From positions 1 to 64,000 of the forward strand of contig NZ_JAJLQX010000015.1 of the NCBI RefSeq assembly GCF_021295095.1: a stretch of 64,000 nucleotides of DNA, in the 5' to 3' direction. The notes under the pieces are model-generated. The model was given only the letters and a program-made list of their open reading frames with translations, made no database searches and was not told the DNA's origin. Shown here in pieces: positions 1-64,000 of this stretch. Position numbers and translations under genes: made by a program. Within the stretch, counting starts at the first letter, position 1. Each line of letters begins with the position of its first letter. This stretch comes from Phocaeicola oris. GTDB taxonomy: Bacteria; Bacteroidota; Bacteroidia; Bacteroidales; Bacteroidaceae.

Positions 1-215
1 TCATCGGGCGATTCATCCACTTCTACAACTACCGCCGTCCGCACATGAGCATAGCTTATAAGATACCGGCAGTGGCGCATACGGAGCAAGGGGAGCAGGA
101 GAAGAGGTGGAAAAACAGCTTTTATACCGGAAAAAGTGACACGGATGGGAAAAACATCGTAACTTTACCGGGGCAAACGGCAAGTCCGGAGGAAGGCGTA
201 AACCGGTGCCCTTGA
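1..215 (+). pseudogene. IS3-family transposase, C-terminal end (partial at window edge)
   Basis: The reading frame is open from the window edge and stops with TGA at 213-215, giving about 70 residues. The stretch FYNYRRPHMSIAYKIPA is typical of the C-terminal end of the integrase-core (rve) domain of IS3-type transposases, where N-x-x-RPH-x-S precedes a Y-K-x-P motif. The catalytic D and E lie outside the window, so it cannot be said whether the element is intact. It is followed by about 200 bases of non-coding sequence with short direct repeats and then by a repeat array, so this end of the window is accessory DNA. Family call is by motif only. Confidence 0.72.
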
Positions 216-360
216 CGGTCAAAAACCGGAATGCCCCATTGAGGGGTATCCGGTTTTAGCAAACGAGCAAAACCTGGACTCTGCATGTCCGGTTTTCTTG
301 CACTGTCTATCAAAACAGCACGGGTTGCTCGATGGTGTATAGGGAATCAGTATGGCAAGG

Positions 361-405
361 AAAAAAGTGTCTACAGGTTCAGCTAATGTAGCAAAAAAGT
401 GTCTA
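361..405. repeat. Pair of 13-bp direct repeats downstream of the transposase
   Basis: AAAAAAGTGTCTA occurs at 361-373 and again at 393-405, 32 bases apart. They lie between the IS3-type transposase tail and the 22-bp array. They may belong to the right end of the insertion sequence, but the left end is not in the window, so this cannot be tested here. Confidence 0.5.
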
Positions 406-434
406 GTAAAATCAGGTAAAGTCATTTCACTAAT

Positions 435-556
435 TCATGCGGATGAGTTGCTCAACTCATCCGCATGAGTTTATCAACTGATACGCATGAACCGAGCAAC
501 TCATACGTATCAGTTTATTTGTTTGTACGTATCACTCTGATAATCGATATTCATGA
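435..556. repeat. 22-bp-period palindromic repeat array A
   Basis: Six 12-bp cores start at 435, 457, 479, 501, 523 and 545, exactly 22 bp apart: TCATGCGGATGA, TCATCCGCATGA, TGATACGCATGA, TCATACGTATCA, TTGTACGTATCA and CGATATTCATGA. Linkers are 10 bp and often end in CAAC. Because the cores are near-palindromic, the first two units also form a perfect 16-bp inverted repeat (435-450 with 453-468) around a 2-base centre. The similarity decays toward the right end. The array fills much of the gene-free stretch 216-588, between the transposase tail and the 3' end of upp; nothing else recognisable was seen there apart from the direct repeats at 361-405. Confidence 0.85.
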
Positions 557-588
557 ACATGTCAAGTGATAAGTTGGCTTCACTTATA

Positions 589-1248
589 TTATAGTTTATT
601 TCCGAATGCTAAGTCTCCTGCGTCACCTAATCCGGGAACAATATATTTATGTTCGTTCAGTATCGGATCGATAGCTGCACACCATAAAGTGGCTTTATCG
701 CCGGGGAACAGCTTTTCCAAGTGCTTTACACCCTCTTCACTGGCTATAACACAAGCGAAGTGTAGCCGTTTAGGAGTTCCTTTCGTGAGGAATGCTTTCC
801 ATGCCAATTCCATGCTTTCACCGGTAGCCAGCATAGGATCTACTAATAATAAAGTATGTTCGGATAAATCCGGCGCGGCAATGTATTCGATACGGACATC
901 AATCTCATGATTTCCTTTATCTTTATAATAGCGGTAAGCAGAAACGAATGCACAATCGGCTTGATCGAAGTAATTTAGGAATCCGGTTTGCAGAGGAAGA
1001 CCTGCGCGGAAAACAGTCGCGACAATTACTTTATCATCTGTTGTATTAACATCGGCAATACCCAAGGGAGTCTGTACTTTCTTGGTAGAGTAATCCATTG
1101 TTTTGCTAATTTCGTACGCCATAATTTCACCTATACGCTCGATGTTATGACGGAATCGCATCCGATTACCCTGTACTTTTACATCTCTTAGTTCAGCAAC
1201 AAATCTGTTGAGTATAGAGTTCGTTTTGCTTAGATTGTAAATTCTCAT
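589..1248 (-). CDS. upp: Uracil phosphoribosyltransferase
   Basis: 219-residue protein of the UPRTase family, converting uracil and PRPP to UMP in pyrimidine salvage in the cytoplasm. The PRPP-binding loop VDPMLATG is at about residues 136-143 and the uracil-binding segment IVPGLGDAGD at about 203-212, followed by the typical DLAFG end. Length is slightly above the usual 208-210. It is transcribed divergently from pckA with about 250 bases between them. A near-consensus -7 box on the minus strand (TTACTTTG, 1295 to 1288) may serve it. Its 3' end faces repeat array A. Confidence 0.95.
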   Translation of the reverse strand: MRIYNLSKTNSILNRFVAELRDVKVQGNRMRFRHNIERIGEIMAYEISKTMDYSTKKVQTPLGIADVNTTDDKVIVATVFRAGLPLQTGFLNYFDQADCAFVSAYRYYKDKGNHEIDVRIEYIAAPDLSEHTLLLVDPMLATGESMELAWKAFLTKGTPKRLHFACVIASEEGVKHLEKLFPGDKATLWCAAIDPILNEHKYIVPGLGDAGDLAFGNKL

Positions 1249-1408
1249 ATATATATTTAATTATCGAAATAAAAATGTAAACTCGGCAAAGTAACGAATT
1301 TTTTTTCAATTTGTAAAGTAGAAGTGGCAATTAATGTTATACAACTTTAAATCCGTTTCTATTAAGATAATATTTAATTATTAAATTCTTTTTATAAGAA
1401 TAATAAGT

Positions 1409-1416
1409 TAATTTTG
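1409..1416 (+). promoter_or_regulatory. Bacteroides-type -7 box for pckA
   Basis: TAATTTTG fits TAnnTTTG. The predicted start of transcription is about 75 bases upstream of the pckA ATG. No clear TTTG -33 box is seen at the expected distance, so this may be a weak or activator-dependent promoter. Confidence 0.5.
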
Positions 1417-1501
1417 CACTGAATTTTAAACGGTATGTTGAAAGATTACTAATAAGATTGATAAAACAGCAATTATAATATAATTTAATTCTTAAAAACA
1501 A

Positions 1502-3106
1502 ATGGCAAATTTAGATTTAGCAAAGTACGGAATTAAAGATGTAAAGGAAGTCCTTTACAATCCTACTTATGAGGTTTTGTTCAACGAAGAGACAAAGCCG
1601 GGTTTGGAAGGTTATGACAAAGGTCAGGAGACTGAGCTTGGTGCAATCAATGTAATGACAGGTGTTTATACCGGTCGTTCTCCTAAGGATAAATATATCG
1701 TTATGGATGAGAATGCAAAGGATACAGTATGGTGGAATACTCCGGAATATCCAAATGATAATCATCCTTTGTCAAAAGAGAATTGGGCCGTTTTGAAGAA
1801 ATTGGCTCAGGATCAGCTTTCAGGCAAGAGATTGTTTGTTGTTGATGGTTTCTGTGGCGCAAACAAAGATACTCGCATGAAAGTTCGTTTCATCGTAGAA
1901 GTTGCATGGCAGGCTCACTTCGTAACAAATATGTTCATCCGTCCACAGAATCAGGCTGAGTTCGATCAGGAACCTGATTTCGTTGTGTATTGTGCTTCCA
2001 AAGCAAAAGTTGAGAACTTTAAAGAGTTAGGCCTTCGTTCAGATACAGCTGTTGCATTTAACGTAACAAGCAAAGAGCAGGTTATCTTAAATACTTGGTA
2101 CGGTGGTGAAATGAAGAAAGGTATGTTCTCTATGATGAACTACTATTTACCATTGAAGGGCATTGCTTCTATGCACTGTTCTGCAAATACTGATATGAAC
2201 GGTGAGAATACAGCTATCTTCTTCGGTCTTTCCGGTACAGGTAAGACAACTTTGTCAACTGATCCTAAGCGTAAGTTGATTGGTGATGATGAGCACGGAT
2301 GGGATGACAATGGCGTATTTAATTTGGAAGGTGGTTGCTATGCTAAGGTTATCAATTTGGATAAGGAAGCCGAACCAGATATTTATGGCGCTATCACTCG
2401 TGACGCTCTTCTTGAGAATGTTACTGTTGACAAAGCTGGTAAGATTGATTTCGCAGATAAGAGCGTAACGGAGAATACTCGTGTTTCTTATCCTATTTAT
2501 CATATCCACAACATTGTACGTCCTATTTCTCATGCTCCGGCAGCAAAACAGGTTATCTTCCTGTCAGCTGATGCATTTGGCGTATTACCTCCGGTATCTA
2601 TCTTGAATGCCGAGCAGACTAAGTATTATTTCTTGTCTGGTTTCACGGCTAAGTTGGCAGGTACAGAGCGTGGCATTACAGAGCCTACTCCAACATTCTC
2701 TGCTTGCTTCGGTCAGGCATTCTTGGAATTACATCCGACTAAGTACGCTGATGAATTGGTTAAGAAGATGCAGAAGAGTAATGCGAAAGCTTATTTGGTT
2801 AACACCGGCTGGAACGGAACAGGCAAGCGTATTTCTATTCGCGATACTCGTGGTATTATTGATGCTATCTTAGATCACTCTATTGATCAGGCTCCTACAA
2901 AGACTATTCCTTATTTCAACTTTGTAGTTCCTACTCAGTTGAATGGCGTTGACCCACATATCCTTGATCCTCGTGATACTTATAAGGACGCTTCTGAATG
3001 GGATGTTAAGGCTAAGGATTTGGCCGGTCGTTTCATCAAGAATTTTGTTAAGTATGAAGGCAATGAGGCTGGAAAGGCATTGGTTGCTGCCGGTCCGAAA
3101 CTCTAA
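1502..3106 (+). CDS. pckA: ATP-dependent phosphoenolpyruvate carboxykinase
   Basis: 534 residues, the normal length for ATP-type PEPCK, which interconverts oxaloacetate plus ATP and PEP plus CO2 plus ADP. In Bacteroides the enzyme is thought to run toward oxaloacetate, fixing CO2 on the route to succinate and propionate. Visible motifs are TGRSPKDK near residue 57, the P-loop [11 protein letters not shown] near 242-252 and the metal-binding GDDEHGWD near 261-268. It stands alone, with its own -7 box upstream and a terminator hairpin downstream. The start ATG follows an AT-rich leader without a strong Shine-Dalgarno, as is usual in this group. Confidence 0.97.
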
Positions 3107-3131
3107 TAGAATTTATCTTTAGACTAAATAA

Positions 3132-3164
3132 AAGAGGGGAGTAACCAATGGTTGCTTCCCTCTT
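3132..3164 (+). terminator. Terminator after pckA
   Basis: A 15-bp stem (3132-3146 with 3150-3164, including G-U pairs) with a 3-base loop lies 25 bases after the pckA stop. The T tract is short, but the stem is strong. Confidence 0.7.
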
Positions 3165-3179
3165 ATTGTTTCATTAATA

Positions 3180-3839
3180 ATGAGGTATATGAAAAATCTA
3201 TTTGTAACCATATTGACTGTCCTCACGCTATTGATGCCGTCGTGTCAGTCAAAAGCTCAGTCTGATGCAACAACCGAGACTGTGCCTCAAAATGATGGTA
3301 AGAATGTGGTAGTCGAGACCATTATGGCTCGCCGAAGTATTCGTAAATACCACCCGCAAGCAGTGAACCGCGATACCATGAACATAGTTCTGAAGTGCGG
3401 TATAAATGCTCCCAGTGCAATGAATGTTCAAGATTGGGAAGTTCGTGTAGTCGATAATCAGGAATTTCTTAATGGCCTGACAACAATCTTTAAAGAGAAG
3501 AATAAGGAGATGGCTGAACGTGACAAGGAAATGAGGAATATGTTTCGTAATGCCCCGACAGTTGCTTTTATAGCAGCAAAAAAAGATTCAAAGTTCTCTT
3601 CTGTTGATTGCGCTTTAATGGCAGAGAATATGATGATTGCAGCCAAGTCAATGGGAATTGGATCTGTCTGTATGGCCGGACCGGTCGAATTTTTAAAAGG
3701 TCCGGATTGTGCGGACTATTTGAATAAACTGGGATTCAGTGATGATTATGAATTGTTGTTGACCATTGGTTTCGGTTATCCTGCAGAAGAACCGGCAGCC
3801 AAACCGAGAGATGAAAGCAAATGTAAATTCGTCGATTAA
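3180..3839 (+). CDS. Nitroreductase-family lipoprotein
   Basis: 219 residues. The N-terminus has a hydrophobic signal ending in LLMPSC, a lipobox with the acylated Cys at residue 22, so the product is probably a membrane-anchored lipoprotein. From about residue 43 it matches the nitroreductase fold: the flavin-binding start ARRSIRKY, NAPSAMNVQDW near 77-87, the segment CALMAENMMIAAKSMGIGSV and the end TIGFGYPAEEP. Such proteins bind FMN and reduce nitro compounds or quinones with NAD(P)H; a lipoprotein version would have to obtain both outside the cytoplasm, which is unusual. A second ATG at 3189 is an equally good start. Substrate unknown. Confidence 0.85.
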   Translation: MRYMKNLFVTILTVLTLLMPSCQSKAQSDATTETVPQNDGKNVVVETIMARRSIRKYHPQAVNRDTMNIVLKCGINAPSAMNVQDWEVRVVDNQEFLNGLTTIFKEKNKEMAERDKEMRNMFRNAPTVAFIAAKKDSKFSSVDCALMAENMMIAAKSMGIGSVCMAGPVEFLKGPDCADYLNKLGFSDDYELLLTIGFGYPAEEPAAKPRDESKCKFVD

Positions 3840-3858
3840 TAGATTTTGATATATAAGT

Positions 3859-3893
3859 AGAGTAGCGTTTTGATATGTTCAAAAGGCTACTCT
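3859..3893 (+). terminator. Rho-independent terminator after the nitroreductase gene
   Basis: AGAGTAGC (3859-3866) pairs with GCTACTCT (3886-3893); the inner GTTTTG/CAAAAG pair extends the stem across one mismatch. A TTTTT run follows directly. Confidence 0.85.
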
Positions 3894-3969
3894 TTTTATT
3901 TATTCTGTTTCTATGTATAAAAAGAATGTTAAATTCCATAGATTTTTTATCAAGTTGATAAAAATGAAC

Positions 3970-3977
3970 TATATTTG
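3970..3977 (+). promoter_or_regulatory. Bacteroides-type -7 box for the pnt operon
   Basis: TATATTTG fits TAnnTTTG and lies about 70 bases before the pntAA start, just after a terminator, so it marks the start of the operon. No good -33 box was seen. Confidence 0.55.
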
Positions 3978-4046
3978 AAGAAGTGAAAAAAGGAAGAATT
4001 TTTATTCTTTCCTCCATATTAAAAAATAACCTTAAATATAAGTATC

Positions 4047-5204
4047 ATGATTATTGGTATTCCAAAAGAAATTATGCATGACGAGAATCGTGTTGCATGT
4101 ACACCTGAAACAGTAAGTAAATTTGTTAAAGATGGTTTTGAAGTCTTAGTTGAAAAGCATGCTGGTGAAGGTGCTTTGTATCGTGATGAGGATTATATAG
4201 CAGCCGGAGCTAAAGTGTTAGCTGATCCTCAAGAGATATACGATAAGGCCGAACTGATTCTGAAAGTGAAAGAACCACTTTTCAACGACAAATTAGGTAA
4301 GCACGAAGTAGATATGATGCATAAAGGTCAGTATCTGATTACCTTTATTCATCCGGCATCTCCGGTCAATCATGAGATGGTGAAGAAGATGACGAAACAA
4401 GGTGTTATTGCGTTAACATTGGATTGTATTCCACGTATATCCAGAGCTCAAAGTATGGATGCGCTGACTTCTATGAGTACTTGTGCCGGATATAAAGGAA
4501 TCTTGATGGCTGCCGATCATCTGACAAAATTTATGCCTCAGATGTTTACTGCCGTAGGCAGGATAGAACCGGCAAAAGTGATGGTTATCGGTGTTGGTGT
4601 GGCAGGTCTTCAGGCTTTGGCAACAGCAAAACGTTTAGGTGCTGTGGTTTATGCGGCAGATATTCGTCCGATGGCTGTGGAAAATGCTCAGAGTTTAGGA
4701 GCAAAAATAGTAGATACTACCGTTCCAGAGGAGTTGGCTGTGGGTGAAGGTGGCTATGCAAAGAGCCTTCCGGAAGATGTATTAGCTAAAGAACGTGAAG
4801 CCTTAAAGAGTACTATCCAAGATATGGATATCGTATTTTGCTCCGTTCTTATCCCGGGAAAGATCGCTCCTATGATTATTACAGAAGATACTGTTAAGGG
4901 AATGAAGCGTGGTTCTGTTATCGTTGACATTGCTATTGATCAGGGAGGTAACTGCGAAATCACTCCGAAAGGGGCTATTGAGGTCAAGCATGATGTTACG
5001 CTCATTGGCATAAAGAATATTCCGGGAGAATTACCGCAAAGTTCAACTTGGATGTTCTCGAATAATATGTACAACTTGGTTAAATATTTGACCAAGGATG
5101 GTAATATTGTTTTGAATCGTGAAGACGAAATAGTAGCCAAAAGTTTGGTATGTATAGATGGAGAATTAGTTCACACCGGAGCTCGGGAAGCGATGGGCTT
5201 ATAA
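4047..5204 (+). CDS. pntAA: NAD(P) transhydrogenase subunit alpha, soluble NAD-binding part
   Basis: 385 residues, matching the separate dI domain of three-gene transhydrogenases. It binds NADH and passes hydride to NADP bound by PntB. It belongs to the alanine dehydrogenase/PNT family, beginning MIIGIPKEI, with the dinucleotide loop GVGVAG near residues 182-187. The membrane part of the alpha chain is the next gene, 9 bases downstream. The split-alpha layout is the one known from Rhodospirillum rubrum. Confidence 0.95.
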   Translation: MIIGIPKEIMHDENRVACTPETVSKFVKDGFEVLVEKHAGEGALYRDEDYIAAGAKVLADPQEIYDKAELILKVKEPLFNDKLGKHEVDMMHKGQYLITFIHPASPVNHEMVKKMTKQGVIALTLDCIPRISRAQSMDALTSMSTCAGYKGILMAADHLTKFMPQMFTAVGRIEPAKVMVIGVGVAGLQALATAKRLGAVVYAADIRPMAVENAQSLGAKIVDTTVPEELAVGEGGYAKSLPEDVLAKEREALKSTIQDMDIVFCSVLIPGKIAPMIITEDTVKGMKRGSVIVDIAIDQGGNCEITPKGAIEVKHDVTLIGIKNIPGELPQSSTWMFSNNMYNLVKYLTKDGNIVLNREDEIVAKSLVCIDGELVHTGAREAMGL

Positions 5205-5213
5205 TTTTCGCGT

Positions 5214-5525
5214 ATGATTGACCCAATTTTATTAGTCATTATATTTGTAGTGTGCACCGTGGTAGGATATTTTATTATCCGCACGGTGCCCAGTTTGCTT
5301 CACACTCCGTTAATGTCGGGTATGAATGCCTTGTCGGGAGTTACTATTGTTGGAGCCATCACAGCAGCAGGTGTTTCGTTATTGAATCCGTTTGGTTCGG
5401 TTTTGCTTTCTCAAATATTGGGATGTATAGCTATTATTCTGGCGGCTATTAATGTTGTTGGAGGTTTTATGGTTACCCACCGTATGCTCAAAATGTTTGA
5501 TAAAAAAGAAAAGGAGGATAAGTAA
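5214..5525 (+). CDS. pntAB: NAD(P) transhydrogenase subunit alpha, membrane part
   Basis: 103-residue hydrophobic protein with three to four predicted membrane helices and a short charged tail (DKKEKEDK). It corresponds to the dII membrane segment at the C-terminus of E. coli PntA, and forms part of the proton channel with PntB. Its stop codon overlaps the pntB start by one base (TAATG), so translation of the two is probably coupled. Confidence 0.93.
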   Translation: MIDPILLVIIFVVCTVVGYFIIRTVPSLLHTPLMSGMNALSGVTIVGAITAAGVSLLNPFGSVLLSQILGCIAIILAAINVVGGFMVTHRMLKMFDKKEKEDK

Positions 5526-6970
5526 TGGGGACAATACAGGTTATATTTAGTGTTATTCTTTCCATAGCTGTCCTTATCGGAATATCTATGATGAGCAAGG
5601 TGAAGACTGCTGTTACCGGAAACTTGATTTCTGCTTTGGCCATCCTGATAGGAATAGTCGCGACGTTGTTGTTAAGTGGAGTAGTGAGTGCGTGGACTAT
5701 ATATCCGGCAATGATCATAGGCTTACTGATAGGTAGTTTGATTGCCAGAAAGGTAAAAATGATACAAATGCCTCAGACGGTAGCATTGTTTAACGGATTA
5801 GGTGGCGGTGCTTCTGCGTTGGTTGGTATTATGACAGCTTTACTTTATGGCTTTACTGCGGAAGAGTTAAATGCTTTTTCTACCCATGGGGCGAAGTTTA
5901 TAATGTTTACGTCTCTTTTGGCAATTGCCGTGGGAATGACGACATTGATAGGTAGTTTGGTAGCTGCCGGTAAATTGAGCCGAATATTGAATCAGCGTCC
6001 GGTGATTTGGGCGGGGCATTCGGCTATCACTATATTGCTCATTATATTGACATTCATTTTCATTGTTTTAGGAACTATTGACGGATGGGTTAATGTATCC
6101 TATATAGTAGGAGTGTTAATTACTTCTTCGCTTTTTGGATTGTTTTTCTCCGTGAGGGTTGGTGGGGCAGATATGCCTATTACCATCTCATTGCTGAATT
6201 CTTTATCGGGTGTGGCAGGAGCTATTGCAGGTATGGCAATCAGTAATATTTTCCTTGTGGCTGTTGGTGGAATTGTTGGTGCATCAGGTTTGTTACTTAC
6301 TCAAATTATGTGTAGAGCGATGAATCGTAATTTAATGAGCATTCTTTTAGGCGGAACATCAAAGCAACCGGTAAATGTTCAGAAGGAGGAGAAATCGGCT
6401 GAGGAGAAGATAACAGACAGCCCTTCTGCTGAGGAAAGAGTGATAGAGGAAAAGCCTGTTGCTCAAAGGAGTCCGGGTGAAATTCTGGCTATGGCAAAAG
6501 ATGTGATCATTGTTCCGGGATATGGTATGGCTTTGGCACAGGCACAGCATTTAGTGAAATTATTGGCAGACAAATTAGCTGCTAAAGGGGTGAGAGTACG
6601 TTTCGCCATTCATCCGGTTGCCGGAAGAATGCCCGGACACATGAATGTTCTATTGGCTGAGGCTGATGTTCCATACGAACAACTCTTTGAGATGGAAACG
6701 ATAAATGAGGATTTTGCTAAGACAGATGCTGTGGTGGTGATTGGAGCTAACGATGTGATGAATCCGGCTGCACGAAATGCAGAAGGTACGCCTATATACG
6801 GTATGCCGGTATTGAGTGTTGATCAAGCACCGGAAGTAATCATCTGTAATTTTGACCTTAAACCGGGATATGCCGGTGTTGAGAATCCACTTTACTCGAG
6901 AAAAGAAGGCGTTTATTTGTTGTTAGGTGACGCAAAAGAGAGTTTAAATAAGCTGATAACTCAGTTTTAA
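5525..6970 (+). CDS. pntB: NAD(P) transhydrogenase subunit beta
   Basis: 481 residues. About the first 270 are a bundle of membrane helices (dII), followed by a charged linker near 285-315 and the NADP-binding dIII domain, which begins around IIVPGYGMALAQAQH and contains the conserved GRMPGHMNVLLAEADVPY and VIGANDVMNPAA segments. The complex couples proton entry to reduction of NADP by NADH, supplying NADPH for biosynthesis. Last gene of the pntAA-pntAB-pntB operon, followed by a large hairpin. Confidence 0.96.
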   Translation: MGTIQVIFSVILSIAVLIGISMMSKVKTAVTGNLISALAILIGIVATLLLSGVVSAWTIYPAMIIGLLIGSLIARKVKMIQMPQTVALFNGLGGGASALVGIMTALLYGFTAEELNAFSTHGAKFIMFTSLLAIAVGMTTLIGSLVAAGKLSRILNQRPVIWAGHSAITILLIILTFIFIVLGTIDGWVNVSYIVGVLITSSLFGLFFSVRVGGADMPITISLLNSLSGVAGAIAGMAISNIFLVAVGGIVGASGLLLTQIMCRAMNRNLMSILLGGTSKQPVNVQKEEKSAEEKITDSPSAEERVIEEKPVAQRSPGEILAMAKDVIIVPGYGMALAQAQHLVKLLADKLAAKGVRVRFAIHPVAGRMPGHMNVLLAEADVPYEQLFEMETINEDFAKTDAVVVIGANDVMNPAARNAEGTPIYGMPVLSVDQAPEVIICNFDLKPGYAGVENPLYSRKEGVYLLLGDAKESLNKLITQF

Positions 6971-6992
6971 ATAGAGTTTCTTGTGCTGTAAG

Positions 6993-7067
6993 AAGGGTGT
7001 TTCATTATGAAGTGTCTTCGAAAGTTAGATAAAAACTTTCAAGGTTCACTTCATTTGATACACCCTT
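6993..7067 (+). terminator. Large nested hairpin after pntB
   Basis: Three nested stems pair in order: AAGGGTGT (6993-7000) with ACACCCTT (7060-7067), ATGAAGTG (7007-7014) with CACTTCAT (7047-7054), and GAAAGTT (7020-7026) with AACTTTC (7034-7040). The right arm ends in TTTTG. It is longer than a normal terminator and abuts an insertion-sequence relic, so it could also be part of a mobile element. Confidence 0.6.
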
Positions 7068-7070
7068 TTG

Positions 7071-7362
7071 CTTATGGATAACGGAGGTGAATTAGCCGAG
7101 CTTTTTGGGATAGCTAAAAAGCTGGAAGTAATGTGTTTATTACTATCGACTTTTACGCTTTATGGCGGAAGGGTGTTGTGAAAATACGAATAAACTTATT
7201 AGACAATACATACTAAAAGAATCTGATATCAGCACTATTACAAACGAGAATATTAAGAGAATGCAAGCTAAAATAAATAGAAGGCCAAAGGAAGAACTGA
7301 AATTTTCTATACCCACCAAGGAGTTTTTTTATATTATGCTTAATATTACATTTGTTGGTTGA
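7071..7362 (+). pseudogene. IS30-family transposase relic (frameshifted C-terminal part)
   Basis: Two reading frames together resemble the end of an IS30/IS4351-type transposase. DNGGELAE...IAKKLEVMC is encoded from 7077 onward in one frame, which then hits stops. The other frame, open from 7162, gives ENTNKLIRQYILKESDIS, then ENIKRMQAKINRRPKEELKFSIP and KEFF, the well-known C-terminal end of that family. The N-terminal two thirds are absent and the frame is broken between the parts, so the gene is dead. The next stretch, 7363-7513, holds no gene I recognise. The relic marks the left border of a G+C-richer segment. Confidence 0.75.
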
Positions 7363-7513
7363 TTCTTTAACACTTAAAAAAAAACACAAACTCAACTGAG
7401 TAGCGGCTACTATTTTGAACTGGTGTCCATTCTGAGCAAGCAAAGTTGCAGAACTCCACTAATTTGTTGTGACCTTATTTCCGTGAATTAAGTTCATCGC
7501 TCATGCGCCTTTG

Positions 7514-8962
7514 CTATGCGTCATTTCCGCCATCCTGCTGATCGGGCAAGGGTACATTGACAAACTGGCGAGTGGCATTGATGTCCATCTTATAGAAGCG
7601 GTCAGCTTTATCAAGATCGTTCATCTGCTGCATTTCTGCATCGGTCAGACGGATTCGGAGGGCATCAATGTTCTCCTGTATGTGGGCAGGATTGGTTGAT
7701 TTGAGGATAACGGAATGTCCAGTCTGAATATGCCAAGCTAAGATAATCTGTGCCGCAGTAGCATGATGGTTGCGAGCTATCTCGGTGATGACAGGGTCAC
7801 GTAACAATTCACCCCTACTGGCAGCTCCTCCTAACGGATACCAGCACTCTATTGCCATATTGCTCTTTTTAATTAGTTCCGATTCCTGCTTGCGTTGTGC
7901 ATAGGGGTGACATTCCATTTGGAGGACTACCGGCTTTATTTCGGTAGAATCCACACACCACTTATATAGCTCTTCAGCTCCCTTCACCTCAAAGTTTGAC
8001 ACCCCAAGGCAACGTACTTTGCGTTCTTTTACTGCCTTTTCCAGATTGCGCCATCCTGCCTTTACGTCGCCAACGGGCTGATGAAGGTAAACAAGGTCGA
8101 TATATTCCAGTCCAAGTCGCTTCAGCATCTTGTCAATAGCTGTTGGGTCAGCGTATTCCGTAGGCCATAATTTGGAAGTTATCCAGATTTCCGCACGACT
8201 CACACCGCTTTCCTTGCAGAATTCATTGACAGCTTCGCCTACGCCCTGCTCGTCCTGATAGGCATGAGCGGTATCAATATGTCTGTATCCGGCACGCAGT
8301 GCCGTAAGCACGGCTTGTTTGCACTCTTTATTGTTGCGCATGAGGAATGTACCAATACCGAATTGGGGCATCATCACGTTATTGCTGAGTCGTATCTGAG
8401 GATTGAGTGCCGGCACTGTCGACTGATACTTTGCTGTGTTCCGGCTATCATCTCCTGTGTCTACGTGCTCAATGCGTACCTTGTTACCGTCTGGACCACT
8501 GATGCGTGTAGTGAAAATAAAGGAGCCGAGCTGCCAGCGGCCTTTCTCTTTTTTGAAAAGCGAAGTAACGTAAAACGGCGTAACCACTTCTCGGTCGCCA
8601 ACACCTGCCGTCAGAGTGATAGTGCTATAGACAAGGGCATCGGCACCAACAAACTTCACATCAACGTGGAAGATGTCGGCTTTCTTATACCAGAGAAACC
8701 CGTTGCCGATGGCTTGCAGTTCTTGTTCTTTACCCCAGTAGCCACCCATGTGTACGAACATTGCCTGGTCATGGAAGAGTGTACGCAGACTGTTGGTGTC
8801 TTTCTTTGCCATTAGATTCCAGATTTTCTGCTGAAGGTCTACAATTTCTTTCTCCTGTTTGGGCCATGTTTGCTCGGCATAGGGCGTTGGCTGTGGTTCA
8901 CGCTGTGCGTAGGCTGCGACTGCTAAGAGACAGACTACAATGAATGACATTAACTTTCTCAT
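7514..8962 (-). CDS. Exported DUF4440 (NTF2-like) / aldo-keto reductase fusion
   Basis: 482 residues. A signal peptide (about residues 1-20, ending AAYAQ) is followed by an NTF2-like DUF4440 domain at about 38-152 and a complete aldo-keto reductase at about 188-460. The AKR tetrad is visible: D230 in HIDTAHAY, Y235, K264 in ITSKLWP and H294 in VYLHQP; ILKSTNP near the end is the usual nucleotide-binding site. AKRs reduce aldehydes and ketones with NAD(P)H in the cytoplasm, so an exported one is odd. It is divergent from an AraC regulator, which may control it, and both are richer in G+C than their neighbours, suggesting joint transfer. Confidence 0.88.
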   Translation of the reverse strand: MRKLMSFIVVCLLAVAAYAQREPQPTPYAEQTWPKQEKEIVDLQQKIWNLMAKKDTNSLRTLFHDQAMFVHMGGYWGKEQELQAIGNGFLWYKKADIFHVDVKFVGADALVYSTITLTAGVGDREVVTPFYVTSLFKKEKGRWQLGSFIFTTRISGPDGNKVRIEHVDTGDDSRNTAKYQSTVPALNPQIRLSNNVMMPQFGIGTFLMRNNKECKQAVLTALRAGYRHIDTAHAYQDEQGVGEAVNEFCKESGVSRAEIWITSKLWPTEYADPTAIDKMLKRLGLEYIDLVYLHQPVGDVKAGWRNLEKAVKERKVRCLGVSNFEVKGAEELYKWCVDSTEIKPVVLQMECHPYAQRKQESELIKKSNMAIECWYPLGGAASRGELLRDPVITEIARNHHATAAQIILAWHIQTGHSVILKSTNPAHIQENIDALRIRLTDAEMQQMNDLDKADRFYKMDINATRQFVNVPLPDQQDGGNDA

Positions 8963-8998
8963 ATTGTTCTGAATTTATGTTTTGTTTGTTTATTGTTG

Positions 8999-9006
8999 CA
9001 AAGTTA
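8999..9006 (-). promoter_or_regulatory. -7 box for the aldo-keto reductase gene
   Basis: On the minus strand the sequence reads TAACTTTG (TAnnTTTG), about 37 bases upstream of the ATG. No -33 TTTG was found, consistent with activation by a regulator. Confidence 0.55.
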
Positions 9007-9072
9007 TGTCAAGTATTTATATGAGTTGTTATATAATTTAAGGACGTATTTTTACAATTCAAGGTTTCTTGT

Positions 9073-9080
9073 TATATTTG
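9073..9080 (+). promoter_or_regulatory. -7 box for the AraC-family gene
   Basis: TATATTTG fits TAnnTTTG, giving a leader of about 80 bases. It faces the opposite promoter at 8999-9006, so the 205-base gap between the genes is a likely site of shared control. Confidence 0.5.
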
Positions 9081-9167
9081 TATAATATAGGTTGCGCTCA
9101 GGTAATTTGAAAGCAAATTTTCATTGCGCTCGCTTGCACAATCTTTATTCAAAAGGAGACATTATAA

Positions 9168-9974
9168 ATGGATATAGCTGACAAATTTATCTTTACCGAT
9201 AATATCTTCCAATGGTCTGACTATTGCATGAAAGATTATCTTCCGCATATCTTCTGTATGGACGGTAGTCTGAACTTTGTGCTTGACGGCAAGCCCTATT
9301 ATGCTGTCGATGGCGACTGCATAATTCCAAGTATCCTGAAGCCTGCCTATCAGATTACGCCCAGTGAGGATTTTCGTTGTCGCATCATGTTTATCGACGC
9401 AGGCTATATTGATCAGAATAAACCTGTTATGCATTATAATGTCATCGGGCACTTAGGGCTGATACAGAATCCAATAATCCATCTACTGCCTGCTGAATTT
9501 CAAATGTGTCTTGAGAACGTGGATGTCATACGGAAACGTTTCCTCCGTTCTTACCATTCTTTTTATTTGGAGGCATTGCGCACAGCTTTCCAAGCGTTTG
9601 TGCTTGACATGTACGACATTCACTGCCGACAGGGAGGATTGAAGCAGGTAGGCTCATCGCAGGCTGAAGTCCTTGTTCGTCGTTTTATCGCCATGTTGCA
9701 GGAAGGAGGCTGTCGCACTCATCGCTCGCCCAGTTATTATGCAGACAAACTTTATATCACACCTATCTATCTTACTGAGATATGCCGTCGCGTCACCCAT
9801 AACACACCGACTTATTGGATAGATTATTTTACGGCATCAGAAATCAAGACACTACTTGCCGACAAAAACCTTTCGCTTCAGACCATTGCCGACCAGCTGG
9901 GATTCTCTTCTCTTGCTTACTTCAGCCGATATTGCACCAAATTGTTCGATAATCCTCCATCGCGAATGAGATAA
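9168..9974 (+). CDS. AraC-family transcriptional regulator
   Basis: 268 residues. The C-terminal third (about 180-265) has the two helix-turn-helix units of the AraC/XylS family: YYADKLYITPIYLTEICRR followed by TIADQLGFSSLAYFSRYCTKLF. The N-terminal half would be the effector or dimer domain (cupin-like; FVLDGKPYYAVDGD resembles a beta-barrel turn). It stops at NPPSRMR, a little shorter than usual for the family. It is divergent from the AKR fusion gene, the expected layout for a local activator. The signal it senses is not apparent. Confidence 0.88.
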   Translation: MDIADKFIFTDNIFQWSDYCMKDYLPHIFCMDGSLNFVLDGKPYYAVDGDCIIPSILKPAYQITPSEDFRCRIMFIDAGYIDQNKPVMHYNVIGHLGLIQNPIIHLLPAEFQMCLENVDVIRKRFLRSYHSFYLEALRTAFQAFVLDMYDIHCRQGGLKQVGSSQAEVLVRRFIAMLQEGGCRTHRSPSYYADKLYITPIYLTEICRRVTHNTPTYWIDYFTASEIKTLLADKNLSLQTIADQLGFSSLAYFSRYCTKLFDNPPSRMR

Positions 9975-10214
9975 GTTAAGGGTGTTCTTTTGAGTGACAT
10001 AACTTACACATATCAATAATTTTTTCTATGATATTTTAAAGTATTTATTCAGCATATCAAATATCATTAGGATTCTTGAGCTATATGAAAAGATTTATAC
10101 AGAATCTGGAAGGATAGGAATTTATAGATGCATTTTATTGTAAAGGGCTTATCTGAAAGAGTCTGATTATCCACAAAGACTTCAACACTTAGTGTGACTT
10201 ATCAACCACCGTTC

Positions 10215-10336
10215 CGATGTATATGAACATGGAAAGTGATACGTATGAGTTGGGTGATTCATCCGCATGAGTTGCTCGATTGATGCTGATGAGTTACTCG
10301 ATTCATCCGTATGAGTTGGGCGATTCATCCGCATCA
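10215..10336. repeat. 22-bp-period palindromic repeat array B
   Basis: Six 12-bp cores start at 10215, 10237, 10259, 10281, 10303 and 10325, exactly 22 bp apart: CGATGTATATGA, TGATACGTATGA, TCATCCGCATGA, TGATGCTGATGA, TCATCCGTATGA and TCATCCGCATCA. Linkers such as GTTGCTCGAT, GTTACTCGAT and GTTGGGCGAT are themselves conserved. The first unit with its neighbour matches the last unit of array A (CGAT...ATGAACATG...AAGTGAT), so arrays share edges as well as cores. The array lies in the 665-base gene-free stretch 9975-10639; apart from a promoter near 10590 I see nothing else there. Confidence 0.87.
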
Positions 10337-10588
10337 CTTTTTGCCATCACTTGATACTAAAGGATACAAACACACAGGTTCCTTAGATTCCTCCAAGTTC
10401 CCTTATATGGCTTTCCGAGAACCGAAAATGATGGGAAAAATACAGAAGCATTGAATTATAGGAAGACATAACAAAACAGACTATTAGCACACTACTCTGC
10501 ATGCCAGTTGGCAGATCTTTATATTTTGTTCAACGCATGTTTTTTTATATTATGATGGCTAAAAAATAGAAGGGAAAAGAAAATCTAT

Positions 10589-10596
10589 TAACTTTG
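10589..10596 (+). promoter_or_regulatory. -7 box for the exported TIM-barrel gene
   Basis: TAACTTTG fits TAnnTTTG and lies 43 bases before the ATG. No clear -33 box. Confidence 0.5.
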
Positions 10597-10639
10597 TTGG
10601 CGTTCAATAGAAAATATAAAAGATTAAAATTATAACAAT

Positions 10640-11584
10640 ATGAAAAGAAGTTATTCCACATGGGCATTGCTTGGATTAATAGGATTTTGCTTTTTAGCCC
10701 AACCTTTACAGGCAGAAAGCATTGAAAAGGGAGATATTGCAAAAGAAGTTAAAGCGTCATCGAGTAAAATTACTATCGGAACGATAGTTTATAAATGGCA
10801 GGATATAGATAATCAATTCAAATTTCTGAAAGAGAATGGCTTTACTTCTTGCCAGTTGAATTATAATAAAGGCATGGACGCAGTTTTCGCGAAGGAAGTA
10901 AAGACAGTTTCAGAGAAATATGGAATAAAGGTTACGACAGTTGTAGGTGTTCCGGGACATAGTGAATGGAATTTTATAAAAGGTCCGTCTACTATCGGAC
11001 TTGTTCCCACTGAAGGTCGTGCAGAGAAGATTGAGACCTATCATCAGATGATTGATTTTTGTGCTGAGGCAGGTGTTCCTGCTATGCATTCTCATTTCGG
11101 ATTTATTCCCGAAGATCCTTCTTCTGAGCAATATAAGGATTTTATTGAGGTTATGAAACAGTTGGCCGGTTATGCAAAAGATAAAGGAATTATGATTTAT
11201 TTTGAAACAGGTCAGGAGACTCCGACCACGCTTATTCGGGCTTTAACAGATATAGGTACCGAAAATGTATTTATCAATTGCGATGTGGCTAATCTTTTAC
11301 TTTATGGAAAAGCTAATCCGACAGATGCCATTCGTGTGTTTGGGCCGTTGGTAAAAGATGTCCACGCAAAGGATGGCTGCTATCCTACACGTGAAGATCC
11401 TTATCATTTGGGAGCAGAGAAGCCTATTCCCGAAGGCGATGTAGATTTTCCTGCTATCATTAAGATTTTGAAAAAGGAAGGTTATGAAGGCGCCCTTACC
11501 ATTGAGTGTGAGTTGAATGGATCGAGTCAAGCTTACTTGGCTAAGACTCGGCAGTATCTGCAGGATTTGATTGATAAGGAGTAA
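10640..11584 (+). CDS. Exported sugar phosphate isomerase/epimerase-like TIM-barrel protein
   Basis: 314 residues. A signal peptide (about 1-25, ending QPLQA) precedes a xylose-isomerase-like TIM barrel (AP endonuclease family 2 fold). Conserved features are MHSHFGFIPE (a metal-ligand-like His cluster near 152-155), FETGQE near 187-192, FINCDVANLL, a DVHAKDG segment and the closing TIECEL. Members of this fold are metal-dependent isomerases or epimerases of sugars. Exported versions are common in Bacteroides and their substrates are largely unknown. No sugar-use genes adjoin it, so a substrate cannot be inferred. The next gene starts 25 bases downstream. Confidence 0.82.
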   Translation: MKRSYSTWALLGLIGFCFLAQPLQAESIEKGDIAKEVKASSSKITIGTIVYKWQDIDNQFKFLKENGFTSCQLNYNKGMDAVFAKEVKTVSEKYGIKVTTVVGVPGHSEWNFIKGPSTIGLVPTEGRAEKIETYHQMIDFCAEAGVPAMHSHFGFIPEDPSSEQYKDFIEVMKQLAGYAKDKGIMIYFETGQETPTTLIRALTDIGTENVFINCDVANLLLYGKANPTDAIRVFGPLVKDVHAKDGCYPTREDPYHLGAEKPIPEGDVDFPAIIKILKKEGYEGALTIECELNGSSQAYLAKTRQYLQDLIDKE

Positions 11585-11609
11585 TTCTATAAAAGGTAAA
11601 TAACAAATC

Positions 11610-12233
11610 ATGATAACCCCTCGTCGTATATGGAACTGGTGTCAGCGAATTAAGCACAGAAGAGGTTACGGAGTACAGTCTCCAACCGATTTCTTTTTGA
11701 TAACTTCGGTCATCTATGAGAGGCGGCCATATTATGCTTACCGTATGCTAAAGTCGCGTATGTACGACTACTATCTTCCACATTACAGAGATAAAGTCAA
11801 TCGGCTTCTTTTCCGGCTGGTTAACTTTTATCAACCGTCTAATTTAGTTGAGGTGGGACGTGAAAACGGAGAAGCATTTAGTTATATGCGGGCTGCCTCG
11901 CAAAAAATGGTTGCTTTTTCTATACGCGGGAAAGAAAAAGAGATGGTTTTACTTCAATTGGAAAGATATTTGGAAGAAGTGAACCGGATAGGATGCTTGC
12001 ATATTGGGCATACTCCTTTTTATAAAGAAGTTTATGAATTGGCAATTTCGTATGTGAATCAAGATAGTTGGTTTATTGTGGGCGGTATACATGAATCCGG
12101 AGAGAAACGGATGTGGTGGAAGCAGGTGAAAGATGACCCACGTACCGGAATAACTTATGATTTGTTTGATATCGGATTAGTCTTCTTTGATAAGAAGCGT
12201 TACAAGGAGCATTATATTGTTAATTTTTTATGA
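11610..12233 (+). CDS. Conserved protein, methyltransferase-like fold suspected
   Basis: 207 residues; I do not recognise a defined family with certainty. The start RIWNWCQRIKHRRGYGVQSP followed by F-LIT-VIYE resembles a group of Bacteroidales proteins annotated as class I SAM-dependent methyltransferases. A Rossmann-like stretch NLVEVGRENGEAFSYMRAA occurs at about 76-94, but the usual glycine-rich SAM loop is poor, so it may be catalytically degenerate. It sits between an exported TIM-barrel gene and a cobalamin adenosyltransferase and overlaps neither closely; its stop (12231-12233) is four bases before the next ATG, so translation may be coupled. Confidence 0.6.
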   Translation: MITPRRIWNWCQRIKHRRGYGVQSPTDFFLITSVIYERRPYYAYRMLKSRMYDYYLPHYRDKVNRLLFRLVNFYQPSNLVEVGRENGEAFSYMRAASQKMVAFSIRGKEKEMVLLQLERYLEEVNRIGCLHIGHTPFYKEVYELAISYVNQDSWFIVGGIHESGEKRMWWKQVKDDPRTGITYDLFDIGLVFFDKKRYKEHYIVNFL

Positions 12234-12237
12234 TGTC

Positions 12238-12792
12238 ATGAAAATATATACTAAGAGAGGAGATAAAGGAACGACTTCGTTAGTAGGAGGAGTTCGTGTT
12301 TTAAAAACAGATATACGCCTTGAAGCGTATGGTACAGTGGATGAATTGAATTCACAGTTGGGTGTGTTGGAAACGTATCTTACAGATCCGGAGGATATAG
12401 AATTGATGGAATATATTCAGCGAAAATTGTTTGCTATTGGCGGCTATTTGGCTACCGATCAGTCGAAGACAGAAGTACGTCAGAGTTTTATCGTTACTTC
12501 TGATGATGTGAAGAAAATAGAGGACGCAATCGATGCGGCAGAAGCACTTCTTCCACCGTTACGTTCGTTTGTTCTTCCTGGAGGGGCAAGGGGAGCAGCT
12601 GTTGCTCACGTATGCCGTACAGTGTGTCGACGGACAGAACGCCGTATCCTTGCGTTGGGAGAGCAATATCCGCTTGATGAGCAGTTATTGGCCTTTATGA
12701 ATCGATTATCAGATTATCTTTTCAATCTCGCAAGAAAGATTAACATAATAACAAACGAAAATGAAAAAATTTTAGATAATGGGAGGAAATGA
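12238..12792 (+). CDS. PduO-type cob(I)alamin adenosyltransferase
   Basis: 184 residues from the ATG at 12238, which gives the normal family start MKIYTKRGDKGTTSLVGG; a longer frame upstream runs into the preceding gene and is not conserved-looking. The family transfers the adenosyl group of ATP to cob(I)alamin to make coenzyme B12, needed by methylmalonyl-CoA mutase in the propionate pathway of Bacteroides. ATP-binding features visible are the N-terminal TKRGDKG loop and the arginine-rich CRTVCRRTERRIL near residues 122-134. The start is four bases after the preceding stop. Confidence 0.92.
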   Translation: MKIYTKRGDKGTTSLVGGVRVLKTDIRLEAYGTVDELNSQLGVLETYLTDPEDIELMEYIQRKLFAIGGYLATDQSKTEVRQSFIVTSDDVKKIEDAIDAAEALLPPLRSFVLPGGARGAAVAHVCRTVCRRTERRILALGEQYPLDEQLLAFMNRLSDYLFNLARKINIITNENEKILDNGRK

Positions 12793-12804
12793 TATAAATT
12801 ATAC

Positions 12805-12812
12805 TATCTTTG
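12805..12812 (+). promoter_or_regulatory. -7 box for the DUF2795 gene
   Basis: TATCTTTG followed by GCG fits TAnnTTTG, 53 bases upstream of the ATG. Confidence 0.55.
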
Positions 12813-12864
12813 CGCGGAAAATGTAGAAAAGGTAATTATTTTTAACGACTTAAAGGGATTTACT

Positions 12865-13086
12865 ATGTACTGGACATTAGAATTGGCCTCAAAGCTTGAG
12901 GATGCTCCTTGGCCTGCAACCAAAGATGAACTGATTGACTATGCCGTTCGTTCAGGAGCACCAATGGAGGTAATTGAAAATTTGCAGGAAATAGAAGACG
13001 AGGGCGAAGTGTATGAAAGTATAGAAGATATTTGGCCTGATTATCCAACTAAGGAGGATTTCTTCTTTAACGAGGATGAGTATTGA
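12865..13086 (+). CDS. Small acidic DUF2795-type protein
   Basis: 73 residues, starting MYWTLELASKLEDAPWPATKDELIDYAVRSG. The motif APWPATKDELIDYAVRSGAP is typical of the short DUF2795 proteins found throughout the Bacteroidetes; the C-terminal half is strongly acidic (EIEDEGEVYESIEDI and the end FFFNEDEY). Function is unknown. It has its own promoter and terminator, so it is a one-gene unit. Confidence 0.85.
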   Translation: MYWTLELASKLEDAPWPATKDELIDYAVRSGAPMEVIENLQEIEDEGEVYESIEDIWPDYPTKEDFFFNEDEY

Positions 13087-13130
13087 TTCTTTTGCATTTA
13101 AAACGCTTAGAGTTAGTATTTTATATAAAT

Positions 13131-13158
13131 AAAAAGAGGGCATTGTTGCTCTCTTTTT
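13131..13158 (+). terminator. Rho-independent terminator after the DUF2795 gene
   Basis: AAAAAGAGGGC (13131-13141) pairs with GCTCTCTTTTT (13148-13158) around a 6-base loop, one mismatch, followed by ATTATTTTT. Confidence 0.88.
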
Positions 13159-13189
13159 ATTATTTTTATACTTTAGATTCGTTTTTTAT

Positions 13190-13220
13190 TTTGTGTATTT
13201 TTTGAATTAGATTACCTTTG
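13190..13220 (+). promoter_or_regulatory. Consensus Bacteroides promoter for the aminotransferase-cytidylyltransferase pair
   Basis: TTTG at 13190-13193, 19-base spacer, TACCTTTG at 13213-13220. Both boxes fit the published B. fragilis consensus. Predicted transcription start is about 10 bases before the ATG, so the leader is very short. Confidence 0.8.
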
Positions 13221-13237
13221 CACAAATTTATGAGGGT

Positions 13238-14293
13238 ATGCAACAAGATATGAATTTTCTGGACCGTAATGAGTTTAATTTTGAACCATCGGAAGAAGTT
13301 GTTAAAGCTTTTAAGAACTTTGACATAAAAAAGTTATGCTTTTATACACGTATCTATGGAGAAGGAAAGAAGAGTATTTTTTCTGACTTCCTCTCAGAAC
13401 GTTATGATATAAATGAACAACAAATCATCTTGGGCTACGGCGCGGAAGATTTATTGAAGCAAGCTGTTCATTATTTTCTGACTGAAGGAGGAAGTAAGAC
13501 AATGTTGATACCTAAATACTCATGGTGGTATTACAAATCAATTGCTGATGAGGTGGCAGGGACAACGTTGCAATATCCCGTATATGAGAATGGTGATACT
13601 TTTTGCTATGATTTTGAAGGGCTAAAAGCTATGGTAGACGAGGTGAAACCAAAGATATTGCTGGTCGCTTCTCCAAATAATCCTACAGGAAACGGATTGG
13701 AACCATCAGAGTTGGAACGACTTCTTCAAATGGTTCAACCATCGACCATTGTTTTGGTCGATGAAGCTTATGCTTCTTTCGTAAGCGATGATACATCGTA
13801 CGTAAAAAAACTTGTTGAGACTTATTCTAATGTTGTTATTTGTCGTACGTTATCCAAATTTTACGGACTTCCGGGGTTGCGTATGGGCTTTGGCTTTGTG
13901 GGACGTGGTGAAGAAATGGATCGCTTTACACGCTATTCTAACAAGTATTTAGGTTATGATCGGTTATCCGAAGAAATTGCTATTGCGGCATTGAAGTCGG
14001 AAGAGCATTATCGACACGTAGCAAATGTAATGCAAGAAGCAAGGGAGATGTACAATCGTGAGATTGCTCCGCTGAATGGATTCAAAGTTTATCGGTCTGT
14101 GGCCAACTTTATACTCATTAAATATCCCATTGAATTAAAGGAAGCATTACAACAAGCATTCGCAGACCAAAGCTATAAGATTAAATTCATGGATGAGCCC
14201 GGAATTAATACACACATGAGGATTACATTGGGACGCAGAGAGCAGAATCGTACAGTTTGCGATACTATTCTTCATATAGCGAAGCAACAATGA
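13238..14293 (+). CDS. PLP-dependent aminotransferase, HisC/CobD-like
   Basis: 351 residues of fold-type I PLP enzyme (class I/II aminotransferase). The pattern ASPNNPTGN near residue 150, VDEAYASF near 180 and the Schiff-base lysine in CRTLSKFYGLPGLRMGF near 213 are those of histidinol-phosphate aminotransferases and the related threonine-phosphate decarboxylase CobD. No histidine-biosynthesis genes adjoin it. Instead its last bases overlap the start of a LicC-like cytidylyltransferase (ATGA), which suggests it makes the amino-alcohol phosphate or aminophosphonate that the next enzyme activates. Whether it transaminates or decarboxylates cannot be told from sequence. Confidence 0.85.
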   Translation: MQQDMNFLDRNEFNFEPSEEVVKAFKNFDIKKLCFYTRIYGEGKKSIFSDFLSERYDINEQQIILGYGAEDLLKQAVHYFLTEGGSKTMLIPKYSWWYYKSIADEVAGTTLQYPVYENGDTFCYDFEGLKAMVDEVKPKILLVASPNNPTGNGLEPSELERLLQMVQPSTIVLVDEAYASFVSDDTSYVKKLVETYSNVVICRTLSKFYGLPGLRMGFGFVGRGEEMDRFTRYSNKYLGYDRLSEEIAIAALKSEEHYRHVANVMQEAREMYNREIAPLNGFKVYRSVANFILIKYPIELKEALQQAFADQSYKIKFMDEPGINTHMRITLGRREQNRTVCDTILHIAKQQ

Positions 14294-15018
14294 TAGCGGT
14301 TATTTTAGCTGCAGGCATGGCAAAACGTTTACGTCCTTTGACAGACGCCTGTCCTAAGTGTCTGTTGAAGGTTGGAGGACGGACGTTGCTTGAACGTATT
14401 GTCGACGCTGTAGTTTCCTGTGGTATACATGATTTCGTCGTGGTTACGGGATATCGAGCTTCGATGATAAGCGATTTCCTTAAAGAACATTATCGGGAGG
14501 AAACATTCCACTTTATTCATAATGCAGATTACGCTACTACGAATAATATTTATTCGCTGTGGCTGACAAGATCTTATGCCGATCGAAACGATTTTATCTT
14601 ATTGGATAGTGATATTTTGTTTGATTCTGCTCTTATTTCCCGTTTGATGAATGAAACTGATACGGTTTTGGCTGTTAATCGGCATGAATTGGGTGAAGAA
14701 GAAATGAAGGTGATTGTGGATGAACATCATCGTGTGACGCACATAAGCAAAACTTGTGACATCTCTCAAGCTATGGGAGAATCGGTCGGTATTGAAGTAA
14801 TACGGGCTGACTATTCTGAAAAGCTCTTTGAAGAAATGGAACACATGATGAATGTTGAACATTTAACAGACACGTTCTATGAACAATCTTTTGAACGGCT
14901 TATATTGAAAGGATTTTCATTTCATGCCATAGATACGACTGATTTGTTTTCTATGGAACTTGATACGGTGGAAGACTTTGAACAAGCTTGTAATAAAATT
15001 CCTGAAAATCTACTTTAA
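14290..15018 (+). CDS. LicC-like nucleotidyltransferase (probable cytidylyltransferase)
   Basis: 242 residues from the ATG at 14290, which overlaps the preceding stop codon; the sequence from there, MIAVILAAGMAKRLRPLTDACPKCLLKVGG, is the family start. The nucleotide-binding loop LAAGMAKRLRP is at 5-15, and the DSDILFD metal site near 103-109. The nearest types are LicC/PntC, which join CTP to phosphocholine, phosphoethanolamine or aminoethylphosphonate, rather than sugar-phosphate nucleotidyltransferases. It ends 7 bases from the convergent GT4/LicD pair, which is the probable user of the CDP- or CMP-linked product. Confidence 0.82.
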   Translation: MIAVILAAGMAKRLRPLTDACPKCLLKVGGRTLLERIVDAVVSCGIHDFVVVTGYRASMISDFLKEHYREETFHFIHNADYATTNNIYSLWLTRSYADRNDFILLDSDILFDSALISRLMNETDTVLAVNRHELGEEEMKVIVDEHHRVTHISKTCDISQAMGESVGIEVIRADYSEKLFEEMEHMMNVEHLTDTFYEQSFERLILKGFSFHAIDTTDLFSMELDTVEDFEQACNKIPENLL

Positions 15019-15025
15019 TTACTCT

Positions 15026-16156
15026 TTAGCCGATGAGACTTTGATATAGTTTGATAAGTTTCTTGGCTTGTAATTCATCGGAAAAGTTTTCTCTTTGTTT
15101 TAATCCGTCAGCAATTAACTGTTGGCGGAGAGAACTATTTGTCAGTATGGATAATTCTGCTTGAACAAGTTCATTGACATCGGACGGATTAACATAGACC
15201 GCAGCTTTTCCTCCGGCTTCTTCCATACATGAATGGCTGGTAGTAATTACCGGAACTTTGGAATTCAGAGCCTCAAGTACCGGAATACCAAAACCTTCGT
15301 ATATGGAAGGATAGATAAACAGGGAAGCCATCTGATAAATTGCCGGAAGATCTTCGTATTTCACTTCTTTTAAAATATGAACACGATTTTCCAGCTGATG
15401 CTCGGCCATATACTTTTCTATTTCTTCCGTATACTTCGTTCGGCGACCAACAATGACTAAATGGATATCTGGTGGCAGTTGAGGGAGAGATTTCACTATG
15501 AAGAGGGCATTCTTCCGTTTCTCTATAGTCCCTACATTTAGTATATACCGTTCAGGTAAATGATGAATTGTTTTTACTTGTTGTTTCTTTTCTTCTGTTA
15601 CCGGAATACCGAAAACCGGATCGCAATTCTGATAAATGGTGGTAATCTTTTCTTCCGGAATTTGATAAAGCTCTACTATATCCTTTTTTGTTCGGTCGCT
15701 TACAGAAATGATATGATCGGCATCAACACATGCTTGGTGAAATTTGTAATCGTATATTTTTCGATCGATGGGAGCGTAACATTCCGGCAGGCGGAGAAAA
15801 ATCAAATCGTGTATGGTGACGATACTTTTTATTCCACTTTTCTTAATGTTCAGGGGAATTTCGTTGCTGAGGCCATGATAGATTTGTATGCCACTGACTT
15901 CCATCTGATGGGTAATGCCCCACGAGCGCCAAACAGCCGGAAACCGTTTGCCCAATCCCTGAGCATAAACCATTTTCAGCGAAGGATGCTTTTTCAACAG
16001 TACATTCATTCTGCCTGCCGTGTCTGATGTAGCGGAAAAAATATCGTATTCATTTTCCGGATAGTATCGGCTAAGTATATCGAGTACATATCGGCTGTAG
16101 TTTCCTAAGCCGGTGAAGTTACGAACTGCCCTTTTGCCATCGAATCCGATTCTCAT
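15026..16156 (-). CDS. GT4-family glycosyltransferase
   Basis: 376 residues with the two Rossmann domains of a GT-B enzyme. It begins MRIGFDGKRAVRNFTGLGNYSRYV, the GxGxY-type start of mannosyltransferase-like GT4 proteins. YILNVGTIEKRKN marks the nucleotide-sugar domain, and YEGFGIPVLEA near residue 300 carries the EX7E retaining-glycosyltransferase motif. Its ATG overlaps the stop of the licD-like gene by four bases, so the two are translated together. It probably adds a hexose to a surface glycan that LicD then decorates. Confidence 0.9.
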   Translation of the reverse strand: MRIGFDGKRAVRNFTGLGNYSRYVLDILSRYYPENEYDIFSATSDTAGRMNVLLKKHPSLKMVYAQGLGKRFPAVWRSWGITHQMEVSGIQIYHGLSNEIPLNIKKSGIKSIVTIHDLIFLRLPECYAPIDRKIYDYKFHQACVDADHIISVSDRTKKDIVELYQIPEEKITTIYQNCDPVFGIPVTEEKKQQVKTIHHLPERYILNVGTIEKRKNALFIVKSLPQLPPDIHLVIVGRRTKYTEEIEKYMAEHQLENRVHILKEVKYEDLPAIYQMASLFIYPSIYEGFGIPVLEALNSKVPVITTSHSCMEEAGGKAAVYVNPSDVNELVQAELSILTNSSLRQQLIADGLKQRENFSDELQAKKLIKLYQSLIG

Positions 16157-16974
16157 TCTTCTTTATATTTAAATTCTCTGTAAGGCTGATCTAAATTCAT
16201 GTAATAAAAATTGTGTTGGCGTTGATGCTCTTTATCCGGAAGCTTCATATAATCTCTGTAAATTTTAGTTAGGTATTCATCGTATAGCTTCGGTCCCTGA
16301 ACCATTTCTCCTTCAAACAGATAACGAGCGTACGTATTGTAAACAGATCTTTGCATCACACCTCGCAAGCCGTCGGTGTAGTCAGCCGTATACTCGCATT
16401 GGTTATAATCATACTTCATTAGAATTTTCCGAATTCTTTGTTGAACGCCTTGTTTGGTGAACATTTTCTGCACCAACAACGGAGCCCAGGAGCTTGGCCC
16501 ATGCCCATGTTTGTAGGGGTCTCGATAGACTAAATACAGAAGTTGTTTATAGAATTCAAATGCCGCATAGTGCATTCGGCGTGTTAACATATTGGTCGGC
16601 ACTCCGTCATACGGAAAAACATCTACATAGATACCTCCAAGGTAGCTCAAGTGTTTACGTTCTATCAATGTGGTACTTGAATCTTGTATCTTTCCGAAAG
16701 GCAAAGGGTAATTCGGATCATTTTCGGCACAAACAAATTCAAATGGCGCGGGTAACCATTCCTTTGAATGCTTGATAAACTCTTCGTAATATGGGCGGGG
16801 CATGCCTACATCCATGTCATCGTCCCAAGGAATAAATCCTTTATGACGTATAGCTCCTAAAAGCGTACCAGCAAAAATACAATACTGCAAATCGTGTTCC
16901 ACGCAAATCTTATCAAAAGCAAGTAAGATTTTCAGCATTCGCAACTGAAGTGGGCGTATGTCGTAACAGGCCAT
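16153..16974 (-). CDS. LicD-family phosphotransferase
   Basis: 273 residues. The LicD domain is clear: FAGTLLGAIRHKGFIPWDDD followed by MDVGMPR near residues 38-62, where the Asp cluster is the presumed metal site. LicD proteins transfer phosphocholine, or a similar phospho-amino alcohol, from CDP onto cell-surface sugars. First gene of a two-gene unit with the GT4 glycosyltransferase; the matching LicC-like enzyme is encoded convergently next door. A -7 box lies about 17 bases upstream of the ATG. Confidence 0.9.
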   Translation of the reverse strand: MACYDIRPLQLRMLKILLAFDKICVEHDLQYCIFAGTLLGAIRHKGFIPWDDDMDVGMPRPYYEEFIKHSKEWLPAPFEFVCAENDPNYPLPFGKIQDSSTTLIERKHLSYLGGIYVDVFPYDGVPTNMLTRRMHYAAFEFYKQLLYLVYRDPYKHGHGPSSWAPLLVQKMFTKQGVQQRIRKILMKYDYNQCEYTADYTDGLRGVMQRSVYNTYARYLFEGEMVQGPKLYDEYLTKIYRDYMKLPDKEHQRQHNFYYMNLDQPYREFKYKEE

Positions 16975-16990
16975 AAAACAATTCTTTTTG

Positions 16991-16998
16991 CAAAAATA
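16991..16998 (-). promoter_or_regulatory. -7 box for the licD-GT4 unit
   Basis: Reads TATTTTTG on the minus strand (TAnnTTTG), 17 bases from the ATG. No -33 box seen. Confidence 0.5.
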
Positions 16999-17078
16999 GC
17001 CAAATTAGTCGAATGATACGTGTTCTTTATTTCCTTTTTTAAGCGTATTACGTTTTTCATGCAATAAATTAAGCAAAG

Positions 17079-17200
17079 TCATCTCCGTCAATCGTTCAAC
17101 TCGTCCGCATGAATCGTTCAACTCGTCCGCATGAATCGTTCAACTCATCCGCATGACTTGTCCAACTCATCCGCATGAATTTCTTAACTAATCTTTATAA
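17079..17200. repeat. 22-bp-period palindromic repeat array C
   Basis: Cores start at 17079, 17101, 17123, 17145, 17167 and 17189, exactly 22 bp apart: TCATCTCCGTCA, TCGTCCGCATGA (twice), TCATCCGCATGA (twice) and TAATCTTTATAA. The middle four are near-identical and the outer two decayed. Linkers are ATCGTTCAAC (three times), CTTGTCCAAC and ATTTCTTAAC, all ending AAC. The array sits in the 432-base gap 16975-17406 between divergent genes (LicD and an outer-membrane protein). The rest of the gap holds two promoters and nothing else I can name. Confidence 0.9.
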
Positions 17201-17352
17201 AACAGATAAATTGTCTTTTCAGTCGGATAGTTTATGAAGACGAACGGGTTATTTTATGTTATAGTATTAGTTTTTAGTCGGTCAAAAAGTGCGCGAGGAG
17301 GGTGTCAGTCGGTTCTTATTATAAGCTTTAAGATTATTTTAGAAGCTATAAG

Positions 17353-17382
17353 TTTGACCTATAATCTTTTTGTGTATGTTTG
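17353..17382 (+). promoter_or_regulatory. Consensus Bacteroides promoter for the outer-membrane protein gene
   Basis: TTTG at 17353-17356, 18-base spacer, TATGTTTG at 17375-17382. The predicted transcription start (about 17389) lies after two earlier in-frame ATGs (17380 and 17386) and before the one at 17407, which supports 17407 as the true start. Confidence 0.75.
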
Positions 17383-17406
17383 CAAATGAACAAAAATAGT
17401 ACGCTT

Positions 17407-17988
17407 ATGAAAAAGATTGTTAGTATTTTATTCATGATTTGCTGCATGATGGTCGTATTACCATCGCAGGCACAGATTAAGTTTGGTGTTAAGGGAGGTC
17501 TTAACGTTACTAAACTTGATTTTAAGGAGAGCACGTTTGACGGTAAAAATAAGACCGGTTGGTTCATCGGCCCTATGGTTGATTTCAAACTTCCGGTTCT
17601 TGGATTGGGAATGGATGCTGCTGCGCTCTATTCACAAAATGATTTGGCTGTTTCGACCTCAAACGGTGAAGCTACGTTACAACAGAAGACGTTGGAATGT
17701 CCTATTAATTTAAAATATAACTTCGGGCTTGGTAATTCTCTTGGTTTCTATTTGGCTGCCGGTCCGCAGTTCGGATTTAATATAGGCGATAAAGACTTCG
17801 GGGAATTTGTTAATGATTTCAAGTTGAAAGGCAGCGAGGTTACTTTTAATGTAGGAGGCGGTGTCCGTTTGATTGATCATTTGCAAATAGGTGTAGGGTA
17901 TAATTTCTCTATCAGCAAAGTTAATAAGGATAATAAGTACGAAGTAAACAAGAATACGTGGCAGGTTACTGCTGCTTTTTTATTTTAA
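17407..17988 (+). CDS. Outer-membrane beta-barrel protein (OmpX/porin-family type)
   Basis: 193 residues from the ATG at 17407. A signal peptide MKKIVSILFMICCMMVVLPSQA is followed by alternating beta strands beginning QIKFGVKGGLNVTKLD, the usual first strand of the small PF13568-type barrels of Bacteroidetes, and ending WQVTAAFLF with a terminal aromatic residue as needed for assembly by BAM. No ligand or enzymatic role can be inferred. priA begins 9 bases downstream, so the two may share a transcript. Confidence 0.85.
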   Translation: MKKIVSILFMICCMMVVLPSQAQIKFGVKGGLNVTKLDFKESTFDGKNKTGWFIGPMVDFKLPVLGLGMDAAALYSQNDLAVSTSNGEATLQQKTLECPINLKYNFGLGNSLGFYLAAGPQFGFNIGDKDFGEFVNDFKLKGSEVTFNVGGGVRLIDHLQIGVGYNFSISKVNKDNKYEVNKNTWQVTAAFLF

Positions 17989-17997
17989 TGTGAGAGA

Positions 17998-20457
17998 TTG
18001 AAACAGTTTGTTAATGTTATAGTGCCGTTGCCGATAGCCGGTCTGTACACTTATTCCGTTCCGAAAGAAATGGAAGGTCAGGTACAGGTCGGTTGTCGTG
18101 TTATTGTACCTTTCGGAAAGAAGAAGTTCTACACGGCAGTAATTATTAAGGTGCATCACATAGCTCCGGAAGGTTATAAGACGAAAGATATTGAAGAAGT
18201 GCTCGATTCCAGCCCTATCTTATATGCGTATCAGTTTGATTTCTGGAAGTGGATAGCGTCGTACTATTTATGTACGGTGGGCGATGTGCTGAAAGCAGCT
18301 TTACCTTCAGGAATGAAGTTGGCAAGTGAGACAAGAGTTATTTGTAATACGGATTATGAGGCGGATGTACCTTTGACAGAAAAGGAACAGCAGATATTGA
18401 ATGTGCTTGAAAAAGATAAGGAGTTGATGTTGAATCAGTTGGAACGTATGACAGGTTTAAAGAACCTGTTATCGGGCATCAATTCTTTATTGGATAAAGG
18501 GGCTATATATGTGAAAGAAGAGATAAAGCGGACTTATAAACCAAAGCTGGAAGCTCGTGTCCGACTGAAGGGAACCCCGACAGAACAGCAATTGTATATA
18601 TTGTTTGATGTATTGAGCAGGGCACCTAAGCAATTGAACCTGTTGATGAAATATATCGAACTTTCGAAATGGACAAGTGGCTCAGAGAATCTGTTAGAGG
18701 TAACGAAAAATAATCTGTTGGAGCAGGCAAATGCATCTGCTACTCATTTGAAAGGATTGGTTGATAAAGGCATTTTTCAAATTTACTTTCAAGAGATTGG
18801 GCGATTAAAGAAGAACAGTAAGTGGGATGCCGTATTAAACCCATTGAATACATCGCAACAAGCTGCATATCAAACTATAAAAGAACGTTTTGAAGAGAAA
18901 GATGTCTGTCTTCTGCACGGAGTGACATCCAGTGGAAAAACGGAAATCTATATTCATTTAATCAATGAAGCAATTCTGCGGGGAAAACAAGTGCTTTATC
19001 TGTTGCCAGAGATAGCTTTGACCACTCAGATTACGGAACGTTTGTATCGTGTGTTCGGAGATAAGTTGGGTGTGTATCATTCTAAATATCCGGACGCTGA
19101 GCGTGTTGAAGTCTGGCAAAAACAGTTGAGCAAACACCCGTATCAAGTGATTCTCGGAGTGCGCTCATCCATATTTCTGCCTTTTCAGAATTTGGGACTT
19201 GTCATTATTGATGAGGAACATGAGAATACGTATAAACAACAGGATCCGGCTCCGCGCTATCATGCACGGAGTGCAGCTATCATGTTGGCTCATTCGTTTG
19301 GAGCAAAGGTGCTTTTGGGTACAGCAACTCCAAGTATTGAAAGTTATTTCAATGCCATGACCGGTAAATATGGAATGGTTGAATTGCAAGAGCGTTACAA
19401 AGACATGGAGCTTCCGGAGATTGAAGTTGTTGACACGAAGGAATTGGCTCGGAAAAAGATGATGGCCGGACCGTTTTCTCCTCGTTTGATTGAGGAAATG
19501 AAGAAAGCGCTTGAGAATAATCAGCAAGTTATTTTATTTCTTAATCGGAGAGGTTTTGCTCCGATGATAGAATGCAATGTCTGCGGATGGGTTCCAAGGT
19601 GTGAACATTGCGATGTGAGTCTCACTTATCACCGAGGATTGAAGCAATTGACTTGTCATTACTGCGGATGCTCCTATTCTGTACCGGAAGTATGCCCGGC
19701 ATGTGGCAGTACCGACTTGGTTAACAGGGGATTTGGTACGGAACGTATTGAAGATAATGTGAAAGAAATCTTCCCTAAGGCAAAAGTTGTCCGCATGGAC
19801 TTGGATACAGCGAAGAGTCGTACAGCTTATGAGCGGATTATCTCTGATTTTGCGGAAGGTAGAACAGATATTCTTATTGGAACACAGATGGTTTCGAAAG
19901 GACTGGATTTTGATCGTGTCAGTGTGGTAGGTATTATAAATGCGGATAGCATGTTAAATTATCCTGATTTTCGAAGTCATGAGCGGGCGTTCCAATTGAT
20001 GGCTCAAGTGGCAGGACGAGCGGGGAGAAAAGGGAAACGTGGGCTGGTAATCCTTCAGACCAAGTCGCCGGATATGCCGGTAATCAAACAAGTGGTAGAG
20101 AACAATTACGATGATATGTATAATGACCAGTTGGCCGAACGTCAACTTTTCAGGTATCCTCCATATAATCGTTTGATTTATGTCTACTTGAAACATAAAA
20201 AGGAGAATATCCTTAATCAGGCAGCCGAAGAGATGGGCAATATGTTACGGGGTGGCATGGGAGAACGCATTCTTGGTCCGGACAAACCACTTGTTGCCCG
20301 AGTACAGACTTGGTTTATTAAAAAGATAATGATAAAGATAGAACCTCAAGCATCCATGATCAAAGTTCGAAAGTATCTATTGTTTGTTCAATCACAACTT
20401 TTGCTGGATGACCGGTTCCGTGGCTTACAGGTTTATTATGATGTAGACCCTCAGTAA
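17998..20457 (+). CDS. priA: Primosomal protein N', replication-restart helicase
   Basis: 819 residues. PriA reloads the replisome at stalled forks. The N-terminal DNA-binding domain starts at KQFVNVIVPLPIAGLYTYSVP; Walker A GVTSSGKT is near 305-312, the DEEH box near 404-407, and eight zinc-binding cysteines (CNVC, CEHC, CHYC, CPAC) near 526-572. The only plausible start is TTG at 17998: the in-frame upstream codon TAA lies only 9 bases before it, and the next in-frame ATG would cut into the conserved N-terminus. It converges on the PgpH-like gene with one base between the stops. Confidence 0.95.
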   Translation: MKQFVNVIVPLPIAGLYTYSVPKEMEGQVQVGCRVIVPFGKKKFYTAVIIKVHHIAPEGYKTKDIEEVLDSSPILYAYQFDFWKWIASYYLCTVGDVLKAALPSGMKLASETRVICNTDYEADVPLTEKEQQILNVLEKDKELMLNQLERMTGLKNLLSGINSLLDKGAIYVKEEIKRTYKPKLEARVRLKGTPTEQQLYILFDVLSRAPKQLNLLMKYIELSKWTSGSENLLEVTKNNLLEQANASATHLKGLVDKGIFQIYFQEIGRLKKNSKWDAVLNPLNTSQQAAYQTIKERFEEKDVCLLHGVTSSGKTEIYIHLINEAILRGKQVLYLLPEIALTTQITERLYRVFGDKLGVYHSKYPDAERVEVWQKQLSKHPYQVILGVRSSIFLPFQNLGLVIIDEEHENTYKQQDPAPRYHARSAAIMLAHSFGAKVLLGTATPSIESYFNAMTGKYGMVELQERYKDMELPEIEVVDTKELARKKMMAGPFSPRLIEEMKKALENNQQVILFLNRRGFAPMIECNVCGWVPRCEHCDVSLTYHRGLKQLTCHYCGCSYSVPEVCPACGSTDLVNRGFGTERIEDNVKEIFPKAKVVRMDLDTAKSRTAYERIISDFAEGRTDILIGTQMVSKGLDFDRVSVVGIINADSMLNYPDFRSHERAFQLMAQVAGRAGRKGKRGLVILQTKSPDMPVIKQVVENNYDDMYNDQLAERQLFRYPPYNRLIYVYLKHKKENILNQAAEEMGNMLRGGMGERILGPDKPLVARVQTWFIKKIMIKIEPQASMIKVRKYLLFVQSQLLLDDRFRGLQVYYDVDPQ

Positions 20458-20458
20458 G

Positions 20459-22567
20459 TTATTTCTTCTCTTCGTTTTCTTTTTCATTCGGTACCTCAAG
20501 CAGCTTTGTGTCACCTTTTAATTCCGGATAACTGATTCGTGTATGGTACATCGTCTTCAGTTTTTCCTTGAAAAGTTCTTTGACATTAGCTATATCGGCA
20601 AAAGTGATAGGACATTCTTTAAAGAAACCTTCATCCACCTGAGCATCAATAATTTTATCCACCAAATTACTGATGCTTTCCTCGGTATATTCTTTTAGAC
20701 TGCGTGAAGTAGCTTCTATGGCGTCAGCCATCATCAGAATGGCTTGTTCTTTCGTGTACGGATTTGGTCCCGGATAACGGAACGGTGTATCATCTATTTC
20801 TTCGTTCGGATGCTCATTTTTATACATGATATAGAAATACTTTGTAACTCCGCGTCCGTGATGGGTAGGGATAAAGTTCTTTACCTCAAGCGGCAAGCGA
20901 TGTTTTTCTGCTAATTTATATCCGTCGGTAACATGACTGATAATAATCTTAGCACTCTGCATGTAGGTTAATTTCTTATGTGGATTGAATCCCGACTGAT
21001 TTTCTGTAAAGAAAGCCGGATTGACCATTTTTCCGATATCATGATATAATGCTCCGGTACGAACTAACTGGGCTTTGGCACCAATCTTGTTTGCGGCTGC
21101 AGCAGCCAAGTTGGACATTTGAAGTGAGTGCTGGAATGTGCCCGGCGCAACTTCTGAAAGCTCGCGAAGCAAAGGATTATTGATATTTGACAACTCGACC
21201 AATGTAACGTTGGAAGTGAAGCCGAATAGCTTTTCTACCAGATAGAGCAAAGGGTAGGTGAACAACAATAATACACTGTTAATGACAAAGTAAACATACA
21301 TGCCAATGTTGAGGTTCAGCGTTCCTGACTGACGCGTCAGCTCAAGAGAAAAATAAGTCAGGCAGTAGCTTCCTAACACAATGAAAGCCGACTGAAAAAG
21401 TTGCGATCGTTGCGACAATTCACGTAAACTGAATATAGCCGCATAACTTGCCACTATCTGAAGCATAATGAAGTCTACTTGGTTATGTAACGGGATGGAA
21501 CTTAACAATATAATGATTATTTGAGCGGCCATAGCCGTTCGAGAATCAAGGAATATACTGATAAAGATGGCGCTCATAGCGAATGGCACCACATAGATGC
21601 TTACTATGTTATGTTGTAATGCAAATGCGGCGATCACGGGGAAAATTATTATCAGCGAGATCAGTAGCAACATAGTATTCTTTTTTTGATAATATTCTTT
21701 GCGGAACAGCTCTAAATATATCATGAAGATCATCAATAGAATACCGACAAATAAAGCTTGACCGATGGTCATGATCTGTTTCTCTTTCAGGGAACTGCTT
21801 CTGTTTGACCATTCTTTTTTTAATGATTCCAAGATGTTGAATGTCTGTTCATTGACAATTTCGCCACGATCGATGATTTTCTGACCATTCAGTACATAAC
21901 CGTTTGCCCATGATACCGTGGAGAGTAAGTCTTTCTTTGCTTCTTCCGATTTGTCTGCATTGTAAACTAAGTTAGGAGTGATGTAGTCGTTTAAGTCGCA
22001 TTGTTGAAGAATTTCTTTTTTGTAATGTGTGGTATCAGCTTCTAACAACTGTTCATAGGCCTGTTTTGAACTAAGAAACTGACTTAGAGAGAAACTAATG
22101 GCTGTATTCTCGTTGACCAAGCGGATAGATTTCACATTGTTCTTTTCCATTTGCTCTAAGTCAGTCACCGAAATAATACCGTCCTGATAAATCATGTGGA
22201 GCATACGCTCTATGTAAAAATAGTATTCGTGGTTGGGCAACTTTTTCTTCAACACCTTCTCATAGTCCGCCTTCAGTTTTGACAGCATATCTTTTTCTAC
22301 ACTATTATCAATGTGAAAGTATGGCTGATATTGTGTCATGATGCTGTCCTGCTCTTTTTGGACTTGTTCATCATTTTTGTAGATAGGGAAGTCGAACATC
22401 GCTTGGAGTAATCCGTACCGCCATGGGCGATTTATCTCAAACTGATAGTTAAAGCTGCTTCCTTTGGGCAGAAAGTAGACAATAACCGTCACCGCGAAGA
22501 CAAATATAAGGATCTTATATAGAAAATCTTTGCTGAAGATTTTTCTTTTCTTATCGGAACTTCTCAT
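20459..22567 (-). CDS. 7TM-HD family phosphodiesterase (PgpH-like)
   Basis: 702 residues. One N-terminal membrane helix (about 15-32) is followed by an extracytoplasmic 7TMR-HDED domain (about 35-270), a block of seven or so membrane helices (about 275-455) and a cytoplasmic HD domain. HSLQMSNLAAAAA and LYHDIGK near 503-510 give the metal-binding His/Asp pairs. The domain order is that of PgpH, which hydrolyses cyclic di-AMP; this activity is inferred from the family, not shown. It probably turns an outside signal into second-messenger breakdown. The end is highly charged (NEKENEEKK). Confidence 0.88.
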   Translation of the reverse strand: MRSSDKKRKIFSKDFLYKILIFVFAVTVIVYFLPKGSSFNYQFEINRPWRYGLLQAMFDFPIYKNDEQVQKEQDSIMTQYQPYFHIDNSVEKDMLSKLKADYEKVLKKKLPNHEYYFYIERMLHMIYQDGIISVTDLEQMEKNNVKSIRLVNENTAISFSLSQFLSSKQAYEQLLEADTTHYKKEILQQCDLNDYITPNLVYNADKSEEAKKDLLSTVSWANGYVLNGQKIIDRGEIVNEQTFNILESLKKEWSNRSSSLKEKQIMTIGQALFVGILLMIFMIYLELFRKEYYQKKNTMLLLISLIIIFPVIAAFALQHNIVSIYVVPFAMSAIFISIFLDSRTAMAAQIIIILLSSIPLHNQVDFIMLQIVASYAAIFSLRELSQRSQLFQSAFIVLGSYCLTYFSLELTRQSGTLNLNIGMYVYFVINSVLLLFTYPLLYLVEKLFGFTSNVTLVELSNINNPLLRELSEVAPGTFQHSLQMSNLAAAAANKIGAKAQLVRTGALYHDIGKMVNPAFFTENQSGFNPHKKLTYMQSAKIIISHVTDGYKLAEKHRLPLEVKNFIPTHHGRGVTKYFYIMYKNEHPNEEIDDTPFRYPGPNPYTKEQAILMMADAIEATSRSLKEYTEESISNLVDKIIDAQVDEGFFKECPITFADIANVKELFKEKLKTMYHTRISYPELKGDTKLLEVPNEKENEEKK

Positions 22568-22617
22568 AATAATTATTTATTTTGGTCGCAAATTACGAAA
22601 AAATCGGGAATTTAGAT

Positions 22618-22625
22618 TAAATTTG
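22618..22625 (+). promoter_or_regulatory. -7 box for gltX
   Basis: TAAATTTG, fitting TAnnTTTG, is 26 bases upstream of the gltX ATG. No clear -33 box. Confidence 0.55.
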
Positions 22626-22650
22626 CAACGTATTTTTATCATGGATTATA

Positions 22651-24168
22651 ATGGCTGAAAGAAAAGTTAGAGTTCGTTTTGCTCCGAGTCCGACAGGACC
22701 GTTGCATATTGGTGGTGTTCGTACAGCGTTGTATAACTATTTGTTTGCAAAACAGCATGGAGGTGATCTCATTTTCAGAATAGAAGATACAGATTCGAAT
22801 CGCTTTGTGCCGGGAGCGGAAGATTATATATTGGAATCTTTCAAATGGTTGGGTATCAAGTTCGATGAGGGTGTTGGCTTTGGTGGAAGTTACGGACCTT
22901 ACCGTCAATCGGAACGCCGTGATATATATAAGAAGTATGTTCAGGTCTTGCTGGATAATGGAACGGCATACATTGCTTTTGATACGCCTGAAGAGTTGGA
23001 TAAAAAACGTGAGGAGATTAAAAACTTTCAATATGATGCTACTACCCGTATGTCAATGCGTAATTCGCTCTCTCTCTCAAATGAAGAGGTTGATTCGTTG
23101 ATTGCTGCCGGTAATCAGTATGTTGTTCGTTTTAAGATAGAGCCGAATATAGATGTTCATGTACAAGATATTATTAGGGGTGATGTGGTTATTAACTCAT
23201 CTATACTGGACGATAAAGTGCTTTATAAGTCGGCCGACGAGTTGCCCACTTATCATTTGGCAAATATTGTTGATGACCATTTGATGGAGGTTACACACGT
23301 TATCCGCGGTGAGGAGTGGCTTCCGTCAGCTCCTTTACATGTCTTGCTTTATAAAGCTTTCGGATGGGAAGATACAATGCCTCAGTTTGCGCATCTACCG
23401 TTGTTGCTTAAGCCGGAAGGTAACGGAAAACTGAGTAAGCGTGACGGTGATCGTCTCGGTTTCCCTGTATTTCCATTGGAATGGCATGATCCGAAGACGG
23501 GAGAAAAGTCTTCAGGTTATCGGGAGGCAGGTTATCTGCCGGAGGCTGTATTGAACTTCCTGGCACTTTTGGGGTGGAATCCGGGAAATGATCAGGAGAT
23601 TCTTTCGATGGATGAGTTGATCAGCATGTTCCGTCTGGAACATTGTAGTAAGTCGGGAGCTCGTTTCGACTATGAGAAAGCGAAGTGGTTTAACCACGAA
23701 TACATATTGCTCATGGATGATGAAAAGTTGGCCGATTTGTTCACCCCTATGATGAAAGAACATGATATAGAGGCTCCGCGCGAAAAAGTTGTTACGGTTC
23801 TTGGAATGATGAAAGAGCGGGTTAGTTTTGTGAAAGATTTGTGGGACACCTGCAAGTTCTTCTTTATTGCTCCGACGGAGTATGACGAGAAGACACGCAA
23901 GAAACGCTGGAAAGAAGATTCAGCTAAGTGCATGACGGAACTCGCTGATTTGCTGGAGAGTCTTAACGATTTCTCTTTGGAGAATCAGGAAAAGGTGGTT
24001 ATGAAATGGATTGAGGATAAAGGTTACAACACAGGTAACATTATGAATGCTTTCCGTTTGACATTGGTAGGCGAAGGAAAGGGACCACACATGTTTGATA
24101 TTTCTTCAGTGCTCGGCAAGGAGGAGACTATCCGCCGTATGCGTCGTGCTATAGATATACTAAAATAG
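22651..24168 (+). CDS. gltX: Glutamyl-tRNA synthetase
   Basis: 505 residues of class I aminoacyl-tRNA synthetase, charging tRNA-Glu with glutamate. HIGH motif appears as [11 protein letters not shown] (12-22) and the KMSKS equivalent as KLSKRDGD (about 260-267). The C-terminal anticodon-binding region is present, and the length is normal for the bacterial enzyme. waaA follows 19 bases later, so they are probably co-transcribed. Confidence 0.96.
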
Positions 24169-24187
24169 GACGAAAAGCAGTAGGCGA

Positions 24188-25411
24188 ATGTATAATTTTG
24201 CGATATTATTATATTTATTAGGGGTGAAAATTGCTGCTTTCTTTCAGCCGAAGTCAAAAGCAGCGAGAATGGTGAAGGGGCATCAGGAGGTATTCTCTTT
24301 GTTAAAGGAGAAGATTGATCCGAATGCCCGCTATCTTTGGTTTCATGCAGCATCGTTGGGAGAGTTTGAACAGGGACGTCCCTTGATAGAATGGATTCGG
24401 ACGAACTATCCGGAATATAAAATTCTTCAGACATTCTTTTCGCCTTCAGGCTATGAAGTGCGTAAAGATTATAAGGGAGCCGACGTGGTGTGCTATTTAC
24501 CTTTCGATACTCCGCGTAACGCTCGTCGTTTTGTTGAGCTTGCCCATCCGTATATGGCGTTCTTTATCAAGTACGAGTTCTGGCATAATTACCTGAGCCA
24601 GTTGAAAAAACGGAATGTGTTTGTGTATAGTGTCTCTTCTATCTTCCACCCAAATCAGATCTTTTTTCGTTGGTATGGTTGTTCTTATCGTAATGTACTG
24701 AAATGTTTTACAGAACTGTTTGTGCAGAATCAATGCTCGAAGGATTTGCTGAGTGGTATCAACATAAATAATACGATGATTGTGGGTGATACCCGTTTCG
24801 ATAGAGTGCTTGATATCTATAAGGCTTCTAAGCAGTTACCAATAGTTGAACAATTTAAGGGCAATAGTATGACGATGGTTGCCGGAAGTTCGTGGGGACC
24901 GGACGAAGACATCTTTATTGATTATTTTAACCGTCATCCGGAGATAAAACTCATTATAGCGCCTCATGTAGTAAACGACGCGCGTCTGACAGAAATAAAG
25001 TCGAAGTTGAGACGTACGACTGTTTTATATACTCAGGCGACCGACGAGAATGTAAAACAGGCCGATTGCCTGATTATTGATTGCTACGGCTTACTTTCGT
25101 CTATTTATCGTTATGGCGAAATAGCTTATGTGGGCGGTGGCTTCGGAGTGGGCATTCATAATGTGCTCGAAGCTGCTGTTTATGGTATTCCGGTTATCTT
25201 TGGCCCTAATAATAAGAAGTTTCGTGAGGCTCGGCATTTACTGGAGGCGAAAGGTGGTTTCGAGATTGTCGATGCAGCCGGTTATGATTTGCTCATGAAT
25301 AGGTTTCTGAAAGATAAGCATTTTCTTATTGAGGCAGGGGAGGCTGCCGGAGGGTATGTGAAGAATAATTCCGGTGCTGCTCAAAGGATTTTGGAAACAA
25401 TTGAGTTTTAG
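24188..25411 (+). CDS. waaA: 3-deoxy-D-manno-octulosonic acid (Kdo) transferase
   Basis: 407 residues, GT30 family. A membrane anchor at the N-terminus (MYNFAILLYLLGVKIAAFF) precedes the GT-B domains. WFHAASLGEFEQGRPLI near 50-67 holds the catalytic Glu of the family, followed by FFSPSGYEVRKDY; GGGFGVGIHNVLEAAVYGIPVIFGPNNKKF lies in the CMP-Kdo domain and is clear in the C-terminal third. It adds Kdo to lipid A in the inner membrane. After it, 25412-26392 is a long gene-poor stretch described under the next entries; 25412-25651 shows nothing I can name. Confidence 0.94.
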   Translation: MYNFAILLYLLGVKIAAFFQPKSKAARMVKGHQEVFSLLKEKIDPNARYLWFHAASLGEFEQGRPLIEWIRTNYPEYKILQTFFSPSGYEVRKDYKGADVVCYLPFDTPRNARRFVELAHPYMAFFIKYEFWHNYLSQLKKRNVFVYSVSSIFHPNQIFFRWYGCSYRNVLKCFTELFVQNQCSKDLLSGININNTMIVGDTRFDRVLDIYKASKQLPIVEQFKGNSMTMVAGSSWGPDEDIFIDYFNRHPEIKLIIAPHVVNDARLTEIKSKLRRTTVLYTQATDENVKQADCLIIDCYGLLSSIYRYGEIAYVGGGFGVGIHNVLEAAVYGIPVIFGPNNKKFREARHLLEAKGGFEIVDAAGYDLLMNRFLKDKHFLIEAGEAAGGYVKNNSGAAQRILETIEF

Positions 25412-25651
25412 ACAGACATAAGAATAAGACGTATTGATAAGGTGGATTCTCTTTTAGGTTATTCATTGAAATTATACCACTTACTATTCAATTTATTTTA
25501 CCATTTTGTCTTATCAATAAAGAGTCTGCTTTTTCAGGTTTTCGTACCGTGTTTCGTATTCGGGAATGAAGAATACAACCCGTTCATTTTTTTTCTTGTT
25601 ATTCGAAAAAGCGGGCTTTGGATATATCAAAACATCGTTTTGATTTTTTTT

Positions 25652-26137
25652 AGGTGTCACAGGTGTCATAGGTGTCATATAGGCTATCTCTGACACCTTC
25701 TTTAGGATTTTTGTGTTCTTTATATACTACTTTCTTTGTGGGAAATAAGTTTATTTTTGACAAACTTTTTCAAAGCTCTACTATAAGTGCTTTTTGAAAA
25801 TGTGCTTCTTTCGGGTAACCCAAAATTCCCTCTGGTGTAAATCATATCCAAGAGGATAGAGAATACTCCCCCATTGCTTTTAGTCGGCTGCATTTCCTCT
25901 ATTCTGCCGGGCAATAAGATGAACAGTGCCGCACAAAGCAAAACATCACATTCTCTATCGGTATTCGCTGCATTTATTATTGTAAGCAAAAATTGAATAA
26001 AATTGGTGTAATTACAACGGGCATGAAGGATAGTATACTAATGGGAGTTCTATTATATCTTCTTGTTAATCAATATTTTATATATTTCTTCGGTATCAGA
26101 AAGAGCCTATATGACACCTATGACACCTGTGACACCT
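25652..26137. repeat. 486-bp segment bounded by 34-bp perfect inverted repeats
   Basis: A 34-base sequence at 25652-25685 is repeated exactly, in inverted orientation, at 26104-26137. It is built of three tandem units of the form TRTGACACC plus TATAGGCT-type ends; similarity continues inward for about 15 more bases with mismatches. The layout resembles a small non-autonomous transposable element, but I see no target-site duplication outside the repeats and no transposase in the window that would match. The segment contains a minus-strand reading frame (25720-25989) described separately. Confidence 0.75.
25720..25989 (-). pseudogene. Possible relic of a DUF3987/VirE-type protein
   Basis: Up to about 89 codons. 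The stretch IINAANTDRECDVLLCAALFILLPG resembles the beginning of the DUF3987 domain found in Bacteroides primase/VirE-like proteins, in which a helix with EKDVLLL precedes a small-residue segment. What follows (SKSTYSRALKKFVKNKLISHKESSI) I do not recognise. There is no good start codon or promoter, and it lies within the inverted-repeat segment. It may be a decayed fragment or a chance reading frame. Confidence 0.25.
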
Positions 26138-26177
26138 GCGTGTTAATTAAATTTATCATCAAAATGCTGGAGAAAAG

Positions 26178-26255
26178 TGCTCCGTATGAGTTGACTAACT
26201 CATACGTATGAACAGACCAATTCATGCGTATGAATCGCTCAACTCATACGGATGA
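26178..26255. repeat. 22-bp-period palindromic repeat array D
   Basis: Four cores start at 26178, 26200, 26222 and 26244, exactly 22 bp apart: TGCTCCGTATGA, TCATACGTATGA (a perfect palindrome), TCATGCGTATGA and TCATACGGATGA. Linkers are GTTGACTAAC, ACAGACCAAT and ATCGCTCAAC. Weaker traces continue to about 26295. It lies 40 bases from the inverted-repeat segment, in the 981-base gap between the convergent waaA and gamma-carbonic-anhydrase genes. Confidence 0.85.
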
Positions 26256-26348
26256 GCGGACAAAAACTTCTGATGAATATGAAAATTCATGCAGTTCACT
26301 TTGATTGGCTATAAGCATCGGAACAGTAACCGATTATGATGGGTTACA

Positions 26349-26377
26349 AAAAAGCCGAAGATAAACTCCGGCTTTTT
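26349..26377 (-). terminator. Terminator of the aminopeptidase P/carbonic anhydrase unit
   Basis: AAAAAGCCGAAG (26349-26360) pairs with CTCCGGCTTTTT (26366-26377), one mismatch, 5-base loop. Read on the minus strand it ends in a run of six Ts and lies 16 bases after the stop at 26393. Confidence 0.88.
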
Positions 26378-26392
26378 CATGACAGAACGAAA

Positions 26393-26917
26393 TTATTTTT
26401 CATCTTCTTTAAACCATTCTTTATACATCAGATAACCCTTTGAAGTTTTATCGTTGATTCGTGCGACTTCCTCTTCCGGAAGTTTTTTGATAAACTTAGC
26501 AGGAACGCCTGCCCAGAGCGTATGCGGTTCGACAATGGTGTGACTTAAAACTAAAGCCCCGGCTCCGATGATGGCTCCTTCACCTATCTCGGCATAATCT
26601 AAAATGGTTGAACCCATTCCCACGAGCACTCCTTTTCCTATTTTCGCTCCGTGTATGGTCACATTATGTCCTATGGATGCATCGTCTTCAATCTCAACCA
26701 CAGAACGTTGATAGAGCGTATGTAACACTGTCCCGTCCTGAATATTCACTCGGTTGCCTATTTTAATGGGGTTGACATCGCCACGGAGAACGGCTCCATA
26801 CCAGATACTGCAATCGTCTCCCATTGTCACATCACCAATGATGGCGGCATTCTCGGCCAAAAAACAGTTCTTTCCTATTTTTGGCTCAAAGCCTCTAATT
26901 TTTCTTATGATAGCCAT
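26393..26917 (-). CDS. Gamma-class carbonic anhydrase-like hexapeptide-repeat protein
   Basis: 174 residues of left-handed beta-helix, with hexapeptide repeats through most of the length. NVQDGTVLHTL and IGHNVTIHGAKIG contain His residues at positions expected for the trimer-interface metal site of the YrdA/PaaY group, and LSHTIVEPHTLWAGVPAKF is the common closing part. These proteins bind metal; carbonic anhydrase activity has been shown for some members only. The gene follows the aminopeptidase gene by 7 bases. Confidence 0.9.
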   Translation of the reverse strand: MAIIRKIRGFEPKIGKNCFLAENAAIIGDVTMGDDCSIWYGAVLRGDVNPIKIGNRVNIQDGTVLHTLYQRSVVEIEDDASIGHNVTIHGAKIGKGVLVGMGSTILDYAEIGEGAIIGAGALVLSHTIVEPHTLWAGVPAKFIKKLPEEEVARINDKTSKGYLMYKEWFKEDEK

Positions 26918-26924
26918 ATTCCTA

Positions 26925-28706
26925 TTATTTTAAAGGTGAAGTAGCATTCTTTAACCATGTCTTTTCTTCCTCGTTTAAATATGGGGAGAGACGATCGTAA
27001 ACCATCTTGTGATATTCATTGAGCCATTGAAGCTCTTCCGGAGTGAGCATATCAATAATGATAGGCTCTTTATAAATAGGACAGAGTGTTAGTGGTTCGA
27101 ATTTTAAGAACTTACCATCAGCGGTTTCCATAGCCGGAACCACTAACAATGTATTCTCATGACGAACACCATGACGTCCGGGCTTATAGATAGCCGGCTC
27201 GTCGGTCAGTGTCATACCTGCCATTAAAGGAGTCGGCATCCAATTCATGCGCATTTGGTGGGGACCTTCGTGAACACTTAAATATTCGCCTACTCCATGA
27301 CCGGTTCCGTGTAGATAGTTAATGCCATGTTTCCACATGGCAAGACGAGCCAGACAGTCAATTTGCGTTCCACAAGTCCCTTCAGGGAAGACAGCATTTT
27401 GAACCTGCAGATGACCTTTTAAATCCAATGTATAGTCGATGCGTTCCTCTTCTGTAGTCGGTCCGAGCGGGAAGGTGCGTGTAATGTCGGTGGTACCATC
27501 CAGATACTGTCCGCCGCTGTCCAGCAGGAACAAGCCCTTTGGAAGCAATTCGCAGTCCGATTCCTTGGTGGTATGATAGTGCGGTCCGGCCGCATGAGCA
27601 CCATAAGCTGCTATGGAATCAAAGCCTATTCCCTTACAGTCGGGTTGCTCTAAACGTAATTGGGTTACTTTTGCGTCTGCCGACAGTTCGGTTACTCCAC
27701 CCTGTGGGACAGCTTTCTCCAGCCAGATACTGAATTTTACCATGGCAACACCATCTTTTTCCATAGCTTTGCGGAATCCTTTGATTTCAATGTCATTCTT
27801 CACGCATTTCATCACATCCGTTGGAGGTTCTATACGTTTAACTCTCTTTAGATGACGCAAAGCTTCAAGCGTAAGAGTCAGATTCAGTTTCTGTGAGATT
27901 TGAAGGGTACCTTCGGCATGCTTAATATCCTCTTTGACAGCCTCGTATGGCTTTACCTGAACGTTATTTTCTTTCAAGTAGACCTCCACTTCCGGAGTGA
28001 GCTTTACCTTATTAATATATAGTACCACTTTATTTTGAGAGATATACAGGTAGCTGATGAATACCGGAACGCAATGAACATCGTTACCTCGAAGGTTCAA
28101 TGTCCATGCAATATCTTCCAAACAATCAATCAGTACACTGTCGCATCCATTCTCTTTGACGGCTGCGCGAATGTGCTTTAGCTTCTCTTGTGTGGTACGT
28201 CCAGCGAACTTCATGGGATGAATGTTCACTTTTTCGAGAGGAATGACAGGGCGGTCTTTCCAAATTTTGTCAAACGGGTCGTCTATTAATTTCAGTTTTA
28301 TGTTTTTCTCACCACACACCTCATCAATCTCATTCTTTAAAGGTAAGCCGTTTACCCATCCGTCTACACCGATAAAGTCACCCGCTTTCAAAACATTCTT
28401 CAACCATTCCGGTCGAGTAGGTGTTCCCGGTATTTTCTCTTTAAACAGTTTGATATCACTTCCTTTTAACATCTCGGCAGCTGCAATAAAGTAGCGGGAA
28501 TCAGTCCAAAGTCCGGCGTCGTTTAAAGTCACGACAACGGTGCCATACGATCCATTGAATCCGGAAATCCATTTACGGGCTTCCCAATGTTCAGCGGGGT
28601 ATTCACTACTGTGAGGATCGGTTGTAGGTATGATAAACGCACTTACACCATCCTTGCGCATTACTTCGCGTAACGCGTTTAATCTGTCATTAATTATATT
28701 TCCCAT
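26925..28706 (-). CDS. Aminopeptidase P (Xaa-Pro aminopeptidase)
   Basis: 593 residues from the ATG at 28706 (MGNIINDRLNALREVM). A longer frame with a TTG start at 28739 is rejected because that position lies inside the -7 box. Two creatinase-type N-terminal domains are followed by the M24 metallopeptidase domain. Metal ligands are visible: the Asp residues in LLDSGGQYLDGTTDITRTF, His in HGTGHGVGEYLSVHEGP, and Glu in DEPAIYKPGRHGVRHENTLLV. It removes N-terminal residues preceding proline. No signal peptide, so cytoplasmic. Confidence 0.95.
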   Translation of the reverse strand: MGNIINDRLNALREVMRKDGVSAFIIPTTDPHSSEYPAEHWEARKWISGFNGSYGTVVVTLNDAGLWTDSRYFIAAAEMLKGSDIKLFKEKIPGTPTRPEWLKNVLKAGDFIGVDGWVNGLPLKNEIDEVCGEKNIKLKLIDDPFDKIWKDRPVIPLEKVNIHPMKFAGRTTQEKLKHIRAAVKENGCDSVLIDCLEDIAWTLNLRGNDVHCVPVFISYLYISQNKVVLYINKVKLTPEVEVYLKENNVQVKPYEAVKEDIKHAEGTLQISQKLNLTLTLEALRHLKRVKRIEPPTDVMKCVKNDIEIKGFRKAMEKDGVAMVKFSIWLEKAVPQGGVTELSADAKVTQLRLEQPDCKGIGFDSIAAYGAHAAGPHYHTTKESDCELLPKGLFLLDSGGQYLDGTTDITRTFPLGPTTEEERIDYTLDLKGHLQVQNAVFPEGTCGTQIDCLARLAMWKHGINYLHGTGHGVGEYLSVHEGPHQMRMNWMPTPLMAGMTLTDEPAIYKPGRHGVRHENTLLVVPAMETADGKFLKFEPLTLCPIYKEPIIIDMLTPEELQWLNEYHKMVYDRLSPYLNEEEKTWLKNATSPLK

Positions 28707-28736
28707 AATTTGGATATTTAAATCATTTATTGCTAA

Positions 28737-28744
28737 CAAAGATA
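28737..28744 (-). promoter_or_regulatory. -7 box for the aminopeptidase P unit
   Basis: Minus strand reads TATCTTTG (TAnnTTTG), 31 bases from the ATG at 28706. It decides the start site of the gene. Confidence 0.6.
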
Positions 28745-28783
28745 CGATTTCTTATCTATTTCAGATAAAATTTTAGTGAAAGT

Positions 28784-28814
28784 TTTGTAGATAAAGAAAG
28801 TATGTGTAATTTTG
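28784..28814 (+). promoter_or_regulatory. Consensus Bacteroides promoter for rpsU
   Basis: TTTG at 28784-28787, 19-base spacer, TAATTTTG at 28807-28814. Leader of about 50 bases. Confidence 0.8.
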
Positions 28815-28874
28815 TCCCACTTATTTTGAAAGTAAAGTATACATATATTTATATCTAAATTTTAATAACAAAAA

Positions 28875-29066
28875 ATGATTATTGTACCAGTAAAAGAAGG
28901 CGAAAACATTGAAAGAGCCTTGAAGAAGTTTAAACGTAAATTCGAAAAAACAGGTGTTGTTAAAGAGTTAAGATCAAGACAGCAGTACGACAAGCCATCT
29001 GTATTAAAGAGACTTGAGCGTGAGCATGCTATCTATGTTCAGAAACTTCATCAACAGGAAGATTAA
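28875..29066 (+). CDS. rpsU: 30S ribosomal protein S21
   Basis: 63 residues, starting MIIVPVKEGENIERALKKFKRKFEKTG, the normal S21 sequence. S21 sits near the anti-Shine-Dalgarno end of 16S rRNA. It leads a likely operon with the Xer recombinase and hpf, placing a translation-initiation protein and a ribosome-hibernation protein on one transcript. Confidence 0.96.
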   Translation: MIIVPVKEGENIERALKKFKRKFEKTGVVKELRSRQQYDKPSVLKRLEREHAIYVQKLHQQED

Positions 29067-29140
29067 TTTCTCAGTTTTTTCTTTGAATTATTGAATTCTT
29101 TCCATATATTCGTTGCTGAATAATAAAAGTAACGTTTCTT

Positions 29141-30022
29141 ATGCTGATAGAGTCCTTTTTAAATTACCTTCAATGGGAACGGAACTATTCGAAGTTGACA
29201 GTGAACAGTTATAGGATAGATTTGACACAATTTGAGGTATATTTTAAAAGTGTAGATGCGGAAATAGATTTTACGACGGTAGATACCGATATCATTCGAA
29301 ATTGGATGATGAGTCTGATGGATGAGCAGATGGAGGCTACTTCGGTAAATCGGAAATTGAGTTCGCTGCGTTCGTTCTATCGCTTCTTGTTAAGAAAAGG
29401 TATTGTTGATGCGGATCCGACGTGTAAGATTGTCGGTCCAAAGAAAAAGAAGCCATTACCTGTTTTTGTCAAGGAAGACGAGATGAACCAATTGCTGGAT
29501 GACATTCCGTTTGAGAATGATTTTGAAGGCTGCCGGGATAAAACAATCATTGAAATGTTTTATGACACAGGCATGAGATGCTCCGAATTGATTGGGCTGA
29601 ATGAAGCGGATATAGATTTTTCCGGATCGCTTATTAAAGTAACAGGAAAAAGGAATAAACAGCGGCTGATTCCGTTCGGCGAAGAGCTGAGAGAGATGAT
29701 GCGGTATTATGTAAAGGTAAGAAACGAGGCTGTTCCGAATCGGTGTGAAGCATTCTTCGTTCGAAAGAATGGAATGAGATTGTACGCAGGTTTGGTTTAT
29801 AATTTAGTAAGACGAAACCTTTCGAAAGTTGTTACGTTGAAGAAAAAAAGTCCTCACGTGTTGCGACATACGTTTGCTACGAATATGCTGAATAATAATG
29901 CGGCATTAGGAGCAGTGAAGGAATTATTGGGACACGAGAGTTTATCGACGACGGAGATTTATACGCATACAACTTTTGAGGAACTAAAAAAAGTTTATGA
30001 ACAAGCTCATCCAAGAGCGTAA
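29141..30022 (+). CDS. xerC: Tyrosine recombinase, XerC/XerD type
   Basis: 293 residues. N-terminal core-binding SAM-like domain (about 1-85) and C-terminal catalytic domain with all residues in place: R146 (TGMRCSEL), K170 (TGKRNKQR), H239 and R242 (SPHVLRHTFA), H265 (LGHESLSTT) and the nucleophile Y274. The length and the housekeeping setting (rpsU-xer-hpf) point to the chromosome-dimer resolvase rather than an integron or transposon integrase. Whether it is XerC or XerD cannot be settled without the other copy. Confidence 0.92.
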   Translation: MLIESFLNYLQWERNYSKLTVNSYRIDLTQFEVYFKSVDAEIDFTTVDTDIIRNWMMSLMDEQMEATSVNRKLSSLRSFYRFLLRKGIVDADPTCKIVGPKKKKPLPVFVKEDEMNQLLDDIPFENDFEGCRDKTIIEMFYDTGMRCSELIGLNEADIDFSGSLIKVTGKRNKQRLIPFGEELREMMRYYVKVRNEAVPNRCEAFFVRKNGMRLYAGLVYNLVRRNLSKVVTLKKKSPHVLRHTFATNMLNNNAALGAVKELLGHESLSTTEIYTHTTFEELKKVYEQAHPRA

Positions 30023-30037
30023 AAAAAGGAGGTACTT

Positions 30038-30337
30038 ATGGAAGTTAGAATTCAAGCTATTCATTTCGATGCATCTGAGAAACTTCAGAATTTCATTCAG
30101 AAGAAGACTGCGAAATTGGAAAAGTATTGCGATAATATAAGTAAGGTGGAGGTGTTATTAAAAGTAGTAAAACCGGAAACTGCAAATAACAAGAACGCGA
30201 GTATAAAAGTTAATGCGTTGAATGGTGAGTTTTTTGCAGAGAAGGTAAGTGATACATTTGAAGAGTCTGTGGATGTTTGTATAGATGCGTTATCTAAGCA
30301 ATTAACAAAGGCAAAAGAAAAACTTCGTGGTAAATAA
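30038..30337 (+). CDS. hpf: Short-form ribosome hibernation-promoting factor
   Basis: 99 residues of the HPF/RaiA (sigma-54 modulation) family, starting MEVRIQAIHFDASEKLQNFIQKK, lacking the C-terminal dimerisation domain of long HPF. It binds the 30S decoding site in stationary phase. A full Shine-Dalgarno, AGGAGGT at 30027-30033, lies 5 bases before the ATG; this is uncommon in this group and suggests strong translation. It ends the rpsU-xer-hpf unit. Confidence 0.93.
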   Translation: MEVRIQAIHFDASEKLQNFIQKKTAKLEKYCDNISKVEVLLKVVKPETANNKNASIKVNALNGEFFAEKVSDTFEESVDVCIDALSKQLTKAKEKLRGK

Positions 30338-30355
30338 AAAAAAATACGAAAAGTT

Positions 30356-30385
30356 TTTGCGATAAGAAATAATTAACTAACTTTG
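30356..30385 (+). promoter_or_regulatory. Consensus Bacteroides promoter for the tRNA-tuf operon
   Basis: TTTG at 30356-30359, 18-base spacer, TAACTTTG at 30378-30385. Transcription would start near 30392 and run through four tRNA genes into tuf. Confidence 0.8.
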
Positions 30386-30420
30386 CAGCCGCTTAGCTTC
30401 GAAATACGACGGCTGCAAAG
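30381..30420. repeat. 11-bp perfect inverted repeat overlapping the tRNA-tuf promoter
   Basis: CTTTGCAGCCG (30381-30391) is repeated inverted as CGGCTGCAAAG (30410-30420) with 18 bases between. The left arm includes the last bases of the -7 box, so it could be an operator, or the right arm could mark an early-transcript structure. Confidence 0.7.
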
Positions 30421-30432
30421 TTTATTAAATAA

Positions 30433-30506
30433 GCCTCTTTAGCTCAGTTGGCCAGAGCACGTGATTTGTAATCTCGGGGTCGTTGGTTCGAATCCGACAA
30501 GAGGCT
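30433..30506 (+). tRNA. tRNA-Thr (anticodon TGT)
   Basis: Acceptor GCCTCTT (30433-30439) pairs with AAGAGGC (30499-30505), discriminator T. D-arm AGCTCAGTTGG, anticodon loop TTTGTAA and T-arm GGTTCGAATCC are all present. CCA is not encoded. Confidence 0.95.
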
Positions 30507-30528
30507 CGAAGAGAGTTAAGCGAAAGTT

Positions 30529-30611
30529 GGGCAAATTCCAGAGTGGCCAAATGGGGCAGACTGTAAATCTGCTGGTTTATACCTTCGGTGGTTCGAATCC
30601 ATCTTTGCCCA
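30529..30611 (+). tRNA. tRNA-Tyr (anticodon GTA)
   Basis: Acceptor GGGCAAA (30529-30535) pairs with TTTGCCC (30604-30610), discriminator A. The anticodon loop is CTGTAAA, and a long variable arm, as expected of bacterial tRNA-Tyr, brings the length to 83. Confidence 0.95.
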
Positions 30612-30636
30612 CAGGGTTGAAAACAGCCTTTAAATT

Positions 30637-30709
30637 GCGGAAGTAGCTCAGTTGATAGAGCATTAGCCTTCCAAGCTGAGGGTCGCGGGTTTGAGTCCCG
30701 TCTTCCGCT
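30637..30709 (+). tRNA. tRNA-Gly (anticodon TCC)
   Basis: Acceptor GCGGAAG (30637-30643) pairs with CTTCCGC (30702-30708), discriminator T. Anticodon loop CTTCCAA. Confidence 0.95.
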
Positions 30710-30719
30710 CTGATTGATT

Positions 30720-30791
<72 letters not shown>

Positions 30792-30846
30792 CTTTAAATT
30801 AAAGAAGTAAAATTGATCATTAATCAAATAAATAACAAGTAAAGCT

Positions 30847-32040
30847 ATGGCTAAAGAGAAATTTGAACGTACGAAACCGCATGTTAACATTGGTACAATT
30901 GGTCACGTTGATCATGGTAAGACCACTTTAACAGCTGCCATTACAAAAGTTTTGGCTGAGAAGGGTTTTTCAAAGAATGATGAGGTTAAATCATTCGATC
31001 AGATTGATAACGCTCCGGAAGAGAAGGAACGTGGTATTACTATCAACACATCTCACGTAGAGTATGAAACTGCTAATCGTCATTATGCTCACGTTGACTG
31101 CCCGGGACATGCCGATTATGTAAAGAACATGGTTACCGGTGCTGCTCAGATGGATGGTGCTATTATTGTTGTTGCCGCAACTGATGGTCCTATGCCTCAG
31201 ACACGTGAACATATCCTTTTGGCTCGTCAGGTAAACGTACCGCGTTTGGTTGTATTCTTGAACAAATGCGACTTGGTTGATGATGAGGAAATGTTGGAAT
31301 TGGTAGAAATGGAAATGCGTGAATTGCTTTCATTCTATGGCTATGATGGCGATAATACTCCTATTATTCGTGGTTCTGCTCTTGGCGCGTTGAATGGTGT
31401 TGCTAAGTGGGAAGATAAAGTATTGGAGCTGATGGAAGCTGTCGATACATGGATTCCATTGCCACAGCGTGATAAGGATAAACCATTCTTGATGCCGGTT
31501 GAGGATATCTTCTCAATTACAGGTCGTGGTACTGTTGCTACAGGTCGTATTGAGACAGGTGTTATTAAAGTTGGCGATGAGGTTGAAATCCTTGGTCTTG
31601 GTGAAGATAAGAAATCGGTTGTTACAGGTGTTGAGATGTTCCGTAAGATTCTTGATGAAGGAGAAGCTGGTGATAACGTAGGTTTGTTACTTCGTGGTAT
31701 TGATAAGGCGGAAATTAAGCGTGGTATGATTCTTTGCCATCCGGGACAGGTTAAAGCTCACGCTAAGTTCAAAGCTGAGGTTTACATTCTGAAGAAAGAA
31801 GAAGGTGGTCGTCATACTCCATTCCATAATAAGTATCGTCCACAGTTCTATATCCGTACAATGGATTGTACCGGTGAAATTTCTCTTCCGGAAGGTGTAG
31901 AAATGGTAATGCCGGGCGATAACGTAACAATCAGTGTAGAGTTGATCTATCCGGTTGCTCTTAGCGTTGGTCTTCGTTTCGCTATTCGTGAAGGTGGCCG
32001 TACCGTAGGTGCTGGTCAGATTACAGCTCTTGAAGATTAA
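30847..32040 (+). CDS. tuf: Elongation factor Tu
   Basis: 397 residues. Delivers aminoacyl-tRNA to the ribosome. GTPase motifs GHVDHGKT (19-26), DCPGH (about 83-87) and NKCD (about 138-141) are intact, with domains 2 and 3 following. Codons are strongly biased, as expected for one of the most abundant proteins. It lies in a tRNA(4)-tuf-tRNA-Trp-secE-nusG order, so tRNA and EF-Tu are on one transcript. No tuf copy is seen after fusA in this window. Confidence 0.98.
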
Positions 32041-32053
32041 TTTTTAAAATAAG

Positions 32054-32080
32054 ATTCGGTTCTCGTATTGAGAACCGAAT
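32054..32080 (+). terminator. Hairpin between tuf and tRNA-Trp
   Basis: A perfect 11-bp stem, ATTCGGTTCTC (32054-32064) with GAGAACCGAAT (32070-32080), 5-base loop. It lies 13 bases after tuf and 3 bases before tRNA-Trp. Without a T run it may be a partial terminator or a processing site. Confidence 0.6.
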
Positions 32081-32083
32081 TCT

Positions 32084-32156
32084 ACGGGAGTGGCTCAGTT
32101 GGTAGAGCATCGGTCTCCAAAACCGAGGGTCGGGAGTTCGAGTCTCTCCTCCCGTG
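32084..32156 (+). tRNA. tRNA-Trp (anticodon CCA)
   Basis: Acceptor ACGGGAG (32084-32090) pairs with CTCCCGT (32149-32155), discriminator G. Anticodon loop CTCCAAA in a TCGGT/ACCGA stem. Its position between tuf and secE is the common bacterial order. Confidence 0.95.
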
Positions 32157-32172
32157 CTAATAATTAATAATT

Positions 32173-32367
32173 ATGTTTCAGAAAATTGTCAATTATTGCA
32201 AAGAATCTTATGACGAATTAGTCCATAAAACTACATGGCCAACTCGTAAAGAATTATCTAATAGCGCAGTGGTTGTTTTATATGCTTCCCTACTCATTGC
32301 GTTGATAGTGTTCATTATGGATTCGGTCTTCCAATTCTTGATGGAGGATATCATTTATCCGCGTTAA
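32173..32367 (+). CDS. secE: Preprotein translocase subunit SecE
   Basis: 64 residues, the short single-helix form. The amphipathic segment ESYDELVHKTTWPTRKEL is the SecE signature, followed by one membrane helix (about 32-52). Part of SecYEG in the inner membrane. nusG follows at 13 bases. Confidence 0.95.
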   Translation: MFQKIVNYCKESYDELVHKTTWPTRKELSNSAVVVLYASLLIALIVFIMDSVFQFLMEDIIYPR

Positions 32368-32380
32368 TTAATTCTGCAAA

Positions 32381-32926
32381 ATGTCTGAGGTTGAAAAAAA
32401 ATGGTACGTTTTACGTGCTGTAAGTGGTAAAGAGAGCAAGGTGAGGGAATATATCGAGGCTGATATGAAAAATGACCCTACCTTTGCTAAACACGTATCT
32501 CAGGTGTTGATTCCGACAGAGAAGGTATATCAGGTTCATGGCAGTAAGAAAATCCTCAAAGAGAAGAGTTATCTTCCGGGATATGTGCTTATTGAAGCTG
32601 AACTGGTAGGCGAGGTTCCTCATCACTTAAGAAATACTCCTAATGTGTTGGGCTTTTTAGGTGGTATGGATAATCCGACTCCACTTCGTCCTTCGGAAAT
32701 CAACAGAATTCTTGGTACGGTAGATGAACTTCAAGAAGAAAGGGAAGAACCCATTGTTCCATATATAGTTGGTGATGCTATAAAAGTTATTGTTGGTCCT
32801 TTTAACGGATTTAGTGGTACCATTGAAGAAGTTAACAAGGATAAGCGGAAACTTAAAGTTATGGTTAAGATCTTCGGACGTAAAACTCCGGTAGAACTTG
32901 GCTTTATGGATGTCGTGAAAGAATGA
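32381..32926 (+). CDS. nusG: Transcription termination/antitermination factor NusG
   Basis: 181 residues: NGN domain (about 5-110, starting KKWYVLRAVSGKE) and C-terminal KOW domain (about 128-178, GDAIKVIVGPFNGFSGTIEEV). Binds RNA polymerase and links it to Rho or the ribosome. A weak hairpin lies after the stop near 32922-32950, before rplK. Confidence 0.96.
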   Translation: MSEVEKKWYVLRAVSGKESKVREYIEADMKNDPTFAKHVSQVLIPTEKVYQVHGSKKILKEKSYLPGYVLIEAELVGEVPHHLRNTPNVLGFLGGMDNPTPLRPSEINRILGTVDELQEEREEPIVPYIVGDAIKVIVGPFNGFSGTIEEVNKDKRKLKVMVKIFGRKTPVELGFMDVVKE

Positions 32927-32981
32927 TGAGTGAATAAAGCTCATTATCTTTCTATATATTAAATAATAAATTATAAACGAA

Positions 32982-33425
32982 ATGGCTAAAGAAGTTGCTG
33001 GATTAATCAAATTACAGATTAAAGGAGGCGCTGCTAATCCATCACCTCCCGTAGGACCTGCTTTAGGTTCTAAGGGTATTAATATTATGGATTTCTGCAA
33101 GCAATTCAATGCCAGGACCCAGGATAAGGCAGGTAAGATTTTGCCTGTTGTTATCACTTATTATTCTGATAAGTCTTTTGACTTTGTCGTTAAGACCCCT
33201 CCTGTAGCAGTACAGTTGGTTGAGATGGCTAAGTTAAAAAAAGGGTCTGGTGAACCCAACCGTAATAAGGTTGCCCAATTGACTTGGGATCAGATCAAGA
33301 CAATCGCTCAAGACAAGATGGTTGATTTGAATTGTTTTACTGTAGAGTCTGCAATGACAATGGTAGCTGGTACAGCTCGGAGTATGGGTATCGCCGTTAA
33401 GGGAGATTTCCCGGTAAAAAATTAA
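32982..33425 (+). CDS. rplK: 50S ribosomal protein L11
   Basis: 147 residues with the proline-rich switch [20 protein letters not shown] near 20-39 and the rRNA-binding C-terminal domain. Forms the GTPase-associated centre with L10 and L7/L12. Confidence 0.97.
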
Positions 33426-33440
33426 TAAACTTCAATTATA

Positions 33441-34148
33441 ATGAGTAAACTGACAAAAAATCAAAAGTTGGCCGCTGAAAAAATTGAAGCAGGGAAAGCA
33501 TACTCACTCAACGAAGCTTCTAAACTTTTAAAAGAAATTACTTTTACAAAGTTTGATGCTTCTGTCGATATAGCAGTGCGTTTAGGTGTTGACCCTCGTA
33601 AAGCTAATCAGATGGTTCGTGGCGTGGTTTCATTACCTCACGGAACAGGAAAGGTTATACGAGTTTTGGTACTTGTTTCACCTGACACTGAAGTTGCTAA
33701 TGCTGCAAAAGAAGCTGGAGCTGACTATGTTGGTCTTGAAGAATATATTGAAAAGATCAAAGGTGGATGGACAGATGTTGATGTTATCATCACTCAGCCG
33801 TCTAATATGGGAAAGATCGGTGCCCTTGGTCGTATCCTCGGTCCTCGTGGATTAATGCCTAATCCTAAGAGTGGCACTGTAACAATGGATGTTGCTAAGG
33901 CTGTTAAGGAAGTTAAGCAAGGTAAGATAGATTTTAAAGTAGATAAGAGTGCTATTATCCATACATCTATTGGTAAAGTTAGCTTTGCTCCGGAGCAGAT
34001 TGCAGAAAATGCGCGTGTATTCCTTGATACAATTATTAAGCTGAAACCTGCAACAGCTAAAGGTACTTATATGAAGAGCATTTATCTTTCAACAACAATG
34101 AGCAAGGGTATTAAGGTTGATCCTAAAGCCATTGATGATAACCAATAA
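33441..34148 (+). CDS. rplA: 50S ribosomal protein L1
   Basis: 235 residues. [18 protein letters not shown] near 130-147 is the L1 signature. L1 forms the stalk at the E site and in other bacteria represses its own operon through the rplK leader; the leader here is only about 55 bases and no mimic was evident. Confidence 0.97.
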
Positions 34149-34160
34149 TAGGAGGAAATC

Positions 34161-34679
34161 ATGAAAAAGGAAGATAAAAGCGTAATTATAGGTCAGCTCA
34201 CTGAAACCGTAAAGAAGTACGGACATTTCTATTTAGTTGATGTAACTGCTATGAACGCAGAAGCAACAGCTGAACTTAGAAAAAAATGTTTTGATGCTGG
34301 CATCAAATTGGTTGTTGTGAAGAATTCTTTGCTTCACAAAGCTCTTACGAGTATAGAAAATGTAGATTATTCACCGTTGTATGATTCGTTGAAAGGTACT
34401 ACAGGTGTAATGTTTACAGAAGTAGCCAATGTTCCTGCTAAACTTTTGAAGGAATATAAAAAAGTAAATCCTACTTTGAAAGCTGCGTATGCGGAAGAAG
34501 GTTTCTACATTGGTGCAGATCAATTAAATACTCTTGCAAGTATCAAGAGCAAGAACGAAGTTATTGCCGATATTGTTGCATTGCTGCAGTCTCCGGCAAA
34601 GAATGTTGTTTCTGCTCTTCAGTCTGGTGCAAACACCATTCATGGAGTCCTTAAGACTCTGGGCGAGCGTCCCGAATAA
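34161..34679 (+). CDS. rplJ: 50S ribosomal protein L10
   Basis: 172 residues, base of the L7/L12 stalk. A full Shine-Dalgarno AGGAGG (34150-34155) lies 5 bases before the ATG. Only 12 bases separate it from rplA, so the long L10-binding leader seen in E. coli is absent. Confidence 0.96.
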   Translation: MKKEDKSVIIGQLTETVKKYGHFYLVDVTAMNAEATAELRKKCFDAGIKLVVVKNSLLHKALTSIENVDYSPLYDSLKGTTGVMFTEVANVPAKLLKEYKKVNPTLKAAYAEEGFYIGADQLNTLASIKSKNEVIADIVALLQSPAKNVVSALQSGANTIHGVLKTLGERPE

Positions 34680-34715
34680 TTCTAATTAGTAACAAACAAT
34701 TAAATTCATACTAAA

Positions 34716-35090
34716 ATGGCAGATTTAAAAACTATTGCTGAACAATTAGTTAACTTGACAGTTAAGGAAGTTAATGAACTTGCAACTATCCTTAAAGACG
34801 AATATGGTATCGAACCTGCTGCTGCTGCTGTTGCTGTTGCTGCTCCTGCCGCTGCTGGTGAAGCTGCTGCTGTAGAGAAAACTTCTTTCGATGTTGTTTT
34901 GAAAGAGGCCGGTGCCGCTAAACTTAAAGTTATTAAAGTGGTTAAGGAAGAATGTGGTCTTGGCTTGAAAGAAGCTAAGGACTTGGTAGATGGTGCTCCT
35001 TCAACATTGAAGGAAGGCTTGTCTAAGGATGATGCAGAGGCTCTGAAAGCTAAAATTGAAGCTGAGGGTGCAACTGTTGAACTTAAGTAA
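34716..35090 (+). CDS. rplL: 50S ribosomal protein L7/L12
   Basis: 124 residues: N-terminal dimer domain, alanine-rich hinge (about 33-50) and the C-terminal factor-binding domain [20 protein letters not shown]. Followed by an attenuator hairpin. Confidence 0.97.
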
Positions 35091-35115
35091 AGTTGCCTGT
35101 TAATCAGGATATTTC

Positions 35116-35147
35116 GGTTAAGGATTCTCATGGGAGAATTCTTAACC
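35116..35147 (+). terminator. rplL-rpoB attenuator
   Basis: A 14-bp stem (GGTTAAGGATTCTC at 35116-35129 with 35134-35147, one mismatch) with loop ATGG, followed by TTTTTC. No new promoter is evident before rpoB, so it probably acts as a leaky terminator that sets the ratio of L12 to RNA polymerase, as known in E. coli. Confidence 0.82.
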
Positions 35148-35190
35148 TTTTTCTGTTTTTATTCTATTAGTTCTTTTAATTATTTATCAG

Positions 35191-38100
35191 ATGTCTTCAA
35201 ATACGGAAAACAAAAGAATTAGCTTTGCTTCCATTAAGAATCCGATGCCTTATCCGGATTTTCTGGAAGTACAATTGAAGTCATTCCAAGACTTTTTACA
35301 ATTGGATACTCCTCCTGAGAAACGAAAGAAAGATGGTTTGTACAAAGTTTTCTCGGAAAACTTTCCTATTGCAGATACACGTAACAATTTCGTCCTTGAG
35401 TTTCTGGACTATTACATTGACCCACCAACATATTCGATTGAAGAATGTTTGGATCGCGGTCTAAGTTATTGTGTACCTTTAAAGGCCAAATTGAAACTTT
35501 ATTGTACAGACCCAGATCATGAAGATTTTGATACTGTCGTTCAGGATGTTTATCTTGGACCTATTCCTTACATGACCCCGCAAGGTACATTTGTCATTAA
35601 TGGCGCAGAGCGAGTGGTAGTTTCTCAATTACATCGTTCTCCTGGCGTTTTTTTTGGACAAAGTATTCATGCGAATGGTACAAAATTATATTCTGCTCGC
35701 ATTATTCCTTTTAAAGGATCGTGGATTGAATTTGCTACTGACATAAATAATGTCATGTATGCATATATTGATCGTAAAAAGAAATTGCCTGTTACAACTT
35801 TATTGCGTGCTGTTGGTTTTGAAACGGATAAAGATATTCTGGAGATTTTTAATCTTGCAGAGGAGATTAAGGTAAACAAAACAAATTTGAAGAAGGTAGT
35901 CGACCGTAAGTTGGCAGCACGTGTTCTAAAGACTTGGACTGAGGATTTTGTAGATGAAGATACGGGTGAAGTCGTTTCCATAGAACGAAATGAAGTTGTT
36001 GTTGAACGTGAAACAGTATTAACAGAAGATGATATAGACAAGATTATTGATTCAGGGGTTTCTACAATACTTGTTCATAAGGATGGCACAAACTTATCTG
36101 ATTATTCTATTATATTTAATACACTTCAAAAAGATCCGAGTAACTCTGAAAAAGAGGCAGTCCTCTATATTTATCGCCAGTTACGTAATGCAGATCCGGC
36201 AGATGACGCAAGTGCTCGTGAAGTTATTAATAATCTGTTTTTCTCCGAAAAACGTTATGATCTTGGAGATGTAGGTCGCTATAGAATCAATAAAAAGTTG
36301 GGCTTAACCACCGATATGGATGTTAAGGTTCTGACAAAGCAAGATATTATAGAGATTATCAAATATCTTATTGAATTAATTAATTCTAAAGCTGATGTTG
36401 ATGATATTGATCATTTGAGTAATCGGCGTGTGCGTACTGTTGGGGAACAACTCTCTAATCAGTTTGCTATTGGTTTAGCTCGAATGGCACGAACTATTCG
36501 TGAGCGCATGAATGTTCGTGATAATGAGGTATTTACTCCTGTAGATTTAATTAATGCAAAAACAATTTCGTCTGTAATTAATTCATTTTTTGGAACAAAT
36601 GCCTTATCTCAGTTTATGGATCAAACGAATCCGTTAGCTGAAATTACACATAAGCGTCGTATGTCGGCCTTAGGTCCTGGCGGTTTGACTCGTGAACGTG
36701 CAGGATTCGAGGTTCGAGATGTACATTATACTCATTATGGTCGTTTATGTCCTATTGAAACTCCGGAAGGTCCGAATATTGGATTGATTTCTTCTTTATG
36801 CGTTTATGCAAAGATTAATGAATTAGGATTTATTGTTACCCCATATCGCAAAGTTACAAACGGAAAGGTAGATCTTTCAGAAGATGGTCTTAGCTATTAT
36901 TCTGCAGAGGAAGAGGAGGATAAGATTATAGCTCAAGGTAATGCGGTGCTAAAGGATAATGGTTCTTTTGTTAATGAGAGAATTAAGGCTCGTTTGGACG
37001 CAGATTTTCCGGTTGTTTCTCCTGAGAAGATAGATTTGATGGATGTATCTCCACAGCAGATTGCCTCTATTGCAGCTTCTTTGATTCCTTTCTTAGAGCA
37101 TGATGATGCGAATCGTGCGTTGATGGGATCTAATATGATGCGTCAAGCCGTACCATTGTTGCGTACAGAAGCTCCTATAGTAGGTACAGGGATTGAGAAA
37201 CAATTAGCGGAAGATTCCAGAACTCAAATTACAGCTGAGGGAGATGGTGTTATTGACTTTGTTGATGCCACTACGATTCGTGTTTTATATGATCGTACAG
37301 AGGATGAAGAGTTTGTTAGTTTCGAATCTGCTCTTAGAGAATATAAAATTCCAAAATTCCGTCGTACCAATCAGAGTATGACAATTGACCTTCGTCCTGT
37401 TTGTAGCAAAGGACAAAGAGTTCATAAAGGTGATATTCTTACTGAAGGTTATTCTACAGCAGATGGAGAATTGGCATTGGGTAGGAATTTCTTAGTCGCG
37501 TATATTCCGTGGAAGGGTTACAATTATGAGGATGCGATTGTTTTAAACGAACGGGTTGTTCGGGAAGATCTTTTGACATCTGTTCATGTTGATGAGTATT
37601 CTTTGGAAGTTCGAGAAACTAAACGTGGAATGGAAGAATTCACTTCTGATATTCCAAATGTTAGTGAAGAAGCAACAAAAGATTTGGATGAAACAGGAAT
37701 TGTACGTATTGGAGCTCGTATTCAGCCTGGAGATATATTAATAGGTAAGATTACCCCTAAGGGAGAATCTGATCCTTCACCCGAAGAGAAGTTATTACGC
37801 GCAATATTTGGAGATAAGGCAGGAGATGTAAAAGATGCTTCTTTAAAGGCTTCTCCTTCTTTACACGGAGTTGTTATTGGAAAGCGTTTGTTCTCTCGTG
37901 CTATTAAATCTCGTAGTGAGAAGAATTCTGATAAAGCTTTGATGCCGAAATTGGATGAGGAGTTCAAGACTAAGACCGATGAACTAAAAGGCATTTTAAT
38001 TAGTAAACTTCTTACTCTTACTAATGGTAAGGTGTCACAAGGTGTAAAAGATTACACAGGAGCCGATATTATAGCTAAGGGGGCTAAGTTCAATAAGGGT

Positions 38101-39003
38101 GTTTTGGAGAGTTTGGATTATGAGACTGTACAGTTGAACAAGTGGACTACAGATGCTCACAAAAATGATATGATTCGTGACCTTGTTATGAATTATTTGA
38201 AGAAATACAAGGAAATGGACGCGGAATTGAAACGTCAGAAGTTTGCTATTACTATTGGTGATGAACTACCTTCTGGTGTTATTCAGATGGCGAAAGTGTA
38301 TATAGCTAAGAAGCGTAAGATCGGTGTTGGAGATAAAATGGCCGGTCGTCATGGTAATAAAGGTATTGTTTCAAGGGTTGTTCGTCAAGAAGATATGCCG
38401 TTCTTGGCAGATGGTACTCCCGTTGATATCTGTTTGAATCCGTTGGGCGTGCCTTCTCGTATGAATATTGGTCAGATATTTGAGGCTGTATTAGGACGTG
38501 TAGGTAAAACTTTGGGATTGAAGTTTGCAACACCTATTTTTGATGGCGCTACTTTAGAGGATTTGGATAAATGGACCGATAAGGCAGGATTATCAAATTA
38601 CTGCAAAACAGATTTATATGATGGTGAAACCGGAGAGAAATTCGATCAGCCTGCAACAGTTGGTGTAGCTTATATGCTGAAGTTAGGTCACATGGTTGAA
38701 GATAAGATGCACGCTCGTTCAATTGGCCCATATTCTTTGATTACGCAGCAGCCTCTTGGTGGTAAAGCGCAATTTGGCGGTCAGCGTTTTGGAGAAATGG
38801 AGGTTTGGGCATTGGAGGCATTTGGTGCAGCTCATGTTTTACAGGAAATTTTGACTATTAAGTCTGATGATGTTAATGGTCGTTCTAAAGCTTATGAAGC
38901 AATTGTCAAGGGAGAACCGATGCCAACTCCTGGTATTCCGGAATCTCTGAATGTATTGTTACATGAATTGAAAGGCTTAGGATTAAGTATCCACCTTGAA
39001 TAA
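35191..39003 (+). CDS. rpoB: RNA polymerase subunit beta
   Basis: 1270 residues. Rifampicin-region sequence [25 protein letters not shown] is intact with the usual sensitive-type residues, followed by [16 protein letters not shown]. The C-terminal end ([20 protein letters not shown]) is complete. Forms the catalytic core with RpoC, encoded 30 bases downstream. Confidence 0.98.
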
Positions 39004-39033
39004 ATTAAATAACTCTTTACAAATAATATAAAT

Positions 39034-42000
39034 ATGGCATTTAGAAAAGATAATAAGCTAAAGAGTAATTTCTCAAAGATTTCTATTGGATTAGCTTCTC
39101 CTGAGGAAATTTTGGAGAATTCGTACGGTGAGGTTTTAAAGCCTGAAACAATTAATTATCGTACATATAAGCCGGAAAGAGATGGTTTGTTTTGTGAACG
39201 TATTTTCGGTCCGGTAAAGGATTATGAGTGTGCTTGTGGTAAATATAAACGTATCCGTTATAAAGGCATTGTTTGCGACCGATGTGGAGTGGAAGTGACA
39301 GAAAAAAAAGTTCGTCGTGAACGTTCCGGTCATATCCAGTTGGTCGTTCCTGTAGCACATATATGGTATTTCCGCTCATTACCGAATAAAATAGGATATC
39401 TTCTTGGATTGCCAACAAAGAAGTTGGATTCTATTATTTATTATGAACGTTATGTAGTTATTCAAGCCGGTGCTGCAGCCGAATTGGATACTTCAGTTCA
39501 GAAATTTGATTTGCTTTCAGAGGATGAATATCTTGATATCTTGGATAAGTTACCGAAGGATAATCAGTATTTAGAGGATACAGATCCGAATAAATTTATC
39601 GCTAAGATGGGCGGGGAAGCTCTTCTCGATTTACTTTCGCAAATCGATTTGGATGCATTATCTTATGAGTTGCGCGATAGGGCTAATACAGATTCTTCAC
39701 AGCAACGTAAGAATGAGGCATTAAAGAGATTGCAAGTTGTTGAGGCATTCCGTGCTTCTCGTGGTAGAAATAAGCCAGAATGGATGATTATGAAAATCAT
39801 TCCAGTTATCCCTCCAGAACTTCGTCCGTTAGTTCCGTTAGATGGCGGGCGTTTTGCTACATCGGATTTAAATGATTTATATCGTCGTGTCATTATACGT
39901 AATAATCGTTTAAAGAGATTGATTGAAATCAAAGCTCCTGAGGTTATTCTTCGCAATGAGAAGCGTATGTTGCAGGAAGCAGTTGATTCTCTATTTGATA
40001 ATTCTCGCAAGTCAAGCGCGGTTAAGAGTGAGGCTAATCGTCCTTTGAAATCACTTTCAGATAGTTTGAAAGGTAAGCAAGGCCGTTTCCGCCAGAATTT
40101 GTTAGGTAAACGTGTTGACTATTCTGCTCGTTCTGTAATTGTTGTAGGCCCTGAATTAAAGATGGGTGAATGTGGTTTACCTAAGTTAATGGCAGCAGAA
40201 CTCTATAAGCCATTCATCATTCGTAAGTTGATTGAGCGTGGCATTGTGAAGACTGTTAAATCTGCAAAGAAGATTGTAGACCGTCGTGAACCTGTTATAT
40301 GGGATATATTGGAACACGTAATGAAGGGACATCCTGTATTATTAAACCGAGCTCCTACATTGCACCGCTTGGGTATTCAGGCGTTTCAACCACATATGAT
40401 TGAAGGTAAAGCTATTCAGTTGCATCCATTGGCATGTACTGCATTTAATGCCGATTTTGATGGTGATCAGATGGCTGTTCACTTGCCTTTAGGCAATGAA
40501 GCTGTTTTGGAAGCTCAGTTATTGATGCTTGAGCCACATAATATTTTGAATCCCGCGAACGGCGCGCCTATTACAGTGCCTGCGCAGGATATGGTTCTTG
40601 GTCTTTATTACATTACTAAACTCCGTACCGGCGCAAAAGGTGAAGGGCTGACATTCTACGGACCAGAAGAAGCAATCATTGCCTATAATTTAGGTAAAGT
40701 AGATGTTCATGCTATTATTAGTGTGGTAGTAAAAGATTTGGATAAAGATGGTAACATTGTAGACGTGATGATGAAGGAAACTTCTGTAGGCCGTGTCATT
40801 GTTAATCAGATTGTTCCAGATGAGTGCGGATACTTGAATACTGTTATATCAAAGAAATCTTTGCGTGATATTATTAGTGACGTTATTAAGAAAGTTGGAG
40901 TAGCACGTGCTTGTAAATTCTTGGATGGAATTAAGAACTTAGGTTATCGCATGTCATATAAAGGTGGTCTTTCTTTTAACCTTGAGGATATTATTATTCC
41001 GAAAGAGAAAGAGGAACTTGTACGTCGCGGTAATGAAGAAGTTGAGCAGATTATGGCTAACTTTAATATGGGTTTCATTACAGAGAATGAGCGTTATAAT
41101 CAGGTCGTTGATACTTGGACACACGTTAACAGTGATTTGTCCGATATTCTTTATAAGACTATTAAGAATGATAATCAGGGATTCAATTCTGTATTTATGA
41201 TGTTGGATTCCGGAGCTCGTGGTTCTAAAGAACAGATTCGTCAGTTGTCCGGTATGCGTGGTCTGATGGCTAAACCTCAAAAGGCAGGTGCTGAAGGTGC
41301 TCAGATTATTGAGAACCCGATTTTGTCAAATTTCAAGGAAGGCTTGTCCGTGTTGGAGTATTTTATTTCTACTCACGGAGCTCGTAAAGGTTTGGCTGAT
41401 ACTGCATTGAAGACTGCCGATGCCGGTTATTTAACTCGTCGTTTAGTTGATGTTTCACATGATGTAATCGTTACAGAAGAAGATTGTGGAACACTCCGTG
41501 GATTGGTTTGTACAGCGTTAAAGAATAATGATGAAGTTATTGCTACTTTGTATGAACGTATCTTAGGTCGTGTTTCTGTGCATGATATTATTCATCCGAC
41601 AAGTGGAAAGCTAATTGTCGCTGCCGGAGAAGAAATTACTGAGGAAATTGCACAAGAAATAGAGGATTCTCCAATTGAGAGCGTGGAAATTCGTTCCGTA
41701 TTGACATGTGAGGCTAAGCATGGCGTTTGTGCAAAGTGCTATGGACGTAACTTGGCGACCAGTCAGATGGTTCAGAAAGGCGAAGCTGTCGGTGTTATTG
41801 CCGCACAGTCTATTGGTGAGCCTGGAACTCAGTTAACATTACGTACATTCCACGCTGGTGGTGTTGCGGGTAACATGGCAGCCGATGCTACGATTGTCGC
41901 AAAGAATAATGGTCGTTTGGAATTTGAAGAACTTAGGACTGTTCCTGCCAAAGATGAAACGGGAGAGAATGTGAAGATCGTTGTTGGTCGTTTAGCGGAA

Positions 42001-43380
42001 CTCCGTTTGGTTGATGTTAACACAGGAATAGTTCTTTCCAGTCACAATCTTCCTTATGGTTCTACTTTGTATGTTAATAATGGTGAAGTCGTAGAAAAAG
42101 GTAAGTTAATTGCGAAATGGGATCCATTTAACGCGGTTATCATTACAGAATCTGCCGGTAAGATTCATTTTGATGCAATGATCGAGAACGTTACTTATAC
42201 CGTTGATTCAGATGAATCTACGGGCTTGCATGAGGTGATCATTATTGAATCAAAGGATAAGACCAAGGTTCCTACTGCTGATATTCTGGATAAAGATGGT
42301 AATGTTCTTAGAACATATAACTTCCCTGTAGGTGGGCATATTGTTGTTGAAGATGGTAAGGAAGTTAAGGCCGGAGATATTCTTGTTAAGATTCCGCGTG
42401 CCGTTGGTAAGGCGGGCGATATCACTGGTGGTTTGCCTCGAGTAACAGAATTATTTGAGGCCCGTAATCCGTCCAATCCTGCTGTCGTTTCTGAAATTGA
42501 TGGTGAGGTTACTATGGGAAAAATTAAACGTGGTAATCGTGAAATTATTGTTACATCAAAAACAGGAGAACAGAAGAAATATTTGGTTAACTTATCTAAG
42601 CAGATATTAGTACAGGAGAACGATTATGTCCGCGCCGGAACTCCGTTATGTGATGGTGAAATTACCCCTTCTGATATCTTGGCTATCATGGGACCTACTG
42701 TGGTTCAAGAATATATTGTAAACGAGGTTCAGGATGTATATCGTTTGCAGGGTGTTAAGATTAATGATAAGCATTTTGAAATTATCGTTCGTCAGATGAT
42801 GCGAAAGGTTCAGATTGATGAGCCAGGTGATACTCGCTTCTTGGAACAGCAGGTGGTTGATCGTCTCGATTTCCGTGATGAGAACGACCGTATCTGGGGT
42901 AAGAAAGTGGTTGTCGATCAGGGGGATTCTCAGAATTTGCAGGCTGGTCAGATAGTAACTGCACGTAAGTTACGTGATGAGAACAGTGCTTTGAAACGTC
43001 GCGATATGAAGTTGGTTGAAGTTCGTGATGCCGTCCCTGCTACATCTACTCAGATTTTGCAGGGTATCACCCGGGCAGCTTTAGGTACGAAAAGTTTCAT
43101 GTCTGCTGCATCATTCCAGGAAACTACTAAGGTGTTGAATGAGGCTGCAATTGAAGGTAAGGTTGATTTCTTGGAGGGAATGAAGGAAAATGTGATTACT
43201 GGTCATTTGATTCCTGCCGGAACAGGGCAGCGCGAGTTTGATAAGTTGGTTGTGGGATCAAAAGAAGAATATGACCGCATCCTTGCTAATAAGCGAAACG
43301 TGTTGGACTATAGTGAAGTAGAAGATGATGATGCTGATTTAAAGCATAAGAAAGAATCAACATTGAGCGAAGTAAAATAA
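39034..43380 (+). CDS. rpoC: RNA polymerase subunit beta'
   Basis: 1448 residues. N-terminal zinc site ([20 protein letters not shown]), the magnesium-binding [12 protein letters not shown] near 470-481, and the second zinc cluster ([15 protein letters not shown] near 890) are present. A charged tail ends the protein. Last gene of the operon, followed by a terminator. Confidence 0.98.
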
Positions 43381-43400
43381 TTTTTGGAATGAAGTATATT

Positions 43401-43434
43401 AAAGAGGTTGGACAGTAATGAGTTCAACCTCTTT
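43401..43434 (+). terminator. Terminator after rpoC
   Basis: AAAGAGGTTGGAC (43401-43413) pairs with GTTCAACCTCTTT (43422-43434), followed by TTT. The sequence from here to 43604 shows nothing convincing. Confidence 0.9.
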
Positions 43435-43604
43435 TTTATTAATTTGTTTGACATTTACTTTCTTCTTTGTATCTTCATCGTTTAGAATAATCTTATATAT
43501 AATATCGCTATGAATAAAGCACAGATCTATTTGATGATAGCATTTCTTTTAAATCATATTCATAATCTTCACTTGGATACCGGAGGTCGGTTAAAGAGTG
43601 TGAT

Positions 43605-44711
43605 TTATTTGAATAATTCTTCCAATTTCGTACTTAAATTGTCACCACGTAAGTCGGCGGCTATTATTTTTCCGTTTTGATCAATAAGGATAGAGGCTGG
43701 GATGGAGTTGATTCCATACAGACGGGCTGCTGCGCATTGCCAATATTTTAAGTCGGAAAGTTGTATCCAGTTTAAATCTAAATCTTCTACGGCTTTTAAC
43801 CAAGATGCTTTGTCTTTGTCAAGTGATATTCCTACAATCTCGAATCCTTTATTGTGATATTTCTCGTAAGCAGCCTTTACATAAGGCATTTCACGACGGC
43901 ATGGACCGCACCATGAAGCCCAGAAGTCTACCATGGTAACCTTGTTATTCTTCACATACTCCGACAAGTTATGTTTCACACCGTCCTTGTCGGCCATTTT
44001 AAAATCTGTATAGTCAGTGCCGATAGCCTTTGCTTTCGCGGCTGTCATCTGTTGAAGAATGCTTTCTACAGGGGAATAGGTCTTGAATTTTCTACCGGCT
44101 TTTGCTAATATTGCGTCTTTTTCGGCTATGCTTAGATTATTATATATATTTAGAAAAAGGAAAGCACCAACTATGTTGTCTTCGTTTAGTGTGACATGCT
44201 TTTTGCTTAACTCCAGCATATCTTCTTTGTATTTCGCTAACTTTGCTTTTATTTCATTTCGACGAGTCTCGGTAGTGGCATTATTCTGCATTTCTTTTTG
44301 GTAATCAGGGAATTTTTCCACGTTGTGCTCCCGACTTAGCGCAATTTGCTCCACTCTGTAAGCGTTATATTTGTTGTTCAGCTCACCGCCTTTTATGATT
44401 GGGGTATCGCCTGTAAAGTCGATGGTTACCGGAGCGTTTTCCAAAACGAAGTAACAACTGATGTCTTTCCCGTCTATTGTTGCAGTAACGCATGCAATGT
44501 CTTCCGAATTGTTCGTTCCTTCAAAATGGAACATTCCATTAGTTATAGGAGTTGATTCATAGTCGGAAATTTGCTGGCTGGCCGCGAAGAGCAGGTACAT
44601 TTCTTTTCCATTGAATACTGTCGGAACGGTTCCGCTTATATCGTACTTAACTTGCGCTGAGATATTCAGAACCATTAGCGAGGTAAGTAAAGTAAAAAGG
44701 ATTTTTCTCAT
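43605..44711 (-). CDS. Exported thioredoxin-like protein (DUF4369 plus TlpA/ResA domain)
   Basis: 368 residues. Signal peptide about 1-19 (ending NISA); DUF4369 beta domain about 22-115; helical linker; and a thioredoxin-like domain from about 235 with the redox pair in DFWASWCGPCRREMPYV near 266-270. This domain order is a common periplasmic disulfide reductase type in Bacteroides. The partner proteins are unknown. The upstream gap to the HU-like gene is only 39 bases, so both may share the HU promoter. Confidence 0.9.
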   Translation of the reverse strand: MRKILFTLLTSLMVLNISAQVKYDISGTVPTVFNGKEMYLLFAASQQISDYESTPITNGMFHFEGTNNSEDIACVTATIDGKDISCYFVLENAPVTIDFTGDTPIIKGGELNNKYNAYRVEQIALSREHNVEKFPDYQKEMQNNATTETRRNEIKAKLAKYKEDMLELSKKHVTLNEDNIVGAFLFLNIYNNLSIAEKDAILAKAGRKFKTYSPVESILQQMTAAKAKAIGTDYTDFKMADKDGVKHNLSEYVKNNKVTMVDFWASWCGPCRREMPYVKAAYEKYHNKGFEIVGISLDKDKASWLKAVEDLDLNWIQLSDLKYWQCAAARLYGINSIPASILIDQNGKIIAADLRGDNLSTKLEELFK

Positions 44712-44750
44712 TTCGAAATCAATTTCTCATTTGTCAGTTGCAAATATACG

Positions 44751-45419
44751 TTATCTTTTGGGAGCACCAAATTGTTTCGCAGTCTCTTCTGCGCCTTCTA
44801 ATTCCATCAGTTTCAATATATTCGGGTCATTCATATTTTTTCCGGGGACATAGACTGGGGTGTGTTTAGTCCCTTCATTTTCAAGTATATGCTCAGCAAT
44901 GAAGGCGTTAATACGACGAGTGGCCGTTATTTTGGTAAGCGAGCAGAGCGATTGCATTTTTGCTCGACTGATGTTGTGGTGTGTACGGAAATAACGAAAG
45001 AGTTTAATGTGCAGTTCTGTCTTGCCTAAATTATCCGATTGGCGGACTTTTCGATGTTTCAGTTCAATGTTATTGAATGATTTTTTTAATTGTTTCTCCG
45101 CCTCAAAGTTGAGTGATTTGAATTTGATGCTCTCTGCACGGACAGAACGTGGAACCGCATTTTTAGGTCCTTTTAAAGAAATCTGAAAGAAACCGAGTCC
45201 ATCAATATGGATTCGCTCACCTTTCTTCAGGTGCATCACTATATAGTCGATAAGCGCAACGGATGTAGCCTGCACATCAGCTGCAGTCAGCGAAGTTCCA
45301 TGCTCTATTTCACGTGAGAGTTCTTTGATACCTATACTACGTTTGCAAATTACACGCGGATGAAATGAAGTTACCTCTTCATTTGGGTTGGGAGATTTAT
45401 AAGATTCGTATTCTATCAT
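44751..45419 (-). CDS. HU-like DNA-binding protein with C-terminal extension
   Basis: 222 residues. The first 125 or so match the HU-HIG type of HU/IHF fold found in Bacteroidetes (TSLTAADVQATSVALIDYIV, then GERIHIDGLGFFQISLKG). The rest (RKVRQSDNLGKTELHIKLFRYF onward) looks like a second, winged-helix-like domain (SRAKMQSLCSLTKITATRRI). It is preceded by a 128-base leader bearing a tandem repeat array of dyads, which it might itself bind. Confidence 0.8.
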   Translation of the reverse strand: MIEYESYKSPNPNEEVTSFHPRVICKRSIGIKELSREIEHGTSLTAADVQATSVALIDYIVMHLKKGERIHIDGLGFFQISLKGPKNAVPRSVRAESIKFKSLNFEAEKQLKKSFNNIELKHRKVRQSDNLGKTELHIKLFRYFRTHHNISRAKMQSLCSLTKITATRRINAFIAEHILENEGTKHTPVYVPGKNMNDPNILKLMELEGAEETAKQFGAPKR

Positions 45420-45456
45420 GATAATTTAATTATTTAATATAGATAAAGTTATTGTT

Positions 45457-45534
45457 TCACTATTGTGATTCACTCGTTTCACTATTGTGATTCACTTGTT
45501 TCACTATTGTGATTCACTTGTTTCATATAAGTGA
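45457..45534. repeat. 22-bp-period tandem dyad array in the leader of the HU-like gene
   Basis: Four 12-bp cores start at 45457, 45479, 45501 and 45523, exactly 22 bp apart: TCACTATTGTGA three times and TCATATAAGTGA. Linkers are TTCACTCGTT, TTCACTTGTT and TTCACTTGTT. The first three units differ by one base only. They lie downstream of the predicted transcription start of the HU-like gene (minus strand), so they are transcribed. The 12+10 layout is the same as in the four intergenic arrays, and the cores share the TCA...TGA frame. Confidence 0.9.
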
Positions 45535-45554
45535 AACGATATTGTTATATAATA

Positions 45555-45585
45555 CAAATGTAGTAATAATTATCTTAGTATCAAA
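45555..45585 (-). promoter_or_regulatory. Consensus Bacteroides promoter for the HU-like gene
   Basis: On the minus strand, TTTG (45585 to 45582), 19-base spacer, TACATTTG (45562 to 45555). Transcription should start near 45548, leaving a 128-base leader that contains the dyad array. Confidence 0.8.
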
Positions 45586-45668
45586 AAATGATAATATGAA
45601 TACAACTCTCTACTTGTGCTTTGTATGTAAATTAACGGTTAAAGCGTATTGGAATAAAGAAAAAGTAT

Positions 45669-45676
45669 TATATTTG
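45669..45676 (+). promoter_or_regulatory. -7 box for the cyclophilin gene
   Basis: TATATTTG (TAnnTTTG), 18 bases from the ATG. A partial -33 (TTG at 45649-45651) is 17 bases upstream. Confidence 0.6.
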
Positions 45677-45694
45677 TCCTAAATGTTATAAAGT

Positions 45695-46387
45695 ATGAAA
45701 AGAATTGTTCCGGTAATATTGATGTGTATGGTGGTGTTTGTGAGTTGTCATCGTAAAATTTCCATTAGCAATGTTGCGGATTCTTTTTTCAGTGATACGT
45801 TGAAGCATGTCGTTGATACATTTTTGCATGTTCCACCGTTCAATCCTTATACACTTGGCGACGAACCGATATTTGATATTGTTACCACGAAAGGTACTAT
45901 TCGGGTAAAACTCTATAAGGAAACTCCGCTTCACAGGGAGAATTTTGCTCGTCTGGCAGCCGGTAGGTTTTATGATAATGTGTTGTTTCATCGTGTAATC
46001 AATAGGTTTATGATTCAAGGAGGTGATCCTTGGACAAAAGATCCGAATCGTACCGTAGATGAATATGGCTGGGGAGATCAGGGCTTTTGGATTCCTGCCG
46101 AGTTTGTAGATACTATCCGGCATAAAAAAGGAGCTTTGGCAGCAGCCCGTGAGGGAGATGATGTTAATCCGGAAAAGATGTCATCCAGTTCCCAATTTTA
46201 TATAGTTCAGGATGAAGATCGTTGTAAACGGCTTGATGGGAACTATACCGTATTTGGTCAGACTATCGGCGGAATGGATGTTATAGATTCCATTGCAAAT
46301 GTTCCAACCGGAGCTGAGAAGTTGGATATGCCGAATGAGCCGGTGAGAATCATTACTATCAAGTTGGTTGACGCGGGGATGAAATAA
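45695..46387 (+). CDS. Cyclophilin-type peptidylprolyl isomerase lipoprotein
   Basis: 230 residues. Signal with lipobox VFVSC (Cys18), then a cyclophilin domain from about 60: FARLAAGRFYDNVLFHRVINRFMIQGGDP is the family signature with the catalytic Arg, followed by SSSSQFYIVQ and GNYTVFGQTIGGMDVID. Catalyses cis-trans isomerisation of prolyl bonds in the periplasm or at the outer membrane. Compared with short bacterial cyclophilins it has an insertion near 115-145. Confidence 0.93.
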   Translation: MKRIVPVILMCMVVFVSCHRKISISNVADSFFSDTLKHVVDTFLHVPPFNPYTLGDEPIFDIVTTKGTIRVKLYKETPLHRENFARLAAGRFYDNVLFHRVINRFMIQGGDPWTKDPNRTVDEYGWGDQGFWIPAEFVDTIRHKKGALAAAREGDDVNPEKMSSSSQFYIVQDEDRCKRLDGNYTVFGQTIGGMDVIDSIANVPTGAEKLDMPNEPVRIITIKLVDAGMK

Positions 46388-46428
46388 AAGTGTAGCTATA
46401 TATAATAATGTATAAAAAATATGGAAGT

Positions 46429-46770
46429 ATGGAAGACGAAAAGAATAACAACGGTCAGTTGCAGATAGAATTAAAAGATGAGATTGCTCAGGGAACCTAT
46501 GCAAATCTTGCTATTATCACTCATTCCAGTTCCGAGTTCATTCTCGATTTCATTCGCGTGATGCCCGGTTTGCCTAAGGCGAATGTGCAGTCGCGTATTG
46601 TTCTTACTCCGGAACATGCAAAGCGTTTGTACAAGGCATTGGAAGATAATATAGCTAAGTATGAACATACCTTTGGCCGAATTCGTATGCCTGAAGAAGC
46701 GCAAGGTGGCAGTTCACCGGAAGGGAAAACCTTTATTCCGCCATTGAGTGGATTTAAGGGAGAAGCTTAA
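46429..46770 (+). CDS. DUF3467 protein
   Basis: 113 residues from the ATG at 46429 (MEDEKNNNGQLQIELKDE); an ATG 21 bases earlier is possible but the chosen start is repeated in the nearby relic at 46861. The domain ANLAIITHSSSEFILDFIRV, then a proline-containing MPGLPKA and SRIVLTPEHAKRLYKALEDNI, is the DUF3467 pattern, found widely in Bacteroidetes and of unknown function. The tail (EGKTFIPPLSGFKGEA) is repeated at 54348. Followed by a strong terminator. Confidence 0.87.
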   Translation: MEDEKNNNGQLQIELKDEIAQGTYANLAIITHSSSEFILDFIRVMPGLPKANVQSRIVLTPEHAKRLYKALEDNIAKYEHTFGRIRMPEEAQGGSSPEGKTFIPPLSGFKGEA

Positions 46771-46798
46771 TCCTTTTCCGATAAGCAAATTATGAATC

Positions 46799-46833
46799 AG
46801 CCTGTCTTTCAAAAGTTTTTTGAGAGACAGGCT
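46799..46833 (+). terminator. Terminator after the DUF3467 gene
   Basis: A 16-bp stem (46799-46814 with 46818-46833, one G-U pair) followed by AATTTTT. A near-copy lies at 54424-54458. Confidence 0.9.
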
Positions 46834-46860
46834 AATTTTTGAGCAGAAAAATGTTGAAGG

Positions 46861-46896
46861 ATGGAAGACGAAAGAATTATTCGCGGACAGCAATGA
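46861..46896 (+). pseudogene. 5' scrap of a second DUF3467 gene
   Basis: From GAAG-N-ATGGAAGACGAAA the sequence matches the start of the intact DUF3467 gene (46424 onward) nearly base for base, giving MEDERIIRGQQ before a stop, against MEDEKNNNGQ in the intact gene. The match then fades. With the 3' piece at 54348 it suggests a tandem copy that has been split. Confidence 0.5.
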
Positions 46897-46981
46897 AGAA
46901 AATAACAGATTCGTAAAGCATAAATGATGAAGCTGTGACGTCTGTGAGATACATGCTGTTTGTAAATATGATTATAGAAAA

Positions 46982-47012
46982 TTGCATTTATTATGAAAAT
47001 GAGTTATATTTG
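46982..47012 (+). promoter_or_regulatory. Promoter for the ECF sigma gene
   Basis: TTG at 46982-46984, 20-base spacer, TATATTTG at 47005-47012. The 266-base gap before the sigma gene otherwise holds the DUF3467 terminator and relic. Confidence 0.6.
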
Positions 47013-47036
47013 TTCGTGTTAACATAATAGGAGGAA

Positions 47037-47624
47037 ATGCAAGCTATTGATATGGAAAAAGTAAAGAAGGGAGATGAACATGAGTTCAGTCTTCTCTTTT
47101 CACTTTTTTATCCTAAATTAATGTCTCTGGCTTGTCGTTTTGTGCCTGAATATATTGCAGAAGATCTGGTACAGGGTGTTTTTGTGATGTATTGGGAAAA
47201 TAAGCATTGTTTGGAATGCTGCAACACTTTGTCTTTTTTTTATAAATGTACACAAAACAGTTGTTTGAATTATCTGAAACATCAGGCTGTCATAAACAGA
47301 CATGAAGAAGAAGTGCGTCTGGCAGAAGAACGTATCACGTTCCAATTATCGCAATCGAATGCTAATGATCTGTGGGATAAAGTTGTAGAAAGTAATATAA
47401 AAGAAATATTGGAGCGATCTGTTTCTAAGCTGCCTCCTAAATGCAGACAAGCGTTCGAATTGTCTTTCTTTGGCGAAAAGACTTATAAGGAAATTGCTGA
47501 AATTATGCATATTTCATCGCGTACGGTTGAAGAACACGTGCAAAAAGCAATGAAAATATTGCGTTCCGATTTGAAAGATATTTTATTCTATCTATGCTTA
47601 TGTTTGTTTAAAAGCGTATTATAG
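47037..47624 (+). CDS. ECF-type RNA polymerase sigma factor
   Basis: 195 residues. Region 2 (about 15-80, EFSLLFSLFYPKLMSLACRF, then EDLVQGVFVMYW) and region 4 (about 135-185, LPPKCRQAFELSFFGEKTYKEIAEIM followed by SSRTVEEHVQKAMKIL) are complete. The type pairs with FecR-like anti-sigma factors in Bacteroides to switch on SusC/SusD operons; the FecR, SusC and SusD genes follow. AGGAGG at 47029-47034 is very close to the ATG at 47037, so a start at the next ATG (47052) is possible. Confidence 0.92.
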   Translation: MQAIDMEKVKKGDEHEFSLLFSLFYPKLMSLACRFVPEYIAEDLVQGVFVMYWENKHCLECCNTLSFFYKCTQNSCLNYLKHQAVINRHEEEVRLAEERITFQLSQSNANDLWDKVVESNIKEILERSVSKLPPKCRQAFELSFFGEKTYKEIAEIMHISSRTVEEHVQKAMKILRSDLKDILFYLCLCLFKSVL

Positions 47625-47693
47625 CGTATTTGCTCTCTGCCTCATAAAGCAAATTCATAAACCTGCCTATAATTAATAGCTTATTTTTATTTT

Positions 47694-47711
47694 CTTGCTT
47701 TCGATAGCAAG
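47694..47711. other. Small hairpin in the sigma-fecR gap
   Basis: CTTGCT (47694-47699) pairs with AGCAAG (47706-47711). It lies in the 315-base gap 47625-47939, which also contains a weaker A/T-rich stem near 47814-47829 (GAGAAAG with CTTTTTCTC). No promoter of the usual type was found, so the fecR gene may be read from the sigma promoter. Confidence 0.4.
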
Positions 47712-47939
47712 CGACAATTTTATACCGTTTGCATCAGACCATGTATCTGAATGGTTGAACATCGAAAAAGGATAAGGTAACCTCAAAGAGAAAACATTAT
47801 CGCTAAAAGAGCGGAGAAAGCTTTTTCTCTTCCATTTATTTTGTCGGTAATTGAAATATTTCTTATTCGACCCCGTAGTTCTTTTTCTCTCGATTGTCTT
47901 ATTTATAAAGACCCTTATAATTATTTGTATACATTATAT

Positions 47940-48941
47940 ATGAGTGAAGAGTTGCTGATACGATATTTGGATAGAAAATGTTCTGATGAAGAAGTGGAGT
48001 ACGTCTGTAATTGGCTGATGAAGAGCCCTGCTAATCGCCGTATACTATTTGAATTGGAACAAATCTGGGGAATAAAAATGCAATTGCGTTTTGCGGATAA
48101 GGAACGCATAGACAAAGCTTACCAGCAGTTGAGCAGAAAGCTGGGATTTGAAAAATCTGAGAAGGCAAAAAAGACAACGGGATTATTGCTCAAATTCAGA
48201 GTGAGAGAATGGATGAAATATGTTGCCATACTAGTTTTAGCGTCTTTATTAGCAGTGAATCTGTTGTATGATGGTAAGGAACGCTCATTAGTGTATAATA
48301 CGGTTATTGTTCCTAAAGGACAGCGTGTGTCTTTAAAATTAAGCGATGGAACGATGGTTTGGCTGAATGCCGGCAGTCGATTTTCTTATCCAAGCCAATT
48401 TTCGCAAAAATATAGAAAAGTGAGTCTGGAAGGAGAAGGCTATTTTGAGGTGACACATAATGAGAAATCTCCTTTTACGATAGAGCTGCAAAAATTGAAT
48501 GTCAAAGTATTGGGTACAAAGTTTAATGTAAAAGCGTATAAAGACGAACCTTATTGGGTGGCATTGAAAGAGGGAAGCATTGAGGTGGCTACTTTCGACA
48601 AAAAAGAGAAAAAAAGGCTGAAGCCCAATGATCAGGTCTACTATACCGAACAGTCGGGACTACTAATGGTAAAGAGTACGCATGCTGTTTCGGCGAATGC
48701 ATGGATTACGGGAGACTTGAAGTTTGAAAATAAGACACTTCAAGAAATTATTCACAGCATGGAGCGTCGTTACGATGTGAGAATTAAGATAATAGATAGC
48801 ACGGAGTTGGTACAGGATCTTTTCACATGTCATTTTAGAAAGGATATCAGTTTGCGGCAGGCGATGGATTTATTGAAAGAAACAAGAAGGGTGAATTACA
48901 GAATCGAAAAAGATACTGTCTACCTATATAGAAGTAAATAG
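47940..48941 (+). CDS. FecR-type anti-sigma factor
   Basis: 333 residues from the ATG at 47940 (MSEELLIRYLDRKCSDEEVEYV); a longer frame with a TTG start is not family-like. Cytoplasmic sigma-binding part about 1-85, one membrane helix about 92-110, then the periplasmic FecR domain (GQRVSLKLSDGTMVWLNAGS near 126-145, EGYFEV near 165) and a C-terminal STN-like DUF4974 part (WITGDLKFENKTLQEIIHSM). It should hold the ECF sigma factor until the SusC-type receptor signals through its own STN domain. Confidence 0.93.
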   Translation: MSEELLIRYLDRKCSDEEVEYVCNWLMKSPANRRILFELEQIWGIKMQLRFADKERIDKAYQQLSRKLGFEKSEKAKKTTGLLLKFRVREWMKYVAILVLASLLAVNLLYDGKERSLVYNTVIVPKGQRVSLKLSDGTMVWLNAGSRFSYPSQFSQKYRKVSLEGEGYFEVTHNEKSPFTIELQKLNVKVLGTKFNVKAYKDEPYWVALKEGSIEVATFDKKEKKRLKPNDQVYYTEQSGLLMVKSTHAVSANAWITGDLKFENKTLQEIIHSMERRYDVRIKIIDSTELVQDLFTCHFRKDISLRQAMDLLKETRRVNYRIEKDTVYLYRSK

Positions 48942-48992
48942 TATGTTAAACAAAAAAAATATGCCTATGGGATGAATCATTAAAACAAAGGC

Positions 48993-49015
48993 CGGAGAAT
49001 AGTGACGCATCTCCG
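48993..49015 (+). other. Hairpin before the susC-type gene
   Basis: CGGAGA (48993-48998) pairs with TCTCCG (49010-49015), with extra G-C pairs possible outside. It lies in the 130-base gap between fecR and susC, with no T run. It may adjust the relative expression of anti-sigma factor and receptor. Confidence 0.45.
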
Positions 49016-49071
49016 ACCCCTTAATTAACAAGTAACCTTTTATTTATTACTAATTAATCAATCACAAATGT

Positions 49072-52000
49072 ATGAATTATATTTTGAAATGCACGCCATT
49101 GGGTGAGCGGAAATCATCGTGGCTTAGAAAAATATTATTGAAGATGAGGTTTTTTCTGTTTTTTATATTGCTGGGAACGCTGCAGTCGTTGGCCAATGTA
49201 ACTTACTCACAGAATGTGAAATTATCTTTGGATATGCAGAACGTCACTGTACGTGATGTCATTACTTCCATTGAAAAGCAAGGAAATTTCTACTTTACGT
49301 ATAATCTGAACCAGATAAATGTAGATAGAAAAGTATCTATTAAAGTGAAAGAGCGTACGGTGAAGGAGATCCTCGATTATTTGTTTTCCGGAAACGAGGT
49401 GGAATATAAGATTGAGAACCGACACATCGTTTTATATAAGAAGAACTCGAAAGAGAGCATGTCTTCGAGACAGCAAAAAACAATCAAAGGTCTTATTGTC
49501 GATGCGGGAGGTGACCCCATTATAGGGGCATCGGTTGCTGTATCCGGAACTACCAATGGCACAGTGACCGATTTGGAAGGAAACTTTATTCTGTCTGTTC
49601 CCAATGGAGCGGAGTTGACTGTTTCGTATGTAGGTTATATTACAAAAACTATTAAAATTGAAAATCAGTCTTTCATAAAAGTGGTTTTGGTAGAGGATAC
49701 GAAAACTTTGGATGAAATCGTTGTTGTAGGTTATGGAACTCAGAAGAAATCGGATGTATCGGGTTCTGTAATTACGGTTTCGGGAGAGAAGTTGGGCAAA
49801 ATACCGACAGCTAATGCTGAATTTGCTCTGCAGGGTATGGCTCCCGGGCTGGCTGTTAACTTTGGTAGTGGTGCTGCCGGTTCTTCTACTACGTTGCAGG
49901 TTCGTGGCGTAACAACCTGGGGCACAGACAACACTCCTTTGGTTATCATTGATGGTGTTCCGGGAGATATGTCGTATCTTAATCCTGAAGATATTAAATC
50001 AATGTCTGTGTTGAAAGATGCCGCGACTGCCGCTATTTATGGTGCACGTGCCGCTGCAGGAGTTATTCTGATCGAAACTCATCGTGGAACTTTGCAAGTA
50101 CCTAAAATTCATTTTTCTGCATATTGGGGTATAGAAGATCTTCCTAAGCGTATGGAGGTTTGTAATTCGGAAGAATTTGTCAAAGTACGGAAGATGGCTT
50201 TGACAAATGCGGGCATTGCAGAAAACAGATGGCCGAAATATATCGCTGAATACGAGAGAGAGCCGGCGCAGTTTGCTGATACTGATTGGCAAAAGGAGTA
50301 TTATCGTCGTGGATTTGTTCAGAAATATGATTTTGGATATACTTCTGGTAATGAGAATATGAATGTAGCTCTTTCTGCCTTTTATTCTACGACCGATGCT
50401 GTTGTTATCGGTACGGGAGAAACGAAATACGGATTTCGCTTAAACTCCGATTTGTCACGTGGTAAGTTCAAAATGGGAGAGTCTGTGAGCTACAGCCGTT
50501 GGGAAGCCGATTTGGAAGCAAATACCGGATTCCCAAGCATGTATCAGATAACTAATATCGAACCGCTGGCTTTTGTGCACGATGAAAAGAATGACGGTGG
50601 TTACGGTGGTGCCATTAGAGGAATGGGAATGTCGGATGCCAATAATGTTGTGGGGTATAATCAATTGGTGGAATATATCTCTGTACAGGATTACATTTCT
50701 GCATCCGGATATTTGCAGTACGAACCTGTTAAAAATCTAATAGTTAAAGCCAGGGCAGCCCGTAGCATGTATTTTGGAAGCATGAGGCAATTTATACCGA
50801 CGTATGAGTTGGGAGTCATGAATGTCAATAATAGGGCTTCTCTTTCAGAAGATCGGTCAAGGACGGTAAATGACCTGCTCGAATTAACAGCAAACTGGAA
50901 TCAATCATTTAAAGAAACTCACAACATACAAGCTTTATTGGGTATTTCTCAAGAAGAGAGTCATTATGAAGGCATCAATGCATCGGGTAAGAAGTTTGAG
51001 AACAATGAAATGAGATTGCTGGGACATGCGCAGGAAGATTTTATTGCAGGTGGGGACAAAACTCGTAGCGGACTGCGTTCTGTTTTCGGACGATTAAATT
51101 ACAATTATAAATTACGCTACATGTTCATGGCATCGTTTCGTTATGATGGCTCTTCGAGATTTGCCTCCGGTAATAAATGGGGATTTTTTCCTTCAGTATC
51201 GGCTGGTTGGAATATCGCCAACGAATCGTTTTGGGATAAAATGAAAGAAACAGTTTCCACTTTTAAGCTACGTTTAAGCTATGGTGGGTTGGGTAATCAA
51301 TCAATAGGTCTATACAAATATATTCCCGCATTAACTTCTAATACTAACACTCTTAATTATCCGTTCGGGGGAAAGAACGTGTCACTGGGCTATGCCGTTA
51401 TCGGACTTCCTTCGATAAATATTAAATGGGAGACAACTATTTATAAGAATATCGGTGTCGACCTTGGTCTTTGGAACAACAAGTTAGAGCTTTCGGCAGA
51501 AGCTTATATTAAGGATACGCGCGATATGCTCTCTTCTAAAAATATCAGCCTGTGTACCGGCTTTGGTCCATTGACGGTTAATGACGGAAAATTGCGTACT
51601 ACCGGATTTGAGTTTCAAGCTATTTATCATGGGAAAATGGGAAAACTGAAGTATGATCTTGATATGAATCTGACCCATTATAAGAGTGTTTTGAAAGCTA
51701 TGGCAGATCCTAACTACATGTATGAATATGGTGCGTTGCGCACTTACGTAGGTGGTGAAATCGGAGAGTTTTGGGTAACAAAGACTGCCGGCATCTTCCA
51801 AAATGAACAAGAAGTGCAAGATTGGAATAAAACACATGGTTTTTATGATCAGAAAGGCAATTGGCAAGGTATACAGCCTTCGGCAAAACCGGGTGATATA
51901 CGCTTTGTCGATCAAAATGGAGACGGACTGTTAGATATAAAAGATAAAGTGAAAGTAGGAAGTGGAACTCCAAAGGTGGCATTAGCATTTAATGTGAATT

Positions 52001-52461
52001 TGGCGTATCGAGATTTCGACTTAGTGGCTAACTTTTATGGACACTTGGGGGTTAAACGCTACAATTATACGAAATATCAACTGCAACGTATGGATCATGT
52101 GTTTAACTATGGGAAAGATGCGCTGAAAGCTTGGACGCCTGAAAATAAAAGCAGAGATATTCCTCGAGCGGTTCAGGGAGACCCGAACAAGAACAATCGT
52201 GTATCAGACCGTTTTGTTGAAAATGGTGATTATATTCGTCTGAACAATCTGCAATTCGGCTATAATTTGCCAGTCCAGATATGTAGAAATTTGGGCATTT
52301 CGAACTTGCGTTTCTACATAGGAGGAACCCGTTTGTTCACTATAACAAAATACAAAGGGTACGATCCTTCTACGGGAGATTCGGTTGGAAAGATAGGCTA
52401 TGACTATGCTGCCACTCCGCTGAGTCGTTCATATATGGCGGGTCTTAAATTTGGTTTCTAA
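49072..52461 (+). CDS. SusC/RagA-type TonB-dependent receptor with STN domain
   Basis: 1129 residues. Signal region about 1-46 (an ATG at 49144 giving MRFFLFFILL is an alternative start); STN secretin-like domain about 49-123; CarboxypepD_reg domain about 136-215; TonB box and plug from EIVVVGYGTQKKSDVSGSV near 215 to about 335; beta-barrel to a C-terminal aromatic (AGLKFGF). The STN domain is the one that contacts FecR, so this is a signalling receptor as well as an importer. Works in the outer membrane with the SusD-like lipoprotein encoded next. Ligand unknown. Confidence 0.95.
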   Translation: MNYILKCTPLGERKSSWLRKILLKMRFFLFFILLGTLQSLANVTYSQNVKLSLDMQNVTVRDVITSIEKQGNFYFTYNLNQINVDRKVSIKVKERTVKEILDYLFSGNEVEYKIENRHIVLYKKNSKESMSSRQQKTIKGLIVDAGGDPIIGASVAVSGTTNGTVTDLEGNFILSVPNGAELTVSYVGYITKTIKIENQSFIKVVLVEDTKTLDEIVVVGYGTQKKSDVSGSVITVSGEKLGKIPTANAEFALQGMAPGLAVNFGSGAAGSSTTLQVRGVTTWGTDNTPLVIIDGVPGDMSYLNPEDIKSMSVLKDAATAAIYGARAAAGVILIETHRGTLQVPKIHFSAYWGIEDLPKRMEVCNSEEFVKVRKMALTNAGIAENRWPKYIAEYEREPAQFADTDWQKEYYRRGFVQKYDFGYTSGNENMNVALSAFYSTTDAVVIGTGETKYGFRLNSDLSRGKFKMGESVSYSRWEADLEANTGFPSMYQITNIEPLAFVHDEKNDGGYGGAIRGMGMSDANNVVGYNQLVEYISVQDYISASGYLQYEPVKNLIVKARAARSMYFGSMRQFIPTYELGVMNVNNRASLSEDRSRTVNDLLELTANWNQSFKETHNIQALLGISQEESHYEGINASGKKFENNEMRLLGHAQEDFIAGGDKTRSGLRSVFGRLNYNYKLRYMFMASFRYDGSSRFASGNKWGFFPSVSAGWNIANESFWDKMKETVSTFKLRLSYGGLGNQSIGLYKYIPALTSNTNTLNYPFGGKNVSLGYAVIGLPSINIKWETTIYKNIGVDLGLWNNKLELSAEAYIKDTRDMLSSKNISLCTGFGPLTVNDGKLRTTGFEFQAIYHGKMGKLKYDLDMNLTHYKSVLKAMADPNYMYEYGALRTYVGGEIGEFWVTKTAGIFQNEQEVQDWNKTHGFYDQKGNWQGIQPSAKPGDIRFVDQNGDGLLDIKDKVKVGSGTPKVALAFNVNLAYRDFDLVANFYGHLGVKRYNYTKYQLQRMDHVFNYGKDALKAWTPENKSRDIPRAVQGDPNKNNRVSDRFVENGDYIRLNNLQFGYNLPVQICRNLGISNLRFYIGGTRLFTITKYKGYDPSTGDSVGKIGYDYAATPLSRSYMAGLKFGF

Positions 52462-52480
52462 CAGATAAAAGAAGAGTATT

Positions 52481-54010
52481 ATGAAAAGGAAAAATATATT
52501 ATTATGCGCTTCTATCTTAAGCGGATTGTGTTTGTCATCTTGCACTGGAGGGTTTTTGGATGAAGACCGAAATCCTAACTCTCTTTCACCAAATATTTTT
52601 TGGAAAAGTGAAACGGACATTATGAAAGGCTTGACCAGTGCTTACGCCGCTTTGCAACCCAGTGCCAGCTGGGCAGTTCCTTATGAGCGATATGTTGTAA
52701 TTGACAATTACCGTAGCGATGAAATCGATTTCCGTGCAGATGTCACTTCATGGATGAGCATTGCGATGTTTACTAATGATCCAGATAATAGTGTGACCAA
52801 AAAAGAATGGACTAATTTGTATACAGGCATAAATTATGCTAATCAATGTATAGACAATATTCCGAATGTTTCGGGGGAAAACGCTGATTTGGAAGTCGTA
52901 AAGAAGCAAGCGATGGCTGAAGCCCGATTCTTGAGAGCCTATTTTTATTATCGGTTGTATTTGAACTATGGAGAGAAGATACCCATTTACCTTCATGAGC
53001 TTAAAGGAACTGAAAAAGAGTTCTATCCGGAACAGGCAAAAGAAGGAGAACTTGTTAACTTCATTGAAACGGAGCTTTCTGAAATTCAGAAGGATTTGCC
53101 CGAAAGCTATGAGGAAGATCAAGGAGGGAAAATTACCCGATATGCGGCTGCAGCTATTTTAGGTAAATTTTATATGTTCCGTCATGAAGTAGGAAAGGCT
53201 GAGAAGGAATTTGAGAAGCTGATAGGTAAATTTGAGCTGATGAAAAACTATGCGGACAATTTTGATGGGATGCACAAGAATAATCGGGAGTCTGTTTTTG
53301 AGATTCAATTTACAGGAGACATGACCGGAGGTCATAGGGAATATAACTTGTTCGCAATTCATCTTGCTCCATTTTCTGCTTATGACGGTGGTTATGAAGA
53401 GGCTTATCCGTCAGATTGGCTATTTGAGTTGATGAAGACAGATAAAACTGTTGACGGAAAATATAGCGACCGTATTTTATCTACTATTATTTTTGACGAT
53501 CCGCATTGTCGTCCATCATACTATGATGCCGGAAAGAGTTTTTCTGATTACCATTCTCAAGGACAATTTTTCTGGCATAAATATGTGACTTGGAGTCCGG
53601 AGTTAAGTGCCGAATGGTATCGAAGCGGATACAACATTCCGGTAGTTCGATATGCAGATGTTTTACTGCTATATGCCGAGTGCCTGAATGAAAGAGGAGC
53701 TACGGCAGAAGCTATTTCGTACATTAACAAGGTGCGTAACCGTGTCAACGTACCTACTTTGCCTGCCACTCTTTCCAAAGCAGATGTATTGAAACATTTG
53801 CAGGATGTGGAACGTCCGTGCGAGTTAGCGTTAGAGGGAATTCGTTGGTATGATTTGATTCGGTGGGGTATTGTTGGTGAGACATTGAAAACACACAAAA
53901 AGCCCTATGTGGAAAATTATGTAGATACGAAACACACATTGTTTCCTATTCCCAGCAATGAATTTCTTATGAATCCCGATTGGGAGCAAAATCCGAATTT
54001 TAGTAAATAA
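52481..54010 (+). CDS. SusD/RagB-type surface lipoprotein
   Basis: 509 residues. Lipobox LCLSSC with Cys21, then GGFLDEDRNPNSLSPNIFW, the usual SusD start with the NPN/FW elements, TPR-like helices (AEARFLRAYFYYRLYLNYGEKIP) and the C-terminal segment with VRYADVLLLYAECLNERGATAEAISYINKVRNR and ERPCELALEGIRWYDLIRWG. Closes over the SusC-type transporter and binds the ligand at the cell surface. No glycoside hydrolase, lyase, peptidase or sulfatase gene follows. Confidence 0.95.
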   Translation: MKRKNILLCASILSGLCLSSCTGGFLDEDRNPNSLSPNIFWKSETDIMKGLTSAYAALQPSASWAVPYERYVVIDNYRSDEIDFRADVTSWMSIAMFTNDPDNSVTKKEWTNLYTGINYANQCIDNIPNVSGENADLEVVKKQAMAEARFLRAYFYYRLYLNYGEKIPIYLHELKGTEKEFYPEQAKEGELVNFIETELSEIQKDLPESYEEDQGGKITRYAAAAILGKFYMFRHEVGKAEKEFEKLIGKFELMKNYADNFDGMHKNNRESVFEIQFTGDMTGGHREYNLFAIHLAPFSAYDGGYEEAYPSDWLFELMKTDKTVDGKYSDRILSTIIFDDPHCRPSYYDAGKSFSDYHSQGQFFWHKYVTWSPELSAEWYRSGYNIPVVRYADVLLLYAECLNERGATAEAISYINKVRNRVNVPTLPATLSKADVLKHLQDVERPCELALEGIRWYDLIRWGIVGETLKTHKKPYVENYVDTKHTLFPIPSNEFLMNPDWEQNPNFSK

Positions 54011-54094
54011 TTCGATATTCAAATTTCAGGATGAGGGTGTGTTAAGACTAAACTGATCAATCGGAAAAGTATGGGATTGTAAGAGACAAACATA

Positions 54095-54140
54095 AAATAG
54101 CCTTATCAAACTTCATTTTGAGGTAATGATAGGGCTATTT
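54095..54140 (+). terminator. Terminator after the susD-type gene
   Basis: AAATAGCCTTATCA (54095-54108) pairs with TGATAGGGCTATTT (54127-54140), one mismatch. It ends the sigma/FecR/SusC/SusD island. Confidence 0.82.
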
Positions 54141-54173
54141 ATACAGCAGCTGAAGATAGAGTGTAATTTCAGA

Positions 54174-54320
54174 TTAGAAGTTTATCTTCACTGTATTGAG
54201 TTTTGGCATACCTTCATCCTTTTTAACCTTACAGTATACCTTCCCCGGTTCGGGATAAGTTTTTCTAAAATAATGTAAGCTGCTTTTTATCTTCAATAGT
54301 GTATCTTTCTTACCAATCAT
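54174..54320 (-). CDS. Possible small basic protein, unknown
   Basis: A 48-codon frame from ATG (54320) to TAA (54174) on the minus strand: it begins MIGKKDTLLKIKSSLHYF and ends PKLNTVKINF, with KTYPEPGKVYCKVKKDEG between. It is lysine-rich and coding-like in composition, but I do not recognise a family and see no TAnnTTTG promoter upstream. It lies between the SusD terminator and the DUF3467 relic. It may be a real short gene or the end of a lost one. Confidence 0.35.
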   Translation of the reverse strand: MIGKKDTLLKIKSSLHYFRKTYPEPGKVYCKVKKDEGMPKLNTVKINF

Positions 54321-54347
54321 ATTTTTCAATTATTAATATTGCTGTCT

Positions 54348-54395
54348 GGTAAAACTTTTATTCCGCCATTGAGCGGATTTAAGGGCGAAGCTTAA
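54348..54395 (+). pseudogene. 3' end of a second DUF3467 gene
   Basis: Fifteen codons, GKTFIPPLSGFKGEA then TAA, identical in protein sequence to the end of the intact DUF3467 gene (46726-46770), with a few silent base changes. The match goes on through about 85 bases of downstream DNA including the terminator. There is no start and the rest of the gene is missing. Confidence 0.8.
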
Positions 54396-54423
54396 TTCGT
54401 TTCCGATAGTAAAATTCTTGATT

Positions 54424-54458
54424 AGCCTGTCTTTCTGAAGTTTTTTGAGAGACAGGCT
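54424..54458 (+). terminator. Duplicate of the DUF3467 terminator
   Basis: AGCCTGTCTTTC (54424-54435) pairs with GAGAGACAGGCT (54447-54458), followed by AATTTTT. Near-copy of 46799-46833. Confidence 0.85.
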
Positions 54459-54477
54459 AATTTTTGAGCAAAAAATA

Positions 54478-54507
54478 TTGTTTCTTAAAAAATAATATGT
54501 AACTTTG
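54478..54507 (+). promoter_or_regulatory. Promoter for the str/S10 ribosomal operon
   Basis: TTG at 54478-54480, 19-base spacer, TAACTTTG at 54500-54507, followed by CAGCCC. The initial sequence TTTGCAGCC is shared with the tRNA-tuf promoter. Leader of about 70 bases. Confidence 0.78.
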
Positions 54508-54583
54508 CAGCCCAAAATGTATAATTTTGACTTTAGTATAGATAATTAATAAACAATAATATATAAATTAAAAACAAAACAAA

Positions 54584-54967
54584 ATGCCTACTATTCAACA
54601 ATTAGTAAGAAAAGGAAGACAGGTTTTGGTAGACAAGAGTAAATCACCGGCACTTCAGTCATGCCCTCAGAAGCGTGGCGTGTGTGTTCGTGTGTATACT
54701 ACTACGCCTAAGAAGCCTAACTCAGCAATGCGTAAGGTTGCTCGTGTCCGTTTGACCAATTCACATGAGGTCAACTCTTACATTCCGGGAGAAGGACATA
54801 ATCTTCAGGAACACTCTATCGTACTTGTACGTGGCGGTCGTGTAAAGGATTTGCCGGGTGTTCGTTACCACATCGTGCGTGGAACATTGGATACAGCCGG
54901 TGTAGCCGGTCGTACACAACGTCGTAGCAAGTATGGCGCTAAACGTCCTAAAGAAGGCAAGAAGTAA
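54584..54967 (+). CDS. rpsL: 30S ribosomal protein S12
   Basis: 127 residues. The decoding-site loops [20 protein letters not shown] and [13 protein letters not shown] are normal; the lysines linked to streptomycin resistance are in their wild-type form (TPKKPNS). First gene of the long ribosomal operon. The following 156-base gap (54968-55123) has no gene and may hold a control element for rpsG. Confidence 0.97.
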
Positions 54968-55123
54968 TTAACAGGATACTTCTGGAGTTTTAAACAGTAT
55001 TTTTTTTTGAAATTTAGTTTTTGGTTTGTTGGAAGAAGCAATAAAGGTTGAGTAAATGCTTCGGTGGAAGTGTTGAAGTAGACGAAGAGTGCAGCCCCAA
55101 ACAAAAACATTAGTTTTAGAACA

Positions 55124-55600
55124 ATGAGAAAAGCAAAACCAAAAAAACATGTGATCCTGCCGGATCCGGTGTTCAATGACGTAAAGGTCTCAAAATTCGT
55201 TAATCATCTGATGTATGATGGTAAGAAGAACACCTCTTATGAAATCTTTTATGACGCGCTGGAAACAGTAAAGTCAAAACTTCCAAACGAAGAGAAGTCG
55301 GCATTGGAAGTTTGGAAAAAGGCACTTGACAATATCACTCCTCAGATTGAGGTTAAATCACGCCGTATCGGTGGCGCGACATTCCAGGTTCCTACAGAAA
55401 TTCGTCCGGAACGTAAGGAGTCTGTTTCCATGAAGAATATGATTTCTTTCGCTCGCAAGCGTGGTGGTAAATCTATGGCAGACAAATTGGCTGCGGAGAT
55501 TGTTGATGCGTATAACGAACAAGGCGGTGCTTTCAAACGTAAGGAGGATATGCACCGTATGGCTGAAGCTAACCGTGCATTTGCACACTTCAGATTCTAA
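55124..55600 (+). CDS. rpsG: 30S ribosomal protein S7
   Basis: 158 residues, starting [30 protein letters not shown]. Primary 16S-binding protein of the head. [21 protein letters not shown] region present. fusA follows 30 bases later. Confidence 0.97.
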
Positions 55601-55630
55601 TCAAGTTTTAATTTTAAGCAAGAATAACAA

Positions 55631-57751
55631 ATGGCAAATCAAAATTTGAATTTGACCCGTAATATTGGTATCATGGCTCACATTGATGCCGGTAAGACAA
55701 CCACTTCAGAGCGTATTTTGTATTACACAGGGTTGACTCACAAGATTGGTGAAGTTCACGACGGTGCTGCTACAATGGACTGGATGGAGGAGGAGCAGGA
55801 GCGTGGTATTACTATTACCTCAGCTGCTACTACTTGTCATTGGAAGTGGAACGATAACACTTATAAAATTAACTTGATTGATACTCCGGGACACGTTGAC
55901 TTTACCGCGGAGGTTGAGCGTTCACTTCGTGTACTCGATGGCGCGGTTGCTACGTATGCTGCTGTCGGTGGTGTTGAACCACAGTCAGAAACAGTATGGC
56001 GTCAGGCAGAAAAATATGGTGTGCCATGTTTGGCTTATGTTAATAAGATGGACCGTTCCGGTGCCGACTTTTTTGATGTAATGAATCAGATGATAGAAAA
56101 GTTAGGCGCAAACCCATGTCCTGTGATGATACCTATTGGTGCTGAGGAAAACTTCAAAGGTATTGTTGACCTTATTAAGATGAAGGCGATTTATTGGCAT
56201 GATGAGTCAATGGGTTCAGAATATGAAGTTGATGATATTCCTGCAGATATGGCAGATCAGGCTCAGGAATGGCACGATAAGATGATTGAGAACGCAGCTT
56301 CATTTGATGATGCCTTGATGGAGAAATATTTTAATGACGCCTCTTCTATTACTGAAGAAGAAATCATTGCTGCTATTCGTAAAGGCACTGTAGCTCACGA
56401 GCTTGTTCCTATGACTTGTGGTTCTTCATTCAAGAATAAAGGTGTTCAGCCTTTGCTTGATTATATCTGTGCGTTTTTGCCTTCACCATTGGATACTCCA
56501 AACATTGCAGGAACAAATCCGGAAACAGGTGCAGAAGAAGACCGTCGTCCATCAGAGGATGAGGCTACTTCAGCTTTGGCATTTAAAATTGCAACAGATC
56601 CATACGTAGGTCGTTTGGTTTATTTCCGTGTTTATTCGGGAAAAGTTGCTGCCGGGTCGTACATTTATAACACTCGTTCTGGAAAGAAAGAGCGTGTTTC
56701 CCGTTTATTCCAGATGTTTTCGAATAAACAGAATCCGGTGGAAGAAATCGGTGCCGGAGATATCGGCGCAGGTGTTGGCTTTAAGGATATTCATACAGGT
56801 GATACTCTTTGTGATGAAAATCATCCTATTGTACTTGAGTCTATGGACTTCCCTGATCCGGTTATCGGTATCGCTGTTGAGCCTAAGACTCAGAAAGATA
56901 TGGAAAAACTTTCTAACGGTTTGGCTAAGTTGGCGGAAGAGGACCCAACATTCCGTGTTCATACAGATGAACAGACCGGCCAGACAGTCATCGAAGGTAT
57001 GGGTGAGCTTCATTTGGATATTATTCTGGAGCGTTTGAAACGTGAGTTTAAAGTAGAATGTAACCAGGGACGTCCTCAGGTTGCTTATAAAGAAGCCATT
57101 ACTCAGACTGTTGAGCTTCGTGAGGTTTATAAAAAGCAGACAGGTGGTCGTGGTAAGTTTGCAGACATTATCGTTACGGTTGGTCCGGTTGATCCAGACT
57201 TTACGCAGGGTGGTTTGCAATTTGTTGATGAGGTTAAGGGCGGTAACGTTCCTAAAGAATATATCCCTTCAGTGCAGAAAGGCTTTACTACCGCAATGAA
57301 GAGTGGTGTTCTTGCAGGTTATCCTCTTGATTCTTTGAAAGTGGTTTTGAAAGATGGTTCTTACCATCCGGTCGATTCAGATCAACTTTCATTTGAAATT
57401 TGTGCTATTTCAGCCTATAAAAAGGCGTGTGAAAAAGCAGGTCCTACCTTATTGGAACCTATTATGAAGTTGGAGGTTGTTACTCCGGAAGAGAATATGG
57501 GTGATGTTATTGGTGACTTAAACAAACGTCGCGGTCAGGTTGAAGGAATGGAATCAACTAAGTCCGGTTCCCGCATCGTTAAGGCGATGGTTCCTCTGTC
57601 AGAGATGTTCGGTTATGTAACCGCATTGCGTACCATTACTTCCGGTCGTGCAACATCTTCAATGACATACGATCATCATACAGCTGTATCTCCGACAATT
57701 GCAAGAACAATTCTTGAAGAGGTTAAAGGTCGTGTTGAATTGATTAAGTAA
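55631..57751 (+). CDS. fusA: Elongation factor G
   Basis: 706 residues. GTPase motifs AHIDAGKTT (16-24), DTPGH (about 85-89) and NKMD (about 139-142) are intact, with domains II-V complete to the end KGRVELIK. Catalyses translocation on the ribosome. It is followed by a hairpin and then rpsJ; tuf is not here but in the tRNA cluster. Confidence 0.97.
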
Positions 57752-57765
57752 AGAAAAAGAAGACA

Positions 57766-57803
57766 GGGGCTACGAATTAGCGAATGACTCTTAATTCGGC
57801 CCC
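57766..57803 (+). promoter_or_regulatory. Hairpin in the fusA-rpsJ gap
   Basis: GGGGC (57766-57770) pairs with GCCCC (57799-57803), and CGAATTA inside pairs with TAATTCG after a 2-base bulge. It may be a partial terminator or an RNA site for feedback control of the S10 genes. The role is inference. Confidence 0.5.
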
Positions 57804-57840
57804 GCCTTTAATGAATAACAATTTAATAATAAAAAAACAA

Positions 57841-58146
57841 ATGAGTCAAAAGATTAGAATTAAACTGAAATCCTATGATCACAACTTGGTTGATAATTCA
57901 GCTGAGAAGATTGTAAGAACAGTGAAAGCAACCGGTGCTATTGTCAGTGGTCCTATTCCATTGCCTACACACAAGAAAATTTTCACTGTTAATCGTTCAA
58001 CTTTTGTAAATAAGAAATCTCGTGAACAGTTTGAGCTTTCATCTTACAAGCGTTTGATCGATATTTATAGCTCAACAGCTAAGACTGTCGATGCTTTGAT
58101 GAAGCTTGAATTACCGAGTGGTGTAGAAGTAGAGATCAAAGTTTAA
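57841..58146 (+). CDS. rpsJ: 30S ribosomal protein S10
   Basis: 101 residues from the ATG at 57841 ([20 protein letters not shown]), the family start; the longer frame upstream crosses the leader hairpin and is not conserved-looking. Start of the S10 gene block. Confidence 0.97.
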
Positions 58147-58164
58147 TATTAAAATTTAACTGAA

Positions 58165-58782
58165 ATGCCAGGATTATTAGGAAAAAAAATCGGAATGACT
58201 TCCGTTTTTAGTGCTGATGGAAAGAATGTTCCATGCACTGTTATCGAAGCTGGTCCTTGTGTAGTTACTCAGATTAAAAGTGAAGAGAAGGATGGATACG
58301 CTGCCGTTCAGGTAGGTTTCCAGGACATGAAAGAAAAACATGCCACAAAACCTTTGCTTGGGCACTTTAAAAAAGTTGGTGTAACTCCAAAGAGACACTT
58401 GGCCGAGTTCAAAAATTTTGAGAAAGAGTACAATTTAGGTGACGTAATCACAGTAGATTTGTTCGAGGGCACAGATTTCGTAGACGTTACTGGTACTTCT
58501 AAAGGTAAAGGTTTTCAGGGCGTTGTTAAACGTCATGGATTTGGTGGCGTAGGCCAGACTACTCATGGTCAGCATAACAGAGCTCGTAAACCGGGTTCTA
58601 TTGGTGCTTGTTCATACCCAGCAAAAGTCTTCAAAGGCATGCGTATGGGTGGTCAACTTGGTGGTGACCGTGTTACAACACAGAACTTACGCGTATTAAA
58701 GGTAATTCCGGACCATAACCTTCTATTGATTAAGGGTTCAGTAGCCGGATGCAAAGGTTCAATCGTAATAATTGAGAAATAA
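58165..58782 (+). CDS. rplC: 50S ribosomal protein L3
   Basis: 205 residues, [15 protein letters not shown] start, and the conserved loop reaching the peptidyl-transferase centre ([14 protein letters not shown]). Stop overlaps the rplD start by one base. Confidence 0.97.
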
Positions 58783-59408
58783 TGGAAGTTAACGTATTAA
58801 ATATTAAAGGTGAGGACACCGGAAGAAAGGTTACGTTAAACGAATCTATCTTCGGAATTGAACCTAATGATCATGCCATTTTTATGGATGTGAAACAGTA
58901 TTTGGCTGATCAGCGTCAGGGAACTCATAAATCAAAGGAAAGAAGTGAGGTTAGCGGTTCTACACGTAAATTAGGTCGTCAAAAAGGTGGTGGTGGCGCA
59001 CGTCGTGGTGATATCAATTCACCACTGCTGGTAGGTGGCGCACGTGTATTCGGACCTAAGCCACGCGATTATTCATTCAAGTTGAATAAGAAAGTGAAGG
59101 CTTTGGCTCGTCGTTCGGCATTGGCATACAAAGCAAAAGATAATTCAATCTTAGTTGTTGAGGACTTCAATTTTGATGCACCAAAGACGAAAGATTTTGT
59201 TGCAATGATAAATAATCTTAAAATTGCTGACAAAAAGTTACTTTTTGTTTTGCCTAATGGAAATAAAAATGTATATTTGTCAGCTCGTAATCTACAGGGA
59301 GTCAAATTATCTACAGCTTCTGCATTGAATACATATAATGTACTCGACGCTGAGACTATTGTTGTGACTGAAGATTCACTGAAGGTTATTGATGGAATCT
59401 TGTCTTAA
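58782..59408 (+). CDS. rplD: 50S ribosomal protein L4
   Basis: 208 residues. The exit-tunnel loop [19 protein letters not shown] is present. In E. coli L4 represses the S10 operon; a similar role here is possible. Confidence 0.97.
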
Positions 59409-59430
59409 TTAATAATGAGGAGGCTAAATA

Positions 59431-59721
59431 ATGGGATTTATAGTAAAACCGTTAGTAACTGAGAAAATGACAGCTGAGACCGAGAAATTGAATCGTTTCG
59501 GTTTCATTGTTCGTCCAGAGGCTAACAAATTGGAGATTAAGAAAGAAGTAGAATCTTTATATAATGTAACAGTGTTGTCTGTAAATACAATGAATTATAC
59601 GGGCAAGAATAAGAGTCGTTATACAAAGGCAGGCCTTGTCAAAGGGAAAACAAATGCTTATAAAAAAGCAATTGTTACTTTGAAGAAGGGTGATACAATT
59701 GATTTTTATAGCAATATTTAA
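59431..59721 (+). CDS. rplW: 50S ribosomal protein L23
   Basis: 96 residues ([19 protein letters not shown]). Binding site for trigger factor and SRP at the tunnel exit. A good Shine-Dalgarno (GAGGAGG) precedes it. Confidence 0.96.
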
Positions 59722-59726
59722 TAGAG

Positions 59727-60551
<825 letters not shown>

Positions 60552-60569
60552 CCATTAATTGAGTAAATT

Positions 60570-60839
60570 ATGAGTCGTTCATTAAAAAAAGGTCCGTATA
60601 TTAACGTAAAACTTGAAAACAAGGTTCTATCCATGAATGAAAGTGGAAAGAAAGAAGTCGTTAAGACATGGGCTAGAGCTTCAATGATATCACCTGATTT
60701 TGTAGGTCATACTATTGCAGTTCATAACGGAAATAAATTTATTCCTGTTTATATCACTGAAAACATGGTGGGACATAAGCTGGGCGAATTCGCTATGACA
60801 CGTACCTTCCGTGGTCATTCAGGTAATAATAAGAAATAG
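60570..60839 (+). CDS. rpsS: 30S ribosomal protein S19
   Basis: 89 residues ([19 protein letters not shown]); [16 protein letters not shown] near the end is the family signature. Confidence 0.97.
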
Positions 60840-60875
60840 TTAAACAGGGGAAACTGAAGAAAAAGTAATAAGATA

Positions 60876-61286
60876 ATGGGAAAAAGGAAATCAATATCGG
60901 CTGCCAACAGAAAAGAAGCCCTTAAGACCATGTATTTCGCGAAATTGCGGAACGTCCCTACTTCTCCGCGGAAAATGCGCTATGTTGTTGATATGATTCG
61001 TGGTATGGAAGTGAATCGCGCACTTGGTATCTTGAAGTTCTCTTCGAAAGAAGCTGCTGCAAGAGTTGAAAAGTTGCTGCGCTCTGCTATTGCTAATTGG
61101 GAACAGAAAAACGATCGTAAAGCTGAAGACGGTGAATTATATGTATCTAAAGTTTTTGTTGATGAGGGAGCTACACTAAAGAGACTACGTCCGGCTCCAC
61201 AGGGTAGAGGATACCGTATTCGCAAACGCGCTAATCACGTTACGTTGTTCGTAGATTCTAAGAATACTAATGATAATAAAAATTAA
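60876..61286 (+). CDS. rplV: 50S ribosomal protein L22
   Basis: 136 residues; tunnel-lining beta hairpin [18 protein letters not shown] present. N-terminus starts [20 protein letters not shown], with [14 protein letters not shown]-like core following. Confidence 0.96.
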
Positions 61287-61294
61287 GTAGTTAG

Positions 61295-62023
61295 ATGGGA
61301 CAGAAAATTAATCCAATAAGCAATCGTTTAGGAATTATCAGAGGTTGGGATTCTAATTGGTATGGTGGCAATAATTATGGAGAAAACTTGGTAGAAGATA
61401 CCAAGATTCGTAAATATTTAAAAGCCAGACTTGCAAAAGCCAGCATTTCAAGAATCGTGATTGAACGTACACTGAAATTGGTGACAATTACAGTGTGTAC
61501 AGCACGTCCTGGAGTTATCATTGGTAAAGGCGGTCAGGAAGTAGATAAGCTGAAGGAGGAGTTGAAAAAGATAACTGATAAGGATATTCAAATCAATATC
61601 TTTGAAGTTAAGAAGCCGGAGCTTGATGCTGTCATTGTTGCAAATAATATTGCTCGTCAGGTAGAAGGTAAGATAGCTTATCGTCGTGCTATTAAGATGG
61701 CCATCGCAAATACTATGCGTATGGGCGCTGAAGGTATTAAAGTTCAAATTTCAGGGCGTTTGAATGGTGCAGAAATGGCTCGTTCTGAAATGTTAAAGGA
61801 AGGTAGAACTCCATTACATACATTTCGTGCAGATATCGATTATTGTCAAGCTGATGCATTGACGAAAGTCGGTTTGCAGGGTATTAAAGTATGGATTTGT
61901 CGTGGTGAAGTTTATGGAAAGCGAGAACTTGCTCCAAACTTTGCACAAGCTAAGGATAATAACCGTGGTGGCGGCAATAATGGTGGCAAGAACTTCAGAA
62001 GAAAGAGAAATAATAATCGTTAA
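61295..62023 (+). CDS. rpsC: 30S ribosomal protein S3
   Basis: 242 residues with the KH domain ([18 protein letters not shown]) and a glycine/asparagine/lysine-rich tail ([20 protein letters not shown]) typical of the group. Confidence 0.97.
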
Positions 62024-62044
62024 TCGATTTGAATTTTAAGAATT

Positions 62045-62482
62045 ATGTTACAACCGAAGAAAGTAAAGTTCAGAAGACACCAGACAGGCCGTCGTAATAA
62101 TAAAGGTTACGCTCATAGAGGGAATCAGCTGGCCTTCGGGTCTTTTGGCATTAAGGCTCTTGAGCCAAAATGGATAACAGAAGCTCAAATAGAAGCTGCT
62201 CGTGTAGCAGTAACAAGATATATGCAGCGTCAGGGACAGATTTGGATCCGTATTTTCCCGGATAAGCCAATCACTCGTAAACCTGCTGACGTACGTATGG
62301 GTAAAGGTAATGGTGATCCTGTAGGTTTCGTGGCTGCGGTCCTTCCAGGCCGCATCATCATCGAAGCCGATGGCGTTCCTTATGATGTAGCAAAAGAGGC
62401 TTTGCGCTTAGCTGCCCAGAAGCTTCCTATCACTACAAAATTTATTGTTAGACGTGATTTCGATCCGAATCAAAATGCTTAA
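62045..62482 (+). CDS. rplP: 50S ribosomal protein L16
   Basis: 145 residues ([19 protein letters not shown]). Binds 23S rRNA near the A-site tRNA elbow. The signature [20 protein letters not shown] is present. Confidence 0.97.
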
Positions 62483-62488
62483 TTTATT

Positions 62489-62683
62489 ATGAAGATTGCA
62501 GAAATTAGAGAAATTCCAACTAACGAGTTGGCAGAAAGAATTGACACAGAAGTTGCCAATTACAACCAGATGTTGTTGAATCATTCTATCTCTCCGCTGG
62601 AAAATCCTGCTCAAATTAAGAGATTACGCAGAACAATTGCGCGGATGAAAGCAGAATTACGTCAGAGAGAACTTAACAAATAA
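62489..62683 (+). CDS. rpmC: 50S ribosomal protein L29
   Basis: 64 residues, two-helix protein; ends with the family pattern [17 protein letters not shown]. Confidence 0.95.
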
Positions 62684-62694
62684 AATTAGTCCTC

Positions 62695-62952
62695 ATGGAA
62701 GCTAGAAATTTAAGAAAGGAAAGAACGGGTGTTGTGATTAGTAATAAGATGGATAAGACCATTACTGTTGCTACTGTTTTTAAGGAAAAACACCCTATGT
62801 ATGGTAAGTTCGTTCAAAAGACGAAGAAATATCATGTTCATGATGAGAAGAATGAATGTAATGTAGGTGATACAGTACATATTATGGAAACTCGTCCGTT
62901 GAGCAAGACAAAAAGATGGAGATTGGTTTCAATAATAGAAAGAGCTAAGTAA
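62695..62952 (+). CDS. rpsQ: 30S ribosomal protein S17
   Basis: 85 residues ([20 protein letters not shown]); OB fold. Signature [19 protein letters not shown]. Confidence 0.97.
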
Positions 62953-62954
62953 TT

Positions 62955-63320
62955 ATGATACAAGCAGAATCCAAACTTACAGTATGTGATAACAGTGGCG
63001 CAAAGGAAGCTCTTTGTATTCGCGTTTTAGGTGGTACAAGAAGACGTTACGCTTCTGTAGGGGATGTAATTGTTGTCGCTGTACAAAGCGTTATCCCTTC
63101 AAGTGATATTAAAAAAGGTGCCGTATCAAAGGCTTTGATTGTGCGTACTAAGAAAGAGATCCGTCGTGCTGATGGTTCTTATATTCGTTTTGATGATAAT
63201 GCTTGCGTTTTGTTGAATAATGCAGGCGAAATTAGAGGTAGCCGTATTTTCGGTCCGGTTGCGAGAGAGTTACGTGCAACAAATATGAAGGTCGTTTCTT
63301 TGGCACCTGAAGTACTTTAA
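62955..63320 (+). CDS. rplN: 50S ribosomal protein L14
   Basis: 121 residues ([20 protein letters not shown]), ending with the expected [13 protein letters not shown]...[11 protein letters not shown]. Contacts 16S rRNA across the subunit interface. Confidence 0.97.
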
Positions 63321-63340
63321 TTTAGTAAACGATTATAGTA

Positions 63341-63664
63341 ATGAGTAAATTACATATTAAAAAAGGTGATACAGTTTACGTTAATTCTGGTGAAGATAAA
63401 GGTAAGACTGGACGTGTACTGAAAGTTCTTGTTAAAGAGAACCGTGCTATTGTTGAAGGTATCAATATGGTTTCCAAGAGCACAAAACCAAGTGCAAAGA
63501 ATCCTCAAGGAGGAATCGTTAGACAGGAAGCAGCTGTTCATATCTCAAATTTGAATCCGGTTGATCCTAAGACAGGGAAGCCAACACGTATTGGTAGACG
63601 AGAGAGTGCTGATGGAAAGACATTTGTTCGTTACGCTAAAAAATCAGGAGAGGAGATTAAATAA
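63341..63664 (+). CDS. rplX: 50S ribosomal protein L24
   Basis: 107 residues with the KOW motif ([20 protein letters not shown]). Stop overlaps the rplE start by one base. Confidence 0.97.
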
Positions 63665-64000
63665 TGAGTAATACTGCTAGCCTTAAGAAAGAATATGCAG
63701 AGCGTATAGCTCCAGCATTAAAGAAACAGTTTCAATATTCTTCTTCTATGCAAATCCCAGTTCTTAAGAAGATCGTCATTAATGAGGGTCTTGGTGAGGC
63801 TGTCGCAGATAAGAAGATTATAGAAGTTGCTATTAATGAGTTAACTGCAATCACTGGGCAGAAAGCTGTTGCAACAGTTTCGCGTAAAGATATAGCAAAT
63901 TTTAAGTTGCGTAAAAAAATGCCAATAGGTGTTATGGTAACTTTGCGTCGTGAAAAAATGTATGAATTTTTGGAGAGACTTGTTCGTGTTGCATTACCAC
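63664..64000 (+). CDS. rplE: 50S ribosomal protein L5 (5' part, runs off the window)
   Basis: The first 112 codons are present, from ATG at 63664 ([23 protein letters not shown]). LKKIVINEGLGEAVADKK and ITGQKAVATVSRKDIANFKLRK match L5. The frame is open to the window end. It binds 5S rRNA. Confidence 0.95.
   Translation, partial: MSNTASLKKEYAERIAPALKKQFQYSSSMQIPVLKKIVINEGLGEAVADKKIIEVAINELTAITGQKAVATVSRKDIANFKLRKKMPIGVMVTLRREKMYEFLERLVRVALP

Follow-up and report, generated by a model that had tools for sequence, protein, structure and literature searches.

The window, i.e., the whole 64-kb stretch of DNA analysed here, contains five arrays of short palindromic units, the last of which lies just upstream of an HU-HIG gene. 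The relevant features are as follows:

435..534, no strand assigned: array 1, family A (TCATNCGNATGA), five units in 22-bp register, four strong and one decayed
10237..10336, no strand assigned: array 2, family A, five units, flanked by two plus-strand ORFs
17101..17178, no strand assigned: array 3, family A, four units, in a divergent intergenic region
26178..26255, no strand assigned: array 4, family A, four units, in a convergent intergenic region
44751..45419, minus strand: HU-HIG gene (222 aa) with an HU/IHF-like domain at residues 2-120 and a C-terminal helical part at about 131-200, read as a winged helix-turn-helix (wHTH)
45444..45451, minus strand: candidate -7 promoter element TAACTTTA, one letter from the Bacteroidota motif TAnnTTTG, proposed from reading the sequence
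45455..45534, no strand assigned: array 5, family B (TTTCACN4GTGA), four units in 22-bp register, the fourth weaker

All four arrays that the initial annotation had described in an exact 22-bp register are present; the unit limits of arrays 1-4 were set with at most two mismatches per unit, in register, and the wider bounds given earlier for arrays 1-3 take in additional decayed edge units. Array 5, which has a different core, was absent from that list. In the window, 13 pairs of TCATnCGnATGA-like cores lie at exactly 22 bp, compared to none in 100 dinucleotide shuffles. This count is based on 32 cores with at most one mismatch, among which nine further pairs occur at a spacing of 44 and none at any other spacing from 13 to 59. 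A search of the window with Rfam at gathering score returned five tRNAs only and no RNA family on the arrays.

In the assembly of the own genome (2.98 Mb, 50 contigs, 95% complete), 686 dimers were found with at most three mismatches against none for the reversed-pattern control, so that chance, against which a genome scan had been proposed as a check, is excluded. Twenty-two is also the commonest TRF period in the sample (81 rows). The single core family assumed earlier is real as family A, but it belongs to a wider set of at least three core types, namely A (TCATNCGNATGA), B (TTTCACN4GTGA, including the array in the window) and C (CACGCACGTG). The units consist of 12-bp cores and 10-bp semi-conserved linkers, which does not match CRISPR, where repeats of about 25-40 bp alternate with unique spacers of similar length. 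A arrays of the own genome comprise three to eight units, and the mixed gene orientations noted before were confirmed for 49 of them in an 849-kb sample, with 19 in tandem, 17 in convergent and eight in divergent settings, one within an ORF and four at stretch ends, as judged from ORF calls by length only. A and B arrays are unequally spread over the contigs, with no A but eight B clusters on C3 (exact matches) and 25 A but one B array on C11 in the sample (permutation p = 0.007 for contigs C1-C10 and 0.008 for the sampled contigs; p <= 5e-5 for both count types combined, 20,000 permutations). On C11, the A arrays are not evenly spaced (interval CV 0.79 vs 0.94 for random placement, p = 0.18).

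Across 276 units, the constraint on the half-sites is mirror-symmetric and independent, as core position 5 is T in one unit and position 8 is A in two. This pattern bears on the notion that a unit or a unit pair folds in the transcript and acts as a terminator or 3' stabiliser. Linkers of the form GTTG..CRRY can indeed form G-U pairs on one strand (of 227 cases, the four linker pairs are GU in 116, 62, 94 and 35 and AC in 15, 11, 8 and 22, the strand being picked by GTTG count), and in genome G022 a collapsed orthologous site forms a single near-perfect hairpin followed by a T run. However, the variable pair 2-11 shows no covariation (C-G in 127 vs 126 expected from column frequencies), positions 5-8 are G-G or C-C in 113/276 units, and arrays also occur at divergent sites and in the promoter region of HU-HIG genes. 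The folding of neighbouring units into hairpins, as postulated initially, hence finds no backing in covariation, and we consider an RNA hairpin very improbable as the main explanation, since the half-sites are mirror-symmetric yet not complementary.

Array 5 occupies positions -36 to -115 relative to the start codon of the HU-HIG gene. The encoded protein is a member of PF18291 (E = 2.7e-27, 95.7 bits vs a gathering cut-off of 26.2), with a match that spans profile positions 3-123 of 125, while its match to NCBIfam TIGR01201 HU_rel (E = 3e-14) falls under that family's cut-off. In an AlphaFold model based on six sequences, the HU part is confident (pLDDT of about 90 for residues 31-80), and the C-terminal part is predicted, with lower confidence, as three helices. 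With regard to a C-terminal wHTH, domain searches with this protein yielded only a match to PF25213 (0.024), and the own-genome paralog C16 matches HTH_IclR above cut-off (5.7e-6); a C-terminal wHTH is one of the fusions listed in the family description of PF18291. Among possible viral relatives, five stretches fit a pattern, none of which was confirmed by tblastn. If the candidate element at 45444..45451, judged against TAnnTTTG, which we take to be the Bacteroidota -7 consensus, does serve as the promoter, the -33 region would lie in the nearest unit of array 5.

Similar arrangements are seen at other long HU-HIG genes. All four long HU-HIG genes of the own genome carry an array with a 22- or 23-bp period directly upstream, each with a different core, and the one short gene carries none. 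Upstream of 65 long HU-HIG genes of the genus (four of them from the own genome), the autocorrelation at lag 22 reaches 0.433, with 0.269 as the median (z = 24, or 24.4 when the set is reduced to 33 non-redundant genes), with harmonics at 44 and 66, and no 22-bp peak is found for the long genes at -600..-300, within the gene or downstream, nor upstream of 30 short HU-HIG genes. By a segment test, 22-bp arrays precede 50/65 long vs 3/30 short genes, and four units were measured in 33 of these 50 arrays. The 15 long genes that failed the 22-bp test include the C16 gene with its period of 23, and in five of the 15 an array of 21, 22 or 23 bp is visible, by eye only. An array with a 21-23-bp period at the cognate promoter region is hence found both for the B array in the window and, with period 22, for the majority of long genes. 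Dyad symmetry exceeds the 95th percentile of the null in 44 of 49 upstream arrays, and an exact TAnnTTTG lies near the array in 12/50 long genes (0.9 expected), with no excess when one mismatch is allowed (21/50 vs 18.6 expected). Protein identity correlates with motif similarity (Mantel r = 0.70, p of about 0.002, 500 permutations), which is partly expected as a gene and its upstream DNA share descent.

Arrays of the same kind are also dispersed in some relatives. Dimers of ACACGnnCGTGT number 13-85 in 12 of 60 genomes and 0-5 in the other 48 (control 0-1), and an HU-HIG gene with the ACACGnnCGTGT motif upstream is present in 10/12 array-rich genomes vs 0/28 others (Fisher 8e-8), the 28 being the other genomes whose HU-HIG genes were fetched. 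Large dispersed sets are not general, since in the near-complete genome G470 the L147 motif forms a single array within the sampled 800 kb (40 stretches), among nine period-22 TRF rows. At an orthologous convergent site, the array is present in 6/8 close species and absent from the other two as well as from three array-rich but less similar genomes. Differing comparisons at this site amount to 5% for the 10 core letters, 54% for the NN positions, 36% for the linkers and 24% for the left flank.

It could be imagined that HU-HIG proteins bind these arrays as part of a conventional regulon, in which the dispersed copies are operators that switch neighbouring genes and any architectural role is secondary. 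This reading includes the same protein as the one we prefer, so that the odds of both overlap, and it would account for the arrays in the promoter region of HU-HIG genes and for those dispersed arrays that are divergent or upstream of genes. The position of many others speaks against it: in two relatives, a gene 3' end is no more than about 110 bp away from 17 of 20 ACACG arrays, and six of the 20 occupy convergent gaps (one resting on an 81-aa ORF). In the own genome, the distance to gene 5' ends is greater for the pooled A, B and C arrays (median 214 bp) than for intergenic positions chosen at random (166 bp), with 17 of the 44 placed A arrays being convergent vs 22% expected. We regard such a regulon as a less likely though possible account. 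The "operator set" of the initial annotation fits the arrays before HU-HIG genes, whereas the nucleoid sites considered there are the most likely, if unproven, role of the dispersed ones.

An alternative without any function for the cell would be a selfish minisatellite within a MITE, similar to BrickBuilt and moved by an IS982-family transposase. In line with this, 65 terminal-repeat matches (both strands summed; control 0) were identified, as were four elements, 390-462 bp long, in which neither end is missing. IS982-type MITE flanks accompany 17/49 A and 10/12 B arrays, and a chimera joins the MITE to the start of an IS982 transposase, the MITE ends TAACGTGARTTCGAYGAA being present on an element with a fragment of this transposase family. 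However, such flanks are found at 0/6 C and just 17/49 A arrays. In G018 and G463, the sequence shared between non-orthologous loci is limited to about 90-120 bp around the array and 19/20 arrays have exactly four units; moreover, the core letters are kept at the orthologous site, and arrays precede HU-HIG genes in many species. The "spreading satellite" proposed earlier is thus partly true, namely for the MITE-flanked A and B arrays, and as a general explanation, a pure MITE satellite, which holds for part of the arrays only, appears improbable.

BrickBuilt of Porphyromonas gingivalis, as far as outlined in PMC4596501, has a 23-nt repeat AGAYCATARTATCCTCTCRTRTG with leader, tail and terminal inverted repeats, the ends resembling the IS5-family elements ISPg1/ISPg9. 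With this outline, the present system shares a tandem repeat of similar length, a MITE with terminal inverted repeats, the location between genes and the occurrence in Bacteroidales. It differs from the same outline by its 22-bp arrays, palindromic cores, IS982-type ends and position before HU-HIG genes, as well as by the 32/49 A and 6/6 C arrays in which no MITE flanks were detected; neither the repeat AGAYCATARTATCCTCTCRTRTG (compared by eye with the consensus) nor the IS5-type ends given there were found here.

Among the profile matches in the 95%-complete assembly of the own genome, no PF18291 gene has a type A array. Likewise, none of the HU-HIG genes fetched for the genus has type A pairs nearby, and no type A cores adjoin the fetched HU loci of the own genome except for L143, where a four-unit A array and a canonical HU gene are about 800 bp apart. 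PF14848, a second HU-type family, was dismissed as the type A binder because its three matches are PF18291 genes already known. In RGIG7311, another Bacteroidaceae MAG, the upstream region of a long HU-HIG gene (locus L117) contains a four-unit A array whose end is 86 bp away from the gene, and A arrays also adjoin HU-HIG genes in Flavobacterium, Aequorivita, Chryseobacterium, Mesonia and a viral contig. In public scans, an HU-HIG gene is present on only 6/48 type A stretches, and an exact search across the phylum for two type A cores with a gap of anything from 2 to 24 found none in 394 other genomes, which indicates that type A is rare outside scattered lineages. Given that no type A HU-HIG gene was found in the own genome, the four A arrays of the window are linked to HU-HIG by family resemblance and by the RGIG7311 locus.

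From our point of view, these arrays are probably binding arrays of autoregulated HU-HIG (HU-wHTH) proteins, which would also occupy dispersed intergenic sites. HU-HIG, reportedly named by Burroughs and co-workers in a comparative genomics study in 2017, is a little-studied Bacteroidota family that combines a dimerising HU/IHF-like domain with what we read as a winged helix. One dimer could bind per palindromic unit, with its two winged helices reading the CAT/ATG or CAC/GTG half-sites on either side of 4 bp in the core and the HU body clasping and bending the DNA. As the units follow each other every two helical turns (22 bp; 21 or 23 in some paralogs), usually four dimers could stack on one face and bind cooperatively. 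The cooperative binding by a dimer suggested at the outset fits the symmetric and independent half-sites, the arrays adjoining HU-HIG genes, the motif that tracks the protein and the conserved core, and we infer the binding itself from these. Since an array with its own core covers the promoter region of most long HU-HIG genes, as seen in position, period and symmetry, the protein most likely binds there and represses its own gene. Arrays with the same core elsewhere between genes, from a few to more than 100 per genome, would be sequence-addressed nucleoid sites that are bridged or bent by the same protein, a role that is most likely but unproven. In the own genome, IS982-type MITEs would have spread some of the A arrays and the majority of the B arrays. 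A more tentative extension, which we consider possible though rather doubtful, is that every HU-HIG paralog recognises a four-unit array code of its own and arranges a separate section of the chromosome, with array-capturing MITEs rewiring the map. The unequal contig distribution of A and B arrays is in line with this idea.

HU and IHF (DNABII) bend DNA and shape nucleoids, and it is to this group that the PF18291 protein next to array 5 relates; to our knowledge, canonical HU lacks sequence specificity and the sites of IHF do not form palindromic arrays of four units. In MatP-matS, ParB-parS, SlmA-SBS and Noc-NBS, a dimer recognises specific palindromes scattered over the chromosome and acts architecturally, as proposed here. 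These systems mostly use single sites, have folds unrelated to HU-HIG and usually employ one protein per genome, whereas here four-unit arrays and several paralogs with different cores are found. The BIME/REP elements of enterobacteria are small tandem groups of intergenic palindromes, often near gene 3' ends and in some cases bound by IHF or gyrase; their unit length is other than 22 bp, they are tied to RAYT transposases, and we know of no case in which they occupy the promoter of the gene for their own DNA-binding protein. Among the results of the literature search, which included one paper with the term HU-HIG (PMC11035120), no description of HU-HIG operator arrays was found.

HU is the textbook example of a non-specific architectural protein. 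If the proposed reading is true, a branch of HU would carry a domain that reads DNA, with a palindromic code that differs between paralogs and with arrays for four dimers at its own promoter and at up to more than 100 sites between genes, and would tie the architecture of the nucleoid to gene regulation and mobile elements in one testable system. In a family with many paralogs across a large genus, a simple rule, by which the upstream region of a gene gives the DNA code of its product, could then be applied to many uncharacterised proteins, and intergenic repeats of a kind that might have been taken for minisatellites would be accounted for.

The four type A arrays described in the initial annotation are all present and keep their register without slip. 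Within the range of 13-59 bp, core pairs in the window (at most one mismatch) occur only at spacings of 22 (13 pairs) and 44 bp (9 pairs), and 100 dinucleotide shuffles returned no pair at spacing 22. Chance origin, which had been named as an outcome that would overturn the family, is contradicted by the whole genome, with 686 type A pairs (up to three mismatches) and none in the reversed control. Type A is nearly absent from relatives, as six of 59 same-genus and same-order genomes hold 1-5 pairs, as compared to 585 in the own genome (up to two mismatches). In a sample of 849 kb from this genome (the window and 40 further stretches), 22 bp was the commonest tandem period and the cores comprised, besides type A, at least types B (TTTCACN4GTGA) and C (CACGCACGTG). 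For type B, the whole genome gave 113 pairs on one strand and 117 on the other, with none in the control. Searching public genome contigs brought up at least 46 stretches with type A, and a viral scan two more; among the matches listed, type A-like arrays also occur in named Bacteroidaceae and Prevotellaceae MAGs. Other repeats were seen alongside, namely two short arrays of TGACACCTA-like 9-bp repeats in the window (25651-25679 and 26110-26137, the second adjoining array 4), 23-bp arrays of TTTCATACGTATGACGGGGGTAA-like and other units in a Spirochaetia MAG from another phylum (L130), and several more families of 21 and 22 bp in the Prevotellaceae MAG hRUG897 (L088, L100, L103, L120, L132).

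Across 276 units from 49 type A arrays of the own genome, with 3-8 units per array, the core reads TCAT-V-CG-B-ATGA, with positions 2 and 11 mostly C or G, position 5 T in only one unit and position 8 A in only two, and the linker is mostly GTTGNNCRRY. A base-paired RNA stem could be read into such units, and the linker variants are indeed mostly G-U compatible on one strand, but the other pairs give it no support: the half-sites of the core vary independently, the pair 2-11 being C-G in 127 units where column frequencies predict 126. This independence fits two protein subunits on double-stranded DNA rather than a base-paired stem. The dimeric protein put forward in the initial annotation fits this pattern as well, and its binding may be cooperative.

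A candidate protein is suggested by a fifth 22-bp array in the window, absent from the initial annotation:

45455-45534: type B array, starting 36 bp in front of an HU-HIG gene
44751-45419: HU-HIG gene (PF18291; HU/IHF-like domain and a C-terminal part read as winged helix)

The structure model of this protein shows a confident HU-like core and three less confident C-terminal helices; among solved structures, HU and IHF come closest by sequence, with a best E of 0.003. The whole genome encodes five HU-HIG proteins and three plain HU matches. All four long HU-HIG genes have an array directly upstream; its period is 22 bp for cores B, C and a third one and otherwise 23 bp. The one short gene has none, and none of the HU-HIG genes found in this genome is accompanied by a type A array. 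Such pairs occur elsewhere: among the matches listed, an HU-HIG gene lies within ~640 bp of a type A array in one viral contig and in four of the five stretches from Flavobacteriia. An HMM search of the 48 listed stretches found an HU-HIG gene in six, the sixth being from the Bacteroidaceae MAG RGIG7311, where a type A array of four units precedes a long HU-HIG gene and ends 86 bp from it. Since RGIG7311 is the source of 16 of the 46 public stretches listed, it is also rich in dispersed type A arrays.

In a class-level sample of 99 genomes, strong PF18291 matches (E < 1e-13) were found, among the matches listed, in four: the own genome, the other two of its GTDB family, and a genome whose best match is a short protein. 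In the test across the genus, all 60 genomes searched, the own included, gave matches to PF18291, a model that also matches plain HU. Part of the genes listed, 90 picked from the best-scoring matches, were combined with the five own ones, giving 65 long genes (at least 185 aa) and 30 short ones. In a first look with TRF, 18 of the first 30 genes were preceded by an array with a period of 21-23 bp. Autocorrelation upstream of the long genes peaked at 22 (z 24), 44 (15) and 66 (7.5), the first persisting with 33 non-redundant genes (z 24.4), and no such peak appeared in three control regions or upstream of short genes. A per-gene segment test detected an array in 50 of 65 long versus 3 of 30 short genes; five of the 15 long negatives (L136, L157, L162, L172, L198) carry 21-, 22- or 23-bp arrays as judged by eye only. 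Median limits were near -149 and -54, and 33 of the 50 arrays were four units long. The position, period, symmetry and unit number of the arrays and their association with the gene are established. The short genes showed an upstream signal at lag 10 (z 6.0), with 10/20-bp repeats at two loci (L194, L200).

A perfect TAnnTTTG, the Bacteroidota -7 element, lies between array end and start codon in 12 of the 50 regions (0.9 expected), and in ten of these it falls within 8 bp before and 22 bp after the end of the array. Allowing one mismatch removed the excess (21 versus 18.6 expected). The HU-HIG protein would bind the arrays with one dimer per unit, dimers on neighbouring units would act cooperatively, and the protein would repress its own gene. 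At genes with a perfect element near the array, the bound dimers would occupy the -33 region.

Motif similarity climbs with HU-HIG identity: proteins less than 25% identical score 0.27 (null 0.28) and those more than 95% identical 0.94 (Mantel r 0.70 over 49 genes), a correlation that is in part common descent. Dimers of ACACGnnCGTGT number 13-85 in 12 genomes and 0-5 in 48 (control 0-1), and an HU-HIG gene with this motif upstream was found in 10 of the 12 rich genomes versus none of the 28 others with fetched genes (Fisher 8e-8); among the genes fetched from the remaining two, G005 and G457, it was absent. In the two genomes G018 and G463, 19 of 20 dispersed arrays counted exactly four units under the tolerance applied, and the remaining one three; none lay inside an ORF and 17 had the 3' end of an ORF within ~110 bp. 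Three locus pairs were wholly or partly orthologous, and at non-orthologous loci likeness was confined to ~90-120 bp around the array. Another genome, G470, has few dispersed arrays.

At one convergent site, an alpha/beta hydrolase facing NAD synthase (identities read from sequence), the array is retained in six of eight close species, where it lies 34-39 bp past the stop codon. G471 has lost it, and in G022 (L289) one unit is left, which forms a nearly perfect hairpin with T's behind it and may have become a terminator. ACACG units, the type of the dispersed arrays in G018 and G463, were absent from this site in 22 less similar loci, three of which showed weak periodicity at lag 22 in sequence of another kind, and three of these genomes (G023, G457, G476) hold ACACG arrays elsewhere. 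Five copies with four units were compared. Their ten core letters differed in 5% of comparisons, a figure biased downwards because the units had been located by allowing 2 of 10 letters to mismatch; the central NN differed in 54% and the linkers in 36%. As the left flank differed in 24% (four copies), the greater divergence of NN and linkers across L286-L293 hints at exchange between arrays. The association of motif and gene across genomes and the conservation of core letters at this site are established.

Flanks common to several arrays led to MITEs, non-autonomous elements bounded by the inverted ends TAACGTGARTTCGAYGAA. These ends have 65 matches genome-wide on both strands together (control 0), and four elements, of 390-462 bp, possess both. 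In a further element (L016:1188-1849), a MITE tail and a B array are joined to the beginning of an IS982-family transposase, which hints at an IS982-family parent of the MITE. A MITE head or tail is present at 17 of 49 A, 10 of 12 B and none of 6 C arrays; MITEs therefore spread part of the arrays and do not explain all.

Given their placement at gene ends and in convergent gaps, not at promoters, and the HU fold of the protein, we infer that the dispersed arrays are architectural in role. A and B arrays are unevenly distributed between contigs (p 0.007 for C1-C10, 0.008 for the sampled contigs, at most 5e-5 combined): contig C3 holds no A and eight B clusters by exact matches, contig C11 25 A and one B in the sample. 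Such unevenness would be expected of territory marks, but MITEs hopping locally could produce it as well.
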